This document shows positions 1-58,737 of a DNA stretch of 58,737 bases, one piece after another. The first letter of the stretch is position 1. Each line of letters begins with the position of its first letter. Where the stretch lies: assembly GCA_015058875.1 (NCBI GenBank), contig SVBN01000008.1, positions 1 to 58,737 of the forward strand. Reading direction: 5' to 3'. The DNA is from Erysipelotrichaceae bacterium (GTDB taxonomy: Bacteria > Bacillota_I > Bacilli_A > Erysipelotrichales > Erysipelotrichaceae). The notes beneath the pieces are model-generated. The model did no database searches. It was not told the origin of the DNA and saw only the letters and a list, made by a program, of their open reading frames with translations. Made by a program: the position numbers and the translations under genes.

Positions 1-212
1 ATAGTTTCGGTTTCTTCCGTTTCCTCCGAAGGCTCCGGCGCCGCTTCCGGTGTATTCTCCGGTATCACAGATGCGGCCGGTTCTGCCGTTTCCTGTGTCT
101 GCGGGGAAGGAAAAGGTTCCGGTGTATTCTCTGTATGGCTGTCCTGCTTTGTGCATGCACCCAGCAGCATCACCAGCGCAAGACATAATTTCATCATTTT
201 CTGTTTTTTCAT
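1..212 (-). CDS. Lipoprotein, N-terminal part (runs off the left edge)
   Basis: The reading frame opens at an ATG at 210-212 on the minus strand, preceded by a GGAAGG ribosome site. It starts with a short basic stretch (MKKQKMMK), a hydrophobic segment and a lipobox ending LLGAC near residue 20, so it should be exported and lipid-anchored at that cysteine. Residues after about 22 form a linker rich in proline, glutamate and threonine with a repeated NTPE motif, typical of a spacer holding a domain away from the membrane. The functional domain lies outside the window, so no function can be given. Confidence 0.75.
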   Translation of the reverse strand, partial: MKKQKMMKLCLALVMLLGACTKQDSHTENTPEPFPSPQTQETAEPAASVIPENTPEAAPEPSEETEETET

Positions 213-315
213 CTGCTGCCTTCCTTCTTCTGATTCCGTCATAACGGAACCGTGTAACAGTATACACAAAATGAAGAAATCTTAAAAGTAATGCAATCCT
301 TAAGAATTCCTTCAG

Positions 316-346
316 AAAAAACAGGCAGTTCATGATTTCTGCCTGT
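316..346 (-). terminator. Rho-independent terminator after the SDR gene
   Basis: ACAGGCAG (321-328) pairs with CTGCCTGT (339-346) around a 10-nt loop. On the minus strand the stem is followed by TTTTTC, about 30 bases past the SDR stop codon. Confidence 0.75.
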
Positions 347-372
347 CATATGCTTTCAATGGTTTTCCGCAA

Positions 373-1248
373 TTATTTTTTCATCGACTGCAGGTATGCA
401 AGAATCTTCGAAAGATTGATGTCATTGACCTGCGGACGGATACCGGCAATTTCTTCAATATGTCCGCCCAGATCCACAAGCATGAGCTCACCGGATACAT
501 AGGATGCCATATCGCTGTTCAGGAAGACGATCGGCCGTGCCATCTCTTCGGATTTCGCCAGTTCTGTTCCGTAACCGTTGTTTGCCATCAGCTTGTCGTT
601 TCCGCCGGCCATCTTTTCGAAATCACCGGTCAGTCCGGAAGATGTGGATGCCGGAAGCACGCCGTTGACACGGATGCCTTTCGATGCAAATGTTTTCTGA
701 CAAAGCGCAATATACAGATTCATGGCGAGCTTGGAATACGGATAGCCGAAGGTTCCGGGCATAGCCGCAAACGGCAGTGCCGCAGCAGCTTCGACCGCAG
801 CGTCCCATCCCTGCGCTTCCAATACCGGCTTCAGCCATTTCTGATTGTCTTCCTTTTCCCAGCCGAGTCCGCCGAGACTTGTCATGATGGAAATGGATCC
901 GCCTTTTGTCATTCTCTGAAGCAGATATTCTTCCATGATGTATTTGTTTGCGATCGCATCGATTTTGACGGTTGTCACAAAGTCATTGCGGGCACCGGAA
1001 ACGCCGGCAATGCCGAAGAAGGAATCGACATGTTCCGGAATCTCCGCAAAAGCCGCATCAATTGAATCTTTCTGAGACAGATCTGTATGGATGTACTTCT
1101 CAACGCCTGAGGGAACTGTTTCCGCCCAGTCCAGCGCATACACCTTTGCGCCGAGATCCACCAGCATTTCCGCGGCAGCCTTTCCCATGCCGGACGCTGC
1201 ACCTGTTACTACCACTGTTTTACCATTGTATCCAAAATAGTCTTTCAT
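373..1248 (-). CDS. SDR-family NAD(P)-dependent dehydrogenase, 3-alpha-hydroxysteroid dehydrogenase-like
   Basis: A 291-residue short-chain dehydrogenase. The Rossmann motif TGAASGMG is near residue 15, a SIMTSLGG strand carries the catalytic serine, and YPYSK (YxxxK) carries the catalytic tyrosine and lysine. A long insertion between the serine and the tyrosine, and a C-terminus after YVSGELMLVDLGG, match the layout of 3-alpha-hydroxysteroid dehydrogenase/carbonyl reductase proteins. The start is the ATG at 1248, which has an ACGGAGGAAATC ribosome site; a longer frame lacks one. It is divergent from a TetR gene 92 bp away, which probably controls it. The steroid substrate is an inference from family layout; another ketone or alcohol is possible. 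Confidence 0.8.
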   Translation of the reverse strand: MKDYFGYNGKTVVVTGAASGMGKAAAEMLVDLGAKVYALDWAETVPSGVEKYIHTDLSQKDSIDAAFAEIPEHVDSFFGIAGVSGARNDFVTTVKIDAIANKYIMEEYLLQRMTKGGSISIMTSLGGLGWEKEDNQKWLKPVLEAQGWDAAVEAAAALPFAAMPGTFGYPYSKLAMNLYIALCQKTFASKGIRVNGVLPASTSSGLTGDFEKMAGGNDKLMANNGYGTELAKSEEMARPIVFLNSDMASYVSGELMLVDLGGHIEEIAGIRPQVNDINLSKILAYLQSMKK

Positions 1249-1269
1249 GATTTCCTCCGTTACGGCTAC

Positions 1270-1298
1270 AATATATCCGTCAGGAAAAACTGAAACAA
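1270..1298 (-). promoter_or_regulatory. Promoter of the SDR gene
   Basis: On the minus strand TTGTTT (1293-1298) and TATATT (1270-1275) are separated by 17 bases, ending about 22 bases before the SDR start. It lies in the SDR/TetR divergent gap, so the TetR protein could act here. Confidence 0.5.
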
Positions 1299-1340
1299 GG
1301 TCCTCAGCGGCAAGTGAAACAGATCGGGAGAAAGTGTTCC

Positions 1341-1874
1341 ATGAATACAGCAGATACATATCATGAATCCGTATGTGAAGCGATTACGCAGGCGCTGCTT
1401 TTACTGATGAAGCATGAACCGTATGAGCGCATCACGGTGATGGATATCATCCGGAAGGCCGGCGTAGGCAGGTCCAGCTTCTACCGGAATTTTATCGACA
1501 AAGATGATGTGCTGGAGAAATATGTGTCCCGGCTGTTTTCCGGATCCAGAATGATTCCCGAGCCCTACAGTAATGAACATCTGCGGAAAACCATCATTTC
1601 CCACTACCGGCTATATTATGAAAACCGGGAATTCCTGATGACGCTGCATAAGAATAAAATCCTGTACCGTTTTCTTGATCAGCTGCGCGATATAACCGAA
1701 AGCACAATTACCGACAACCAGCTGAATGTCAATGTTTATCAGCCGGCATTCTTTTCCGCCGCCAATCTCGGCGTACTGGTGCACTGGCTGGAGCGCGGAT
1801 GCAGGGAAACTCCCGAAGAAATAGCAGAGATCATCATCACACTGCTGTTCCATACACCCGGAAGAGACTGCTGA
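1341..1874 (+). CDS. TetR/AcrR-family transcriptional regulator
   Basis: A 177-residue regulator. The N-terminal TetR DNA-binding domain is clear: AITQALLLLMKHEPYERITVMD, then IIRKAGVGRSSFYRNFIDKDD, the helix-turn-helix with the typical aromatic SFYRNF recognition helix. The C-terminal half is helical and diverse, as expected of ligand-binding domains. I place the start at ATG 1341, preceded by GGGAGA; an upstream in-frame GTG at 1314 is possible. Being divergent from the SDR gene, it probably represses that gene and itself in response to a small molecule. Confidence 0.85.
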   Translation: MNTADTYHESVCEAITQALLLLMKHEPYERITVMDIIRKAGVGRSSFYRNFIDKDDVLEKYVSRLFSGSRMIPEPYSNEHLRKTIISHYRLYYENREFLMTLHKNKILYRFLDQLRDITESTITDNQLNVNVYQPAFFSAANLGVLVHWLERGCRETPEEIAEIIITLLFHTPGRDC

Positions 1875-1883
1875 GTCTCTTTT

Positions 1884-2402
1884 TTAATACGCTTCTGTGT
1901 GAACGGCCGGAATCAGGTCGCGTTTTTCCGCAGGTTTTTCCCTGATGCCGAGTGATACAGCATTCAGAATGCCGTAATACTCCGGTATGCCGAGCAGCTG
2001 ACGGATATCATCTTCCGCCATTCCGGTATGCCCTTTTCTGTCCTTCATATGAATCCAGCAGGCGCCGATTCCACATGCCTCTGCCGCCAGCAGAATATAT
2101 GTTGAAGCGACTGCCGCGTCCTCCACCCATAATTCAAGATTGCGTTTGTCGATAATCGGCACGATTGCGGCATCGCCGTATCCCAGCGGGCCGGCACCCA
2201 TTTTTTTGCAATCTGCCAGTTTCAGCATGGTGTCCCGTTCACGGATCACGATAAACTCAAGCGGATGTCCTCCCCAGGAAGACGGCGCATAAGCCGCAAT
2301 CTCAAGTATTCTCTGAATTGTTTCGTCCGGGATATGTTCCCCGGTAAACCTGCGGGTAGATCTTCTCTTTTTTGCCAGATCAAGCAGTTCATTGCTGTTC
2401 AT
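1884..2402 (-). CDS. Nitroreductase-family FMN oxidoreductase
   Basis: A 172-residue nitroreductase fold protein. The N-terminal KRRSTRRF is the FMN phosphate-binding signature, followed by AAYAPSSWGGHP (the A-PS-xNxxP-like region with WGG in place of the usual N) and a C-terminal GIREKPAEKR. The family uses FMN and NAD(P)H to reduce nitro groups, quinones or enones. It starts 3 bp after the MFS gene, and its AAGGAGG ribosome site overlaps the end of that gene, so the two are translated from one mRNA. The pairing with an efflux-type MFS protein under a MerR regulator suggests detoxification of an aromatic or redox-active compound. Confidence 0.8.
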   Translation of the reverse strand: MNSNELLDLAKKRRSTRRFTGEHIPDETIQRILEIAAYAPSSWGGHPLEFIVIRERDTMLKLADCKKMGAGPLGYGDAAIVPIIDKRNLELWVEDAAVASTYILLAAEACGIGACWIHMKDRKGHTGMAEDDIRQLLGIPEYYGILNAVSLGIREKPAEKRDLIPAVHTEAY

Positions 2403-2405
2403 TTG

Positions 2406-3557
2406 CTATGCCTCCTTTTTTTCCTTTGCAAACATCTGCATGCCCAGTGCAGGTATGCCGATGCACGACGCAGCGATAAATACAGACTGATAATTGAGGA
2501 TACCGGCAATCATGCCCCAGAATGTGGGACCGATAATAAAACCGATGTCACCTGCCGCAAAGAAAGCGGCGTTCGCAAATCCGCCGGCGGAATCAGGCAG
2601 TGAATTGACCATTTTTGTATTGATCATCGGAGCCAGACAGCCGTTTGCAAATCCCACTGCCAGACCGATCACATAAAGCTGCCGGACATCTGAAGACAAT
2701 GCGATTCCGCACAGACTCAGCGCAATTGTGATGATCATGCCGCAGATCATTCTTTTTTCTCCGATTATGTCCATCATTTTCCTCATAACAACACGCGAAG
2801 TCACCAGACCGGCCACATTGCAGGTAAAGTAAAGTCCGATTCCGGCAAATCCTTTTTCCAATGCGGAGAGCGAAAGAAAGGCTGAAACAGAACTCAGTGA
2901 AAAGCTCATGCATACCCATGTCAGAAACGGAACCAGGATTGCGGAAATATTTCCGGCCGCAGAACCGGTCACTTTGGATTCCTGTCTGCCTTGCACATTT
3001 CCGGATATCGGAATCATCATAAGAAACGAAATCACAACCGACAGAAATACAGCGGTAAACAGCCAGCGGAATCGGTTTACATCCGGTCCGAGCAATGCAT
3101 AGGAAATTGTCGGACATACGGCATTTGCCAGATTTCCGGTCAGCGAAGAATATCCGATTCCTTCCAGCCGGTCAGCCGGATCAAGCAGACGTACGATATA
3201 TGTGCTCATCGCCGTGCATGTCACACCGTAGAAGAAACCCTGCAGGCCGCGCAGCACAAACGCCTGCCAGTATGCGTTTGAAAATATATACAGAAATGAT
3301 GCGGCTGCCATAGCGGCCGTGAATAACTGAAGCACTTTTTTCACAGGCATCCTGTCCAGCAGATATGCGGACAGAAAGCGTGCGAACAATCCGCTGAGTG
3401 CAAATACCGAAGCCATCATTCCTGCAAGCGTATCCGAACCGCTCAGCATTCTTCCGTAAACAGTAATTACCGGCAATAACAGATACGGACCGGCATGTAC
3501 GCACAGCAGCACCAGTACAGCCCACAGATATTTCTTCGTCCAGATTCCTTTGTTCAT
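2406..3557 (-). CDS. MFS transporter, 12-TM DHA1-like
   Basis: A 383-residue major facilitator protein with about 12 hydrophobic segments. The loop after TM2 holds LLDRMPVKK, a form of the MFS GxxxDRxGRK motif, and TM4 contains VLRGLQGFFYG. The start is ATG 3557 (MNKGIW), preceded by GGAGG; upstream in-frame codons run into the divergent merR gene and have no ribosome site. The promoter at 3581-3611 is of the MerR-activated kind, so the gene is probably induced by a ligand of the divergently encoded MerR protein. Substrate unknown; drug or metabolite export is most likely. Confidence 0.85.
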   Translation of the reverse strand: MNKGIWTKKYLWAVLVLLCVHAGPYLLLPVITVYGRMLSGSDTLAGMMASVFALSGLFARFLSAYLLDRMPVKKVLQLFTAAMAAASFLYIFSNAYWQAFVLRGLQGFFYGVTCTAMSTYIVRLLDPADRLEGIGYSSLTGNLANAVCPTISYALLGPDVNRFRWLFTAVFLSVVISFLMMIPISGNVQGRQESKVTGSAAGNISAILVPFLTWVCMSFSLSSVSAFLSLSALEKGFAGIGLYFTCNVAGLVTSRVVMRKMMDIIGEKRMICGMIITIALSLCGIALSSDVRQLYVIGLAVGFANGCLAPMINTKMVNSLPDSAGGFANAAFFAAGDIGFIIGPTFWGMIAGILNYQSVFIAASCIGIPALGMQMFAKEKKEA

Positions 3558-3580
3558 CCTTTTTTCCTCCGTGCATGCAC

Positions 3581-3611
3581 ACCATAAAACATTCAAGTAA
3601 CTTGAAGGCAA
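3581..3611 (-). promoter_or_regulatory. MerR-type promoter and operator with a 19-bp spacer
   Basis: On the minus strand TTGCCT (3606-3611) and TATGGT (3581-3586) are 19 bp apart. The spacer contains a near-perfect dyad, TTCAAGT-A-ACTTGAA on the plus strand (3592-3606). MerR-family activators untwist such overlong spacers. The half-site CAAGT resembles SoxR and MerR boxes. It reads into the MFS-nitroreductase operon. Confidence 0.7.
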
Positions 3612-3650
3612 GGGATATTTTACATAAAATGGAAAAAAGGCAGAAAAATC

Positions 3651-4073
3651 ATGAAAAAGGCAATAACAATCAGAGAAGTATCGGAACTTCTGAACATTCC
3701 CGAGCATACAATCCGCTATTACACGGATATTGGGCTGATTCCAAGCATTCAGCGTTCTTCTTCCAATTATCGTATCTTTGATGAAGAATCCATTGAATGG
3801 CTGAAAGGAACCATCTATTTCCGGCAGCTCGGTCTTTCTATCAGGGATATCATTCATTATCACGATCTCTGCTTTTCTTCCGATCCCGCGGCTCTGCGGG
3901 AGCGATATGAGCTGCTTCAGAAATACTGCAAAAAAGCAGAGCAGGAAGTTCTGCAGGCCGAAGAAAGGCTCAGATATCTGGAACATATTACGGAGCGTGA
4001 CCGGCTGATTGCCGAACAGCAGCTGCCCGATCTGAAAAACCCGCGTCTCAGACATTCTGAAAATAACAGCTGA
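3651..4073 (+). CDS. MerR-family transcriptional regulator
   Basis: A 140-residue MerR protein. The winged helix-turn-helix is plain: TIREVSELLNIPEHTIRYYT followed by DIGLIPSI and NYRIFDEESIEWL. A coiled-coil dimerisation helix (about residues 80-125) follows, and the C-terminal effector part is short and without a cysteine metal site. The start ATG 3651 has only a weak GGCAG ribosome site. It is divergent from the MFS/nitroreductase operon, whose promoter has the MerR dyad, so it most likely senses an organic ligand or aldehyde rather than a metal. Confidence 0.88.
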   Translation: MKKAITIREVSELLNIPEHTIRYYTDIGLIPSIQRSSSNYRIFDEESIEWLKGTIYFRQLGLSIRDIIHYHDLCFSSDPAALRERYELLQKYCKKAEQEVLQAEERLRYLEHITERDRLIAEQQLPDLKNPRLRHSENNS

Positions 4074-4097
4074 ATCTGCTCCGTCAGATAAATCGTT

Positions 4098-4103
4098 TAT
4101 AAT
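4098..4103 (+). promoter_or_regulatory. Probable -10 element for the AraC-family gene
   Basis: A consensus TATAAT lies 34 bases before the AraC start codon. No good -35 hexamer is visible at the right distance, so the promoter may need an activator. Confidence 0.35.
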
Positions 4104-4136
4104 TAATTACAGAGAACAGCAATCGGGAGTCAGATC

Positions 4137-5255
4137 ATGCCGGTCATACAATACAATGAAATCTGTGATATCTTTTTCCGCTCCTGCAGTATTCCTGCCG
4201 GTCTTTTCGATGCGGATCATCATATGATCGTTCTGTCATCGGCTTTCGGAGAACGGCAGACCGGAATGTATATGGAGGACTGCATTCAGCTGCTGGAAAG
4301 GCCCCTCAAAGATGACAGTGCCATGCTCTGTCTTGACCGGAACGGTTCCGCCTGGTGCATCATCCTTCACGATCATCAGACCGTCCTGTTCGGACCGGCT
4401 CAGGTCGGATTCAATCCGGATTTTCCTTATGACAGGATTCCGGAAATGTCAGCTGAACAATTCTTTGAACTCTGTCAGGTATTTGTCCGTCTGATTCTCG
4501 GAAAAGACGCATTGCTTTCCATTCAGTCTGATGCCCTCAGCGAAAACTATACGGCAGGGCAGCAGTATGAATCGGAACAGGAAGATTTCGAAATGATGAG
4601 TTTCGATGAAATCTTCGATTGTGTCCGGCATGGAGATACATCCGAACTGAATGCCTTTCTGAAATCATCCAGGTTTACGGATTATCAGAATCGTGTCATG
4701 TATAATCCGGAGAATGCGCATACCGTATTTATTTTCTGTCTGGCGAAAACATATCATACCGCACTGGAAACCGGGATCCCGATCCGCGACCTCTCCCCGC
4801 TGATCTCTCTGCATCTGAATGAAATGCACCGGTTCACAACGCCGGCTTCTTATTCCGCGGGCATGCAGCGGATGCTGTATGACTTTACCCGCTATGTCGG
4901 CCATTACCACAGCGGCACCTATTCCATGATTGTCAATATGGCAAACATGTATATCCGGGAACATGTTTATTCGCAGATTTCAATAGAAGAAATTGCAGAG
5001 CACTGTGCCATGAGCGTCTCTGCGCTCCAGCATCGCTTCAAAAAGGAAACGGGTCAGTCAGTATCCGATGCCATTCTGAACTGCAAAATCGAAAAAGCAT
5101 GTTTCTTCCTGCGCAATACGTCACTTCCATGTACGGCAATCGCGTTCAAGCTGGGATACTGTTCCCAGAGTTATTTCAACCGCCAGTTCAGAAAAGTCAT
5201 GGGCGTTACGCCTTCCCGGTTCCGTTCTGCAGGCGCCGGGCTCCGGCCGCAGTAA
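4137..5255 (+). CDS. AraC-family transcriptional regulator
   Basis: A 372-residue protein. Residues about 270-365 are a two-helix-turn-helix AraC domain: ISIEEIAEHCAMSVSALQHRFKKETG, then AIAFKLGYCSQSYFNRQFRKVMGVTPSRFR, which includes the conserved GY.sQSYFnRqFrk and G.TP..FR signatures. The N-terminal 250 residues form a helical sensory region I do not recognise. The start ATG 4137 has a CGGGAG ribosome site. It converges on the synthetase-like operon across a shared terminator. It may regulate one of the neighbouring redox operons, but no operator can be shown. Confidence 0.88.
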   Translation: MPVIQYNEICDIFFRSCSIPAGLFDADHHMIVLSSAFGERQTGMYMEDCIQLLERPLKDDSAMLCLDRNGSAWCIILHDHQTVLFGPAQVGFNPDFPYDRIPEMSAEQFFELCQVFVRLILGKDALLSIQSDALSENYTAGQQYESEQEDFEMMSFDEIFDCVRHGDTSELNAFLKSSRFTDYQNRVMYNPENAHTVFIFCLAKTYHTALETGIPIRDLSPLISLHLNEMHRFTTPASYSAGMQRMLYDFTRYVGHYHSGTYSMIVNMANMYIREHVYSQISIEEIAEHCAMSVSALQHRFKKETGQSVSDAILNCKIEKACFFLRNTSLPCTAIAFKLGYCSQSYFNRQFRKVMGVTPSRFRSAGAGLRPQ

Positions 5256-5305
5256 AACCGGAGGAGACGGTCCTTTCAGTCAGGATCATCTGCTCCGGTT
5301 TTTGT
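5254..5305. terminator. Bidirectional terminator between the AraC and synthetase-like genes
   Basis: AAAACCGGAG (5254-5263) pairs with CTCCGGTTTT (5293-5302). The enclosed loop has an extra GGTCCT/AGGATC helix with one G-U pair. U-rich tail on the plus strand; the two genes converge on it. Confidence 0.65.
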
Positions 5306-5323
5306 GTGTGTTTTTTATTCTGC

Positions 5324-6697
5324 TTATCTGAGTTCGGGAGGAATATATCCGTATTCCTCTTTTGCTTTGTTTTCCAGCGGCATCAGCTCCAGATTTGCCA
5401 TATAGGCATGTGTTCCGATACCGAAGTTCTCCTCGGCCTTCTCGCTCATTCCTCCGAAGTTTCCGCCGAGATAGCTCATTTTCTCATCCAGAATCAGCCG
5501 GCATTCACCATACTTATATGCGATCGCCTGAGTATTCGGAATAAAGAAATGGTTCCTGTTCCCGATCTGTGTCAGGAAACTGTCCACCTCTGCGATAAAG
5601 GAAGCAAGCGTAACATCATCGCCATATGCCGCAAAGGACAATGCCAGCTTTTCCACCGGTGCGGCATCTTTCTGGGGCATAAAGATATGAGATACCTCAA
5701 AACTGCGCGCTTCCTTTTCCCCCGCATTCCATTTTTCGGAAATGATCTGTTCAATGGCCGGCGTGAGCACTGTCGGCAGACCGACAGATGTGCCGAGCGG
5801 TTCTTTCAGAAGCACGCCCTTGTTGTTCAGATCCCATTCATCCTGGATCATGTTCATCTTCTTATAGATGCCGTCCGGATAGATCTTCGGGCCGAATCCT
5901 TCGGAATATCCCATCGTTCTGAGCACATCGCGGCAGCGGTCTTCAAAGCTTTCCGATACGGATACAGTTTCATCCCCGAACCGTCCCAGGAATTCCTGTG
6001 CATTGTCAAACAGCTGTTCTCTTGTTTCAATGCCCAGCCATTCACACGCCGCATGATCGATATCGATCGAGAATGCCAGACACTTTTCCTGTTCCGTCTG
6101 GTGTCCGAGCATTGCGGCACCGATCCATGTCATCGTTCCGGTATACCCTGCCGTAAAATCTGTCCGGTCCGCTCTGAGCACTCTGATTTCATATGTAACC
6201 GTTTCTTTCAATACCGTCCTTGTCATTGCACTGGCTCCCCAGCTGGCAAGGTCTGAACCCGTCTTTCCTTCACCGGTCCGGATCAGTTCGCAGTCATATC
6301 CCGCGCCGAATGCAGTGCGTACAATTTTTTTCCACATCTGCCTGTAATCATAGAGATTCATATCGGAAACGACAGCACCTTCCATCACCAGACGGGCGGG
6401 ATACTCCGTATTACTCCCGTCAAACACTTTCCCGCATGCGGCGGCGCATACCGGAAACTCTCCTCTGATTTCACTCAATGCATACGGAAGCAGCTGTGTT
6501 CTCAGAGCATACTCCCCGTTCTGAAGCAGAACCTGCTTTGTGATTCTTCCCGGATTATCAAAGATGCGCAGATTCAGGTCAGATGTTTCCAGTTCCGGAT
6601 ATTCACCGTTATCCAGCAGTGTGAATCCGCTGCGGACAAACGCATTTTTCAGAGCGTCCGCTGTGATTCTGAGCGGATGTTTTGTCATCTTTGTCAT
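5324..6697 (-). CDS. PheS-PheT-like single-chain paralogue, probably catalytically degenerate
   Basis: A 457-residue protein of two synthetase-like halves. Residues 1-225 follow PheS: HPL at 7-9 (motif 1 entry), ALRTQLLPYAL near 66, GKVFDGSN near 90, VMEGAVV near 105, WIGAAMLG near 191. Residues 250-445 follow the PheT core: PLGTSVGLPTVLTPA, FEVSHIFMP, YLGGNFGGMS, ANLEL. The PheS coiled coil and the PheT OB, B3/B4, B5 and anticodon domains are absent. Motif 2 GRVYRRD is replaced by GKVFDGSN, and motif 3 G(L)GIER by DIDHAA, so the ATP-binding arginines are missing. The start follows a GAGGTGG ribosome site, 11 bp after the enoate reductase stop. A tRNA ligase role is unlikely; ligand binding, acyl transfer or regulation are options. 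Confidence 0.7.
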   Translation of the reverse strand: MTKMTKHPLRITADALKNAFVRSGFTLLDNGEYPELETSDLNLRIFDNPGRITKQVLLQNGEYALRTQLLPYALSEIRGEFPVCAAACGKVFDGSNTEYPARLVMEGAVVSDMNLYDYRQMWKKIVRTAFGAGYDCELIRTGEGKTGSDLASWGASAMTRTVLKETVTYEIRVLRADRTDFTAGYTGTMTWIGAAMLGHQTEQEKCLAFSIDIDHAACEWLGIETREQLFDNAQEFLGRFGDETVSVSESFEDRCRDVLRTMGYSEGFGPKIYPDGIYKKMNMIQDEWDLNNKGVLLKEPLGTSVGLPTVLTPAIEQIISEKWNAGEKEARSFEVSHIFMPQKDAAPVEKLALSFAAYGDDVTLASFIAEVDSFLTQIGNRNHFFIPNTQAIAYKYGECRLILDEKMSYLGGNFGGMSEKAEENFGIGTHAYMANLELMPLENKAKEEYGYIPPELR

Positions 6698-6708
6698 AGT
6701 CTTCCACC

Positions 6709-8700
6709 TCAGATCCTGTTGGCAATCTGCCATCCTTCCAGAATGGCGTCACCGATATTTCTCTTTTCATTGCAGCGCAGTGCCATTGTGCAGTCGCCGA
6801 TCTTATATACTTCATTGACTTTGCCGAGCAGTTCATCGTAGATCTTCGGTGCACCCGTATAGCCGCGGCACACCAGCACTGTATCGCATTCCAGGAATTC
6901 TTCCTGCTTTGTCCTGAGATCTCTCAGTGCAATGCCGTTTTCGCTGAATGAAGCGATGTCTTTGCCGAGCTTGTAGGATATGCCTTTCTGTGCATTCAGG
7001 ATCATCAGTCTCTGCTGCTGCGGAGATGAATTGTCATTTCCGATTTCCATGACTCCCATCATTCCGCCGCCTCTTCTCGATGTGACAGTCACTTTCTTTC
7101 CGGCTCTCAGCAGCGACTGGGCGACTTCCAGATTCATGAAGCATCCGCCGCAGATCACAACCTTCTCCCCGACTTCGATTTCTTCGGGAGACTGACAGTA
7201 TTCATGGATGCTGTGCACATTCGGCAGATCCATTCCCTGTATCTTTGCGATCACGGGAACGGCGCCGGTCGCCACGATCACCGCATCGTAATTTCCGGCA
7301 AGAACCTTTTCCGCATCCGCTTCTTCTTCGATGACGGTAATGCCGGGTTTCTTCATCTGGGCAGCATAGTAATCAATCAGGATCTGAATGTCACCCTTCA
7401 GTTCATGGTCGAAGCATGCCTCGTGCATTGTTCCGCCGAGCTTTCTCTTTTCATACAGCGTAACGGTATGACCGCGCTTTGCCGCAAGTCTTGCGGCTTC
7501 CATGCCGGCAGGACCGCCGCCGATGATGCAGATGTTCTTCTTTGTTTCCGCCGGTTCCACCTTTCGGAAATTGGATGTATTGCATAACGGATTGACCGAG
7601 CATCTCAGACCGATCGCAGCATTAAAGCCTTCGATTGTACCGACGCAGCCCATCGTACAGCGGATACACGGGGTAATGTCTTCCGGATGTCCTGCTTTCA
7701 GTTTCTTAGCCCATGCCGGATCGGCCAGAGACGGTCTGCCCAGTCCGATAAAATCGGCCCAGCCTTCTTCCAGAACATGTTCCGCCAGTTCCGGAGTCGT
7801 AAATCCGCCGTCCAGGATAATCGGAATCCGGATGCCGGCTTCCTTCATCGCCCTGGCAGTCGGGATGTAGTCACCGCGCTGATCATACTGCGCGTTGATG
7901 ACTCTGACGTTGTTGGAATCGCCGCCCACCAGATGCAGGGCGACAATACCGGTTTTTTCCAGTGCCTTTGCATGGATGATTCCCTCTTCCAGAGAGATAT
8001 CCTTCGGGTCGAACGAATCGCCGCAGATTCTTCCGATGATCGGAAAAGTTCTGCCGCATCGCTTCTGACACGCCTCGATGATTTCCACCATGAAGCGGAT
8101 TCTGTTTTCCGGACTTCCGCCGTATTTATCCGTGCGGTGATTGTACTGCGGAGAGCAGAACATATTGATCAGATGCCCGATCGCGCCGTGGATTTCGATG
8201 CCGTCAAAGCCGGCCATCTTCGCTCTCCAGGCAGCCTGGGCAAAATCATCGATGATCTGATTGATTTCCGCAATGGTCAGGCCGCGGATCGGGAACGGAC
8301 GGATGCCGCCCTGCATTTCAAACATTGTGGATGGACCCAGGGATTCCTTCTTATCCGCAAGAGAAAGCTGATGTCCGATATGACACAGCTGCAGGATCGC
8401 TTTTACGCCCTGGTCATGAATCGCCGAGGCAAGTCTTGCCATGCCGGTAATCTGTCCGTTTTCGTACAGACACATGACATTGTCTTCACCGCGGGAAAGA
8501 TTGTCATCGGTTGCGGTGCATTCCACAATGATCATGCCCATGCCGCCTTTGGCCTGGGAGGAATAGAATGCAAGCGCGTTGTCGGTAATGTAGCCGTTGG
8601 AGTCACAGTTCAGAGAACCCATCGGCGCCATGATAATTCTGTTGTCCAGCCGGATGGATCCCATTCTTGCCTGTTCCAGCAGTTTCGGAAACTGTCCCAT
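6709..8700 (-). CDS. NADH:flavin oxidoreductase of the BaiCD/BaiH and 2,4-dienoyl-CoA reductase type
   Basis: A 663-residue enzyme with the full three-part layout. The old-yellow-enzyme barrel (residues 1-340) has IIMAPMG and GFDGIEIHGAIGHL with the active-site histidine, plus YGGSPENRIRF. A 4Fe-4S site follows (CIRCTMGCVG with a further Cys in LRCSVNP, about 345-370). An FAD/NAD(P) region holds IIGGGPAGMEAA and VVICGGCFMNLEVA. This family reduces enoate or dienoyl C=C bonds using FMN, FAD and an Fe-S cluster; BaiCD and BaiH act on bile-acid CoA intermediates. GGAGAAC ribosome site at 8700. It is the third gene of a four-gene unit. Substrate uncertain. Confidence 0.88.
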   Translation of the reverse strand: MGQFPKLLEQARMGSIRLDNRIIMAPMGSLNCDSNGYITDNALAFYSSQAKGGMGMIIVECTATDDNLSRGEDNVMCLYENGQITGMARLASAIHDQGVKAILQLCHIGHQLSLADKKESLGPSTMFEMQGGIRPFPIRGLTIAEINQIIDDFAQAAWRAKMAGFDGIEIHGAIGHLINMFCSPQYNHRTDKYGGSPENRIRFMVEIIEACQKRCGRTFPIIGRICGDSFDPKDISLEEGIIHAKALEKTGIVALHLVGGDSNNVRVINAQYDQRGDYIPTARAMKEAGIRIPIILDGGFTTPELAEHVLEEGWADFIGLGRPSLADPAWAKKLKAGHPEDITPCIRCTMGCVGTIEGFNAAIGLRCSVNPLCNTSNFRKVEPAETKKNICIIGGGPAGMEAARLAAKRGHTVTLYEKRKLGGTMHEACFDHELKGDIQILIDYYAAQMKKPGITVIEEEADAEKVLAGNYDAVIVATGAVPVIAKIQGMDLPNVHSIHEYCQSPEEIEVGEKVVICGGCFMNLEVAQSLLRAGKKVTVTSRRGGGMMGVMEIGNDNSSPQQQRLMILNAQKGISYKLGKDIASFSENGIALRDLRTKQEEFLECDTVLVCRGYTGAPKIYDELLGKVNEVYKIGDCTMALRCNEKRNIGDAILEGWQIANRI

Positions 8701-8712
8701 AATTGTTCTCCT

Positions 8713-9444
8713 TCAAATCTCAAAGCTGATCATCTTCAGCTTTTTTCCAAACTGATGCAGTCTCAGCGTACCTTCTCTGTTTTCTTCCGGATTCCCGTCA
8801 AAACTGAGGTTCACTTCGGTTTCACAGCTCATTTCCACACCGTCTTCCATCGGTATGACCAGACTGTGCTTCATACCCCGGTACGGCAGAACCGGTGTTA
8901 TCTCCATCACTTCCATTCCGTTCTGCAGCACTGCCCCGCCGGCGGAATGATTGATGCCGGTGGAACCGATTGTCGTGGACAGGATGATCCCGGAAGAAAC
9001 CGTGCTGTATATGATGCGTCCGTTCTTTCTGACCACCAGGAAACCGGCCACTCCGCCCTTCAGCATGGCAACCGCATCGTTGATCACCGGCATCACGCCG
9101 TCGCATGTCAGCAGGGCGCAATGTTCCAGACTGTAATCGTCATGGATCAGCCGGTCCAGTTTTTCCTGTATCTCATCCGCCTGAATCCGTGAATAATAAC
9201 CGACGCTTCCGGCATTGATGCCGGCAATCGGGATATCCAGTTTCAATGCGGTATGTGCGCTTTTCAGCATCGTGCCGTCACCGCCGATAAACAGCAGCAC
9301 ATCAAACGTTTCCTGCGCCGGATGAATCCCGTCCGTGCATACGGTATACCGGCAGCCGCGCCGGTCCAGATGCGCGCATGCCTGATCCAGCAGCTCCGCT
9401 GTTTTCTCACGGGTCATATTCGGTATGATCAGAAAGTTCTTCAT
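8713..9444 (-). CDS. NAD kinase-like protein, diverged paralogue
   Basis: A 243-residue member of the PpnK/NAD kinase fold. The signature GGDGTML is intact (residues about 54-60), followed by INAGSVGYYS where NAD kinases have INTGhLGFL. The region STTIGSTGINHSAGGAV replaces the usual STPTGSTAYSLSAGGP. The NE diphosphate-binding pair is ND here. The fold and ATP-binding motif suggest it still phosphorylates NAD or a related diphosphate, but several ligand residues differ, so specificity is open. It starts 5 bp after the GltD-like gene and ends 12 bp before the enoate reductase, so it probably supplies NADP(H) to these enzymes. It is likely not the housekeeping NAD kinase. Confidence 0.75.
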   Translation of the reverse strand: MKNFLIIPNMTREKTAELLDQACAHLDRRGCRYTVCTDGIHPAQETFDVLLFIGGDGTMLKSAHTALKLDIPIAGINAGSVGYYSRIQADEIQEKLDRLIHDDYSLEHCALLTCDGVMPVINDAVAMLKGGVAGFLVVRKNGRIIYSTVSSGIILSTTIGSTGINHSAGGAVLQNGMEVMEITPVLPYRGMKHSLVIPMEDGVEMSCETEVNLSFDGNPEENREGTLRLHQFGKKLKMISFEI

Positions 9445-9449
9445 TTCGC

Positions 9450-10820
9450 TTATATCTCTTTCTTCTGCCGTTGATTCTCAATGTCCTTTGCGGCGGTGAT
9501 TCCGGCTTTCATTGCCTTCACAACCGTGGAAGCACCGCTCTCACAGTCGCCTCCCGCCCAGACAATGTCATAACTGGTGTGATAGTTCTCATCGACTTTA
9601 AAGCAGCCCCATTTATCCGCTTCCAGCCCTTCGTTTGCTTCGGCAATTTCCGGATCATTGGAGAAACCGAGCGCCAGAACAACCGTATCCACATCTATCG
9701 TGATGCGCTCATCGGTCTGAACCGGTCTTCTTCTGCCGGAAGCATCCGGCTCTCCCAGTGTCATGATCGCGCATACCGCCTGTCTGACATGACCGTTTTC
9801 GCCGATGAATTCCACCGGATTGACCAATGTATGGAACTGCACGCCTTCCGCTTTTGCGTCATTCAGTTCGGCTGTGCACGCCGGCATTTCCTGCTCGCTC
9901 CGGCGGTAAACAATATGCACTTCTTCGCTCTGCGGAAGTCTGACGGCATCCCTTGCGGCATCCATCGCGACATTTCCGCCGCCGACCACAAGCACCTTTT
10001 TCCCGCTGCCTTCAAAATGCCGTCTGCCGTCTTCCTTTACGGGTGAGAGATTGATTGCCGACAGATAGACCGGCGCCGGGTATACGCCTTCGAGGTCCTC
10101 GCCGGGAATTCTCATCACATTGGACACCGTCGCTCCGGTTCCGAGGAATACCGCGTCATAGTCTTTTCTCAGCTGGTCAAGCGATACGGCTTTGGTATTG
10201 TATTGAATCCTGACGCCGAGGCTTTCCAGCAGCTTCTGCTTTGCCTCAATGGTTTTCCTTGCCAGGCGGTAGGATGGGATTCCCCAGGCAAGCACGCCGC
10301 CGAAGAAGTCTTCCTTTTCCAGAATCGTGACTTCCCACCCTTTCCCTGCCAGCACTTCCGCGCATGCCATCGATGCAGATCCTGCCCCGATGCATACGGC
10401 TTTCTTTCCGTTGGGCTGCGGCCTTTCACATACCGTCAGTCCGTTTTCTTCCGCCCATTCCGCAACGAACCGCTCCACACTGCCGATTGCAAGAGGCTCG
10501 CCTTTGATACCGCTGATACAGGATCCTTCGCACTGATCCTCATGCGGACATACGGTACCGCAGATTGCCGGGAATACCGTATTATCGCTGAGCACTGCAT
10601 ATGCTTTCGCAAAGTCCCTGCTTTCCACGGCCTTCATCACTTCCGGGATCCGGTTATGAATCGGACATCCTTCAGAGCATCTCGGCTTCGGGCATTTAAA
10701 GCAGCGTGACGCCTCACTGACAGCTTCTTCTTCCGTGTAAACCGAAAGGAACGGTTCAAAATTGTTTTTCCTGATTTCAGCCGGCACTTCCGCCGGTCTG
10801 ATTCTTCCCTTGCGCTCCAT
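9450..10820 (-). CDS. GltD/NfnB-like NAD(P)H flavin oxidoreductase
   Basis: A 456-residue glutamate-synthase small-chain-like protein. The N-terminal Fe-S domain has CFKCPKPRCSEGCPIH and CGTVCPHEDQCEGSC (two cysteine sets for 4Fe-4S clusters). The FAD site, normally GAGPAGL, reads GAGSASMACAEVL. The second nucleotide site is VVGGGNVAMDAARDAVR, and the C-terminal FAD motif is IVWAGGDCESGASTVV. No large glutamate synthase subunit is nearby, so it probably passes electrons between NAD(P)H and the flavoenzyme or a ferredoxin. It is the first gene of the four-gene unit, with CAGGAG before ATG 10820. Confidence 0.82.
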   Translation of the reverse strand: MERKGRIRPAEVPAEIRKNNFEPFLSVYTEEEAVSEASRCFKCPKPRCSEGCPIHNRIPEVMKAVESRDFAKAYAVLSDNTVFPAICGTVCPHEDQCEGSCISGIKGEPLAIGSVERFVAEWAEENGLTVCERPQPNGKKAVCIGAGSASMACAEVLAGKGWEVTILEKEDFFGGVLAWGIPSYRLARKTIEAKQKLLESLGVRIQYNTKAVSLDQLRKDYDAVFLGTGATVSNVMRIPGEDLEGVYPAPVYLSAINLSPVKEDGRRHFEGSGKKVLVVGGGNVAMDAARDAVRLPQSEEVHIVYRRSEQEMPACTAELNDAKAEGVQFHTLVNPVEFIGENGHVRQAVCAIMTLGEPDASGRRRPVQTDERITIDVDTVVLALGFSNDPEIAEANEGLEADKWGCFKVDENYHTSYDIVWAGGDCESGASTVVKAMKAGITAAKDIENQRQKKEI

Positions 10821-10856
10821 ATAACTCCTGATTATGTTCTGCTTTTACGCATAACG

Positions 10857-10888
10857 AAAACCCCATCTGAATGATCCATGCCATGGGG
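10857..10888 (-). terminator. Hairpin with U-tail upstream of the GltD-like gene
   Basis: CCCCAT (10861-10866) pairs with ATGGGG (10883-10888); the minus strand continues TTTTCG. It lies 37 bp before the GltD-like start, so it is either a second terminator for the upstream SDR unit or an attenuator. A separate small GTGCAT/ATGCAC hairpin sits at 10898-10914. Confidence 0.4.
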
Positions 10889-10938
10889 AATCCGGATGTG
10901 CATTTTTCATGCACAATGTGAAAATGTTATCTTTGAAA

Positions 10939-10969
10939 ATCAGGGCTGAAGCTCAGCTCCGGCCCTGAT
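10939..10969 (-). terminator. Terminator after the SDR gene
   Basis: ATCAGGGC (10939-10946) pairs with GCCCTGAT (10962-10969); the minus strand continues TTTTC. It separates the MFS/SDR unit from the GltD-like unit. Confidence 0.55.
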
Positions 10970-10984
10970 CTGAACTGATTGTAA

Positions 10985-11974
10985 TTATCTGCCCCAGCCG
11001 TAAGCCTTGCCCGGTGCTTTGTAGTCGGGTCCGAGCATTTCTTCTTTGACTGCTTTTCTGAGGTCTTCTACTTCCCAGAGCGGTCCCTTATCCCCGTTGG
11101 TAATCATCTTTCCGAGTTCCGGCTGTGAATAAGCCTGGAATCTTCCGGAAGACTTGATGGAGAATACGGAGCCGTTGATATAGTCGTCCAGGCAGAGTAC
11201 GGCAATGAACGGTGCCAGGTTGACCGGATCGCCGTGGTCAGCTTCAACAACCGCCAGAATCTTCGGATCCGGAGCATGACCGGCTGCGGTGATCTGTCTG
11301 ATCAGCGCATTGTATTCGACGGCATGTGCCGGGGATTCACCCTGCGGGCATACGCAGTTGACGGTAATGCCGAACTGATCCAGTTCCTTGGCGGCAGCCC
11401 ATGTCAGACCGACCATCGCTGCGGTGGATGCGCTGTAGCCGTCATTGTTTGCAAGTCCTACCCAGGCATCGCTGGATACGTTGATGATGCGGCCGTAGCC
11501 CTGTTCCTTCATGTACGGAAGCGCATAGTGCATCAGGGCAACCGCGCCGTGGTTTCTGCTGTCCATGAACAGGCGGAAATTCTTTTCGTCCATGGTTGCG
11601 ATATCACCGGTACCCATGCCAGCGGCGTTATTGACGATGATATCGATTCTTCCCCATTTCTCAATGGCTGTCTGAACCATGCGTTCCGCTGTCGGCCAGT
11701 CGGAGCAGTCACCGAAGAACGGAATCGCTTCATTGCCCTCAGCGGTAATTGTATCTGCGGCAACCTGAGCATCGCCCTTCAGACGGCAGAATTCATTCCA
11801 GTCTTCTTCCGGCATGTCTTCCTTGTGATACTGCTGTGCGCTCTGTCCGTTCGGTTTACGGTTGTTGGTGATCACTTTCGCGCCCATTCTGGCAAGTCCG
11901 ATGGCAATTCCCTTGCCGATGCCCTGACCTGAACCAGTTACGATTGCGACTTTTCCTTCCAAGCACTTTTCCAT
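10985..11974 (-). CDS. SDR-family protein with the catalytic lysine replaced
   Basis: A 329-residue short-chain dehydrogenase-like protein. TGSGQGIGKG (about 13-22) is the cofactor loop, NNAAG and the serine in INVSSDAWVG are normal. The YxxxK motif reads YSAST: the usual catalytic lysine is threonine (codon ACC). The C-terminal 60 residues extend beyond a typical SDR. Without the lysine, standard alcohol oxidation should be impaired, so it may do different chemistry or bind without turnover. The start is ATG 11974 with AAAGGAGG; a longer frame has no ribosome site. A cre-like site and an extended -10 precede it, so it has its own carbon-controlled promoter. Confidence 0.8.
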   Translation of the reverse strand: MEKCLEGKVAIVTGSGQGIGKGIAIGLARMGAKVITNNRKPNGQSAQQYHKEDMPEEDWNEFCRLKGDAQVAADTITAEGNEAIPFFGDCSDWPTAERMVQTAIEKWGRIDIIVNNAAGMGTGDIATMDEKNFRLFMDSRNHGAVALMHYALPYMKEQGYGRIINVSSDAWVGLANNDGYSASTAAMVGLTWAAAKELDQFGITVNCVCPQGESPAHAVEYNALIRQITAAGHAPDPKILAVVEADHGDPVNLAPFIAVLCLDDYINGSVFSIKSSGRFQAYSQPELGKMITNGDKGPLWEVEDLRKAVKEEMLGPDYKAPGKAYGWGR

Positions 11975-12020
11975 TATATTTCCTCCTTTTTGCTTTGATC
12001 TGACTTTAATATATCCCATT

Positions 12021-12035
12021 TGTAATCGCTTTCAT
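12021..12035 (-). promoter_or_regulatory. Catabolite-responsive (cre) site
   Basis: The minus strand reads ATGAAAGCGATTACA, matching all fixed positions of the CcpA consensus WTGNAANCGNWNNCW. It lies just downstream of the probable -10 of the SDR gene, where a CcpA complex would block transcription. Confidence 0.6.
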
Positions 12036-12050
12036 TTAATATTTCTGCAG

Positions 12051-12059
12051 ATTATAGCA
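12051..12059 (-). promoter_or_regulatory. Extended -10 promoter of the SDR gene
   Basis: On the minus strand TGCTATAAT is a TGn extended -10 with a consensus TATAAT. No clear -35 is visible, which is tolerated for this promoter class. Confidence 0.5.
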
Positions 12060-12062
12060 CGA

Positions 12063-13535
12063 TTATGCTGTCTTCTTTTCCTGATACTGACGCTCGGCAG
12101 CTTCGATTTCTTCCGCTGTAAAGCGGAAGCCCTTCAGGGCGACAAGCAGGCCGATGCAGGCAAATACAAATCCGGTCGCAAACGCTCTGGTGAAGTCTCC
12201 GCTCGACCCGAGCACCACGCCGACAACCGCTGAGAAGATGACCGATCCGCCGGTATTTCCGAAATTATAGAGTGCCGATCCGGTCGCAATATCCTCTCTC
12301 GGCATGTTGGACTGCCAGTATGCGGAATACAGTCCCTGGGCAACGCTGGAGGTAAATCCGCCGATCGCTGTCGCCAGATAAATCAGCAGCATTCCTGCCG
12401 GAACTGTTCCGTTTGCCAGCAGCACCAGATCGCCGCCGGCAGCGGTGCCTGTAAACTTCAGACAGTACAGCAGACCGGTCGCGATCATTGCGGTCACCAT
12501 GGACATGATGCCGAAGGGACGGAAGCGGACTGCGAACTTCTGTCCGACGTATCCGCCCAGGAAGAGCCCGAGCACAAATGTGACAAGTCCCTGTGCCAGC
12601 GTCCCGGTTCCGGTGAAAAAGGTCGATGCCGGAAGTCCCTGGAAGTTGGTGCGGATCCACATTGCACAGTATGATGCGGAGCAGGTGGAATAGGCGCTGG
12701 CAACCGCCGCACAGATAAATGCGTAGGTCAGACGCTCATTCCGGAACATTTTCAGCGGTACTGCCGGATTGGCAATGCTGAGTTCCCTGCGGATCATAAT
12801 GAAGATGCATACAGCTGCCGATGCTGCCAGGATCAGGCAGGGAACACTGCCCCAGGCAAACATCTTTCCGGAAAGATTCAGGCAGAATACCAGACATGCT
12901 ATTCCGAAAACCGTTAAGAGCAGGCCGGCAAAATCATATCCCTTTGCGGCATCTTTATTCTTTTTGTTCGGGCAGTCCTTCATGACAAGCAGAAGTCCGA
13001 TTGCGACCAGCGGCAGATTCAGAATCAGCGCCAGTTTGGAATAGATACTGCCCATCGCATAGACCATACTGACAATCAGCGGCCCGCACATGGAACCGAG
13101 CGCGTTCGCTACGGCGATATAGCCGAAAAACTTCGGAAGCTCCGGCCTTTCCACTGCCAGCGGCATCAGGACATAAGCCGCGGAAATATAGAATCCGCCG
13201 CCGATGGACTGGATCAGCTGCCCGAGGGCATAGACCGGCCAACCCGGAGCGATCATCATAATGATTCTTCCGATCAGTTGGATGCATACACCCATCAGGA
13301 TTGTCGTTCTCTGACCGAGAATCGCTGTCAGCTTGCCAAGTACGGGCAGCACCAGCATCATGCCCATCGTCCCCAATGATGAGATCAGGACATAAAACTG
13401 AGTGGCACCGAGTTTTGTCAGGTCACCGGAAACGCAGATGGCACTGCCGTAATTGGCAAACTGCATTCCGACGCAGATGAACAGAACCCCGATAATAAAG
13501 GGCCAGTTGCGTTGTTTCTTCACGCTCTGTGACAT
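12063..13535 (-). CDS. MFS transporter, 14-TM DHA2-like (BaiG-type layout)
   Basis: A 490-residue major facilitator protein with about 14 hydrophobic segments, as in the DHA2 and BaiG groups. The TM2-3 loop holds GKLTAILGQRTT, and TM4-5 contains YIAVANALGSMCGPLIVS, a form of the antiporter motif C. The C-terminus is charged and cytoplasmic. GGAG precedes ATG 13535, with a promoter at 13600-13628. It is first in the minus-strand block whose next members are the lysine-less SDR and the redox genes, so it may import or export their substrate. BaiG imports bile acids in bile-acid-dehydroxylating clostridia; similarity here is of layout and context only. Confidence 0.85.
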   Translation of the reverse strand: MSQSVKKQRNWPFIIGVLFICVGMQFANYGSAICVSGDLTKLGATQFYVLISSLGTMGMMLVLPVLGKLTAILGQRTTILMGVCIQLIGRIIMMIAPGWPVYALGQLIQSIGGGFYISAAYVLMPLAVERPELPKFFGYIAVANALGSMCGPLIVSMVYAMGSIYSKLALILNLPLVAIGLLLVMKDCPNKKNKDAAKGYDFAGLLLTVFGIACLVFCLNLSGKMFAWGSVPCLILAASAAVCIFIMIRRELSIANPAVPLKMFRNERLTYAFICAAVASAYSTCSASYCAMWIRTNFQGLPASTFFTGTGTLAQGLVTFVLGLFLGGYVGQKFAVRFRPFGIMSMVTAMIATGLLYCLKFTGTAAGGDLVLLANGTVPAGMLLIYLATAIGGFTSSVAQGLYSAYWQSNMPREDIATGSALYNFGNTGGSVIFSAVVGVVLGSSGDFTRAFATGFVFACIGLLVALKGFRFTAEEIEAAERQYQEKKTA

Positions 13536-13599
13536 ACATGATCTCCTTCAGAAACACCTCTGTTATTATCTGCAGTCTAGAAAATGCATTCCGTCGGAA

Positions 13600-13628
13600 C
13601 TATAATGATTCTGCTGATTTTTGAACAA
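13600..13628 (-). promoter_or_regulatory. Promoter of the DHA2-type transporter gene
   Basis: On the minus strand TTGTTC (13623-13628) and TTATAG (13600-13605) are separated by 17 bases, 65 bp before the start codon. Confidence 0.5.
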
Positions 13629-13690
13629 TTACGCTTTTCTGAAATCGGAGATGCAACACCATGCACACAGTGCAAATTCCCGGGGGACTG

Positions 13691-13719
13691 TTCACATTTT
13701 TACTTGATTGCGTTATGAT
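13691..13719 (+). promoter_or_regulatory. Promoter of tRNA-Gly
   Basis: TTCACA (13691-13696) and TATGAT (13714-13719) are separated by 17 bases and end 11 bp before the tRNA. Confidence 0.6.
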
Positions 13720-13730
13720 ATATAAGCATT

Positions 13731-13801
13731 GCAGGCGTAATTCAATGGTAGAATGTCAGCTTCCCAAGCTGAATACGCGGGTCCGATTCCCGTCGCCTGC
13801 T
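13731..13801 (+). tRNA. tRNA-Gly(CCC)
   Basis: Cloverleaf: acceptor GCAGGCG/CGCCTGC, anticodon arm TCAGC-TTCCCAA-GCTGA (anticodon CCC), T arm GCGGG-TCCGATT-CCCGT, discriminator U. CCA is not encoded. A T-run follows at once as terminator. The tandem mobile elements begin 27 bp downstream, so this gene probably marks their attachment site. Confidence 0.93.
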
Positions 13802-13823
13802 CCTTTTTTATGCCATGGCTGCA

Positions 13824-13828
13824 CGAGA
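13824..13828. repeat. CGAGA pentamer, left junction of the island
   Basis: CGAGA immediately precedes the first TGTAAATG end. The same pentamer is at 24665-24669, 32186-32190 and 40685-40689, always exactly between element ends or between an end and the chromosome, as expected for a 5-bp target-site duplication. Confidence 0.75.
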
Positions 13829-13965
13829 TGTAAATGTACAAAACAACTTGGCCTATAACAAAATAAATTAGCGTATAAGGCTATTTCAATACAAAGCCAG
13901 GAATACAAAACAATTTGGCGTATAGCGAAAAGACTCTGAAGTGCATCGACAACTTGATTTTGCCC

Positions 13966-13989
13966 AAACAGCATTTATTGCTGTTTTTT
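13966..13989 (+). terminator. Terminator in the left end of element 1
   Basis: AACAGCA/TGCTGTT stem with a 5-nt loop and a T-run (13984-13989). It would stop outside transcription from entering the cargo. Same structure at 32326-32349. Confidence 0.65.
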
Positions 13990-14027
13990 ATTATTTTCAC
14001 GTAAAAAAGTATAACTACTTAACCTAG

Positions 14028-14058
14028 ATAAAAAGACTCACAATCGCTAAATTGTGAG
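14028..14058 (-). terminator. Second terminator in the left end of element 1
   Basis: CTCACAAT (14037-14044) pairs with ATTGTGAG (14051-14058); the minus strand continues with TCTTTTT. Same structure at 32388-32418. Confidence 0.6.
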
Positions 14059-14157
14059 CCTTATCCTAGCGTATGTGAGATCATATAACAATTTTACCGA
14101 GCCAACGCGCTTCATTATCTATTATTCTCATTAACGGCATTCGATATTGAGGACGTA

Positions 14158-15783
14158 TTGCAATATGTGAAAGAAGAATATCCTTCACAGCAAGAGTTTG
14201 AGAAATATGCCTCAGCGCATGGTTATAGGATTGTTTCCGCCTATCATAGACATGCAATCACTTTAAAACATGAAATATGCGAATATGAGTTTGTTACGTC
14301 GCCAGAGGCTTTTATGAGTGGCTGGGAGTGTCCTGATTGTGATTCATCTTTAGGCGACAACGAATTATTTGCAAAGATATTCAGCAGAACTTACGGAGAG
14401 GATTATTCACTTGGGTCAGAATTCATTAGTTTAAAAAAGCCGATGCTGGTCACTCACAAAATCTGCGGGAAGAAATACAGCGTCAAGGCCTCTTCGTTAT
14501 TGAACGAAAGGATTACTTGTAACTGTTCCAGGCGTAATGAATCGCTGACAAAAGCGAATTACTACATGCAGAAATATCCCGACTGGAAATTAATCAAGTT
14601 TGATGCCATTGGAGCACCTGTGGCTATGTTACATATTCCATGCGGTCACACCAGAACCTTTCATAGTTTTGAAGGATTTATGCGAAGTCCGTCTTGTAAG
14701 ATCTGTGATTCGGAAAAGTACATCAGAATAGATTATTTACAAAGATTGCAGGAGATCCTTGGTAATAGGATCATAATGCTGGATTCATTTATAAATGCCG
14801 ATACGGAATTGCGCTTTCATTGCGTGGTTTGCGGAAACACATTCAAAAGGACACCGCGGAAAATGATTGAAAGATGTTTCTGCCCAAAATGTTCTTCAAG
14901 AATAAGCCTTTCCTACGAAAGCTTAAGAGATGTTGTGTCGGCTTTTTCAGGAGGCAGATACATAATCACAAATAAGAACAACAATACCGGTAAATATACC
15001 GTTAAAGACATTCAATCCGGATCCTCTAAGAGCATGAATCGTAATCAGATCCTTCTTGAGGCTATTGCTTCAGTGTCATATGATCTTCCGGTAGAAAATA
15101 AGCAGGCTGTTTTAGAAAAGGTAACTGCCGCTAGCATTAAAATAATAGAACACCTCGAGAAATTGCGTCAGACATCAGGATATTTCTACTATGAAGATAT
15201 TCATAGCTGCCTTACAGAATGTGTGTTATCACAAGATGCGTTCTTGCTGGGGTGGATAAATATACTGTCAATTAGCAATTACTGTTATTGTGCACAGGAG
15301 ACATGGGGACTATATGTTTTCTCAGACACAGTTGTTGATGTCAATTACGATAAAATGATTGCTGAAAGATATATTTTTGATGATCAAGGATGCAGAATCG
15401 GCTATTTCGCTGGGACCAAATTTCTTCAGGATATAGGATGTTGTTCAGATGAGAGTAATAGTGTATGTGTTGTAACAAACCGTGTACAAGGAAATGAAAC
15501 AAATATTGTTCTTGGCGGCATCACCTACAAAATCAAAGCTTCCAAGCATGGCATGGTTTCAGATGATAATTATGGTTATAAGGTGATTCTTGGATGGGTA
15601 CAGAGCAAGTACTTTCAAAAAGACAGAAACACACTGGAGGCGATAGGTGCTTTCATAAAGGAACACAACCTTGCAAGAGATGGATTTGACTCAGAATTAA
15701 AAACATATCCAGTCAAAGCTAAGACGAGAGTAAATGGTTTGTTGGATGATATTGATAAGTTGAAATGTTGTCCTGAACAATAG
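14158..15783 (+). CDS. Multi-zinc-finger protein with AbiEi-like C-terminal region
   Basis: A 541-residue cargo protein. Residues 1-270 hold four treble-clef-like repeats with Cys/His pairs: HEIC...WECPDC, HKICGKK...NCS, HIPCGH...CKICD and FHCVVCGNTF...CPKC, similar to probable zinc-ribbon domains found in prokaryotic accessory genes. Residues 340-520 (WGLYVFSD, RIGYFAGTKFLQDIG, VCVVTNRVQGN, GITYKIKASKHG) resemble the core of AbiEi/DUF6088-type antitoxin proteins. The start is a TTG with GAGG 5 bp upstream. It sits just inside the left element end, a common defence-cargo position. A nucleic-acid-binding defence or antitoxin role is inferred; it lacks TniQ motifs, so it is not obviously a target selector. 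Confidence 0.6.
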   Translation: MQYVKEEYPSQQEFEKYASAHGYRIVSAYHRHAITLKHEICEYEFVTSPEAFMSGWECPDCDSSLGDNELFAKIFSRTYGEDYSLGSEFISLKKPMLVTHKICGKKYSVKASSLLNERITCNCSRRNESLTKANYYMQKYPDWKLIKFDAIGAPVAMLHIPCGHTRTFHSFEGFMRSPSCKICDSEKYIRIDYLQRLQEILGNRIIMLDSFINADTELRFHCVVCGNTFKRTPRKMIERCFCPKCSSRISLSYESLRDVVSAFSGGRYIITNKNNNTGKYTVKDIQSGSSKSMNRNQILLEAIASVSYDLPVENKQAVLEKVTAASIKIIEHLEKLRQTSGYFYYEDIHSCLTECVLSQDAFLLGWINILSISNYCYCAQETWGLYVFSDTVVDVNYDKMIAERYIFDDQGCRIGYFAGTKFLQDIGCCSDESNSVCVVTNRVQGNETNIVLGGITYKIKASKHGMVSDDNYGYKVILGWVQSKYFQKDRNTLEAIGAFIKEHNLARDGFDSELKTYPVKAKTRVNGLLDDIDKLKCCPEQ

Positions 15784-15784
15784 T

Positions 15785-15834
15785 TGTATTATGGATCGCT
15801 CTTTCACCTTTCATCGGATTATAAAACAGCGGGT
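15785..15834 (+). repeat. 50-bp direct repeat, left copy
   Basis: Begins TGTATTATGGATCG and ends AACAGCGGGT. 48 of 50 bases match 21161-21210. The copies flank the ABC/two-component cassette. Here the terminator hairpin that the repeat starts is cut off; at the right copy it is complete. Confidence 0.85.
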
Positions 15835-15908
15835 TCAGGTAGATGCTCATAAGAAAGTTTTGAAACAAAAACTGATTCAGGCATCTGGCTGACGGGGTTG
15901 GAAAATGA

Positions 15909-15953
15909 AAAGACGGAGTGTTACATACAATTTGTGTGTAACACTCCGTCTTT
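15909..15953 (-). terminator. Strong terminator of the ABC/two-component operon
   Basis: A 17-bp perfect stem, AAAGACGGAGTGTTACA (15909-15925) with its complement at 15937-15953. The minus strand continues TTTTC. Confidence 0.85.
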
Positions 15954-15984
15954 AACTGCGCATCTAATCTCCCGAAAAAGATTA

Positions 15985-18633
15985 TTAATCACTCGCTTCC
16001 CTTATCCGATCGACAATCGTTTGTCTTGAAAGCGCCTTGTAAGAGAAAAGCGGAATGACGGCACCAAGAGCGATAAAAACAGGAAGTGCAAGAACTGCTG
16101 GCAGAAGGGTAAAGTGCGCCGAGAAGAACCAAAACATTTTTTCCAGTACTCCCGAAAGCAATGGCTCAAGGACCGCGCTCAAAAGAATTGCAAGAAACGC
16201 TGATCCTACTGCATAGAACAATCCTTCCCAAACAAGCATAACTCTGAGCTGCTGCCCGGTCATCCCGACAGCCTGAAGCATGGCAAGTTCTCTTTTGCGT
16301 GAAACAATGCCAGTGATTACGGCGTTCACGAAATTGATAATCCCTACGAGTCCTACGATGAAGCTCAGTACTGTGCCCAGCAGCAGAAACATACCTCGGA
16401 AACTGTTAAACTCCCTTTCGTAGGATGTTCGGCTCTCGTAATTATATTCCTGGCCTAATCCCTTGGTGTAATTGGAAAGAAATGTCTCCATGTCTGAGTT
16501 TGCTTCCTCGATCGTATCAAAGGCATAGTACACAGGCTCCTGATTAGCCGCGTATTTCGTAAAGGTTCCTGCATTCATCACGTACGCATCGCCCATGATC
16601 GCCCGAATGGACAGTGTATAAGGAAGCGTGACTACGGCCGCAACCTCAAAATCTATATCAGTATACTTTGCTGCCCGTCTGGACCATGACAGCCCGAAGT
16701 CCTCATTTTCCCCAAATACATGCCCTGTCTGCGGGTCATAGTATTCAAACGCTTCCACGTACCGGAGGGTTATTGTATCGCCCACATGAACCCATGACGA
16801 CCCGTCGATGACCTTTCCATAGTCGTCCATCTCGCTTATCGCCGCAATATAATGCCCGTCGGACTTGAAAAGAGGAGCCAGGTCACCTTCGATTACCGTC
16901 ATTCGGTTGAGAAGATATTCTTCTGCGCCGTAAATCATAGTATTTATGGCTCGTGTTCCAACATCGACCGGTTCACCATTTTCAAGAAGCGACTGACCGA
17001 ATTCCGGATAGTAGTGACTGAAATAGGAAGTGATATGTTCTTCCGGTACAATCTCTTCGAAGTTGTTATATTGGAAGTACATTCTTCCGCCATCCCTGAT
17101 GCCGCCCTGATCCCAAATCGCCTCGAGAGCGGCCTGCGATACGCCGTCAGCACCCTGGCCCGCACGGAAATAGCTGTTGGGAGCGACAAGAAAATCGCAG
17201 GCAGTTTTGTCGCGCAGATATTTATTCATGTCAAAACCGTTGGTGAAGAATACCGTCATGGACAAAAGCACAACCGCCAGCGCGAGAGACAGCACGGTTA
17301 TGATCGTCTTCGAGCGGCTGCGGCCCAGGTTTGCCCAGGCCATGGCGCAGGGAGATACCCTGAGTGCGCGGCGGCGTGTTTTCCTGTATTCTGATCCCTC
17401 CGTGTAACGCACCGCCTCCACCGGACTGACCTTCGCGGCCAGACGCCCGGGAAGCGCACAGGAGATCAGCACAGTTACGAGTGAGAATACTGCCGCGCCG
17501 AGGAAAAGCAGCGGGTGGGCGGATACTTTAGCAACACCGCCGATACTCAGATTGTTGAGAACGACAGGTGCCAGAAGGCCGCCCGTCAGCCAGCCAAGCA
17601 GCAGTCCAAGCGGAATCCCGATCAGGCTGAGCGCCAGCGCCTGCAGCCAGATCACTCGCCGGAGCTGTCGGCCTGTAGTGCCGACCGTTTTCAGCAGGCC
17701 ATAGAATCGAACATCTCCTGCGACTGAAATACGAAAGACGTTGTAAATCACCAAATAACCGGTCAGAAGGATCACGGCGAGCATCAGTGCAAGAATAAAG
17801 ACAGTTTCTCCGTCCATTCCCGCCGATAATTGAGCACCAGTGTAGCCCCAGTTTACGCCCGTATCGATATAATTGTTCTTTGCGGCGTCGCTGCTTTGAT
17901 ATCCGTGTCGTTCCAGTATTTCCACTAAGTCGGCTTCAATATGCCGGGAGCTTTTCAGCATGACATCAAGCCCCCAGGAGCCAACGCCGTTTTCAAGACC
18001 AACATAAGGTGAGGCGTACCCCAACTCCTGGAGCACTTTATCCACCCGGCTTTCAGGAATTAGAATAATGTGTGCCGAAGCAACCGCGTCACTTTCCCAC
18101 CATCCGGAGAGCTCAAAAGTCTGTTCGGTAGTGACACCACCAATTTCAAGGGTAACGGTGAACGATGTACCAATTTTGGGCTCGATACCAAGGTACTGCA
18201 ATACCGCGAGGTCGGTTGCAGCCTCATTGCTGCCCTCGGTGGGAGACGTACCATTCGTAGGAACGCAATAAGACCACTTTGCAGCCGTCTGATCCCAATG
18301 GTGGATCTCCACATTCGTCTTGGCAAAGCAATCATCTACCGCACCGCCGAGGAAACGATGCAGGCCATATGCTTTGATCAGTGGATCGGATTTCAATTCA
18401 TTATACTGATCCGGCGTCAGCCTCTTGAAGCTTCCGTGTGTATATCCGCCAACCATGCGGAAATTCGATTCCTGGAAGGACGCGTTGATAGACATTGTTA
18501 TGGTGAACAGCGCCGTGAACAACAGCGCCGTCAGGGCGATGGCGAGGATCGCGGCTGCGTTGCGTGTTTTGTTCGCCCGCAGGCTTTTCCAGGCAAGCCG
18601 ACGGACGCAGGCATTGTTTTTCACTCTTACCAT
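15985..18633 (-). CDS. FtsX-type ABC transporter permease
   Basis: An 882-residue permease of the MacB/FtsX superfamily. One membrane helix near residues 20-45 is followed by an extracellular domain, three helices with the FtsX signature (about 275-410), a fourth helix starting a second half (about 440-465), a second large extracellular domain and three more helices (about 750-875). This duplicated eight-helix design belongs to exporters and peptide-resistance systems rather than nutrient importers. ATG 18633 has CGGAGG; an upstream GTG is less likely. It is encoded with its ATPase, kinase and response regulator, a set usual for antimicrobial-peptide sensing and resistance. Confidence 0.88.
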   Translation of the reverse strand: MVRVKNNACVRRLAWKSLRANKTRNAAAILAIALTALLFTALFTITMSINASFQESNFRMVGGYTHGSFKRLTPDQYNELKSDPLIKAYGLHRFLGGAVDDCFAKTNVEIHHWDQTAAKWSYCVPTNGTSPTEGSNEAATDLAVLQYLGIEPKIGTSFTVTLEIGGVTTEQTFELSGWWESDAVASAHIILIPESRVDKVLQELGYASPYVGLENGVGSWGLDVMLKSSRHIEADLVEILERHGYQSSDAAKNNYIDTGVNWGYTGAQLSAGMDGETVFILALMLAVILLTGYLVIYNVFRISVAGDVRFYGLLKTVGTTGRQLRRVIWLQALALSLIGIPLGLLLGWLTGGLLAPVVLNNLSIGGVAKVSAHPLLFLGAAVFSLVTVLISCALPGRLAAKVSPVEAVRYTEGSEYRKTRRRALRVSPCAMAWANLGRSRSKTIITVLSLALAVVLLSMTVFFTNGFDMNKYLRDKTACDFLVAPNSYFRAGQGADGVSQAALEAIWDQGGIRDGGRMYFQYNNFEEIVPEEHITSYFSHYYPEFGQSLLENGEPVDVGTRAINTMIYGAEEYLLNRMTVIEGDLAPLFKSDGHYIAAISEMDDYGKVIDGSSWVHVGDTITLRYVEAFEYYDPQTGHVFGENEDFGLSWSRRAAKYTDIDFEVAAVVTLPYTLSIRAIMGDAYVMNAGTFTKYAANQEPVYYAFDTIEEANSDMETFLSNYTKGLGQEYNYESRTSYEREFNSFRGMFLLLGTVLSFIVGLVGIINFVNAVITGIVSRKRELAMLQAVGMTGQQLRVMLVWEGLFYAVGSAFLAILLSAVLEPLLSGVLEKMFWFFSAHFTLLPAVLALPVFIALGAVIPLFSYKALSRQTIVDRIREASD

Positions 18634-18638
18634 GCCGT

Positions 18639-19310
18639 TCACCTCCGGGAGAGTACACGCCCGTCCTCGATGCGAATGATCCGGTCGGCCAACTGTGCCA
18701 GTTCCTCGTTATGGGTAATCATAACAATAGTCTGGGAAAAGCGTTCACTGGTGATCTTCAAAAGCCCCATCACATCCTGGCTTGTTCTGGAATCCAGGTT
18801 GCCGGTGGGTTCATCGGCTAAAACGATTGCGGGCTTTGTGGCAAGCGCGCGTGCAATCGCGACGCGCTGCTGCTGACCGCCTGAGAGGGTGTTCGGCAGA
18901 TTGGACAGTTTGTTCTCCAAGCCCAGTGTGCGGATGATCTGATCGATATATGCCTTGTCGATCTTTCCTCCATCCAATTCAACCGGCAAGACAATATTCT
19001 CCCAGACGCTCAGTACTGGAACAAGATTGTAGCTTTGAAAAACAAAGCCTATTTTGCGGCGACGAAAGATCGTCAGTTCTTCGTCTTTCAGCGTTGACAG
19101 CTCTCGGCCATCCACTGTTACAGTTCCGGATGTCGGGCGATCTAACCCTCCAAGCATGTGAAGGAGCGTCGATTTCCCGGAACCGGACGATCCGACGATT
19201 GCAACGAACTCTCCGCTTTCTACGCACAGATCCACTCCATCCAGGGCGCGAACTTCCGCTTCACCGGAGCCGTAGGTCTTGCGCAGATCCTTTGTTTCCA
19301 AAATCGCCAT
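18639..19310 (-). CDS. ABC transporter ATP-binding protein (MacB/LolD type)
   Basis: A 223-residue ATPase with Walker A GSSGSGKST (about 40-48), Q-loop GFVFQSYNLVP, signature LSGGQQQR, Walker B IVLADEPTGNLDS and the switch histidine in MITHNEEL. The NLVP and EPTGNLDS forms are typical of partners of FtsX-like permeases. GGAGG stands before ATG 19310. The permease start follows 5 bp after its stop, so translation is coupled. With the upstream kinase and regulator it forms one minus-strand operon. Confidence 0.93.
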   Translation of the reverse strand: MAILETKDLRKTYGSGEAEVRALDGVDLCVESGEFVAIVGSSGSGKSTLLHMLGGLDRPTSGTVTVDGRELSTLKDEELTIFRRRKIGFVFQSYNLVPVLSVWENIVLPVELDGGKIDKAYIDQIIRTLGLENKLSNLPNTLSGGQQQRVAIARALATKPAIVLADEPTGNLDSRTSQDVMGLLKITSERFSQTIVMITHNEELAQLADRIIRIEDGRVLSRR

Positions 19311-19416
19311 AAGTATGCCTCCATGGAAAAAGTCTGTATTGCCTTCTTTGACAATACAGACTTTAGCATAGGATTCTTTCCAGGATCTTTCTAAAATCTA
19401 ACAGTTTTGAAAGAAT

Positions 19417-20322
19417 TCATTCTCGCGGCAGAAAGATGGAGAACGTCGAACCTTTTTCTGGTTGGCTCTCAAGTTTGATATACCCGCCTTGACCGGATAT
19501 GATTTCCCTCGCCAGATACAAGCCAAGCCCAACACCTTTTTCCTCTGCCACAGAGGGGGATCGATAAAAGCGCTGGAAAATCTTTGTTTGCTCCTCTTCC
19601 GGAATGCCTCTGCCATTGTCCGTAATGACTATGCGGCAAAACATATCATACTCTGAAACGTGAAGAGAGACTTCACCTCCAGCTGGCGTGTACTTTATGG
19701 CGTTGTCGATCAGATTTCCAATAGCTTCCTCTGTCCACTTGGCATCAAATACCGCAAATGCCTCGGTCGGCTCCTGCTTGAGCGAAATGTGTTTTTGCTG
19801 TGCTTTGGGAAGATACTGCCTGATCGTTTCCGCAAGCATGGGCTCAACTTTGGCACGCTTAGTCTGAAACTGATAGATACCAGTTTCCAAACGGGATGTT
19901 TTGACCAGCGCATCAATCAGCGTTTTGAGTTTTTCGGATTGCCCGATCAAAGATGTAATTAGCAGTCTAGCATCTTCGGAAGTTTCCTGCTCATCCAAAA
20001 GCTGAGCATAGAGAAGGATGTTGGCCATCGGTGTTTTTGTCTGATGAGAAATATCCGCTACCAGAGCTTCGATTTTCGCTTTCTGTTCACGTAAATTGCG
20101 TGCGGAGATGGCGGAGCTTTTCAAGTAGTGCGAAAGCTTTGCTTCCATAGAAGAGAGCATACTCTCGTCCCATACGCTTTCCGAAAAGTCTCCCTTTATG
20201 GCTTCGTCGAGCATGGCATCAATTCTTTTCAGCGTTTTCCTTGTGCTGTGCCGATCAAAAATCACCACGAACAATGACGCCAGAATCGCAACAGCGGCAG
20301 TGATGAATAACCAAATCTGCAT
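19417..20322 (-). CDS. Sensor histidine kinase, short N-terminus
   Basis: A 301-residue kinase. One hydrophobic helix (about 4-24) leads straight into a linker and the H-box DISHQTKTP, followed by N-box NLIDNAIKYTPAGG, G1 DNGRGIPEEE, F-box FQRFYRS and G2 GVGLGLYLA. There is almost no extracellular domain, so, as in intramembrane-sensing kinases of BceS type, the signal may come through the adjacent ABC permease. Its start lies one base after the stop of the response regulator gene. Confidence 0.9.
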   Translation of the reverse strand: MQIWLFITAAVAILASLFVVIFDRHSTRKTLKRIDAMLDEAIKGDFSESVWDESMLSSMEAKLSHYLKSSAISARNLREQKAKIEALVADISHQTKTPMANILLYAQLLDEQETSEDARLLITSLIGQSEKLKTLIDALVKTSRLETGIYQFQTKRAKVEPMLAETIRQYLPKAQQKHISLKQEPTEAFAVFDAKWTEEAIGNLIDNAIKYTPAGGEVSLHVSEYDMFCRIVITDNGRGIPEEEQTKIFQRFYRSPSVAEEKGVGLGLYLAREIISGQGGYIKLESQPEKGSTFSIFLPRE

Positions 20323-20323
20323 A

Positions 20324-21001
20324 TCACTTCATCGCCCAGGTATACCCGAGTCCATACACCGTCTTCAGATATTTCGGTTTGGACGGATCATCCTCCAACT
20401 TGTCACGCAGCCGTTTCATTGTGACGGAAAGCGCATTTTCATCGACATATTCCGCTCCGTCACTCCAGATCCGATCCACAAGCACGGGACGGCTCACGGT
20501 CATTCCTCGGTTATCCAAAAGGATGCGCAATAGCTTTTGCTCCGCTTTGCTCAGTTCGATCTGCATACCTGATCTCCGAAAAACCATGTGGTCAAAATCG
20601 AATAGAAAAGGATCTGACTGATAGATGGAAGACTCCCGCTTTTGCTCTCTGCGTAGCTGAGTATTTACGCGCGCTCGCAGAATAGCGAGGGAGAAGGGCT
20701 TTGTAATATAATCGTCCGCGCCAGATTCAAGCCCGACCACAACATCCGTTTCCATATCGTTTGCAGTCAGCAGGATAACAGGAATAGAACAGCGATTGGA
20801 TCGCAGCTCACGCAGATAGTCTAGTCCGTTGCCATCTGGAAGATTGATGTCCAGAATGAGGAGTGCATAATCTGAAATCGAAACTTTCCGTACTTCTTTT
20901 AGTGACCGACACCGATCAATCTGCAATTCATCACTCTTCAAGGCTAGACAAATACCTTGGCCTAGTGCCAAATCATCTTCTAAAAGAAGCACTTTATCCA
21001 T
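20324..21001 (-). CDS. OmpR-family response regulator
   Basis: A 225-residue regulator. The receiver has the acidic pair in LLLEDD, the phospho-acceptor Asp in LILDINLPDGNG, T in LLTANDMETD and K in YITKPFS. The C-terminal winged helix reads LSKAEQKLLRILLDNRG and ends with the YLKTVYGLGYTW strand. ATG 21001 with GGAGGTGAGG is preferred to the slightly longer frame. It probably induces the downstream ABC operon under peptide or envelope stress. Confidence 0.92.
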   Translation of the reverse strand: MDKVLLLEDDLALGQGICLALKSDELQIDRCRSLKEVRKVSISDYALLILDINLPDGNGLDYLRELRSNRCSIPVILLTANDMETDVVVGLESGADDYITKPFSLAILRARVNTQLRREQKRESSIYQSDPFLFDFDHMVFRRSGMQIELSKAEQKLLRILLDNRGMTVSRPVLVDRIWSDGAEYVDENALSVTMKRLRDKLEDDPSKPKYLKTVYGLGYTWAMK

Positions 21002-21160
21002 TTGCCTCACCTCCATATTGTTTTCTCGCGTCGCTAGTTTACCTCATAGATTCACAAATTTCAATGGCTCGTTTAGACTGCAGATTCTATGGCGATGGTA
21101 TTATCTTCGCAACGGAAACTGTGCGAACAAGAAAGAATGAGATTCACATTATGTGTTTTT

Positions 21161-21210
21161 TGTATTATGGATCGTTCTTTCACCTTTTATCGGATTATAA
21201 AACAGCGGGT
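21161..21210 (+). repeat. 50-bp direct repeat, right copy
   Basis: Matches 15785-15834 at 48 of 50 positions. The 150 bp before it carry a short open frame without a start or recognisable product. Confidence 0.85.
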
Positions 21211-21232
21211 AAGACTAAGACCCGCCGTTTTT
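21205..21232. terminator. Terminator at the right edge of the ABC cassette
   Basis: GCGGGT (21205-21210) pairs with ACCCGC (21220-21225), followed by CGTTTTT. Before the cassette arrived this was probably the terminator of the zinc-finger gene at 14158-15783. Confidence 0.65.
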
Positions 21233-21485
21233 ACTGTGTGATCTTCCAGGCTATGCTGCTTAAAGCACCGCAGATATTTTCAAGTTCCATATCTGAAAGA
21301 GGACTATCTGATACGTAGTACTTCTTGTTCTTAAACACTACAGGCACAAAACTGTTGCTGACGTTTGTATTCCCATGGCACTCTTCAGCAGGAATAATCC
21401 TGTAATATCTGATAACGGGTTGTTCCGTAATACCTCCGCCAAATATACGGTCGATAACGGTAGATGTTTTATATGGTTTTTCCAT
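21231..21485 (-). CDS. Small hypothetical protein, possibly a 5'-truncated gene
   Basis: An 84-residue frame ending at the terminator. The second half (IRYYRIIPAEECHGNTNV, FVPVVFKNKKYYVSD) looks like coding sequence, but the start at 21485 has no ribosome site and a stop lies seven codons upstream, so it may be the tail of a lost gene. No family recognised. Confidence 0.35.
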   Translation of the reverse strand: MEKPYKTSTVIDRIFGGGITEQPVIRYYRIIPAEECHGNTNVSNSFVPVVFKNKKYYVSDSPLSDMELENICGALSSIAWKITQ

Positions 21486-21590
21486 GTAATTACTATAATG
21501 GCAGAACTATTTGCATACAAGAATACTTGTACAAAAATAATTATGAATGTTGGATTGATCTACTATATGTAGGAATAAATTCAAGAGATG

Positions 21591-21681
21591 CAGGAATACC
21601 CAAGTGGTTGAAGGGACCGGTCTTGAAAACCGGCAGGTCGCGAAAGCGGCGCCTGGGTTCGAACCCCAGTTCCTGCGCCAT
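21591..21681 (+). tRNA. tRNA-Ser(TGA) inside element 1
   Basis: Acceptor GCAGGAA/TTCCTGC, anticodon stem-loop CCGGT-CTTGAAA-ACCGG (anticodon TGA), long variable arm GTCGC-GAAA-GCGGC, T arm CTGGG-TTCGAAC-CCCAG, discriminator G and encoded CCA. All arms pair well, so it should be functional. A serine tRNA is unusual as transposon cargo. Confidence 0.92.
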
Positions 21682-21684
21682 GTG

Positions 21685-21761
21685 GACCTTTAGCGCAATT
21701 GGTAAGAGCAGTCGGCCCATAACCGAGAGGCTGCAGGTTCGAGTCCTGCAGGGTCCACCAT
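21685..21761 (+). tRNA. tRNA-Met-like (CAT), degenerate
   Basis: Acceptor GGACCTT/AGGGTCC, T arm GCAGG-TTCGAGT-CCTGC and CCA are good. The anticodon loop is CCCATAA, giving CAT but with C at position 33 instead of the near-invariant U. The D stem has a G12-A23 mismatch and the anticodon stem a G27-G43 mismatch. This looks like a decaying copy or a structurally odd variant. It follows tRNA-Ser by 3 bp. Confidence 0.7.
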
Positions 21762-21775
21762 AGTATGGAGACAGC

Positions 21776-21798
21776 GGATTTATAATCCGTTTTTTTTA
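21776..21798 (+). terminator. Terminator of the tRNA-Ser/Met pair
   Basis: CGGATT (21776-21781) pairs with AATCCG (21785-21790), followed by eight T. Confidence 0.8.
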
Positions 21799-21853
21799 TA
21801 TTTTTGCCTTGTTCAGAACATATAAGAAAAGCACGACCATTATGATCGTACTT

Positions 21854-23104
21854 TTACCATCTACTTCCTTTGCTTTCATTATGTTTTGAACAAAGCATCT
21901 GGCAGTTCTCTTCAACTGTCTTGCCGCCTTTAGACCACGGTTTGATATGATCGGCGTGCATCTCCTTGTATGCATATTCCTTCCTGTTGCCTTCACGCAG
22001 ACAGTAAGGGCACTGATGATGCTGTGCCTCATATACCTTTCTGGAGGTCTTCTCGTCAAACTGACGGAGAGACAGATATTTCACATTGCCGTAGATCACA
22101 TACTGGTAAATCCCCTTCATCTTTGCCGTGACCTCATCATCGCCTACGAGTTCGGCAATTGCCTCATTGATCTCAGCAGCACTCTTGGTGATAATGTTAC
22201 CTGCAAGTTCGTCTTTCATATATGCTTCATAGATAGCTCCCCAGTCCATACCTTTCAGCGCACTGTTGTATGCGACGAACTTACTGCGGACCCATTCAAG
22301 AACCGCAGAGAAGTACTGCCACAGTTCACTGGCGTCCGCATCTCCGCGGTGATCGAGCATATACTTCGTAATGGCTTTATCGCCCTTGAGGTCGCTGTAA
22401 GTGGCTTCGCCGATCCACTTTAATGCCGTTTCCAGGTATTCCTGACGATTCCACGAACCGTTGAGCAGCGGTTCTTCTCTTTCAGTATTCGGATTGATAT
22501 TTGCGAGCTTTACGCCTCTGCCGTTTGCGGTGGAGAAACGCGACTTGGCATCCATCAACCAGGCTCCGGTATATGCAGAGTTACGGAGTTCCTGCTCATT
22601 CAGCGGCTCACCGGCAGTATTGATCGTATGGAACCACAACATCTTTTCGTCAGGTGTGCCCCGGCAGACATAGATATCCAGTTCATAGTTCAGGATCTGC
22701 TCCGCAATGTTCTGCAGGTTTTCCTGTAGGTTATTGAAATCCTGCGGCAGATCTCCCGGGAAACGTGGTGAGGATACTGCAAACTCACCGGCAATATACT
22801 TGCAAATTGCCAATGTCCTCTGCTGGCCGTCCAGACATTCGTAAGTGCCGTCTTCCTTATCCACCCAGTACATCGTGTTCAACGGGCACTCATTGAGAAC
22901 CGTCTGAATTACCGCATCACGCTTCTGATCGTTATACACGCTGTTTCGCTGAAAGGACGGTCGGATATTCAGCCTTCCGCCATATCCGAAGATACTGTCC
23001 GTTGTGCTGCCGTCGTCGGCGTCCTTCTTATAACCTTCCGCAAGATCTCTGATCGTAAACGGACGATTGAGAACATCGCGGATCCTTTTAACTTCCATTG
23101 TCAT
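21854..23104 (-). CDS. DUF262 (GmrS-like) protein with C-terminal HNH nuclease
   Basis: A 416-residue protein. The N-terminal DUF262/ParB-like domain has the LNIRPSFQRNSVYND region and the hallmark YECLDGQQRTLAI (DGQQR, about residues 90-102). The C-terminus is an HNH nuclease: CPYCLREG, HADHIKPWSKGG with the catalytic histidine, and ENCQMLCSKHNESKG. Such fusions belong to the GmrSD-like group, some of which restrict modified or foreign DNA. It starts 12 bp after the methylase stop with AAGGGGG as ribosome site, so both are made from one mRNA. Pairing with an adenine methylase suggests a restriction-modification type defence module, which is inference. Confidence 0.85.
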   Translation of the reverse strand: MTMEVKRIRDVLNRPFTIRDLAEGYKKDADDGSTTDSIFGYGGRLNIRPSFQRNSVYNDQKRDAVIQTVLNECPLNTMYWVDKEDGTYECLDGQQRTLAICKYIAGEFAVSSPRFPGDLPQDFNNLQENLQNIAEQILNYELDIYVCRGTPDEKMLWFHTINTAGEPLNEQELRNSAYTGAWLMDAKSRFSTANGRGVKLANINPNTEREEPLLNGSWNRQEYLETALKWIGEATYSDLKGDKAITKYMLDHRGDADASELWQYFSAVLEWVRSKFVAYNSALKGMDWGAIYEAYMKDELAGNIITKSAAEINEAIAELVGDDEVTAKMKGIYQYVIYGNVKYLSLRQFDEKTSRKVYEAQHHQCPYCLREGNRKEYAYKEMHADHIKPWSKGGKTVEENCQMLCSKHNESKGSRW

Positions 23105-23116
23105 AATATTGCCCCC

Positions 23117-24271
23117 TTAATATCCAAGGTCGTCTTTCTTAGCAATCGGGTTGCGGTTACGGATAAGAATACGAGCATAAGGCGGAACCAAATAATCGCT
23201 ATTATCGCTCGTATAGTAAACAATTCCATATGGTTTGTCTTTCTGCGAAATCGCAAGGACACAGTTTATGGCTCCTCCGTTAACTACCCGACCATCTTTT
23301 GTGTGTTTTTTCGGATTTATATAATCTTTGTTAGGAGTGAAATTATCTCTTGAGTTTCCGAGTTCTATAATTTCAAACTCTTCCGGATTGTATTTATCCA
23401 GCCAAGTAATCGGCACGCCCATTACACCGGCATAGTCGATCGGAATATCCTTTGTTTTTGAGACCTCGATTGCATCGTAGTTGTCATACTTTGGATATTT
23501 GCTTTCATTACCTTCGTAATACTTGTGTGCCTGAGTCTGGTCAAACTTCCCAGCGCGATGCCAGAGACCGTCGTGATGCTTTGAAATATCTAAGTTTGTA
23601 TACCAGCATACGCCCGGTACAAAGCCGTGCTTTTTACCGTCTTTATCGATATAGGCCTTACCCTTAAGCAAATATTCATCCGGCATTATAAACTCCATTG
23701 TCTTGTTGAACGAATACCCCGGTCGTACTTTATTCTCTTTTATTAGTGGAAAAAAGTCTTTATAAGTAACTGTATTGATCGAGCCAAGTACAACAAATAT
23801 CTTGTTATGTTCAATCAGATTTGCAATATATTTACGAAACAGTGACCAAGGCGGATTCGTTACACAAATATCCGCTTCTTCCAGCAACTCAATACGCGCA
23901 TCGGAACGGAAATCACCGGCAGTGTAGAACACCTGTTTCCCATTCACTTCTGCATAATTGCCGCGGATCTCAATCACCTTTCCAGCATCCATATTGAAGT
24001 CGTCTCCGCCTTCGTAAATCAGCGCATAAGATGGTTCCGTATCTTTCTGATAATGCGTACTGATCAGTTTCTTCAATCCCAGCGACGAAAAGTTATTGTG
24101 AAAGAAACGCCAGAAGTTCGACCAAGTAGGGTCATCACAATTGCAGTAAACCGTCTTTCCCTTGAAATGTTCTCTATAGTGACCGAGTTCATTTGCTATG
24201 TCCGAGTATTGCGTGTAGAACTCGTCATTGGCATTCACCTTTGCCGTGTGCAAGTTTTCATTCTTTGCCAT
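23117..24271 (-). CDS. EcoRI-type adenine-specific DNA methyltransferase
   Basis: A 384-residue methylase. NANDEFYTQYSDI and VYCNCDDPTWSNFWRFF at the N-terminus and the catalytic ICVTNPPWSLFRKYI (NPPW, about residue 135) fit the EcoRI adenine methylase family. KPYGIVYYTSDNSDYLVPPYARI closes the fold. The start is ATG 24271 with GGAGG; an upstream codon is less likely. It is the first gene of a two-gene unit with the DUF262-HNH protein and presumably protects or marks host DNA for it. Recognition sequence cannot be read from the protein. Confidence 0.88.
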   Translation of the reverse strand: MAKNENLHTAKVNANDEFYTQYSDIANELGHYREHFKGKTVYCNCDDPTWSNFWRFFHNNFSSLGLKKLISTHYQKDTEPSYALIYEGGDDFNMDAGKVIEIRGNYAEVNGKQVFYTAGDFRSDARIELLEEADICVTNPPWSLFRKYIANLIEHNKIFVVLGSINTVTYKDFFPLIKENKVRPGYSFNKTMEFIMPDEYLLKGKAYIDKDGKKHGFVPGVCWYTNLDISKHHDGLWHRAGKFDQTQAHKYYEGNESKYPKYDNYDAIEVSKTKDIPIDYAGVMGVPITWLDKYNPEEFEIIELGNSRDNFTPNKDYINPKKHTKDGRVVNGGAINCVLAISQKDKPYGIVYYTSDNSDYLVPPYARILIRNRNPIAKKDDLGY

Positions 24272-24360
24272 AAGCACCTCCAAATCGTCTGTGCATGATA
24301 TGGAGATGCAGGCTTTGATATATAAAAAGCCTCGCTGAGTATGCGAGGTTATCAGTTATT

Positions 24361-24444
24361 CATGCAGGTATCGATAATTATGTATTTGCTTCCACACAAG
24401 TCCAATACGAGAAATTGGAAGACGATCAATGCTGGGAGGCTTAA
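24361..24444 (+). pseudogene. 3' remnant of a lost gene, copy 1
   Basis: Twenty-seven codons and a stop, beginning HAGIDNYVFASTQ and ending DDQCWEA. A homologous remnant lies at 30710-30793. Apart from the first codon, all four base differences fall in third codon positions and are silent, so the parent gene was translated before it was cut down. Parent family not recognised. The other bases from 24272 to 24534 hold no gene I can support. Confidence 0.55.
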
Positions 24445-24534
24445 TCTGATTTTCTCAGGGAAAGATTTTTCCATTTGTCCCGATTCTCTTTGAGATTTGC
24501 TCATAAGCGGTTATCATTTCCATGCGGGAACGGA

Positions 24535-24664
24535 TATAGGTCATTTTGTTTTGTCGAAAATGATATTCTCGGGTTTACCGTTATATTATCTATAGGCCGT
24601 TTTGTTTTGTCGCAAAAAGAACAGATTCGGCCTATCTTAGGACAAAATGTTTTGTATACGCACA
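24535..24664. repeat. Right-end block of element 1
   Basis: Three inward-facing sites of the form ACAAAACAnnnTGnCC (as reverse complement): the terminal copy ending at 24656, one near 24600 and one near 24545. The block matches 32055-32185 and 40557-40684 at most positions. Confidence 0.8.
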
Positions 24665-24669
24665 CGAGA
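24665..24669. repeat. CGAGA between elements 1 and 2
   Basis: Sits exactly between the ACA end of element 1 and the TGTAAATG end of element 2. Confidence 0.75.
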
Positions 24670-24779
24670 TGTAAATGTACAAAACAACTTGGCCTATAAC
24701 AAAACAACTTGGCCCAAGGGCAATATGTGATACAAAAGCTGGAATACAAAACAACTTGGCCCAAAGAAAAATGTTAATT
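24670..24779. repeat. Left-end block of element 2
   Basis: Starts TGTAAATGTACAAAAC. Three full inward sites and one half site (TACAAAAGCTGG). It differs from the left ends of elements 1 and 3 after about 30 bp. Confidence 0.8.
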
Positions 24780-24831
24780 GATTTACCGGGATTGTGGATT
24801 GTACATGTACAGCGAAAAATGCTCTGTGTGT

Positions 24832-24863
24832 GACAGGGAATATGCCCTGTCTTTTCTTTTTTT
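24832..24863 (+). terminator. Terminator near the left end of element 2
   Basis: GACAGGG (24832-24838) pairs with CCCTGTC (24845-24851), followed by TTTTCTTTTTTT. No gene precedes it, so it either insulates the cargo or ends a short RNA from the element end. Confidence 0.7.
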
Positions 24864-24865
24864 GA

Positions 24866-24896
24866 TAACAAAAAGCATTAGCTATTTGCCAATGCT
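24866..24896 (-). terminator. Minus-strand hairpin terminator downstream of the PTS operon
   Basis: AGCATT (24874-24879) pairs with AATGCT (24891-24896), with a further GC step; the minus strand continues TTTTTGTT. A longer AAAGACGGT/ACCGTCTTT repeat (24943-24989) may also act. The stretch 24900-25148 contains no gene I can support. Confidence 0.45.
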
Positions 24897-25148
24897 CCTT
24901 ATGTAGGAAGCCCTGCATCTATATATTGTCTGTTCTAGTCGGAAAGACGGTCTGCATTGACTCTTTCCTTGTCAACACACACCGTCTTTTCTTCTTTCTC
25001 AATCCACACGAGATTTTGTTGCGTACTTCCTACAAAACCACACGGGATTTTTATTAATGGACTTTTTCAACTGCATACTATTATATTTTCGGCTTTATAT
25101 AATTTGACATGTCCAGCCAGAATACCAGCTGTCTATTCTGTATTGTGG

Positions 25149-27003
<1,855 letters not shown>

Positions 27004-27021
27004 ACAATACGACCCGCTTTA

Positions 27022-28278
27022 TTATGCAGCTACTCTTGCGGCTGCTTTTTCTGCCGCTCGTTTTTCTTCTTTTTCGTATTCTGCTTTATCCGCGGCCTTG
27101 AAGAAGGGATACCAGATCAGTGCCGCAAGAAGCAGGTTCACACACACGAGCAGGATGTTCCGGACATCACCGCCGCTCATGAAGAAGGCAGATACCGCAT
27201 TCGGTGCAAAATTCATATCAAAGTTGACATAGTTGATGCTTGCAAACCCAAACTTCATCCATATATAGGCATTAGCCGGCAGGATGATCGCGATCAGGAT
27301 CGTCGGGATCAGCATATAAGGATTGCCTACGACCGCACCGTACTGAAGCGGTTCATTGATATTGAAAACTGAAGGGATGATCGTTGCTTTGCCAAGGGTA
27401 CGGAACTTTTTCGATTTTGCCCTGAGCATATAGAACGCCAGCGGCAGAGTCGCACCCTGACCGCCGATATGATGATATCTGGAGAATCCGTATGCATAGA
27501 TATTTTTCGGTTTCAGTCCAGCATTTACCAGTTCCATGTTTTCCGCAATAGCCGCCTGGGTGATCGTCCTGGTAACAGGTGTGAATACCCACCCGGAAAT
27601 GCCGAAGAAATAGAAGATATTCTGAAGGAATGTGATCATGACAACACCCCAGATCGACTGTGCGAAGCCAGTGACCGGACGCATCAGGAACTGGACAAGC
27701 GTGAACAGGTCAACACCGAGAATATACGTGATGAGATATGCGATGAACAAGCTGGCAATGATTGCAATGATATTGTCAAACCAGTTTTTGACAAAATCCG
27801 GGATCACACTGTCCTCACCGAAGAAGGAAAAGCGTATCATTGCCTTATAAACCATTCCGACGATGATACCGACGACCATCGAGGTGAACATTCCGCCGGC
27901 ACCGAACTTGGACATATTGACCAGATAACCGCCGTCAGCGGGTGTAAAGTTCATACACATCATATATGTGCCAATCCCTGTGAATCCGGCAATCAACGCC
28001 CGGTCTTTTTTATCTTCCTTATTCAGTACGTTATACGGAATAATAAACGAAACAAACAGGCCGATCAGCCCGAAAGAATATGTAGAGAGCGGCGAAAGAT
28101 CGGGAAGACCCGAAACAAACCTGCCAAGGATACTCCAGAGCGATGGGATAGTGGAAACCATGGAGAACGGTACAATGTACAGGACCGCATCAGCAATAAT
28201 ACCGAACCAGTAGGCTGATGTGATCTTATTAATGACAGGCACAAGATGTGTCTGGATCCAATCCTGTATTCTGTTCAT
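27022..28278 (-). CDS. PTS lactose/cellobiose-family IIC permease
   Basis: A 418-residue membrane permease with about 10 hydrophobic segments. FGISGWVFTPVTRT and VFNINEPLQYGAVVGNP correspond to the family's FGIHG- and FG.NEP.-type substrate-binding loops. The C-terminus is charged and cytoplasmic. The ribosome site AAGGAGG overlaps the end of the IIB gene and the gap is 2 bp. It imports and phosphorylates a beta-glucoside together with the operon's IIA and IIB. Confidence 0.92.
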   Translation of the reverse strand: MNRIQDWIQTHLVPVINKITSAYWFGIIADAVLYIVPFSMVSTIPSLWSILGRFVSGLPDLSPLSTYSFGLIGLFVSFIIPYNVLNKEDKKDRALIAGFTGIGTYMMCMNFTPADGGYLVNMSKFGAGGMFTSMVVGIIVGMVYKAMIRFSFFGEDSVIPDFVKNWFDNIIAIIASLFIAYLITYILGVDLFTLVQFLMRPVTGFAQSIWGVVMITFLQNIFYFFGISGWVFTPVTRTITQAAIAENMELVNAGLKPKNIYAYGFSRYHHIGGQGATLPLAFYMLRAKSKKFRTLGKATIIPSVFNINEPLQYGAVVGNPYMLIPTILIAIILPANAYIWMKFGFASINYVNFDMNFAPNAVSAFFMSGGDVRNILLVCVNLLLAALIWYPFFKAADKAEYEKEEKRAAEKAAARVAA

Positions 28279-28280
28279 GT

Positions 28281-28601
28281 TTACTCTGCCTCCTTTTCGT
28301 TATAGAACGAGAGCGCGTCATTCAGGATGCTTTCACCGTCCAGTTCCGCATAATACTCAGGATCAATGGATGTGACTTTTACATGATGGTCTTTCAGCAT
28401 TTCCCTGTATTTGCTGACTTCACCGGAGAAATGAGGTCCGAGCAGCAGGACATCAATCTTGTCTGCATACTCCATGACCTGTGATTTACTGACGGCGTTG
28501 ACTTTAATGTCAAGTCCCTGTTGTTTTGCGGATTTCCGCATGCTTGCGGCCATAAATCCGGTCGATGCACCGATGCCGCAGGCGAGTAAGATTCTGATCA
28601 T
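28281..28601 (-). CDS. PTS lactose/cellobiose-family IIB component
   Basis: A 106-residue IIB protein. IRILLACGIGASTGFMA carries the phospho-cysteine (Cys 8) in the family P-loop, and VLLLGPHFSGEV matches the LLgPQv region. First gene of the PTS operon, with AAAGGAG before the start. It is divergent from the PRD regulator gene; the gap holds a possible TATAAC -10 for this operon but no convincing -35, in line with activation by that regulator. Confidence 0.93.
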   Translation of the reverse strand: MIRILLACGIGASTGFMAASMRKSAKQQGLDIKVNAVSKSQVMEYADKIDVLLLGPHFSGEVSKYREMLKDHHVKVTSIDPEYYAELDGESILNDALSFYNEKEAE

Positions 28602-28724
28602 ACATAAGCTCCTTTCGCTGTTTACACGTTCGTTATAGCGCTCTGCAGAAAATTAATGTAACACAATTTTTTCCGGGCTCACGTCATTTTCAAGGTTTTA
28701 CCGAGGACGTGGAAAAATCTGTGT

Positions 28725-28753
28725 TTTACTGTCTGGAGGTGATTTGCTATAAA
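28725..28753 (+). promoter_or_regulatory. Promoter of the PRD regulator gene
   Basis: TTTACT (28725-28730) and TATAAA (28748-28753) are separated by 17 bases, with TGC directly before the -10 (extended form). The start codon is about 30 bp downstream. Confidence 0.55.
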
Positions 28754-28783
28754 TTGTTTGAGAAGTATTTAGAGGATAGATTC

Positions 28784-30682
28784 ATGAAAAACAGAAGACT
28801 AGAAGCAATGATTCAGATCCTCTCTGAATCAAAAAACGAGATATCATCAGGTTCCCTTGCCAAAATGATCGGAACCAGTGAAAAAACCGTACGTAACTAT
28901 ATTAAAGAAGCAAACGAGTCCGGTATGTACCATATCACTTCATCCAATCTCGGCTACAGGCTTGTCCAAAGTGAAGAAAACCGTGCTGATGTAAGTGAAT
29001 ATGAAAAAAGAACGTATTATGTCTTTTCAAAACTGCTGACCGCCCGGGAAAATGTTTCTGTTTTTGATATTGCGGACGAGATGCACCTGAGTGAAAGCAC
29101 GATCATCAACCATATTTTCCCCTCAGTCAGAAAAACGGCGCAGCAGTTCGACCTCCAGCTGGTCTCTCATAATTATCTCTATTCTCTGGAAGGAAAAGAA
29201 AGTCAGAAACGAAAACTGATCGGATATTTAATCACAAGCAACAGCTATGGCTATCTGACTTCCCTGGACGCATTGAAGCGGATATTTCCCAATCTGGATC
29301 CTGATTCCATCATCACCCGTCTTCATGATCTGTGCAAGGATGCCGGAATCTTTCTGAACGATTACTCGCTGAACAACTTCCTCGTCCACCTTCTCGTTAT
29401 CTGGATCCGACTGCAGTCAAAACAGACGATTACTGTTTCGGATGAATATGAGATGATCGAACGCATCATTTCAAAATCAGAACAGAAAGAACAGATCATG
29501 AAGCTGGCCTCCCAAATTGTCCTGCTGTTTGAAGAATCCGGCGAATATGCTGTTTCACGGCATGAATATCAGCAGATCGTTTCACTGATTACGCTTTCGG
29601 TCGATCTCAGTTTTGTGAACATCGCAGACGTGATCGAAAAATCATTTCTGGAAAACATGCAGGCCGTCACAAAAGAGATTTCTGCCCGATACGGCATCCA
29701 GGAATTTGACCACAGCTTCATCATGCAGTTTTCCCTGCATATGTACAATGCTTGTAAACGTGCCACGCTTCATATCAGTTACCCAAACCCCCTGGCAGCC
29801 CAGATCAAGGCAGATTACTCACAGGTTTATGATATGGCAGTCTTTGTGGCGCACCGTTTCTCCAGCATTTATCACATCACCTTGTCGGAAGATGAAATCG
29901 CTTTTATCGCCTTCCATATCGGTGCCTATATCGAAAACAACAAAAACAAGAGCAACCTGGTATCCTGTATTATCATCAGTGAAAACTATCACGACTTCAG
30001 CATGAAGCTGGTGACAAAGATTGAGGAGAATTTTCAGAATGAACTGACTGTCTCAGATATCATGTCCCTAAGCAATTACAAGATCCTCCGTCCGCATTCC
30101 GACCTCCTGATCACAGCAGTGGACGATCCCGGTATCAGGCATGATCATAAGGTTGTCATCAGCCCGATCCTGACAAAATATAATATGCGCTCGATCCTGA
30201 ATGAGATTGAGAAGATCGAGGAAGAGAAAGAAAAAAGGCATGCGCTCGTCCTGCTTAAAGACCTGCTTGACAGCAGGCTGTTCACAGCAAACCTGTATCT
30301 TTCATCTCCGGAAGAGTATATCCGATACATGGGCAGGATATGCGAATCTTCCGGCTTCGCAACAGCCGAATTCGTAAATGATGCGCTGTTAAGAGAACAG
30401 ATGTCTTCAACAGCTTTTACAAGGTTTATCGCAATACCCCACACCATCAGCCAATATGCTATAAAATCATTTATCTATATAATCAAAAATGATATTCCTG
30501 TCCAGTGGGGGAACAAAACAGTTCAGTTTATCCTGATGATCGGGATCACGGAAATAGACATGAAGCACTTCAGTTCAGTACTGACTTATCTGATCAATCT
30601 GTTCTCAGATCAGGAAATGGTCCTGAAGCTTCACTCTGCCGCTTCATTCAATGAACTGAAATCAGTCCTGTTATCCTATTAG
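28784..30682 (+). CDS. PRD-containing transcriptional activator of the PTS operon (LicR/MtlR type)
   Basis: A 632-residue regulator. Two N-terminal helix-turn-helix units (SSGSLAKMIGTSEKTVRNYI; FDIADEMHLSESTIINHIF) are followed by two PRD domains (about 180-390, with LSEDEIAFIAFHIGAYIE), a IIB-like segment and a C-terminal IIA-like domain with FIAIPHTISQYAIKSF holding the phospho-histidine. Such proteins activate a PTS operon according to its phosphorylation state. The start is ATG 28784 with AGAGGATAG; upstream in-frame codons lack a ribosome site. It is divergent from the beta-glucoside PTS operon, its probable target. Confidence 0.9.
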   Translation: MKNRRLEAMIQILSESKNEISSGSLAKMIGTSEKTVRNYIKEANESGMYHITSSNLGYRLVQSEENRADVSEYEKRTYYVFSKLLTARENVSVFDIADEMHLSESTIINHIFPSVRKTAQQFDLQLVSHNYLYSLEGKESQKRKLIGYLITSNSYGYLTSLDALKRIFPNLDPDSIITRLHDLCKDAGIFLNDYSLNNFLVHLLVIWIRLQSKQTITVSDEYEMIERIISKSEQKEQIMKLASQIVLLFEESGEYAVSRHEYQQIVSLITLSVDLSFVNIADVIEKSFLENMQAVTKEISARYGIQEFDHSFIMQFSLHMYNACKRATLHISYPNPLAAQIKADYSQVYDMAVFVAHRFSSIYHITLSEDEIAFIAFHIGAYIENNKNKSNLVSCIIISENYHDFSMKLVTKIEENFQNELTVSDIMSLSNYKILRPHSDLLITAVDDPGIRHDHKVVISPILTKYNMRSILNEIEKIEEEKEKRHALVLLKDLLDSRLFTANLYLSSPEEYIRYMGRICESSGFATAEFVNDALLREQMSSTAFTRFIAIPHTISQYAIKSFIYIIKNDIPVQWGNKTVQFILMIGITEIDMKHFSSVLTYLINLFSDQEMVLKLHSAASFNELKSVLLSY

Positions 30683-30709
30683 CCGAAAGACAGAAGACAA
30701 ACTCTAGAT

Positions 30710-30793
30710 GATGCAGGTATCGATAATTATGTATTTGCTTCTACACAGGTTCAATACGAGAAATTGGAAGACGATCAATGCTGGGAGGCTTAG
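30710..30793 (+). pseudogene. 3' remnant of a lost gene, copy 2
   Basis: The same 27-codon tail as at 24361-24444, beginning DAGIDNYVFASTQ and ending DDQCWEA. No start codon or upstream part remains; the PRD gene ends 27 bp before it. Confidence 0.55.
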
Positions 30794-30892
30794 TATCATA
30801 GTAGAAAAGACCTTTTTCTTTCTTCATTTATGATTCTTCCTTTGTTTTTCCATTTTCTATATTATGGGTGGAAAAGGAAGGAGGAGACTCAA

Positions 30893-31537
30893 ATGAAAAA
30901 CCCGCGAACAATCATATCCGCCCTGGCGCTTGCCATCTCATTTGCTGAGGCTCCTCCTCTCCTCGTTTATGCAGAGAAAACGAACGAAGAGCAACTCTCA
31001 GAAAAACTGATCGTCCGCAGCATCTTCCTTGAATCCGAAACAGACTTCGATATACAGCATGCAGATAAAAATGCAGTGCTGGTCAGCGAAAAGGTAATTG
31101 AAGCTGATCTGGAGAATGAGTTCAGTCCCGATTACAATCTCCGTGCTCCAAAAAACGATGAATTTGCCCTAATACAAGATGGCGCAATTCTCAATGAAGA
31201 TCATTATCGGCTCAGCCATGTTTACTTGAGAGAGGTCGACTCAAAGAACAATCCCGAAGACAGCAGTCAAATGATGCTGATATATACATTCGAACAGCCC
31301 TGGTATCTGGTAACTATTCATTACGAAGATATCGATACCGGTGAAGAACTGTTTGAGCCGGAAGTACAGAAATATCCAGGCTCCACAAACCTGAAAGGTC
31401 CCGTCACCTACGATGTAAAAGAATTTATCAGAATAAAGTTCGATGGTTACCGCTTCCGGGGGATATCGGGAAATACACTGATCGGAGATGTAGATTCCGA
31501 CAAAGATATCCGGATCCTTTACGAAAAAGACAATTAA
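30893..31537 (+). CDS. Secreted protein with MucBP-like C-terminal repeat
   Basis: A 214-residue protein. A signal peptide (MKNPRTIISALALAISFA, cleavage after VYA) is followed by an acidic domain containing IVRSIFLESETDFDI and DYNLRAP. The last 80 residues, LVTIHYEDIDTGEELFEPEV to IRILYEKDN, read like a MucBP-type domain of surface proteins. No LPXTG anchor, so it is probably released or loosely attached. GGAGGAG before ATG 30893. A paralogue at 43564-44301 lies outside the island, with matching upstream and downstream sequence. Confidence 0.7.
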   Translation: MKNPRTIISALALAISFAEAPPLLVYAEKTNEEQLSEKLIVRSIFLESETDFDIQHADKNAVLVSEKVIEADLENEFSPDYNLRAPKNDEFALIQDGAILNEDHYRLSHVYLREVDSKNNPEDSSQMMLIYTFEQPWYLVTIHYEDIDTGEELFEPEVQKYPGSTNLKGPVTYDVKEFIRIKFDGYRFRGISGNTLIGDVDSDKDIRILYEKDN

Positions 31538-31585
31538 ACAGCTGTGAATGCCATCTCAATCCTCCTCAAGCACATTCATAGGCTG

Positions 31586-31620
31586 AAATCAGACGCTTGT
31601 CTCCGGCGTCTGATTTTCAT
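31586..31620 (+). terminator. Terminator of the secreted protein gene
   Basis: AAATCAGACGC (31586-31596) pairs with GCGTCTGATTT (31606-31616), then TCATTT. Corresponds to the hairpin at 44351-44384. Confidence 0.75.
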
Positions 31621-31717
31621 TTCACTGGCATTCCGAAGAGATGTCTCTCAGTTTCTTGCACTGCTAAGAACTACCGCCTTTCAATAAAATATCAAGGTTG
31701 TAAACAAGGAGGTAATT

Positions 31718-31945
31718 ATGGCTAAAGCAATATCAGTAGATAACAAATTTGTTAGCTGTTATGTAAATCATGGTCCATTGTTGCGAAGATATGAACGAAA
31801 ATTCTTCGACTGGGATGTTCTTCCAGGAGACGAATTTCGATTTGTTAAGAGGGAAGATGGTGAAATCAAGATTGAAAGAATTTCTCCCGGAGAGTTTGCT
31901 GCCATATCAGTTTCTGAAGAAGATGACGTCAATGTTCTTTATTAG
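31718..31945 (+). CDS. Small protein of unknown function, possibly AbrB-like
   Basis: A 75-residue protein with an excellent ribosome site (AAGGAGG, 7 bp before ATG). FFDWDVLPGDEFRFVKREDG and IKIERISPGEF have the alternation of short strands and PGD turn seen in AbrB-like beta-barrel regulators, but I cannot assign a family. It is the last cargo gene before the right end of element 2. Confidence 0.55.
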   Translation: MAKAISVDNKFVSCYVNHGPLLRRYERKFFDWDVLPGDEFRFVKREDGEIKIERISPGEFAAISVSEEDDVNVLY

Positions 31946-32054
31946 CACATATCAAAATATCAAGCAGAAAAATATTTCTGCTCGTCCCGATTCTCTTTGA
32001 AATTTACTCCTTGAAGATTATTATTTTTGTGTTCGCCGAGATGCGGAAAAATGT

Positions 32055-32185
32055 GTATAGGTCATTTTGTTTTGTCGAAAATGATATTCTCTGGTTTACC
32101 GTTCTATTATCTATAGGCCATTTTGTTTTGTTGCAAAAAGGACAGATTCGGCCTATCTTAGGACAAAATGTTTTGTATACGCACA
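32055..32185. repeat. Right-end block of element 2
   Basis: Three inward ACAAAACA-type sites, closely matching the blocks ending at 24664 and 40684. The 40 bp before it (CCCGATTCTCTTTGA...) also match those before the element 1 block. Confidence 0.8.
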
Positions 32186-32190
32186 CGAGA
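32186..32190. repeat. CGAGA between elements 2 and 3
   Basis: Exactly between the ACA end of element 2 and the TGTAAATG end of element 3. Confidence 0.75.
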
Positions 32191-32428
32191 TGTAAATGTG
32201 CAAAAGAGTTTGGCGTATAACAAAAAAATAGCGTATAAGGCTGTTTCAATACAAAGCCAGGAATACAAAACAATTTGGCGTATAGCGAAAAGACTCTGAA
32301 GTGCATTGACAACTTGATTTTGCCCAAACAGCATTTATTGCTGTTTTTTATTATTTTCACGTAAAAAAGTATAACTACTTAACCTAGATAAAAAGACTCA
32401 CAATCGCTAAATTGTGAGCCTTATCCTA
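32191..32428. repeat. Left-end block of element 3
   Basis: Matches 13829-14068 except for small changes in the first 50 bp. Carries the same two terminator hairpins (32326-32349 and 32388-32418). Confidence 0.8.
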
Positions 32429-32436
32429 CATACATA

Positions 32437-32625
32437 TCAATCGTCTCTTTTATCCTTCGTAGACAATACTTTGTTTTCGAAATATCTGGATAAATATTCA
32501 TCCAGAATACGCTCTATAGCCATTGTTGCAGTCTGACCAACATCTTCACAATAGGCATCAAGCTTTTCCTTGACATCTCTACGGATAAAATAATTGATAC
32601 TTATACCATCTTTTTTTGGCCTTTC
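32437..32625 (-). pseudogene. Ribbon-helix-helix regulator remnant
   Basis: In the frame ending at the TGA at 32437-32439, sixty-odd codons read KDGISINYFIRRDVKEKL, then DAYCEDVGQTATMAIERILDEY, typical of a ribbon-helix-helix DNA-binding protein. An in-frame stop precedes it at 32626-32628 and there is no start codon, so the 5' end is lost. Sequence from 32630 to 32980 has only a weak 101-codon frame. Confidence 0.5.
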
Positions 32626-32979
32626 CTATCTGTGATGAATATTTCGAAGATGATATCGTTGGCAGATTCATTAAGGTTGCATATGGAGAAAATACATTGG
32701 AGGAAATGATACTATCTTTGTCCGGTATAAATGTCTTGTACTTACTATCATCCCATTCGCCCCCGGCATAGGCTAAGATCTCAAAAAACCGCACATATTC
32801 TGCTTGATTATTATGATTAATAATAATGCAAGTAATCTTTTCGCCTGTTCGACTTATACATATAAAGGGCAAAATCTTTTGCAATGGACTTCAGAAATCA
32901 AAACTGGAAATCGCTTTCCATGCACTACTTTTCCGAATCGAAGAAATTATTGTTCATGGAAGCAGATTTGCTCTCTTTC

Positions 32980-33012
32980 TACAATGACATTGTAAAAAGA
33001 ACGGAAACGTTC
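32980..33012 (+). promoter_or_regulatory. Two operator-like palindromes before the element 3 operon
   Basis: TACAATG-A-CATTGTA (32980-32994) and GAACG-GAAA-CGTTC (32999-33012) lie 18-50 bp before the first gene. They look like binding sites for dimeric repressors of GntR or LacI kind; no such gene is in the element. Confidence 0.4.
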
Positions 33013-33029
33013 AGAGAAAGGGGTACAAC

Positions 33030-33848
33030 ATGAAACTGATCGTAACTGCTGATGATTTTGCCATCACATTTGCCGGTGCAGACGGTGTCATTCATGCCGC
33101 AACATACGGATGTCTGACAGAAACCGGCCTGTTCTCCAATTCTCCTGCTGCAGCATATGGAGTCAAACGTCTGCTGAGCGAACGGCCTGACTTCTGTCTG
33201 GGACAGGATATTAATCTTGTCACAGGAAAGCCGCTGAGTGATCCGAAGCTGATTCCAAGCCTTGTAACAGAAGATGGAAAATTCCGCACATCCGGTTCAC
33301 ACAGACTGGAAGACAAAACAAATCCCAATCACATTCCTTATGAGGAAGCATTATTGGAAACAGAAACACAGATCCTGAAGTTCATCGAACTTGCAGGAAA
33401 GAAACCGGAATATCTGAACGGACATTCCTACGGATGTGAGAACACACAGAAAGCATTCAGGGATATGGCCGTCAAATATGAGATCCCGATACTGTCTGAT
33501 GTTCTTGCAAAATACAACCTCCCCGGAGGTCTTGAAACCGCACCTTGGAACAATGTTTCAGCAATGGATTCAACAGGAAAATGGGACTTTTCTCCGGCAA
33601 CCCAGCTGGACAGGGATCCGCTGAAGTTCTTCACAGAAAACAAGCTGGAATATCTCACAAAAGCATTGGAAGAAAACGGAATCGCACATATCCACACCCA
33701 TACGGGATTTGTGGACAGAGAACTTATCCGTCTGTCATCTTTCAATCTGATTCGTATGATGGAAGCGGACTTTGTTACTTCACCTGAACTGAATAACTGG
33801 ATCAAAGAAAACAATGTAGAGCTGATCTCGGTAAGAGATCTGCTGTAA
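33030..33848 (+). CDS. YdjC/ChbG-family carbohydrate deacetylase homologue
   Basis: A 272-residue YdjC-fold protein. The catalytic pair is present in VTADDFAITFAGADGVIHAA, and LIPSLVTEDGKF and HIHTHTGFVDREL follow the family order. Where ChbG has a metal-binding histidine in IGMHFVL, this protein reads LGQDINL, an Asp; the later SHHHVH motif is NGHSYG. The metal site is thus altered and substrate may differ from chito-oligosaccharides. AAAGGGG ribosome site. First gene of the operon with a PTS IIC and an esterase; a role in removing acetyl groups from an imported sugar is likely. Confidence 0.82.
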   Translation: MKLIVTADDFAITFAGADGVIHAATYGCLTETGLFSNSPAAAYGVKRLLSERPDFCLGQDINLVTGKPLSDPKLIPSLVTEDGKFRTSGSHRLEDKTNPNHIPYEEALLETETQILKFIELAGKKPEYLNGHSYGCENTQKAFRDMAVKYEIPILSDVLAKYNLPGGLETAPWNNVSAMDSTGKWDFSPATQLDRDPLKFFTENKLEYLTKALEENGIAHIHTHTGFVDRELIRLSSFNLIRMMEADFVTSPELNNWIKENNVELISVRDLL

Positions 33849-33858
33849 GGAGGAAATC

Positions 33859-35139
33859 ATGAGTAAGATTTTAGATAATATGACAGTCTTCATGCAGGAA
33901 AAACTGGACCCGCTGTTCAGCCGTTTCGCTGCTCTTCCGTTTATTCAGGCAATGTCGAGTTCTTTTGCGGCATTTATGCCTCTGACCATGATCGGCGGTC
34001 TTGCAACCCTGTTGATCACACTTTCCTGGGGTCCGTATGTTGCATTCCTTCAGGCAACACACCTCGACCAGATATTCAATCTCATTTACAATCTGACACT
34101 GAACATGATGGGTGTCTGGACCGCAGCAGCGATTGGTTATTACTACTCCGTTCAGAAAGGCATGAAAAAGTATGCTATGGTCAATATCTTTGTCACAATG
34201 TTCGCATACTTCCTGCTTGCGCCATATACAGCCAGCGATGCAGGCAATGTCCTAAACATGGGATACCTTGGAGCCAAAGGTATTGTTGCGGCAATGGTCG
34301 TCGGATTTGTTGTGGTGCATGTCTATAAGTTCTGTGTTGAGAAAAACATCTATATCAAAATGCCTGAACAGGTTCCTGTATATCTCCAGGAATCATTCTC
34401 CGGTATTATTCCTGCAGGTTTCATCGGTATTCTGTTTGCGGCTATTGAACTGATGGTAGAAAGAGCAGGCTTTGTAAATGCAATCGATGCATTCTATACA
34501 TTGATCGCCGCACCCCTGACAAATATTGGTACTAGTTTCTGGGGGCTCTTCATTCTCTTCGCCCTTCCGAGTATTCTCTGGTTCTTCGGAATTCATGGCG
34601 GGAATGCCACACAGGCAATCATTCCGCCGCTGTTGATGCCACTTGCAATCGAAAACGCTACTGCATGGGCTGCCGGACAGCCGCTGCCTCATGACTTTAC
34701 AATGGGCACAATGGCACTCATGAGCGGTGGCGGATTGATCTGCTGGACGATCCTAATGCTGCAGAGCAAATCGCCGAGATTTAAGACACTGGGCAGAATG
34801 ACAGTGATCACATCTCTCTTCGGACTGTCTGAACCGATCAACTTCGGTCTTCCTCTGGTACTGAATCCTTACCTGTTCATCCCGCAGATCATTCCCCTTC
34901 ACTTTGTCTTGACCTATATCGTTACAAAACTCGGCATCCTCCCTCCTGCTCACTGCATGTATGTATGGGGTGTTCCGATGTTCATGAGCGGTTATCTCGC
35001 CGCAGGATTTGCCGGAGTTGTCTGGCAGCTTGTCCTGACTGTTGTAGACTACTTCTGGTTCCTGCCTTTCTTCAAAGCATATGAAAAGAAAGAACTGGAA
35101 GAAGAAGCCGCAACACTGCAGGCAGAATCAGGCAACTGA
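33859..35139 (+). CDS. PTS lactose/cellobiose-family IIC permease
   Basis: A 426-residue permease with about 10 membrane segments. ILWFFGIHGGNATQ and LFGLSEPINFGLPLVLNPYL are the family's FGIHG and (L)FG..EP.nFG.P substrate loops. The start is ATG 33859 with AAGGAGG, 10 bp after the YdjC gene. No IIA or IIB gene exists in element 3, so it must borrow them, perhaps from the element 2 operon or elsewhere. Neighbours suggest an acetylated or amino sugar oligomer as substrate. Confidence 0.9.
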   Translation: MSKILDNMTVFMQEKLDPLFSRFAALPFIQAMSSSFAAFMPLTMIGGLATLLITLSWGPYVAFLQATHLDQIFNLIYNLTLNMMGVWTAAAIGYYYSVQKGMKKYAMVNIFVTMFAYFLLAPYTASDAGNVLNMGYLGAKGIVAAMVVGFVVVHVYKFCVEKNIYIKMPEQVPVYLQESFSGIIPAGFIGILFAAIELMVERAGFVNAIDAFYTLIAAPLTNIGTSFWGLFILFALPSILWFFGIHGGNATQAIIPPLLMPLAIENATAWAAGQPLPHDFTMGTMALMSGGGLICWTILMLQSKSPRFKTLGRMTVITSLFGLSEPINFGLPLVLNPYLFIPQIIPLHFVLTYIVTKLGILPPAHCMYVWGVPMFMSGYLAAGFAGVVWQLVLTVVDYFWFLPFFKAYEKKELEEEAATLQAESGN

Positions 35140-35146
35140 ATTCATC

Positions 35147-35173
35147 AAGGAGAACCGGCAAGGTTCTCCTTTA
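35147..35173 (+). terminator. Hairpin between the PTS IIC and esterase genes
   Basis: AAGGAGAACC (35147-35156) pairs with GGTTCTCCTT (35162-35171). The U-tail is weak, so it may only reduce downstream expression or protect the upstream mRNA end. Confidence 0.45.
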
Positions 35174-35199
35174 TACTAAAAAAAAGGAGGATTTGCTAT

Positions 35200-36258
35200 A
35201 TGGAACTAAACGCCTTAATGGAGCGCAGAGCCCGGATGAATCAGAAGTTCGGAAAAGAACTGTTCGGTGCAGTTGAAATCTTTGAAGACGTCGTTAATTA
35301 TGACATTGAAGATGAACTGAAGTTGTATCATCTTCAGACAGCGATTGAAAAAGCAGATGGTGAAAATCAGGAACAGCTGGTAAAGGACTTCTATAGCCTT
35401 TACACATCTATGAAGCCGAAAGAAAACCCGCTGGAACGGATTTACCTGTGGTCGGAAGGCAATATGCCCAGGAACACGGAGTATACGGATAACTCCGATT
35501 ATAAAAGAAAACATAATCCTGATTTCAGACCGTATATGTACGCATTGACAGTAGATGAATCTGTTCAGCCCAAAGGCGCAGTCGTGGTTGTGGCAGGCGG
35601 AGATCACGGCAGATGTGTTATTCCGGAAGGATATCAGACATGTCTGGATTTGAATGCCCTCGGCTATCAATGTTTCCTGCTGTTAAACCGCGTCAATCAT
35701 AATCCATGGTCCAACGAAGAAAGCGGAGCAGATACGGCCAGAGCGATCCGCATCATCCGTGCCAATGCAGAACAATACCGTATTTCACCTGAACGTGTCG
35801 GTTTTGCAGGGTTTTCCAACGGCGGTCTGACCGGGGATAACTGCATCCGGTATTTTTCCGGAACGCAGACAGTGAAAGATCATTTTCCTGATTATATTCC
35901 GGATGAACTTGATGCATATTACGGTGCTCCGGATGCATACTGCTGTATTTACGGGCCTCGCTTCAAAATGGATCTGATGACCCCGGAGAAAGAAGATGTT
36001 GTCGACTACGACAGGGTAGTTTATCCTCCGACATTTATTGCTGTTGGAAGAGAAGACTTTGCGATGAACAACCTGTATCACTATCTGAATGAGCTTGTTG
36101 AACACAATGTACCGGTAGAAGTGCATACATTTGCCGGCGTTCCGCATGGCATTGCCGGCTTCAAAATTCTAAGCGGTGGGATCGAACAATATCCGAACTT
36201 CAATCTCTGGCTTCCGCTTGCGGATGCATTCATGCAGGATGCATGGAAGAACAGATAA
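35200..36258 (+). CDS. Alpha/beta-hydrolase, carbohydrate esterase-like
   Basis: A 352-residue hydrolase with an N-terminal helical part (1-100) and an alpha/beta core. VVVVAGGDHGR is the oxyanion region, GFAGFSNGGLTGDN holds the nucleophile serine (GxSxG, about residue 208), VGREDF and GVPHGI give the acid and histidine. No signal peptide, so it acts in the cytoplasm on imported material. AAAAGGAGG before ATG 35200. With YdjC homologues and a PTS permease it probably removes acetyl or other acyl groups from a sugar. Confidence 0.8.
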   Translation: MELNALMERRARMNQKFGKELFGAVEIFEDVVNYDIEDELKLYHLQTAIEKADGENQEQLVKDFYSLYTSMKPKENPLERIYLWSEGNMPRNTEYTDNSDYKRKHNPDFRPYMYALTVDESVQPKGAVVVVAGGDHGRCVIPEGYQTCLDLNALGYQCFLLLNRVNHNPWSNEESGADTARAIRIIRANAEQYRISPERVGFAGFSNGGLTGDNCIRYFSGTQTVKDHFPDYIPDELDAYYGAPDAYCCIYGPRFKMDLMTPEKEDVVDYDRVVYPPTFIAVGREDFAMNNLYHYLNELVEHNVPVEVHTFAGVPHGIAGFKILSGGIEQYPNFNLWLPLADAFMQDAWKNR

Positions 36259-36389
36259 GAATATCATTCTTACAAATTTTAACTGGAAGCAGAATACCAA
36301 TGAATTACGCAAGGTATTCTGTTTTATTTATCCGGCATTTCCTTTTTTCAATGTTAATTCCGCATGATGAATGTGATATTGTAGTGCTG

Positions 36390-38267
36390 ATGAATGAACT
36401 GCAGAAAGAAATCTTCCATTATATTTCTCGTTATGAAACTGTATCGGAGTCGCAGGCAGCTTTTCATTTTCATATTAACAACCGGCAGCTGAAGAGAGAA
36501 CTCGCGCAGATCAACTCAGAACTTTCCGATACAGCAAAAATTGTACAGAACGGCACAACACTGATCACTCTGAAGGTTTTTGATTCTCTTCAGTTTCAGA
36601 CACTTCGTGACAAAATACTGTATGGTGCTGAAGAGAAAAACGTCCAGGCAGAAAGAATCGAGCAAATCATATATACATTCCTGAACAATGATACCTGGGT
36701 CAGGATCGATGATCTGGCGGCTGATTTCTATGTCTCCCGACGTCAGATCAGCAAAGACATGACCATCGTCAGAGATTATCTGTCCCAGTATGATCTTTCC
36801 ATTGAGACAATACCCCACCGCGGCATGCGGCTGACTGGTAAGGAAATCAGCAGAAGGATCATGCTGGCACACCTTTATACCAATCTGCAGGCAAGCACTA
36901 TTAAAATAGATTATTCTTTCATCACCGATCCAGCGATCCTGAATATTATCAGAAATGTGCTGCGCACAGTGTTCCATGAAGAAAACATAAGTATGACAGA
37001 TTATTATGGTGTGAATCTGATGTTTCACCTGTATGCATCAGTTATTCGAATGAAAAACGGTCACAGCATACAGAGAGAAGAAATTGATTATCCTGTCAGC
37101 AAGCAGGCAAAAAGAATTGCTTTGCAACTGCTGCGGAAAATCAATGACAGCACAGAAATCAATATAACAGAAGGTGAAATACTGTATCTTGCCAGTCATT
37201 GTCACGCCAAAACCAGTTCTTTCCGTATTACCAGCAATGCGGACAATGAAACCATTGCGGTAATACACCGGTTTATGAGAGCTATTGACGAAAAATATCA
37301 TACTGCGTTTGATTCAGATACAGAACTGATCGACCGTCTGCTGCAGCACTTCATTCCTCTGCGGACACGGATCCATTACGGGTATCAGATGAAAAATGTA
37401 ATGCTGAATGAAATACGCTCCGGTTATCCTTTTGAGATGTGCCTCGTACAGGATCAGCAGGATATTCTGGAGCAGTTCCTGGGTGAGAAACTCAGTGAAG
37501 ATGAAGTTTCACTGATCGCACTGAATCTTGCCCTGTCCTTCCGGAAGAATGTTCTTCCGGGATCCTCCGGCAGGTTCCTGCTTGTTTCCAGCGCTAACGA
37601 TACCTCTACTCAATTCTTACGCCAGCAGATCATTGAAATGTTGCATATCAGCGAGCAGAACCTTGATGTATGCAACAGATGGAATCTCAGTTACATGGAC
37701 CTGTCCCAATACCGTCTCATTCTCTCATCAGTTCCGCTGTACCTGAATGTCAATGTGCCTGTGTTCCGGTTTTCTTTGACAATGACAGAAGCAGAAAAGG
37801 AAATTGTCAGAAATATCCTGAACGGTTTCCGTGGAAATTCATTGCTCAGCCTATTATGTCCAAGAGATTTATTTTACGGTCTGACACATTATCAGGACAT
37901 TGAAGAAGCTATTGCCGCAATGATCGACAACGTCGGAAACTACCGTCAGATCCCGGAACATTTCAAAGAAGACATTCTTTCCGGCATGCTGGAATACAAT
38001 CCCGTGATTGCAGAAAACGTTTTGTTTCTCCATACAAAAGAAGTATGCCAGCAGGAAAACTGGGCTGCAATTGCTATCAATGACAGAAAACTGGATTGGA
38101 ACGGAAATGATATAAATATCATCATACTCTGTTCCCTGAAGCCGGACTCCTATGAAGATCTGTTCCTTCTGCTGGATGCGATCAGCAGGCTGTCTTCCAA
38201 CCCCAAAGCTATAGAAGACCTTGTCAGGCATCCTGATTACCGTACATTCTGTGAGTGGATCTATTGA
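36390..38267 (+). CDS. PRD-containing regulator of BglG/MtlR type
   Basis: About 625 residues. Helix-turn-helix units near the N-terminus (VSESQAAFHFHINNRQLKRE; RIDDLAADFYVSRRQISKDM) precede two PRD domains (about 190-400; LSEDEVSLIALNLALSF), a IIB-like region (FLLVSSANDTST) and a C-terminal IIA-like region with VLFLHTKEVC, the probable phospho-histidine. It should control the element 3 sugar genes by PTS phosphorylation. The start is uncertain: ATG 36390 has no strong ribosome site, and the frame stays open upstream to 36243, overlapping the esterase gene. Confidence 0.82.
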   Translation: MNELQKEIFHYISRYETVSESQAAFHFHINNRQLKRELAQINSELSDTAKIVQNGTTLITLKVFDSLQFQTLRDKILYGAEEKNVQAERIEQIIYTFLNNDTWVRIDDLAADFYVSRRQISKDMTIVRDYLSQYDLSIETIPHRGMRLTGKEISRRIMLAHLYTNLQASTIKIDYSFITDPAILNIIRNVLRTVFHEENISMTDYYGVNLMFHLYASVIRMKNGHSIQREEIDYPVSKQAKRIALQLLRKINDSTEINITEGEILYLASHCHAKTSSFRITSNADNETIAVIHRFMRAIDEKYHTAFDSDTELIDRLLQHFIPLRTRIHYGYQMKNVMLNEIRSGYPFEMCLVQDQQDILEQFLGEKLSEDEVSLIALNLALSFRKNVLPGSSGRFLLVSSANDTSTQFLRQQIIEMLHISEQNLDVCNRWNLSYMDLSQYRLILSSVPLYLNVNVPVFRFSLTMTEAEKEIVRNILNGFRGNSLLSLLCPRDLFYGLTHYQDIEEAIAAMIDNVGNYRQIPEHFKEDILSGMLEYNPVIAENVLFLHTKEVCQQENWAAIAINDRKLDWNGNDINIIILCSLKPDSYEDLFLLLDAISRLSSNPKAIEDLVRHPDYRTFCEWIY

Positions 38268-38268
38268 A

Positions 38269-38295
38269 AACATACTGTTTCAAGTATGTTTTTTT
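38269..38295 (+). terminator. Terminator after the PRD regulator
   Basis: AACATACT (38269-38276) pairs with AGTATGTT (38283-38290), followed by TTTTT. Confidence 0.8.
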
Positions 38296-38381
38296 CATGT
38301 ACAGTTCGCGGTACCGACCAGAAAAACTGTTCATGGAATATAGCATAATAACTGCCATGATATAAGTATGGAGGTATCAAC

Positions 38382-39266
38382 ATGAAGCGACTTGTTTACC
38401 GGGCTGATGATATCGGCTATACACTGGCATTCGATCTTGGCGCATTCAAAGGCATGGATGAAGGAATCATTACATCTGCAGACGTCATGCTGGACAGTCC
38501 TCACACAGAAGAAGCACTGCTCTGGCTGAAGAAAAGGCCCTGGATCTCAGTCGGATGGCATCGTCATCTGTGGGAGTCCCCTGTTGCGCCAGCAGAAAAG
38601 ATCCCGCATATGGTCAACGAACAGGGACGGTTTATCTGGGGGCACAGACATCAGGAACTGATGAAGCAAGTTCCTTACGAAGAAGCATATACGGAATTCC
38701 GGGCAGAAGTCGAGCGCTGCATCGCAGTACTCGGAAAAGCACCGGATACGGCTTCTGTCAGACTGAACGGATCGGAACTGGAAGATGCATTCCGGGATAT
38801 CTGTGATGAGTATGGTATTATCTATGGTTACTACTATGCGGATTTCATGGGAAGAAAGATGGAACCGAAGGAGGAATACAGACATCTGAATTACCGGCAT
38901 TCAACACCCTTCCCCGAAGGAATTACAGGCAGAGATCTTTATGATCTTTCATTCTTCCCGAAATATAACCCGGAAGAACTGATCATGAACATCCGCTGGG
39001 ATGATGAGAACGTCATTTATCAGACAGGCGGTCATCCGGGATATCTCGATGATCATATACTGGCTGAATCTGCCTGCACGATTCATCGTCCGAAAGAACT
39101 GCTGGCAGCATTATCAGAAAAAGTAAAACAGTGGATCATCGACAATCATGTTGTACTGATCAATCAGCTGGATGTAATTTACGGTACAAATGAATACCAG
39201 AAACACCTGAAAGCTATCAATTCGCCATTATGGGCAGGGAATTTTAAGGAGGATGTAAAATTATGA
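38382..39266 (+). CDS. YdjC/ChbG-like protein, second homologue
   Basis: A 294-residue protein of the same fold. YRADDIGYTLAFDLGAFKGM begins like a YdjC protein, and ISVGWHRHLW keeps a histidine at the first metal position. The second metal motif (SHHH in ChbG) is VRLNGSELED, without histidine. TGGHPGYLDD near the end keeps a family-like HPG loop. GGAGGTATCAAC before ATG 38382. Its last codons overlap the next gene start by 4 bp (ATGA), so the two are co-translated. Substrate unknown. Confidence 0.75.
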   Translation: MKRLVYRADDIGYTLAFDLGAFKGMDEGIITSADVMLDSPHTEEALLWLKKRPWISVGWHRHLWESPVAPAEKIPHMVNEQGRFIWGHRHQELMKQVPYEEAYTEFRAEVERCIAVLGKAPDTASVRLNGSELEDAFRDICDEYGIIYGYYYADFMGRKMEPKEEYRHLNYRHSTPFPEGITGRDLYDLSFFPKYNPEELIMNIRWDDENVIYQTGGHPGYLDDHILAESACTIHRPKELLAALSEKVKQWIIDNHVVLINQLDVIYGTNEYQKHLKAINSPLWAGNFKEDVKL

Positions 39267-40075
39267 AACTGTTTATACAAGCTGATGATTACGGAATGAC
39301 AACCGGTGTTACCGATGGCATTGTTGCCTGCGGACGCGACGGTGTCCTGACTCAGACAGGTTTGTTCACCAACATGCCTTCAACGGAATATGCGGTCAAA
39401 CGTTATTTCAGTGAGATCCCGCATGTTCTGCTCGGTCAGGATCTGAATCTTTCTACAGGCAGTCCTGTGACTGATCCGAAACTGATTCCTACACTTGTTC
39501 AGGAAAATGGCGCATTCCTGACCAGCCGCATGCACCGGCAAAAGCAGTCTGAAGATCCGGATCATGTTTCCTATGAAGAAGCTTATCTGGAATATGACAA
39601 CCAGGTAAAACGGTTCATTGAACTTGTCGGTCATAAACCGGGTTATATCGGTGGTCATGCATGGCATAATGAGGTAACAAACCGTGCTCTGCAGGATATC
39701 ATTGACAAATATGAAGTCAGAGATGCTATGCGTTTGATTCCGATGGATTCGGAAAAGATCATTCGCATCGGTGGCTGGTCTAATCCAAAACAGCTTCCGG
39801 ACAAATCCTATGATTATAGTGTTATAACACAGCTGGAACAGGATCCGCTGGAAATGTTCATCACTCATAAACTGAAAGCATTGGAGGAATATGCAGATCA
39901 GGATGTACTGGCGATCATTCATACGCATGCAGGTTTCCTGGACAGAGACTTATACAAACTGTCATCGTTCAATGCTGTCCGTCCGATGGAAGCAGGTTTC
40001 CTTTGTTCCGCTGAATTAAAGGATTTCATCAAAAAACATCATATTGAACTCATCAATTACAGTTACTTTGACTGA
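39263..40075 (+). CDS. YdjC/ChbG-family carbohydrate deacetylase homologue, third
   Basis: A 270-residue protein clearly paralogous to 33030-33848: FIQADDYGMTTGVTDGIVAC, LLGQDLNLSTGSPVTDPKL, IPTLVQENGAF, IHTHAGFLDRDLYKLSSFN. It shares the His-to-Asp change at the first metal position (GQDLNL), and GGHAWHNE stands for the second. Translationally coupled to the preceding gene. The two GQD-type paralogues probably act on related substrates imported by the IIC permease. Confidence 0.82.
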   Translation: MKLFIQADDYGMTTGVTDGIVACGRDGVLTQTGLFTNMPSTEYAVKRYFSEIPHVLLGQDLNLSTGSPVTDPKLIPTLVQENGAFLTSRMHRQKQSEDPDHVSYEEAYLEYDNQVKRFIELVGHKPGYIGGHAWHNEVTNRALQDIIDKYEVRDAMRLIPMDSEKIIRIGGWSNPKQLPDKSYDYSVITQLEQDPLEMFITHKLKALEEYADQDVLAIIHTHAGFLDRDLYKLSSFNAVRPMEAGFLCSAELKDFIKKHHIELINYSYFD

Positions 40076-40083
40076 AACGAAAT

Positions 40084-40112
40084 ACGGGAAAGGATGAGCC
40101 TTTCCCGTTTCT
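40084..40112 (+). terminator. Terminator after the YdjC-type gene pair
   Basis: ACGGGAAAGG (40084-40093) pairs with CCTTTCCCGT (40099-40108), then TTC. Confidence 0.7.
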
Positions 40113-40223
40113 ATATTCTGATCATTATTCTGCTTATTTATATTATCTTCCTGATCCAGACATAAGAGCAGCGTCGTTTTCTGCATTTTTCATATTGCCA
40201 TAACGGTCTTATCATTCAGTATT

Positions 40224-40340
40224 TCACTGCTTATATTCTTTAATTTTCCTCGCCAACGTACTCCGGTTCATTTTCAGTTTCTTGCACATATACTGCTGCG
40301 TAATACCTCCTTCTTTCCATTGTCTCGTTAACTGGCATTT
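40224..40340 (-). pseudogene. C-terminal fragment of a Fis-type helix-turn-helix regulator
   Basis: Frame ending at 40224-40226 with QQYMCKKLKMNRSTLARKIK, the recognition-helix pattern of Fis-type domains at the end of sigma-54-type activators. A stop just upstream and no start show it is a remnant. Confidence 0.45.
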
Positions 40341-40420
40341 ATCTCATAAAACTATATCTACTAACGAAAAAAAGTCAAAGTAATCATGGGGGATTTTCCA
40401 ATACTAGTGCGGTTCATCTT

Positions 40421-40558
40421 CTACTCCTGTCCATCTACTGTCGGGAGTATTTCCATAACATCATCAAAAGAACAATTCAGCGCATTGCATATTTTCGCAA
40501 GTACGTCTACATTTACATTTTCGTTATTTTCAATTTTTCGAATCGTCGAATAGCTAAA
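40421..40558 (-). pseudogene. C-terminal fragment of an XRE-family regulator
   Basis: Frame FSYSTIRKIENNENVNVDVL, then AKICNALNCSFDDVMEILP, the second half of a Cro/C1 helix-turn-helix. It begins abruptly where the right-end repeat block of element 3 starts, so recombination at the end block has cut it. Confidence 0.6.
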
Positions 40559-40684
40559 GGTCATTTTGTTTTGTCGAAAATGATATTCTCGGTTTTACCG
40601 TTCTATTATCTATAGGCCATTTTGTTTTGTTGCAAAAAGGGCAGATTCGGTCTATCTTAGGACAAAATGTTTTGTATACCCACA
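40557..40684. repeat. Right-end block of element 3
   Basis: Three inward sites; terminal bases CCCACA (TGTGGG inward, against TGTGCG in elements 1 and 2). Otherwise close to the other two right-end blocks. Confidence 0.8.
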
Positions 40685-40689
40685 CGAGA
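40685..40689. repeat. CGAGA, right junction of the island
   Basis: Follows the ACA end of element 3 directly; chromosomal sequence resumes with ATTCAAAAGG. Confidence 0.75.
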
Positions 40690-40692
40690 ATT

Positions 40693-40720
40693 CAAAAGGA
40701 CCGGACAGTACGTCCGGTCT
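40693..40720 (-). terminator. Terminator of the ATC-hydrolase-like gene unit
   Basis: ACCGGAC (40700-40706) pairs with GTCCGGT (40712-40718), extended by G-C and G-U pairs; the minus strand continues TTTTG. It belongs to the chromosome, just outside the island. Confidence 0.7.
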
Positions 40721-40762
40721 TATTCGTCAGGGTATTATGTGTGCCGTTATTTTTCAGCATGA

Positions 40763-41407
40763 TCACTGTTCCGCTTCATTTTCCATCAGATACCAGAAAT
40801 CACAGCTGTCAAAGCCCTCGGCTTCCGTATGTTCCCGGATCAGACGCATCCCATACCGCTCTGCCACCTTGAAATCAGAACCGCAGAACAATGGCAACAG
40901 GTGTTCATACCCGTGCTTTTTCGCAAAAGCAGCAACCGGGCAGTTCATCAGCGGGATGCTGATGCCGTTTTTATGTTTTTCCGGATTGACTGCGATTTTC
41001 CAGGTGTTTTTCCACCTTCCGCTGTCCGCCTGTTTATTTACGAAACAGGCGTATCGGTCCAGAAGCGCATAGGCAAGTCTTTGCATCAGAGTCCCGCTGA
41101 AGCGAATCCGCACAGGGCTCTTCCGGTGAATATCTCCCCCTCCCGCCAGCATGCTCCAGAGGATCTCCTGCAGGACATCCGTTCCGACCTTTCTGTCCAT
41201 CGCCTCATAAAACGCAAATACAGACAGGCCGCCGTAATACTGTGAGCGAAGAAAATTCAATCCGCCCGGTGCAGGCGCTTCCCGAACGAATGCATTGTAC
41301 AGTGACTGCGTTCTGTTCAGAATCCTCTTTTTCTCAGAAGCGGAGTTTGTTTTTTTCAAAGCCTGACGGATCGCCTGTTCCGTTCCCTTCGGCAGTTTCC
41401 TTTCCAT
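40763..41407 (-). CDS. L-2-amino-thiazoline-4-carboxylic acid hydrolase-like protein
   Basis: A 214-residue protein. The C-terminal part, MNCPVAAFAKKHGYEHLLPL, then FCGSDF and GFDSCDFWY, matches the ATC-hydrolase family pattern (CPxxxxAKKHG, C-x-D, CDFWY). That family is named after an enzyme opening a thiazoline ring on the way to cysteine; most members have no tested role. It is the last gene of a minus-strand group with two hydrolases and a membrane protein, 20 bp after the truncated hydrolase. Confidence 0.75.
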   Translation of the reverse strand: MERKLPKGTEQAIRQALKKTNSASEKKRILNRTQSLYNAFVREAPAPGGLNFLRSQYYGGLSVFAFYEAMDRKVGTDVLQEILWSMLAGGGDIHRKSPVRIRFSGTLMQRLAYALLDRYACFVNKQADSGRWKNTWKIAVNPEKHKNGISIPLMNCPVAAFAKKHGYEHLLPLFCGSDFKVAERYGMRLIREHTEAEGFDSCDFWYLMENEAEQ

Positions 41408-41427
41408 GTACCGTGTTCCTTTTGCTT

Positions 41428-41754
41428 TTACGCGATAAAGTCTGCATTGCGTCTGCCCATAAAGTCCTTCTGAAGCCGTTCAAAAAGATCACCGTCATAC
41501 ACGGCACGGATTTCTTCTTTCTGCGGGAACGGCTGATCTTCATAACCTGTCCCATCATAAATACGGATCTTTTCGGAGACCGCAAAACTTTCTCCGCCGC
41601 CGGTGCCGTCGCATCCATCCAGCGTGACCGCAACAACGCAATACTTTTCTTTCAGCAGATCCGTATACCCCTGCATCATGCGGGCTGACCCGAATGATCC
41701 GGGGAACATCAATAATACCGGAGCTTCCCGGCTGCCTGAAATGTCATATCTCAT
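41428..41754 (-). pseudogene. Truncated alpha/beta-hydrolase
   Basis: A 108-residue frame containing only the first strands of an alpha/beta hydrolase (VLLMFPGSFGSARMMQGY, then VTLDGCDGTGGGESF). The nucleophile GxSxG, acid and histidine are missing. AGAGGT precedes ATG 41754, so a short peptide may still be made. It probably arose by internal deletion. A functional small protein cannot be excluded. Confidence 0.55.
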
Positions 41755-41825
41755 CTTAAATACCTCTCTTTTATATTCTTCTCAAATGTCTTCCGCGATC
41801 TCTCTGCCTGCTTCCCTGCGCTGGA

Positions 41826-42776
41826 TTACCAGTGGTTTTGAATGAAATCGACTGCCTGATCCGAAAGATCCGTACGCTCTGCGGCACATTCCTTCGGGAA
41901 AAGCCGTTCAGAGCGGAACATAAGCTTCAAAAGCCAGGTGTTTCTGCGCATGGGAATTGCAAAGTGACTGACATTCTTATAAGTAAGATTTTTTATTTCA
42001 TAGGAATAATCATGCGCCTGCAGATAATCCGCAATATAAGCAGCCTGATCCGATGAAGGCCAGACGGTATCCGCTTCGGTGGAAATCAGGAGAATCGGTC
42101 CGTGGATATTTTCCACAGGGATGATCGATTCATCCGTAACTTCTTTCCCCGTATTATATGCAAGGATATTGAACTCCTTATGTGTGCAGAACTGACTGAA
42201 AACATCGAAATTGCGTATTGCGTATGGCGTATAGCTCAGTTCCTTCCCTTGATACGACCAGCAGGAAGTACCGGAGGGGCCGTCATGTCCGATCATGCCC
42301 TCGCTGACAAAATAGGATGGAACGCGGGCGATCACGCAGCTGATATCGTCAAGCATTGAAGCTGCCAGAAGAGCATATTCCGACCCTTTGGAAATCCCGT
42401 CAACGGCTATTTTTTCAAAGCCCTGTTCTTTCAGCCAGGCAGCGGCGTTTTCCACGTACTCCAGAGGAACACGGTCCAGGTTTTCTCCAGTTTCTTTTCC
42501 TGCAAAAAGCGTCACACCCAGGGCAGATATCCCGTTCTGCCGATAATACCAGGCCATGGTATCACTCGCAGAGGAACCGCCCTCGCTGCCCGAAAAGGTA
42601 ATAACCGCCTTATCCCTTTCTCCGGCATCATAAAAGTGTCCCTCAAAGCCCTGCCCGGAGATCGTGAGTATCAGGTCCGCATCCGTCCGGCCGCTTTTTG
42701 CCTTATAAATGCCCAGAGCAGAAACAAGAACTGCCATTGTGGTAATGATCCATAGCCGGAGCCGCTTCTTTTTCAT
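41826..42776 (-). CDS. Membrane-anchored acyl-hydrolase of the BAAT C-terminal type
   Basis: A 316-residue protein. One N-terminal hydrophobic helix (about 8-25) probably anchors it with the domain outside. VITFSGSEGGSSA is the oxyanion strand, VDGISKGSEYALLAA carries the nucleophile serine in GxSxG, and ILLISTEADTVWPS and VSHFAIP give the acid and histidine. This order fits the bile acid-CoA:amino acid N-acyltransferase/acyl-CoA thioesterase C-terminal family, whose bacterial members are mostly uncharacterised. GGAGGG before ATG 42776. Bile-acid chemistry is only one possibility. Confidence 0.72.
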   Translation of the reverse strand: MKKKRLRLWIITTMAVLVSALGIYKAKSGRTDADLILTISGQGFEGHFYDAGERDKAVITFSGSEGGSSASDTMAWYYRQNGISALGVTLFAGKETGENLDRVPLEYVENAAAWLKEQGFEKIAVDGISKGSEYALLAASMLDDISCVIARVPSYFVSEGMIGHDGPSGTSCWSYQGKELSYTPYAIRNFDVFSQFCTHKEFNILAYNTGKEVTDESIIPVENIHGPILLISTEADTVWPSSDQAAYIADYLQAHDYSYEIKNLTYKNVSHFAIPMRRNTWLLKLMFRSERLFPKECAAERTDLSDQAVDFIQNHW

Positions 42777-42808
42777 GTTTCCCTCCATCATCTCTTACCT
42801 TCTATGTT

Positions 42809-43306
42809 TCAGAAACACGTGCATATCCACGCCGCAAGCGCGGATACAGCCGGGAATATAACAAAGAGCTTCAGCAGCTGGCTTCTGATGTTGAATCCAT
42901 ACTTTCTTCCTGTCATTACATCTGCTGCTTCCGGGTAATAATGCTGGAAGAAGTGAAATTTCAGAAGCAGGAAGTTGTCAATGAGCGTCATGTCGCAGAT
43001 CTTGTAAATGGTAAAGATCATCACAAATCTCAGAAAGAACTGCCGGAAAGTGAATCCGCTTCTTAAACCATCCCAGACGGCAATCACGCCCACTCCGAGG
43101 ATCATCAGAACACTCATGATGAACAGCGTCCATCCGATCACCCTCGCACCATAGAACAGTTCCTGCTTTCTCTGTACGATCACTTCTCTTGCTTCTTTGG
43201 GAGCAGAACCAAAGAACTTATTATCCTGAATGAACGCCACACATGATAAAAGCATCAGGGCCATTGACGCACAAAATACAATTGTCAGAAATATCGTTAA
43301 AAGCAT
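42809..43306 (-). CDS. Membrane protein of unknown function
   Basis: A 165-residue protein with four hydrophobic segments (about 5-25, 55-80, 90-110, 140-160). AAGGAGG precedes ATG 43306. It is the first gene of the minus-strand group containing the two hydrolases, 32 bp before the BAAT-like gene, so it may be part of the same transcript. No family recognised. Confidence 0.7.
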   Translation of the reverse strand: MLLTIFLTIVFCASMALMLLSCVAFIQDNKFFGSAPKEAREVIVQRKQELFYGARVIGWTLFIMSVLMILGVGVIAVWDGLRSGFTFRQFFLRFVMIFTIYKICDMTLIDNFLLLKFHFFQHYYPEAADVMTGRKYGFNIRSQLLKLFVIFPAVSALAAWICTCF

Positions 43307-43563
43307 ATATCTTCCTCCTTATATCCGGCAGATACCTGGCTTCCGCCGGCTGTTCATCTCTGAATCCACCGTATGCTGTGTAAAACAGCATCCAGGTTAG
43401 TTTTCGCTAACCATTTTACTCTGCAGCATCCTGCTTTTCAAGAATCGCAGCCGAAAAACCACCCGGTGAAAAAAGATTAATATCACCGCAGTTTCCGTGT
43501 TTTTATGATTCTTTCTGTGTTTTTGTGTTTTCTATATTAAAGGTGCAGAGGAGGAGTCACAGT

Positions 43564-44301
43564 ATGAAAAACAAACGATATACATTCACCGTCCTGGCAC
43601 TTGCCCTGTCATTCTCACAGACTCCTCCTGTTACAGTTCTCGCCGAAAAACAGGACGCAGAAGACCTGACGCATACAATCAATGAACAGATTCAGGAAAC
43701 AGGCGCTGAAGATCCGGAACAGGAAACAATCATCGTCCGCAGCATCTTTCTGGAATCAGAGAAAGACATTGATCTGTCTTCCCCGGATGATAATGCGGTA
43801 CGGATCACCGAAAAGGAATATACGGCAGATCTGAACAGTGAAATCTGCGCTGATTATAATCTCAGAGCTCCGGATACCGATGAGTTTGCCGTTGAACATG
43901 AAGGAGCCATCCTGAACGGTGATCATTACCGTCTTGCAAAGATCATTGTATCGGGCAGAGAAGACGCCTTTAATCTCAGCGATAAGATTGAAGCCGTATA
44001 TAAAAAAACAGATACAGAACCGGACAGTCTGAAGATAACATTTGTTTATGTCTTCACGCAGCCGCGGCATCTTGTGACAATCCATTATGAAGATATCGAT
44101 ACCGGTGAAGAACTGTTTGAACCGGAAGTCCAGAAACATCCCGGTTCCTCAGCTCTGAAAGGTCCGGCCGCCTACGACGTAAAGGAATTCATAAAAATAC
44201 ATTTCGACGGATACCGGTTCAGAGGCATATCGGGAGATCCCCTGACCGGCGATGTCGATTCCGATAAGAATATCCATATTCTGTACGAAAAAGAAAACTG
44301 A
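43564..44301 (+). CDS. Secreted protein, paralogue of 30893-31537
   Basis: A 245-residue protein. The signal peptide (MKNKRYTFTVLALALSFSQ, cleavage after VLA) and the C-terminal 85 residues (LVTIHYEDIDTGEELFEPEV to IHILYEKEN) closely match the element 2 protein, as do IVRSIFLESEKDI and DYNLRAP. It is longer by an acidic insert near residue 30 and another before the C-terminal domain. GAGGAGG before ATG 43564. The two may be interchangeable surface or effector proteins of unknown target. Confidence 0.7.
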   Translation: MKNKRYTFTVLALALSFSQTPPVTVLAEKQDAEDLTHTINEQIQETGAEDPEQETIIVRSIFLESEKDIDLSSPDDNAVRITEKEYTADLNSEICADYNLRAPDTDEFAVEHEGAILNGDHYRLAKIIVSGREDAFNLSDKIEAVYKKTDTEPDSLKITFVYVFTQPRHLVTIHYEDIDTGEELFEPEVQKHPGSSALKGPAAYDVKEFIKIHFDGYRFRGISGDPLTGDVDSDKNIHILYEKEN

Positions 44302-44350
44302 CTATCTCTGAATGCCGTCTCAATCCTCCTTTCCAAGCATTCACAGACGG

Positions 44351-44384
44351 AAAATCAGGCGCTTTCCTCCGGGTGCCTGATTTT
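44351..44384 (+). terminator. Terminator of the secreted protein paralogue
   Basis: AAAATCAGGCGC pairs with GTGCCTGATTTT (one G-U), at the same relative place as the hairpin at 31586-31620. Confidence 0.7.
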
Positions 44385-44470
44385 CATTTCCGATCCGTTC
44401 AATGTAAGAATCCTGTTTCATCTTCCAACGGCTTTCTTTGATCCGAAGTGAAACGGCATGGATTTATTGT

Positions 44471-45400
44471 TTATTCCCCCGCCGTCTTTCTGTCCCCCAG
44501 AATGTCGTAAATTGTTTCTTTCAGAGCAAGCGAAGCTCTGGAATGATATCTGCCCGGAGAAAGCGCCACAGCCAGTTCCACGGACGGAGCATCCCCCTCA
44601 ATTTCAAGGAACACGGCATCGTGGAAATACCGGCGGGAGCTGTAATATGTAAAGGCAAGTCCCTGTCCTTCCGCACCCATGGCAGCCGCAAACAGCGCGG
44701 TCAGCTTTTCATTATATGTAACCGGAACTATTCCGTTCTTCATGAATATCTTTCTGGCTTCCCGACCCAGAATCGTATCATAGTCGCTCAGATAATATTC
44801 ATATTCCGCAGTATCGCGGATGTTTACCATCAGCGGAATACCGGAATCCTTTCCCGTGTTCACTGCTTTTTTCAGTATGGGATGATCTTTTCCGGTGATC
44901 AGGCAGATTTCATCCTTCATCAGGAATTCACTGACAATTCTCTGATCCGATGCAGGCAGTACAATCACAGCAATGTCGATTTCTCCCGACAGCAGCATTT
45001 CTTCGAGCGCCATGGAATTCTGCTCAACGATATTGACATGAATACCGGGATATCTTTTCCGGAATTCATTGAGAACCGGAGGAAGCAGGTAGGATCCGCG
45101 GAATCCGGAAATCCCCAGAATTACGCGTCCCCTTTCAAGTCTGGCAATATCCTGCATTTCATCCTGTACTCTGTGAAATTCCGCAAGTGTCGCATAGGCA
45201 TAATCAATCATGATTTTTCCCGCCTCCGTCGGACGTACGCCGGTGGACTGTCTGACAAACAGCCTGTTTCCGAGATTCGCCTCCAGCGTGCTCAGAAACT
45301 GACTCAGACTGGACTGTGCCATATAGAGACGTTCCGCCGCCTTTGAAATGCTTTTTTCTTCAGCGATTGCAATGAGATAATTCAGTTCCTTCAGTTCCAT
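44471..45400 (-). CDS. LysR-family transcriptional regulator
   Basis: A 309-residue LysR protein. MELKELNYLIAIAEEKSISK, then AAERLYMAQSSLSQFLSTLE, is the N-terminal winged helix-turn-helix. GRVILGISGFRGSYLLPPVL starts the effector domain, and GQGLAFTYYSSR is the second-lobe loop. The start ATG 45400 has AAGGGTGAC; an upstream in-frame ATG is less likely. It is divergent from the DUF6282-type hydrolase and MatC-like transporter genes, with palindromes between, so it probably activates them in response to their substrate. Confidence 0.9.
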   Translation of the reverse strand: MELKELNYLIAIAEEKSISKAAERLYMAQSSLSQFLSTLEANLGNRLFVRQSTGVRPTEAGKIMIDYAYATLAEFHRVQDEMQDIARLERGRVILGISGFRGSYLLPPVLNEFRKRYPGIHVNIVEQNSMALEEMLLSGEIDIAVIVLPASDQRIVSEFLMKDEICLITGKDHPILKKAVNTGKDSGIPLMVNIRDTAEYEYYLSDYDTILGREARKIFMKNGIVPVTYNEKLTALFAAAMGAEGQGLAFTYYSSRRYFHDAVFLEIEGDAPSVELAVALSPGRYHSRASLALKETIYDILGDRKTAGE

Positions 45401-45459
45401 ACCGTCACCCTTACCGTAAAAATGAGTTCTTCCCATTGTCATAATGCCATCTCCTTCTT

Positions 45460-45507
45460 TTCGGCAGAATCCGAAAAAAGCATATATATGCCATCGGTTA
45501 TTCCGAT
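45460..45507. promoter_or_regulatory. LysR-type operator palindromes
   Basis: TTCGG-CAGAAT-CCGAA (45460-45475) and ATCGG-TTATT-CCGAT (45493-45507) share half-sites and lie in the gap between the divergent LysR and hydrolase genes. A third half, TTCGGCG, is at about 45530. Confidence 0.55.
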
Positions 45508-45573
45508 ATCAAGTATAAGATATTCTGCCTTTCGGCGATAACTGTTTTTTTCTAAATTGTAAGTGCAGACGGG

Positions 45574-45587
45574 TGAAAGCGGTTACC
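45574..45587 (+). promoter_or_regulatory. cre-like site before the hydrolase/transporter operon
   Basis: TGAAAGCGGTTACC matches the CcpA site core, with the last base off consensus, 19 bp before the start codon. Confidence 0.45.
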
Positions 45588-45605
45588 CGGAAACGGAGGA
45601 GAACA

Positions 45606-46469
45606 ATGGCAAAGGTTTCAATGAAAGGCGTATGTGACATGCATGTCCATACAAATCCGGATCTCAGACTCAGAGCGTATGACGATTTTGAACTGGCAGA
45701 CGCCGCAGTGCGTGTCGGCGCAAAAGCAATCGTCATCAAGTCCCATCTCGGATTCACAGTCAACCGTGCATATCTGACAAACAGATATGTGGAACGGGCT
45801 TACGGAAAAGACACAGGCTTCACGATGTACGGCGGTGTCGTCATGAACAAAGTCATCGGCGGCGTCAATCCGGAAGCGGTCGAAAAAGGACTGAAGCTCG
45901 GCGCAAAAGTCATCTGGCTTCCGACGCAGTCCGCAAAGCGGCATCTGGAAAAAATGGGACAGGATCCCGCAAAGGGAATCGAGCTGGTCAGAGACGGGAA
46001 AGTGATCCCGGAGCTTGAAGAAGTATTCCGCATGGTCCGGGATTACAATGCGGTGCTGGCAACAGCGCACGTATCACCGGAAGAGGCGTTTACGGTAGTC
46101 GAAGCAGCGCGCAATGCCGGCGTGGAAAAGATCGTCATCACGCATCCGGAATGGTGGGTCGTGGATATGAGCATTGAGGATCAGGTAAGGCTCGTACGTG
46201 ACTATGACGTCATCCTGGAACGCTGCTATGCGCAGAACATGGGCGGCGGTAAATACAAGTCCAATCTGCCGGACAATCTGGAACTGATTCAGACTGTCGG
46301 CTATGAACATGTGATGGTTGACACCGACGGCGGTCAGACGGAAAACCCGCACTGGGAGCTTGCCATGGAAGAATACATGCAGTATCTGGCTGACCACGAC
46401 ATCCCGATGGAACACATTGATTACATGACAAAAACCATTCCGTACAGACTGCTCGGAATCGAAGAATAA
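45606..46469 (+). CDS. Metal-dependent amidohydrolase-like protein (DUF6282-type)
   Basis: A 287-residue protein. CDMHVHTNPDLRLR near the start carries the HxH metal motif, KSHLGFT a possible lysine and histidine, LATAHVSPEE and VITHPEWW further histidines, and VMVDTDGG an aspartate, in the order of amidohydrolase barrels. I think it fits the DUF6282 group, whose substrate is unknown. GGAGGAG precedes the ATG. It shares an operon with a MatC-like carrier 28 bp downstream, suggesting hydrolysis of an imported carboxylate or cyclic amide or lactone. Confidence 0.72.
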   Translation: MAKVSMKGVCDMHVHTNPDLRLRAYDDFELADAAVRVGAKAIVIKSHLGFTVNRAYLTNRYVERAYGKDTGFTMYGGVVMNKVIGGVNPEAVEKGLKLGAKVIWLPTQSAKRHLEKMGQDPAKGIELVRDGKVIPELEEVFRMVRDYNAVLATAHVSPEEAFTVVEAARNAGVEKIVITHPEWWVVDMSIEDQVRLVRDYDVILERCYAQNMGGGKYKSNLPDNLELIQTVGYEHVMVDTDGGQTENPHWELAMEEYMQYLADHDIPMEHIDYMTKTIPYRLLGIEE

Positions 46470-46497
46470 GGAAAGACAATAAAGGGGAGAACAAATT

Positions 46498-47811
46498 ATG
46501 CTGAGCATCAGTATCGTATTATCAATCGCAGTGGCGATTTATCTGGGCTATAAAACCAAAATCAATACCGGTCTGTTCTGCATCGTATTCGCATATCTGA
46601 TCGGCTGCTTCGCAATGGGTCTCAAGCCGAAAGAACTGATCGGTTTCTGGCCGACAAGCACAATGTTTGTCATTCTGTCCGTTTCACTCTTCTACAACTT
46701 CGCGGCAATCAACGGAACGCTGGAAAAGCTTTCGGGTTCCCTGCTCTATGCCTGCAGAAAATTCCCGGGGATGCTGCCGTATGCACTGTTTGCGACTGCT
46801 GTTATCCTGTCCGTCATGGGCGCGGCATACTTCACAGTGCTTGCCTTCCTTGCGCCGATCACCATGCTGATTTGCGAGGAATCGAAAATGGACAAGCTGA
46901 CCGGTGCCGTCGCAATCAACTGCGGCGCTCTGGCCGGAGGAAACTTCCCTACTGCAGCACTCGGCGTCGTGTTCCGCGGACTGATCGATAATGCCTACGA
47001 AGCAGCCCCCGGGCTTGCCGCTCCGGAATCCTTCGGCATGATGATGACCATCTTCGCATTTGCAATTCTGTTCTCACTGATTCTGATCACTGTCATGCGC
47101 TACGGTTTCAAGTCCAACCGGAATATCGGCAAAGGCGTGGAATTCAGAAAGCCGGAACCGTTTGATGAAAAGCAGAAGAAAACTCTCTTCCTGATGCTTG
47201 CGATGATGGCGGTTGTACTGATCTTCCCGCTTCTGAAAATGATCGCTCCGGGTGTTGCGCTGTTCTCCGTCATCGGCAGCAAGATCGATGTCGGTCTGGT
47301 TGCCATCGTATTCGCAGTCATTGCCCTCCTGATGGATCTGGCACCGCAGAAAGATGCCATTGCCAGAATCCCCTGGAATACAATCCTGATGATCGCCGGC
47401 GCGGGAATGCTGATTGCCGTAGCGGTCAAAGCCGGCACAATCGAAGCACTGTCCAACTGGATCGGTTCCAACGTACCGACTCCGCTGATCCCGATCGCAT
47501 TCAGCTTTGTCGGCGCAATCATGAGCTTCTTCTCCTCCACAACAGGCGTTGTTGCACCGGCTCTGTTCCCGCTGATTCCGGGTCTCTCCGCAGCCAGCGG
47601 CCTAAGTTCCATGGCACTGTTTACATGCACCATTCTCGGTGCCCAGTCCAGTGCCATCAGCCCATTCTCTTCCGGCGGCAGCCTGATTCTCGGCTCCTGC
47701 GGCAGCGAGGAAGAACGCAATACGCTCTTCAACCGCCTGCTCATGACGGCCGTACCGATCAGCGTCATCTGCTGTGCACTCTATAATTTCGTGCTTGCCA
47801 TGATTCTCTAG
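46498..47811 (+). CDS. MatC/anion-symporter-family transporter
   Basis: A 437-residue membrane protein with 11-12 hydrophobic segments in two similar halves. FWPTSTMFVILSVSLFYNFA and the AINCGALAGGNFPTAALG hairpin in the first half, and FSSTTGVVAPALFPLIPGL and AQSSAISPFSSGGSL in the second, are typical re-entrant loops of MatC-like dicarboxylate and related ion transporters. GGGGAG ribosome site. It follows the amidohydrolase-like gene and is followed by a strong terminator. Probable substrate: a small carboxylate. Confidence 0.82.
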   Translation: MLSISIVLSIAVAIYLGYKTKINTGLFCIVFAYLIGCFAMGLKPKELIGFWPTSTMFVILSVSLFYNFAAINGTLEKLSGSLLYACRKFPGMLPYALFATAVILSVMGAAYFTVLAFLAPITMLICEESKMDKLTGAVAINCGALAGGNFPTAALGVVFRGLIDNAYEAAPGLAAPESFGMMMTIFAFAILFSLILITVMRYGFKSNRNIGKGVEFRKPEPFDEKQKKTLFLMLAMMAVVLIFPLLKMIAPGVALFSVIGSKIDVGLVAIVFAVIALLMDLAPQKDAIARIPWNTILMIAGAGMLIAVAVKAGTIEALSNWIGSNVPTPLIPIAFSFVGAIMSFFSSTTGVVAPALFPLIPGLSAASGLSSMALFTCTILGAQSSAISPFSSGGSLILGSCGSEEERNTLFNRLLMTAVPISVICCALYNFVLAMIL

Positions 47812-47818
47812 CACTTCA

Positions 47819-47841
47819 CCTCCGGAAACGGAGGTTTTTTT
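47819..47841 (+). terminator. Terminator after the transporter gene
   Basis: CCTCCG-GAAA-CGGAGG followed by seven T: a GNRA-capped perfect hairpin. Confidence 0.95.
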
Positions 47842-47870
47842 CATTCTTAATCGGAAGCACTCCTTCGTTG

Positions 47871-47876
47871 TACAAT
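47871..47876 (+). promoter_or_regulatory. Probable -10 of mutY
   Basis: TACAAT, with TTAATC 18 bases upstream. It ends only 7 bp before the preferred mutY ATG, implying a leaderless or nearly leaderless mRNA. Confidence 0.4.
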
Positions 47877-47883
47877 GATCCAT

Positions 47884-48969
47884 ATGAACAAAACAGGAAA
47901 AAAAGCATATCTGAGCAATGAAGCAGTCACAGCACTGACGGAATGGTATAAGCAGGCAAAAAGAGATCTCCCCTGGCGTAATACCGGTGATCCGTACGAT
48001 GTATGGCTGAGCGAGATCATGCTGCAGCAGACCCGTGTGGAAGCGGTGAAAGAGCGCTTCATACAGTTCCGGAATGAACTGCCTGACATCGCATCTCTGG
48101 CGGAGTGTGATGATGAGCGGCTGATGCGGCTGTGGGAAGGCATGGGATATTATTCCCGGGCAAGAAATCTGAAGAAATGCGCACAGGTGCTTGTACAGGA
48201 TTATGACGGAAAGCTTCCGGAAGATCCGGAATTGCTGAAAAAGCTTCCCGGGATCGGTCCGTATACTGCCGGTGCGATCTCCTCGATTGCATACAGCAGA
48301 GCAGTGCCGGCAGTGGACGGCAATGTGCTGCGGGTGATGACCCGCCTGTACGGCATGGAAGACGATATCAGAAACGAACAGACAAAAAGAAAAATCGAAG
48401 ATATCATTGCGGCATATTTTGACTCGGCCCCGCTTCCCTGCAGGGTCTCCGATTTCACCCAGGCATGGATGGAACTCGGAGCACTGGTATGCATGCCAAA
48501 CGGTGCACCCGCATGCAATGAATGCCCGCTTTCGGAAATGTGCAGGGCTCATCTGGATAACCGGACGGACGAAATCCCGTGCCGCAGTCCCCTGAAGCAG
48601 AGAAAAGTGATTCGGAAAACGATCCTGGTAATCCGTGACGGCTCGCATTTCCTGCTGCATAAGCGGCCGGATACCGGTCTGCTTGCCGGATTATATGAGT
48701 TTCCTTCCATTGACCGCTTTCTCACCAGAGATGAAGCGCTGGAAGAGGTACGGAAGCTGGGATTTGATCCGCTGCGGATTCATGTTCTCCCTGACGCAAA
48801 GCATATCTTCACCCATCTGGAATGGCATATGCATGCATTTGAAATCATGACTGCCGGAAGCCTGAGCTGTCCCGAAAACTGTATTCTGGCAGACAAAAGG
48901 GATCTCGCCGGACGCGCGATCCCCAATGCATTTCAGGTATACAAAGATTATTATTCGCTGCGGGATTAG
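47884..48969 (+). CDS. mutY: A/G-specific adenine glycosylase
   Basis: A 361-residue MutY. RDLPWRNTGDPYDVWLSEIM, then LQQTRVEAV, holds the catalytic glutamate. KLPGIGPYTAGAISS is the helix-hairpin-helix, VDGNVLRVMTRL contains the catalytic Asp, and C-x6-C-x2-C-x5-C (VCMPNGAPACNECPLSEMC) binds the 4Fe-4S cluster. The C-terminal domain (HKRPDTGLLAGLYEFPS) is NUDIX-like and recognises 8-oxoG. It removes A mispaired with 8-oxoG. No ribosome site precedes either possible ATG (47875 or 47884). Its stop overlaps that of the convergent DUF262 gene. Confidence 0.95.
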   Translation: MNKTGKKAYLSNEAVTALTEWYKQAKRDLPWRNTGDPYDVWLSEIMLQQTRVEAVKERFIQFRNELPDIASLAECDDERLMRLWEGMGYYSRARNLKKCAQVLVQDYDGKLPEDPELLKKLPGIGPYTAGAISSIAYSRAVPAVDGNVLRVMTRLYGMEDDIRNEQTKRKIEDIIAAYFDSAPLPCRVSDFTQAWMELGALVCMPNGAPACNECPLSEMCRAHLDNRTDEIPCRSPLKQRKVIRKTILVIRDGSHFLLHKRPDTGLLAGLYEFPSIDRFLTRDEALEEVRKLGFDPLRIHVLPDAKHIFTHLEWHMHAFEIMTAGSLSCPENCILADKRDLAGRAIPNAFQVYKDYYSLRD

Positions 48970-51413
48970 CCCTTCCTGTTATTGCGGAAGAACAGATTTC
49001 TGAGGAAACCGGACTGCGTTTCCTCTTTTTTTGTCTCCGGCGGGACAACCGGCTTTTCTTCCCTGACTGCAGGAAGTTCCTTCGGTTTTGCCTCAGCCCG
49101 GATCACCCTGACTTCTTCCGTGCGTTCCTGCTTTTCCGGCTGTTTCTGAGAGGGCTGTCTGCGGTGCTGCGGTTTCCGTGCAGGTCTGGCCGTTTCTTTT
49201 TTCTCCTGCTTCTTTACCGGCTGTTTTGTTTCGGGCTGTTTTGTTTCCCCGGCAGGATCGTTCTGCTTTTTCGGCTTCCGTTTCCGGTTCTGCATCTGCC
49301 GCTTTGCATTCTGATTCTTCGGTTTTTCTTCCGTCTGTTTTTTCCGGGGTGCAGTTTTCTGCTGCTCATTTGCGGCAGGACTGTTTTTCACAATGAATGC
49401 CGAACCGTTTTCCCTGGTCCATGCACCGGTGTTGTCCCCGCCTCTGTGCAGAAGGAACTGGGCCGCCATATTCAGGTCACGGAAACGGTAGTTCCTGTCA
49501 AACTGAACTCTTCCGTCTTCGCTTTCGGAAAGCACGCCGGATGCCAGCAGATCGCTGAACAGGGAGCGCATCGCCTTCATCTCCTGCGGTCCGTACGCCT
49601 TCATGGTTGTGCCGGAGAGAATCTCGATGGAATGCTGGGTATGGTAGATTGCCCTGGCGTTGACACTCGGCGTATTGAGCACGATAATGTCATCTTCTTC
49701 ATCATCCGTGACAGACGACGCATCCTCATAGGGATACAGGCGGATAATCTGTTCTGCCAGGCGGTCGCACCGTTCGAGAATATCCTTCGGAGTCCATTCC
49801 TGCTTGTTCAGGATTTCTGTATTCATGCGGATGTGCAGTGTCTTGGAGAGTACCTTCTTCTTGAAGTTAAAGTCCTGATTGCCCATCCGTGTATTGTCAT
49901 ACTCGGCACATAATGTCAGGTTGCCGATCAGATTTGCATAGAAGGAATATTCATCATCATTTTTGGCCTGGGCAGCTTTCTTCCAGTAGCCGTTGGGATG
50001 CTGGGGCATGATATGCTCAATATTCAGATTGGATGTGTCCACTTCCGCAGTCGCGCCGTCATGTTCAATTCTTTCCAGCACGGGGCGGATGCACATCAGT
50101 GAATAGGCATTGATTTCACGCAGCTGGCTTCTCAGCAGCTCATCACTCGGCATAGCCAGCGCTTTGCCTCGGTTGTAGGAAATCAGGTTCACTTTCATGA
50201 TATCCATGATGTTCCTTCTCGGATTCTTGGCATGCGCCTTCATCACAGATCTCAGCAGCTGCGGGAAATATCTTCCCAGAACACCCTGATCATTTCCGAC
50301 CAGCGCTCTTCGCGTGAGATAGGAATCAATCAGCCGGATCACGGAGCACAGATCTTTTTCAACGATCTCCCCGTCGTCCTTCATCCGGAACATCTCCAGC
50401 AAAAACGGTGCCGGCATTCTCGATTCGTTCCTGCGGAACTCCTTCAGCACCGCTTCCACGCCGCTGTTTTCCGCCGGGCCGTGATAGATCTCGTGATAAT
50501 ACCGGCAGTACCGGTTAATATCGCGCATCTGTGTTTCTTTGTCATCCTTCGATGTATTCCAGCAATCCTTGAAGCCCTGATAGACATCCCGCTTGTTCAG
50601 CAGGTTATATGTCTTCGCGGCAATATAATATCGGAAGAATTCTTCCAGACGTCTCGAATCCGGGCAGTATCTCTCCAGCGGTTTCCAGTACAGCTTGTAA
50701 TTTCTCTCCTGCACATCGCTCGTATCATTCATCAGGATGTAGTTTCTGATCAGATCCGCGGATGTCAGCGGCGCTCCGGTGGAATTGATGGATTCGAAGA
50801 TCTGCTGGGCATTGTCATTGTCCGACAGCGGGAATGCCAGGATGTCCACCCTTCCCAATGTATCCAGGATCTGCAGCACCGTATATTTCTTTGTCAGCTC
50901 CTGTATCCGCCTGTAGATCGAATCATAGTTTTTGAAGACATTGCTTTCCTTTTCCCGGCGGTCAAGATCCTTCCAGGAACCATAGACCAGCTTTGCATAG
51001 ACATCATCATCGCTGACCATCGGTTTCAGACGCAGCTTTGCCTGTTCGGCCGTATGCCGGTTGTACAGGTAATAATCATCGATCATGCCTGCGGCATCTT
51101 TCTCTCCGCGTTCCAGGGCAATCCGCTTCAGCACCAGCAGGAAGATAAAGGATGTCGTCAGTCTCTGCTGGCCGTCCACAATCTGGATCTCCTTGTACAT
51201 GGCGGAAATCTCAGACTCCATGTAGATCAGAATCCCCAGAAAGTGCGCCTGCGTTTTCTTTTCCAGCAGATCCTGGATATCATCCAGGAACCTCCGTGTT
51301 TCCGCATCCGGATTCCAGGTGTAATTTCTCTGATATACCGGAATCACGAACTGGGATCCCATCGTTGTTTTTATAAAGTCAGACATATTCGTTCTGACCG
51401 GCTGTTTCATCAT
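48966..51413 (-). CDS. GmrSD-like DUF262/DUF1524 protein with DUF4357 and a long basic tail
   Basis: About 815 residues. The DUF262 domain has FVIPVYQRNYTWN and IQIVDGQQRLTT (DGQQR). The DUF1524 HNH-like nuclease has LNIEHIMPQHPNGYW and GNLTLCAEYDNTRMGN. Residues about 600-690 (IEILSGTTMKAYGPQEMKAM, then AAQFLLHRGGDNTGAWT) match DUF4357. The last 120 residues are low-complexity and rich in K, Q, E, P and R. The start is MMK at 51413 with GAGG nearby. Single-chain GmrSD proteins are NTP-dependent nucleases active against modified phage DNA. The tail is unusual and may bind nucleic acid. Its end overlaps convergent mutY by 4 bp. Confidence 0.85.
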   Translation of the reverse strand: MMKQPVRTNMSDFIKTTMGSQFVIPVYQRNYTWNPDAETRRFLDDIQDLLEKKTQAHFLGILIYMESEISAMYKEIQIVDGQQRLTTSFIFLLVLKRIALERGEKDAAGMIDDYYLYNRHTAEQAKLRLKPMVSDDDVYAKLVYGSWKDLDRREKESNVFKNYDSIYRRIQELTKKYTVLQILDTLGRVDILAFPLSDNDNAQQIFESINSTGAPLTSADLIRNYILMNDTSDVQERNYKLYWKPLERYCPDSRRLEEFFRYYIAAKTYNLLNKRDVYQGFKDCWNTSKDDKETQMRDINRYCRYYHEIYHGPAENSGVEAVLKEFRRNESRMPAPFLLEMFRMKDDGEIVEKDLCSVIRLIDSYLTRRALVGNDQGVLGRYFPQLLRSVMKAHAKNPRRNIMDIMKVNLISYNRGKALAMPSDELLRSQLREINAYSLMCIRPVLERIEHDGATAEVDTSNLNIEHIMPQHPNGYWKKAAQAKNDDEYSFYANLIGNLTLCAEYDNTRMGNQDFNFKKKVLSKTLHIRMNTEILNKQEWTPKDILERCDRLAEQIIRLYPYEDASSVTDDEEDDIIVLNTPSVNARAIYHTQHSIEILSGTTMKAYGPQEMKAMRSLFSDLLASGVLSESEDGRVQFDRNYRFRDLNMAAQFLLHRGGDNTGAWTRENGSAFIVKNSPAANEQQKTAPRKKQTEEKPKNQNAKRQMQNRKRKPKKQNDPAGETKQPETKQPVKKQEKKETARPARKPQHRRQPSQKQPEKQERTEEVRVIRAEAKPKELPAVREEKPVVPPETKKEETQSGFLRNLFFRNNRKG

Positions 51414-51483
51414 TAATTCATTACCTCGCTCAAACGTTACAAGTATATCATCTTTCCTGCCTGTCCGCTGTGACAATCCCTGC

Positions 51484-51517
51484 AAAAAAAGAACCGGTCA
51501 CATTTCTTCCGGTTCTT
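51484..51517 (-). terminator. Terminator overlapping the end of the DUF6155-like gene
   Basis: AAGAACCGG (51489-51497) pairs with CCGGTTCTT (51509-51517); the minus strand continues with seven T. The stem includes the last codons of the gene. Confidence 0.8.
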
Positions 51518-52046
51518 CACTGAATACGCTGTTCAGCATCATGTCCTGCAGATTCTCACGGAACGCATAGCCGTCCGAGCTCTGTTCCACAATCAGATCC
51601 AGGCGCCTCTGCAGCGAAGCAATTACCTTCGGATCCGCATGCAGGGCAAGCTGTGCCAGTTTATCAAACGCCCTGTAGACGGAATTGTACAATGTTTCCC
51701 AATCCATCCCGAAATCATTGTCCAGCTCCACGCACAGCTCTATATAATCCACATACAGCCGCATCACGTCTGCCGGGGATCCGGCTGAGGCAAATTCCTT
51801 CAGAAGACGTTCCGCCTCTTTCATACTGCCGCGGCTGAAACCCGGAAAGCTGATCAGTTTATTCAGCTTTTTCAGATTTTCTTCATACAGCTGCCGGCTG
51901 TATTCATCCCCCAGAAAGGTGCGGTCAATGATCTGCGAAGCTTCCGTGCTTCCGGAATACAGAGTACATACAAGCTCCGTCAGCTCCTCACGGGTATATG
52001 CGTCGAGCAGCTTTTTCAGCTTTGTTTTCGTCAGCTGTTTTTTCAT
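51498..52046 (-). CDS. DUF6155-like hypothetical protein
   Basis: A 182-residue helical, acidic protein. KKQLTKTKLKKLLDAYTREE, then LTELVCTLY, resembles the N-terminus of the DUF6155 group as I remember it; no catalytic motif is visible. It lies 3 bp after the uridine phosphorylase gene and ends in a strong terminator, so the two are one operon. No function can be assigned. Confidence 0.6.
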   Translation of the reverse strand: MKKQLTKTKLKKLLDAYTREELTELVCTLYSGSTEASQIIDRTFLGDEYSRQLYEENLKKLNKLISFPGFSRGSMKEAERLLKEFASAGSPADVMRLYVDYIELCVELDNDFGMDWETLYNSVYRAFDKLAQLALHADPKVIASLQRRLDLIVEQSSDGYAFRENLQDMMLNSVFSEEPEEM

Positions 52047-52049
52047 AGC

Positions 52050-52835
52050 TCAGTCTCCGGATGCTTCATCATCACGGATCAGGATTCTCAGGGCTTCAAT
52101 CGCCGCACGGATGGCATGATCCGTGTCATGAACCTGCGGATTCGGAAGGCCTTCCTTTGCCCTTTCCTGATTGGCCACGGTCAGCAGCGCCGTACCGCAG
52201 CGGACTCTGAGATAGGATGCCACGATAAACAGCGCGGCGGATTCCATCTCCGAAGCCTTGCAGCCGAGTCTGACCCAGGCATCCCATTTGCGGATCAGAT
52301 CCTGTCCGTTCGGCAGTGTCTCCGGACGGTGCTGTCCGTAGAATGCATCCTTGCACTGGACAACGCCGGTATGATACGGATATCCGAGATTCCGGCAGGC
52401 TTCCACCAGGGCATTGGTGATATCAAGGTCCGCAACCGCCGGATATTCAATCGGGGCATATTCCCTGGTTGTACCTTCCATGCGGATGGCGCCGGTCGCA
52501 ATCACAATGTCGCCGCTTTTCACATTCAGGTCCACACCGCCGCATGTTCCGACACGGATAAACGTATCGGCTCCGATCGCCGTCAGTTCTTCCATGGCAA
52601 TTGATGCGCTCGGTCCGCCGATTCCCGTTGAAGTAACAGAAGCCTTCACGCCGTCCAGATATCCTGTGTATGTCACAAATTCCCGGCTGTCACCGACCAG
52701 CTGCGGTTCATCAAAATAAGCCGCAATCTTTTCGCAGCGCTTCGGATCGCCCGGCAGAAGAACATATCTGCCGACATCTCCTTCTCCGACGCCGATATGA
52801 TACTGTTTCCCGGAACCTTCACTGTAATCAATCAT
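52050..52835 (-). CDS. udp: Uridine phosphorylase
   Basis: A 261-residue nucleoside phosphorylase. [19 protein letters not shown] and [19 protein letters not shown] hold the phosphate-binding residues, FIRVGTCGG the substrate loop, and [11 protein letters not shown] the ribose-binding MES motif. The EMESA and GTCGG forms favour uridine phosphorylase over purine phosphorylases. It splits uridine with phosphate to uracil and ribose-1-phosphate. The start is ATG 52835 with GGAGAAG; a TTG four codons upstream is unlikely. A TATAAT on the minus strand at 52885-52890 may be its -10. Confidence 0.9.
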
Positions 52836-53003
52836 AAGCTTCTCCAATCTTTTTCAATTATCTGTAAATGCATTCTCTGAATTCATTATAATATTCCTGT
52901 GCTGATCCCGTCCCGAAAATCAGCCGAAAAAGCGTCGAAAAAAATATTAAAATAATTGTTGTGTTCTTGTTGACACTGTGGTATTATTTCAAAGCACCGA
53001 TGT

Positions 53004-53080
53004 GGCTAGTTGGTGAAGCGGCTTAACACACCGCCCTTTCACGGCGGCATTCACGGGTTCGAATCCCGTACTAGTCACCA
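53004..53080 (+). tRNA. tRNA-Glu(TTC)
   Basis: Acceptor GGCTAGT/ACTAGTC, anticodon arm CCGCC-CTTTCAC-GGCGG (anticodon TTC), T arm CACGGGTTCGAATCCCGT, encoded CCA. A TATTAT with TTGTGT 17 bp upstream (52959-52987) may be the promoter. Confidence 0.94.
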
Positions 53081-53088
53081 TTTTTATT

Positions 53089-53162
53089 AGGGGTATCGTA
53101 CAATGGTAGTACATCGGTCTCCAAAACCGCTGATGGGAGTTCGATTCTCTCTACCCCTGCCA
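53089..53162 (+). tRNA. tRNA-Trp(CCA)
   Basis: Acceptor AGGGGTA/TACCCCT, anticodon loop CTCCAAA (anticodon CCA), discriminator G, encoded CCA. One U-C mismatch at the top of the anticodon stem. Cotranscribed with tRNA-Glu. Confidence 0.92.
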
Positions 53163-53179
53163 GATACGCCCGCAAGATT

Positions 53180-53197
53180 CCCGTCTGACGGGTTTTT
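53180..53197 (+). terminator. Terminator of the tRNA-Glu/Trp unit
   Basis: CCCG-TCTGA-CGGG followed by TTTTT. Confidence 0.75.
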
Positions 53198-53215
53198 GTT
53201 ATTTTGGAGGACTTT

Positions 53216-53920
53216 ATGCATATTTATTATCCGAGCTGTTCCTTTAACATGCTGGATCCCGTTTCCGCAAAGGAACTGGTACGTTATGCCCGATCACAGG
53301 AAATGACCATTGCCGGATGCTGCCAGTATGACAAACATGTTCCTTCCGAAGATATTACTGCAGTGTATTTCTGCCAGCGCTGCCGCGAAACCGTTGAGGC
53401 AAAGGATTTCCGGACCGTCAGCTTCTGGGAAATCATCAGCAATGATCCGGATTTCGCATTCCCGGACTATTCCGGCATGCATGTATCGCTGCAGGACTGC
53501 TGGAGAGACCGGCATCATCCCGAGATCCACGAAGCAGTCAGAAGCATATTGGATAAAATGCATATCACATACGAAGAAGCTCCCCGCAGCAGGGAAAACT
53601 CCGCCTATTGCGGCACACTGCATTTTGAAACACAGCAGTACCGGGATACGGTTCATCAGTGCGATCATCTGACCCGTCTTGATAAAGATGTGCAGATTCA
53701 GCTGATGAAAGAGAATGTGCTTTCTTATCCTGTACAGCCGGTGATCTGCGTCTGCTGCAGATGCTATAACGGCATCCTGCTGGGAGGGGGACATCCGATC
53801 CATCTGATGACGCTTCTGATGAATCAGTACCGTGGAAGAGAAGAAGCGCTGGAAACCCATGCACTTGATCTGCTTTCCCGGCCGGATCCGCGTTATAACC
53901 GGAAACCCGCAAACGGCTGA
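53216..53920 (+). CDS. Cysteine-rich protein of unknown function
   Basis: A 234-residue protein with many paired cysteines: AGCCQYDKHVP, YFCQRCRETVE, VSLQDCWRDRHHPEIHEAVR and VICVCCRCYNGIL. The CC, CxxC and DCW patterns recall cysteine-rich CCG (HdrB-like) Fe-S-binding domains of redox proteins, but order and spacing are not a clean match. No signal peptide. TTGGAGG before ATG 53216. It lies alone between the tRNA terminator and an extended -10 for the next gene. Metal or Fe-S binding is likely; function unknown. Confidence 0.6.
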   Translation: MHIYYPSCSFNMLDPVSAKELVRYARSQEMTIAGCCQYDKHVPSEDITAVYFCQRCRETVEAKDFRTVSFWEIISNDPDFAFPDYSGMHVSLQDCWRDRHHPEIHEAVRSILDKMHITYEEAPRSRENSAYCGTLHFETQQYRDTVHQCDHLTRLDKDVQIQLMKENVLSYPVQPVICVCCRCYNGILLGGGHPIHLMTLLMNQYRGREEALETHALDLLSRPDPRYNRKPANG

Positions 53921-53965
53921 TGCCGTTTGTTTTTTGTTTCTGCCCGGCCGGATCTTATCTGTTCC

Positions 53966-53974
53966 TGCTATAAT
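53966..53974 (+). promoter_or_regulatory. Extended -10 promoter of the lipoprotein gene
   Basis: TGCTATAAT, 30 bp before the ATG; no -35 seen. Confidence 0.5.
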
Positions 53975-54003
53975 CTGCTTGAGAGATAAAGGTGGCACAG
54001 AAA

Positions 54004-55296
54004 ATGATCAGAGAAATTATAAAAACCGCTCTCCTGCTGGCAGGCATCGGTCTGCTTGCCGGATGTCTGCACAAACCGCAAGTGATGGACGGCCCAGGCA
54101 TGATGTATGACTTTGCGTCGTATGAGCTGGAAGGAGACTGGACGGAAATCTGTTCGGATACACCCGGAACGCTTTCCTTCACCCATGATGAACTCACATA
54201 TGCACATGAGGGAAGCAGCACAGTATCCGCATTTCAGTATGAATTGGATCATTCCACGGACAGCGGAACGATCTCCTTCAGCAATTCCGGTTTCCCGCTT
54301 GCTGAACTGCTGTTCCGCCGGCAGGTATATGAATACCAGCCTGTACGTCTGCTGTTTGAAACAGACGGCAATACTGTGAAGCATATTTTTATCAGGAATG
54401 CAGATATGCATTATCTGCCGGAAGGATACACCCCTTCCCCGTTTGAGACAGAAGAAGAACCGCCGGCAGATCCGCAAACACTTGATGAAGCTTTCCGCAA
54501 TGATATCCTGTACGGAACCTGGGTCAGATTCGGATCAGCATATTGGGAGGATCCTGCCCCGGTGCAGATCACATTCGATGAAAACGGATCTGTCTGGCTG
54601 CTGGAAGATGACAGTGAACGGCAGATTCCGTACAGGCTTCTGCCCGGCAGCGGAAACGCCGTCAGAAATCTGTCCATTGACAGCTGGAACTCCGATGAGA
54701 TGTACCCCTCCTATTCCGAAATGCGTTATCAGGAAAAGATCATCAGCGGAAATACCGTCCGGATGCTGTTCGGCATCGTCCCGGTCGACGGAGGAGAGGA
54801 TCCGTATGAAATCGGCAATATCTTTGTCCGGGAAGAAGATCTCTCCCTGATCCCGGAAGATTACCGGCCGGATCTCGGCAGTGATAATGCACCGGAACCG
54901 GTTATCGTTCGAAAAGCATATTTCATGGAAAATCTGATGGACGCAAAGGACTGGATCGGCATGACCATGGAGGAGACAGGCATCCCTGCGGACTGCTTCG
55001 ACAATCTGAATGCACGTCTGGACGGATATCTGCTGAAGGAAAGCGCATTCGGCTTCGCGGTCTTCACCGATGCATGTGACAGAATCTATATTTACTGTGA
55101 AAGCATGGACCTTGAAACATGCGGAAAAGAAATGGAAAAGATGTATGGTGAAGCGGAAACGTATGATCTTCCGTATATGGGCGGCGTCGGTGTCACCGAA
55201 GGACTGATCTTCCGGAAAGACGGATACCGGTATGATCTGCATCAGGGGAGCGAGCAGAACCATATTACAATCGAGATCACAAAGACCGAAGACTGA
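54004..55296 (+). CDS. Lipoprotein of unknown function
   Basis: A 430-residue lipoprotein: basic start, hydrophobic helix and lipobox IGLLAGC with the acylated cysteine near residue 17. The mature part has two similar beta-rich halves: YELEGDWTEICSDTPGTLSF early and LYGTWVRFGSAYWEDPAPVQ in the middle, each followed by YLPEGYTP or LIPEDYRP, so it contains an internal duplication of a roughly 160-residue lipocalin-like unit. An acidic linker (ETEEEPPADP) joins them. AAAGGTGG before ATG 54004; the upstream GTG is less likely. Function unknown. Confidence 0.7.
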   Translation: MIREIIKTALLLAGIGLLAGCLHKPQVMDGPGMMYDFASYELEGDWTEICSDTPGTLSFTHDELTYAHEGSSTVSAFQYELDHSTDSGTISFSNSGFPLAELLFRRQVYEYQPVRLLFETDGNTVKHIFIRNADMHYLPEGYTPSPFETEEEPPADPQTLDEAFRNDILYGTWVRFGSAYWEDPAPVQITFDENGSVWLLEDDSERQIPYRLLPGSGNAVRNLSIDSWNSDEMYPSYSEMRYQEKIISGNTVRMLFGIVPVDGGEDPYEIGNIFVREEDLSLIPEDYRPDLGSDNAPEPVIVRKAYFMENLMDAKDWIGMTMEETGIPADCFDNLNARLDGYLLKESAFGFAVFTDACDRIYIYCESMDLETCGKEMEKMYGEAETYDLPYMGGVGVTEGLIFRKDGYRYDLHQGSEQNHITIEITKTED

Positions 55297-55320
55297 GCGG
55301 GGACAGCATCTCCGCTTTTG
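55296..55320 (+). terminator. Terminator after the lipoprotein gene
   Basis: AGCGGGGA (55296-55303) pairs with TCTCCGCT (55309-55316, one G-U), then TTTG. Confidence 0.7.
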
Positions 55321-55354
55321 TTTGCTGTATAATGGTCATGCACAGGAGAAACGT

Positions 55355-56701
55355 ATGACACAGTCAACACTGTTTGATGAAAACCGGGCTGCCAATGCAC
55401 CGCTTGCGGACAGAATGCGCCCGCAGACACTGGAAGAATACTGCGGCCAGGAACATCTGCTCGGCGAAGGAAAAATACTGCGGCGTATGATCGAGCGTGA
55501 TGAGGTCCAGTCCATGGTATTCTGGGGGCCTCCCGGCGTCGGGAAAACCACACTGGCAAAGATTATCGCCTCCGTCACAAAAGCAAGATTCATCACCTTT
55601 TCCGCTGTTACCAGCGGCATCAAGGAAATCAAGGATGTGATGAACAAAGCGGAAGCCAACCGGGCACTGGGACAGAAGACCATTGTTTTCGTGGACGAAA
55701 TCCACCGCTTCAACAAAGCCCAGCAGGATGCCTTCCTGCCCTATGTGGAACGCGGATCGATTATCCTGATCGGCGCCACAACCGAGAATCCTTCCTTTGA
55801 GATCAACTCCGCGCTTCTTTCCCGCTGCAAGGTCTTTGTCCTCAACGCTCTGACTGCGGATGATCTGGTCTCCCTGCTGAAGCGGGCGTTAAGCGATCCG
55901 CGCGGATTCGGTACATGGAATGTCACAATCAGCGATGATCTGCTGTATCTGATCGCAAACTATGCCAACGGCGACGCCAGGACGGCATTGAACACCCTGG
56001 AAATGGCTGTGCTGAACGGGGAAGGCAGCGGCAGCGAGTCCATTGTCACAAGAGAGGTCATTGAGCAGTGCATTGCCGGAAAATCCCTTCTGTATGACAA
56101 GAACGGCGAAGAGCATTACAACCTGATCTCCGCCCTGCATAAATCCATGCGCAACAGCGATGCGGATGCGGCGGTTTACTGGCTGGCAAGAATGCTGGAA
56201 GCCGGTGAAGATCCGCTGTATATCGCAAGACGCGTTGTCCGCTTCGCCTCGGAAGATGTCGGCATGGCCGACAGCCGGGCGCTGGAAATAGCCGTTGCGG
56301 CATATCAGGCGTGCACATTCCTGGGCATGCCGGAATGCAATGTCCACCTGACACATGCGGTTGTCTTCTGTTCCCTGGCTCCGAAATCCAATGCATTGGA
56401 AGTGGCCTACAACACCGCCGCAGAAGATGCGCGCAATATGCTGGATGAGCCGGTACCCCTTCAGATCCGCAATGCGCCGACAAAGCTGATGGAAGATCTG
56501 GGTTACGGGAAAGATTATATCTACGCCCATGATACAAAAGAAAAGGTCACTGCCATGCAGTGCCTGCCTGATTCCCTGAAGGATAAGCATTATTACAATC
56601 CGACCGAGCAGGGCGTGGAAAAACGCGTGAAGGAACATAAGGAACGGATTGAAGCCTGGAAAAAGATGAAACGCGAAGAAGAAAGCAGGGAGAGGAAATA
56701 A
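55355..56701 (+). CDS. rarA: Replication-associated recombination protein A (AAA ATPase)
   Basis: A 448-residue RarA/MgsA. DRMRPQTLEEYCGQEHLLGE is the family N-terminus, FWGPPGVGKTTLAKI the Walker A motif, FVDEIHRFNKAQQDAFLPY the Walker B and clamp-loader-like element, and GATTENPSFEINSALLSRC sensor 1 with the arginine finger. The C-terminal tetramerisation domain has EDVGMAD and YNTAAEDA. It acts at stalled replication forks. CAGGAG ribosome site, with a TATAAT (55328-55333) upstream. A strong terminator follows. Confidence 0.95.
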   Translation: MTQSTLFDENRAANAPLADRMRPQTLEEYCGQEHLLGEGKILRRMIERDEVQSMVFWGPPGVGKTTLAKIIASVTKARFITFSAVTSGIKEIKDVMNKAEANRALGQKTIVFVDEIHRFNKAQQDAFLPYVERGSIILIGATTENPSFEINSALLSRCKVFVLNALTADDLVSLLKRALSDPRGFGTWNVTISDDLLYLIANYANGDARTALNTLEMAVLNGEGSGSESIVTREVIEQCIAGKSLLYDKNGEEHYNLISALHKSMRNSDADAAVYWLARMLEAGEDPLYIARRVVRFASEDVGMADSRALEIAVAAYQACTFLGMPECNVHLTHAVVFCSLAPKSNALEVAYNTAAEDARNMLDEPVPLQIRNAPTKLMEDLGYGKDYIYAHDTKEKVTAMQCLPDSLKDKHYYNPTEQGVEKRVKEHKERIEAWKKMKREEESRERK

Positions 56702-56714
56702 GCCTCTCCCTTTT
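56688..56714 (+). terminator. Terminator of rarA
   Basis: GGGAGAGG (56688-56695) pairs with CCTCTCCC (56703-56710), then TTTT; the stem includes the last rarA codons. Confidence 0.9.
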
Positions 56715-56739
56715 GCATGCCCTTTTATACGCTTCCTGT

Positions 56740-57087
56740 TTACTCCGCGAAGGAACAATTGATATAGGATGCAGTGGGAACCTGAGTGAATCCTTCTGAC
56801 GACCAGACACGCAGCCGCAGAAGATGTCTGCCGCTTTCATCCCGCCATGTATATTCTGCCGATGTCTTTTCTGAGCTCACGTCACCGTCAATCTCATACG
56901 GTTCACCGAGAATTTCAACGATCGCATCGACCGGATTATCGGCTTTGATTGATTCGGCTATCCCGGTCTTAAAGAAAATATCATTTGAAAATGTCAGGAT
57001 TCCGCCATAGGCTTCATGAAAACCGATCAGAATGCAGTCAGCGAACTCAGCAGGTTCATCCGACGGATTATATACAACCTTAAAAAT
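56740..57087 (-). pseudogene. 5'-truncated gene next to the insertion sequence
   Basis: A minus-strand frame of about 115 codons ends at 56740-56742. It reads KVVYNPSDEPAEFADCILIG, GGILTFSNDIFFKTGIAESI, VDAIVEILGEPYEIDG and ends TASYINCSFAE. There is no start codon, and a stop lies at 57088-57090, close to the left side of the IS1380-type element, so insertion probably removed the 5' part. The product looks like the C-terminal domain of an extracytoplasmic protein; family unknown. Confidence 0.6.
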
Positions 57088-57178
57088 TCATAAAACCTGA
57101 TTGACTGGCAGAAAAAGCGATTATTATCGCAGATTCTGCTTTTTATATCTGCACCAGTGTGGTGCACTGTTAAACAAT

Positions 57179-57229
57179 AAAAGGTTCCTTTATAATTTGT
57201 GTGTCGAATACAAAAGAAAGGAACCTTTT
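57179..57229 (+). promoter_or_regulatory. Transposase promoter inside an RBS-hiding hairpin
   Basis: AAAAGGTTCCTTT (57179-57191) is fully complementary to AAAGGAACCTTTT (57217-57229), which contains the ribosome site of the transposase. A TATAAT (57191-57196) sits at the first arm, so transcripts begun there lack that arm, while read-through transcripts would fold and hide the ribosome site. Confidence 0.65.
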
Positions 57230-57231
57230 CT

Positions 57232-58515
57232 ATGATAATCAACGCACCGGTTTTTGACAAGATCAATTTTAATGGAGGCAATCTCTCCAGCGACGGCGGC
57301 GCCATCCTCCTGATGCAGTTTCTCTCTCAGATTAAGCTCTATGACAAGCTCTTTACCATTCCCTTTAACGATCACCGCCATCTTCCTGTCTATACCAATC
57401 AGGATATCCTGTACCAGCTCATCTGCAGAACTCTTCTCGGTTATTTCAATCAGGCTGATCAGCAGATCCTGAACAACGATCCTCTTCTGTCCATGTATTT
57501 CAAAGCCTGTTCCCAGCCGACTGTATCAAGATATTTTGACCGTATTACCGATCATACCAATGTGAATCTGAAGGAACTGCTTACAAAGTCTTCCTGTGAT
57601 TATGTAAATCGGTATGTATCTGATCCCATCATTGATGCCGATTCCACACTGGCTGAAACATACGGAATGCAGGAAGCCAGTTCCTATATTCATCACTATC
57701 AGGAGATCGGATACCATCCTCTTGTCATCAATGAGTTTCATTCCAAACTGCTTCTTTCCGCCAGATTAAGAACAGGTTCTTCTTATTCTTCCAACAGTAT
57801 CATCGAAGAGATGCAGACTATACTTCCTTACCTGTACAACAGAGGGAATATCCGTTTCAGAGGAGACAGTGCCTTCTATGATACGGAACTGATGAATTAC
57901 CTCGAAGAAAATGAGATCACATACTATATCAGAACCAAAGGATTCACTGCTTTAAGAAGAGCGGTTACCGAAGATATGACTGCGAAGAATATCGATTGGA
58001 TGGAATACAGTCCATCCAATCCGTATTACGGAGAGATGAACTATATCATCGGTACAAAATCGAAGCAGTCAAGAAGAATCCTGTACAAGGCATATTCCAT
58101 TGAAGATAACGGTCAGATATCACTCCTTCCCACTGTATATGCAGTTGTTACAAATGATGATATGTGTTCCGCATATGAAGGAATGCATTTCTATGAGTTC
58201 AGAGGTGCCAGTGAGAATTTCACCAAAGAACTGAAGGATGACTTTGACGGAGCGCATCTTTCTCATAAATACTTTCTGGAGAATGAGATGGAATTCCTGA
58301 TCAGCAGTATGGCATACAACCTGTTCCATCTGTTTCAGAATCTGATACTGAAAGGAGCAGATCAGACAATTACGATGAATACCTTCCGTATCATGTTTCA
58401 GAAAATAGCTGTAAAGGTAACAACACATGCAAGAAAGATCATACTGTCCTTTTCCAGTGCATACAGAAACAGGAAGAAGTTTCTGAATTACTGGAACATG
58501 GTACTGCAGATATAA
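57232..58515 (+). CDS. IS1380-family transposase
   Basis: A 427-residue DDE transposase, full length. FNGGNLSSDGGAILLMQFL at the start, PIIDADSTLAETYGMQ with the first Asp, NIRFRGDSAFYDTELM with the second Asp, and YEFRGASENFTKELKDDFDG with the glutamate follow the IS1380 order. The start is ATG 57232 with AAAGGAACC; an earlier in-frame codon would lie inside the hairpin. No frameshift, so it may be active. Copy number in the genome cannot be judged. Confidence 0.88.
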   Translation: MIINAPVFDKINFNGGNLSSDGGAILLMQFLSQIKLYDKLFTIPFNDHRHLPVYTNQDILYQLICRTLLGYFNQADQQILNNDPLLSMYFKACSQPTVSRYFDRITDHTNVNLKELLTKSSCDYVNRYVSDPIIDADSTLAETYGMQEASSYIHHYQEIGYHPLVINEFHSKLLLSARLRTGSSYSSNSIIEEMQTILPYLYNRGNIRFRGDSAFYDTELMNYLEENEITYYIRTKGFTALRRAVTEDMTAKNIDWMEYSPSNPYYGEMNYIIGTKSKQSRRILYKAYSIEDNGQISLLPTVYAVVTNDDMCSAYEGMHFYEFRGASENFTKELKDDFDGAHLSHKYFLENEMEFLISSMAYNLFHLFQNLILKGADQTITMNTFRIMFQKIAVKVTTHARKIILSFSSAYRNRKKFLNYWNMVLQI

Positions 58516-58624
58516 CCATTAATTCCATAGTTATCCGGGCAGCTGTATCCGGCTGTCTGCTTTTTACGTGCTTTTGCCGGAATTTCATGATTCATCCAGG
58601 GTTTCAGTGAGGCTGATCCACTGT

Positions 58625-58737
58625 TTACAACCCAAATTTATCTCTCCATGAATAATTCAGGCTATATATATTTATGTATGTCTCATTGTATGCCTTGTGA
58701 TACTTCCTATAGATAGAAACAAACTCTATCCGCCGCT
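58625..58737 (-). CDS. Possible C-terminal end of a gene running off the right edge
   Basis: A minus-strand frame open from the edge to the stop at 58625-58627, reading RIEFVSIYRKYHKAYNETYI, then SLNYSWRDKFGL. Too short for identification, and chance cannot be excluded. Confidence 0.3.
   Translation of the reverse strand, partial: RRIEFVSIYRKYHKAYNETYINIYSLNYSWRDKFGL

Follow-up and report, generated by a model that had tools for sequence, protein, structure and literature searches.

The window analysed here, a stretch of 58,737 nucleotides, carries three segments that lie head to tail and in a single orientation, adjoin a tRNA-Gly(CCC) gene and are delimited by four copies of CGAGA at 13824, 24665, 32186 and 40685 (Table 1). 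An earlier, sequence-only reading had described four CGAGA junctions and three same-orientation segments of about 10.8, 7.5 and 8.5 kb, and this is confirmed, with lengths of 10,836 bp (A), 7,516 bp (B) and 8,494 bp (C). Its proposal of a single attachment site at the tRNA gene is also supported. The first CGAGA begins at base 21 past the tRNA 3' end and thus lies 20 bp outside the tRNA. The GC content is 45.5% in A, 43.5% in B and 43.0% in C, and is higher in the two flanks (50.8 and 49.2%).

Table 1 Features of the three-element stack, its borders and its cargo
Feature	Coordinates	Strand	Basis and details
tRNA-Gly(CCC), presumed attachment gene	13731..13803	+	ARAGORN; role inferred
CGAGA target-site copy 1, outer left border	13824..13828		sequence
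Element A, 10,836 bp	13829..24664	+	borders, composition
Left end A	13829..14068	+	TGTAAATG tip; inward sites 13838, 13858, 13905
tniQ/tnsD gene remnant	14090..15783	+	start ~14090 judged by eye; TniQ core missing
A1 FtsX-type permease	15985..18642	-	Pfam
A1 ABC ATPase	18639..19310	-	Pfam
A1 histidine kinase	19417..20322	-	Pfam
A1 response regulator	20324..21016	-	Pfam
A2 tRNA-Ser(UGA) and tRNA-Met(CAU)	21590..21760	+	ARAGORN
A3 restriction endonuclease (GmrSD_N and HNH; PADLOC REase_II) and EcoRI-type adenine methyltransferase	21854..24283	-	Pfam, PADLOC
Right end A	24535..24664	-	inward sites 24535, 24591, 24636; tip ...GTATACGCACA
CGAGA copy 2, junction A/B	24665..24669		sequence
Element B, 7,516 bp	24670..32185	+	borders, composition
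Left end B	24670..24765	+	inward sites 24679, 24699, 24746
Cargo B: GH1 glycosidase (-), PTS IIC (-), PTS IIB (-), PRD/PTS-IIA regulator (+), 235-aa protein (+)	25149..31537		Pfam
Right end B	32056..32185	-	inward sites 32056, 32112, 32157
CGAGA copy 3, junction B/C	32186..32190		sequence
Element C, 8,494 bp	32191..40684	+	borders, composition
Left end C	32191..32428	+	two inward sites at <=4 mismatches, 32200 and 32265
Cargo C: YdjC-type protein, PTS IIC, alpha/beta hydrolase, PRD regulator, two further YdjC-type proteins	33030..40075	+	Pfam
Right end C	40555..40684	-	inward sites 40555, 40611, 40656; tip ...GTATACCCACA
CGAGA copy 4, outer right border	40685..40689		sequence
Hairpin in right flank	40697..40721		joined-site check and terminator scan

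The first three borders share more than the five duplicated bases. The string CGAGATGTAAATG has exactly three exact copies in the window, at 13824, 24665 and 32186, where plain arithmetic leads one to expect about 0.002. When up to 3 mismatches are allowed, 15 matches are found against a shuffled mean of 21, which is not above chance; hence, the signal rests on the exact copies only. The fourth CGAGA (40685–40689) is followed by flanking sequence, ATTCAAAAGG, as expected of an outer border. Two details of the earlier reading can be refined: the junctions have 7 bp in common, CACGAGA, since the left flank by chance ends in CA, and the right tip reads GTATACGCACA in A and B but GTATACCCACA in C. 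When the outer flanks are joined in silico, a hairpin with a 10-bp stem falls 33–57 nt past the tRNA-Gly. The script used for this check accepts the hairpin, and with it a terminator-like hairpin is seen within the first 95 nt at 10 of 15 relatives' tRNA-Gly(CCC) loci and none at the other 5. A separate terminator scan reports the flank hairpin on the - strand only; its T tail is weak in the direction of the tRNA. The flank hairpin may be read as a terminator, a reading that we treat as supporting only.

All three elements start with TGTAAATG and end with CACA, and the 5-bp duplication and TGT/ACA termini that had been taken to fit TnsB-type transposition are found in each of them. A putative TnsB-type site of about 20 bp is present in two to three copies per left end and in three per right end. 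At up to 4 mismatches to ACAAAACAANTTGKCCTATA, 17 of 17 sites fall inside the six ends, eight in left ends (+ strand) and nine in right ends (- strand), all of them directed inward. Five further sites, elsewhere, appear at exactly 5 mismatches, and ten first-order Markov controls gave 1–5 matches each at <=5 mismatches. Given that the consensus was derived from these same ends, it is the position and orientation of the sites, not their count, that serve as evidence. The right ends (130 bp) are 96.2% (A–B), 95.4% (B–C) and 93.1% (A–C) identical, which bears out the claim that the segments have matching ends. Left end A is a mosaic, its tip being identical to left end B at 35 of 36 positions and its interior 96% identical to left end C; it also holds a terminator-like hairpin (13966–13986). 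Judged by sequence, the arrangement matches that of Tn7-like ends to which TnsB binds, flanked by a target duplication of 5 bp, the sites here being putative, and it is very likely that A, B and C are units of insertion with Tn7-like ends.

The cargo differs by element, with phage defence in A, sugar uptake in B and sugar processing in C, which supports the earlier description of quite different cargo in each segment. Weak matches occur in two proteins: the 235-aa protein of B matches MucBP below threshold, and the protein at 21854–23104 matches NCBIfam Cas9d/IscB in the HNH part only and far under the cut-off. A Cas effector was not matched among 19 stack proteins (Pfam), and the protein content, with no Cas match above the cut-off among the stack proteins scanned, speaks against a CRISPR-associated transposon. 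Near their right ends, A (24362–24450) and B (30711–30799) share an 89-bp block, 93% identical, that corresponds to the last 26 codons of some gene.

Just inside left end A lies a remnant of a tniQ/tnsD gene, a feature absent from the sequence-only reading. Its product, P0001, comprises 541 codons from a TTG at 14158 in a frame open for 564, and shows homology to TniQ/TnsD target selectors over their C-terminal part. It matches the TniQ of the same-genus genome G034 with E 4.3e-33, covering residues 301–751 of 799, and the C-terminal part of the TniQ of G041 with E 2.1e-41. The gene order in G034 is left-end repeats, tnsB, tnsC, tniQ, tnsA, and P0001 has the position and direction expected after deletion of tnsB, tnsC and the tniQ core from such an order. 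P0001 is only 25–26% identical to its closest relatives, and hence its target is not inferable from them. Searches with P0001 gave no match among solved structures and no relative in genome_contigs, and a structure model of P0001 alone has a mean pLDDT of 33.8, too low for use. When P0001 was combined with three TniQ proteins into a profile, Tn7 TnsD was matched (PDB 8glu, E 1.5e-4), but only across the TniQ core, which is absent in P0001, and the match was discarded. Alignment A3 excluded the TniQ of G103 (L075), whose coordinates as taken ran into a stop, and those of G010, G076, G084 and G245.

A search of the 26.9-kb stack for tnsA, tnsB and tnsC used P0001 and 16 proteins from G034, G010, G041 and G080 as queries, 17 in all, and gave no match at E <=0.05, although very diverged or short traces would escape it. 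The description of the segments as three Tn7-like elements therefore stands for their ends, but none of them is complete. The 3.03-Mb draft genome to which the window belongs has no match to Mu-transpos_C, to a five-sequence TnsB profile or to the TniQ domain (core). The TniB profile (TnsC) gives two weak matches, both located outside the window and within open reading frames of 868 and 474 aa, but it also matches 13 of 14 control genomes and is thus uninformative on TnsC. Gene sets with TnsA, TnsB, TnsC and TniQ are present in the genus, in G034, G010, G076 and G080. G035 has a partial TnsB and G010 a second TnsB-like gene (C174).

Taken as a whole, the locus probably consists of three Tn7-like elements that carry cargo only and are stacked beside tRNA-Gly(CCC), the machinery having most likely been supplied in trans. 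Recognition of the tRNA, the order of insertion and mobilisation in trans are what we infer. The tRNA-Gly(CCC) gene would have been the target of a TnsD-type selector, and each insertion by a TnsB-type transposase would have taken place at one and the same position shortly past the gene, duplicating CGAGA anew. If the tRNA sequence is recognised and left intact, each new insertion would adjoin the tRNA and displace older ones outward, which would result in the order tRNA – CGAGA – A – CGAGA – B – CGAGA – C – CGAGA – old flank, in one orientation and with A as the newest element. A would have arisen by deletion, with the C-terminal tniQ/tnsD part retained, whereas B and C would consist of ends and cargo only, and the transposase would most likely have come from a complete element, absent from the assembly, that acted in trans. 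We consider three separate insertions at one site quite likely. However, target immunity is described for prototypic Tn7 and for several CASTs (PMC11406308 and PMC12452197), and the second and third insertions should accordingly be hindered, which counts against the stack model; here, three elements with near-identical ends lie side by side. Repeated integration at one locus is attributed, in PMC12452197, to another study. It is conceivable, although doubtful, that cargo-only Tn7 satellites build an ordered array at one tRNA site, newest nearest the tRNA, with target immunity absent or bypassed in spite of the near-identical ends, and that the intact 541-codon selector tail of A could be a working free-standing binder of the tRNA site that does not recruit TnsC and steers or blocks insertions.

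Mobilisation in trans is somewhat favoured over decay in place, in which the elements arrived complete and then lost their own transposase genes where they now lie. Decay in place is rather unlikely but has two observations on its side, the long open tniQ/tnsD remnant still in its expected place in A and the 89-bp block that A shares with B; against it, all six ends are still readable, and the search described above detected none of tnsA, tnsB and tnsC in the stack. Homologous recombination between the end repeats of single insertions or circular copies is also an unlikely origin for the tandem, whether for all of it or for a part. The R-CGAGA-L junction (right end, CGAGA, left end) does lie inside a 173-bp direct repeat whose A/B and B/C copies are 94% identical, and left end A combines a B-type tip with a C-type interior, a mosaic that simple serial insertion does not predict and from which we conclude that recombination also shaped the stack. 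However, recombination alone gives neither the first insertion nor the common exact tips, and the right ends differ by 3.8–6.9%, which indicates no recent block copying among them. An assembly artefact, in which the assembler joined alternative single insertions from different strains, is very improbable: the draft genome is in 125 contigs (93.15% complete, 3.16% contamination) and the joints hold long near-identical repeats, but single insertions would yield flank-CGAGA-L and R-CGAGA-flank and never R-CGAGA-L, which is found at both inner junctions, and these differ at ~6% of bases. Least credible are tRNA-borne islands of an integrase or other site-specific recombinase, as the adjoining tRNA and the border direct repeats would allow, because CGAGA lies outside the tRNA and is no part of its gene, the inward multi-site ends and the TniQ/TnsD remnant match Tn7-like elements instead, and no integrase was matched among 19 stack proteins (Pfam).

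The probable stack of cargo-only elements is of a known kind, in an unusual variant. It resembles Tn7 and Tn7-like elements with TnsD/TniQ homing in its TGT/ACA tips, the 5-bp duplication, several inward TnsB-type sites per end, the single orientation beside a conserved gene, the defence and metabolic cargo and the TniQ/TnsD homology, but differs from them in that A, B and C are without a match to tnsA, tnsB, tnsC or the TniQ core. Internal-deletion or satellite transposons mobilised in trans keep readable ends after loss of the transposase; the present elements differ in having kilobase-size cargo and a single attachment site, and are not scattered small copies. In the Tn7 genomic islands of Parks and Peters 2007, foreign genes reportedly accumulate at a Tn7-type attachment site, whereas here all three members are transposase-less. 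The insertion just past a tRNA gene, here by 20–25 nt, is shared with tRNA-homing Tn7-like elements (CAST I-B2, I-D, V-K and related ones) as described in PMC10293859 and PMC11406308, of which CyCAST inserts 30–33 nt past the tRNA (PMC10293859); unlike these, the stack has no transposition genes and no Cas match above the cut-off among the scanned proteins. tRNA-Gly does not occur in PMC10293859. A large Tn7-cargo survey (PMC8649781) called elements by a TnsB match and another Tn7 gene, and cargo-only elements such as A, B and C would hence be missed. If such elements are common, gene traffic via Tn7-type machinery is underestimated, and a three-element stack with near-identical ends bears on target immunity in natural Tn7-like systems.

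Two checks proposed with the sequence-only reading, for empty or partly filled sites beside tRNA-Gly(CCC) and for complete tnsABC/tniQ elements with these ends, came back empty-handed because near relatives are lacking. A tRNA-Gly(CCC) pattern (<=3 mismatches) was found in 16 of 70 genus genomes, own included, and none of the 15 relatives' loci, compared over up to 1.5 kb on each side, matches any of the five flanking proteins of the window; no locus is syntenic, and no empty, single- or double-occupied site was seen. Right-flank DNA matches in 16 of 70 genomes (own included), mostly at the gene at 42809–43306 and never at the stack border. Closest to the border lies a 42-bp match to G071 (window positions 40763–40804), with no tRNA in 10.9 kb there. 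The end sequences have no match in 59 other genomes and no credible match in the 69 others of the genus, where three 2-mismatch matches were seen (in G073 and G035, with contexts inspected in part, and in G086). Across the order, with two candidates scored per genome, none of 314 other genomes yielded a complete element bearing these ends; this scoring lists the own genome with 2 places against 4 by the end query. The end pattern matched one sequence in viral_contigs, inside a phage gene, where two other patterns had no match, and two in genome_contigs, L062 and, in an unrelated genus, L063. The context of L062, the only one inspected, shows no sign of such an element in the part read; its match falls in the space between glycolysis genes, where it belongs to a short inverted repeat. 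The query of right end A and left end B gave four matches in the own genome (E <=0.001), all within the stack. All matching ends lie at one locus in one genome, and the end sequences of A, B and C provide a search handle for strains of the same species.

The sequence-only reading had divided this region into three adjacent segments bounded by four CGAGA copies, and the borders bear this out. CGAGATGTAAATG is present exactly at 13824, 24665 and 32186 (sequence search of the window), a fourth CGAGA, at 40685, forms the outer right border, and the segments between the copies, elements A, B and C, measure 10,836, 7,516 and 8,494 bp. The 130-bp right ends are 96.2% (A-B), 95.4% (B-C) and 93.1% (A-C) identical, both inner junctions are spanned by a 173-bp repeat, and the left end of A has a B-like tip (35/36) and a C-like interior (96.2%). 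The GC content is 43.0–45.5% in the elements versus 49.2–50.8% in the flanks. An end query against the organism's own draft genome (3,027,130 bases, 125 contigs) matched four places, all inside the stack.

A TnsB-type site, ACAAAACAANTTGKCCTATA, was derived from the stack's own ends and then scanned across the whole window. At up to 4 mismatches there are 17 matches, every one in an element end: eight on the + strand, all at left ends (A 3, B 3, C 2), and nine on the − strand, all at right ends (3 per element). Exactly 5 mismatches are found in five scattered matches, and ten first-order Markov sequences, used as a control, gave 1–5 matches each at up to 5 mismatches. Judged by match positions, sites start approximately 10, 55 and 111 bp inward of the tip at right ends, and approximately 10, 30 and 77 bp inward at the left ends of A and B. 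The recognised Tn7-like layout combines multiple, unequally spaced inward sites with TGT/ACA tips and a 5-bp target duplication, and the stack resembles it in its inward multi-site ends, its tips and its duplication. With these predicted sites the stack ends look like TnsB-bound ends; a passage in PMC8649781 describes arrays of TnsB sites as forming the ends of Tn7-like elements.

The earlier assignment to Tn7-like elements is largely right, but no transposition genes were found besides a selector remnant in A, the tniQ/tnsD-derived open frame P0001. In the stack, tblastn at E up to 0.05 with 17 queries (P0001 and 16 Tns proteins of four related genomes, G034, G010, G041 and G080) returned TniQ-type matches only, as did a nine-query set at E up to 1e-3 across the whole window. 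The organism's own genome yielded no TniQ domain, no Mu-transpos_C and nothing matching a TnsB profile built from five sequences. Among the 70 genus genomes this profile has matches in 7: strong and over its full length in G034, G080, G076 and G010, partial in G035 and very weak in G062 and G071. At 93.15% completeness of the genome, a helper may have been missed. A TniB profile, tried as a test for TnsC, was uninformative (matches in 13 of 14 control genomes). Other Tn7-like gene sets, differing in gene order, occur in the same genus or order (loci L040, L042, L053, L055 and L072, from G034, G010, G076, G080 and G041), and that of G034 adjoins an anaerobic ribonucleotide reductase gene.

With Pfam, P0001 has no match at E up to 0.001 and two weak ones below threshold. 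Self-matches aside, its top match is to the C-terminal part of the G034 TniQ among the 70 genus genomes (E 4.3e-33, 26% identity; the blastp alignment spans residues 301–751 of 799) and to the G041 TniQ in the order (315 genomes, E 2.1e-41). The reading frame is open for 564 codons and, by eye, the TniQ resemblance continues upstream of the TTG start (FYRAN... vs FYSAD...). P0001 is without the TniQ core, approximately 300 residues according to a passage in PMC10293859. Its position and direction are as expected after a deletion from within the left end into tniQ, given that the G034 gene order is left-end repeats, tnsB, tnsC, tniQ, tnsA; the deletion joint of A falls between 14068, at which the identity to the left end of C ends, and approximately 14090. 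Residues 394–524 match the PADLOC AbiEi model PDLC02236 (E 1.1e-13), which also matches the C-terminal part of large TniQ/TnsD selectors in G034 (1.4e-25), G041 (4.9e-24) and G080 (2.9e-28), three of the five TniQ scanned; those of G076 and G010 have no match. Pfam gives no AbiEi-type domain in these selectors or P0001. A selector with an antitoxin-like domain at its C-terminus would merit attention.

The tRNA-Gly(CCC) 3' end is at 13803, and joining the left flank to the right flank via CGAGA places a hairpin with a 10-bp stem 33–57 nt after the tRNA. The same script, applied to the first 95 nt at 15 tRNA-Gly(CCC) loci of relatives, found a terminator-like hairpin at 10 and none at 5 (one locus, L026, covers 73 nt only). 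A separate terminator scan reported the window hairpin on the − strand only, and its T tail is weak in the tRNA direction. The elements may plausibly have entered between the tRNA gene and its terminator. Another terminator-like hairpin lies just inside the left end of A, with the same sequence in that of C, and one is also seen by eye in the G034 left end; an inserted element may supply a terminator. CyCAST, according to a passage in PMC10293859, inserts approximately 30–33 nt past its tRNA-Leu site, a homing distance similar to that of the stack.

In the most likely history of the stack, a selector that read the tRNA and left it intact would direct every insertion to the same point beside the tRNA, and the stack order would be the reverse of the arrival order. 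The right-end identities are compatible with serial arrival and are no proof of it. Recombination between ends probably took place, because the mixed left end of A speaks against a history of serial insertion alone. Passages of PMC11406308 and PMC12452197 describe target immunity in Tn7 and some CASTs (the latter also cites a study with repeated integration at one locus), and such immunity should have opposed insertions two and three; either it is weak here, or it was bypassed by time, divergence or recombination.

The sequence-only reading had proposed looking for empty or partly filled sites and for complete elements with these ends. Neither was found, the former among relatives' loci and flank searches, the latter in relatives (60 genomes), a genus pattern search (70), the order (315), genome_contigs or viral_contigs; each genome count includes the organism's own. 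The relatives' loci that were fetched showed no synteny with the window flanks. With one genome per species, the collection does not reach strain-level variation. Some 2 kb beyond the right border of the stack lies a gene that part of the genus shares at DNA identities reaching 82%, with more than one match in several genomes; its neighbours hardly match. An end-pattern match on a Lachnospiraceae contig is intergenic, and the short stretch that contains it is flanked, by eye, by the inverted repeat GCGTGCTTGTGTATGT / ACATACACAAGCACGC, perhaps a small non-coding mobile element.

Judged by titles and abstract starts, no paper in the literature searched was recognised as describing a single-site stack of Tn7-like elements that lack a transposase. 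The kind of element is already known, and a triple stack without transposase genes is unusual as a variant; we do not claim that it is undescribed, because the literature searched does not include the older studies that matter most here (Parks and Peters 2007, 2009; Hsieh and Peters 2022).

The cargo differs between elements (see table). In A, a 51-bp direct repeat (96% identical) flanks the permease/ABC/two-component module, as if this had been inserted or duplicated there. Towards their right ends, A and B have in common an 89-bp block (93% identical) that reads as the final 26 codons of an unidentified gene and may stem from a shared parent. Also towards the right end of B, a 75-codon open frame has, by eye, a good ribosome-binding site.

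Features of the stack, its surroundings and related loci
Feature	Location	Coordinates
P0001, 541 aa, TniQ C-terminal homology	A	14158-15783
AbiEi-model match in P0001	A	15337-15729
Terminator-like hairpin	A, left end	13966-13986
FtsX-type permease, ABC ATPase, histidine kinase, response regulator	A	
51-bp direct repeat	A	15784-15834, 21160-21210
tRNA-Ser(UGA) and tRNA-Met(CAU) pair	A	21590-21760
Restriction endonuclease, EcoRI-type methyltransferase	A	
89-bp block	A; B	24362-24450; 30711-30799
GH1 glycosidase, PTS IIC, PTS IIB, PRD regulator, 235-aa protein	B	
75-codon open frame	B	31718-31945
Three YdjC-type proteins, PTS IIC, alpha/beta hydrolase, PRD regulator	C	
Gene conserved in part of genus	right flank	42809-43306
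Selectors with AbiEi-model match (PADLOC)	G034; G041; G080	L040:11687-14086; L072:12354-14744; L055:8073-10130
End-pattern match	Lachnospiraceae contig	L062:2518-2705
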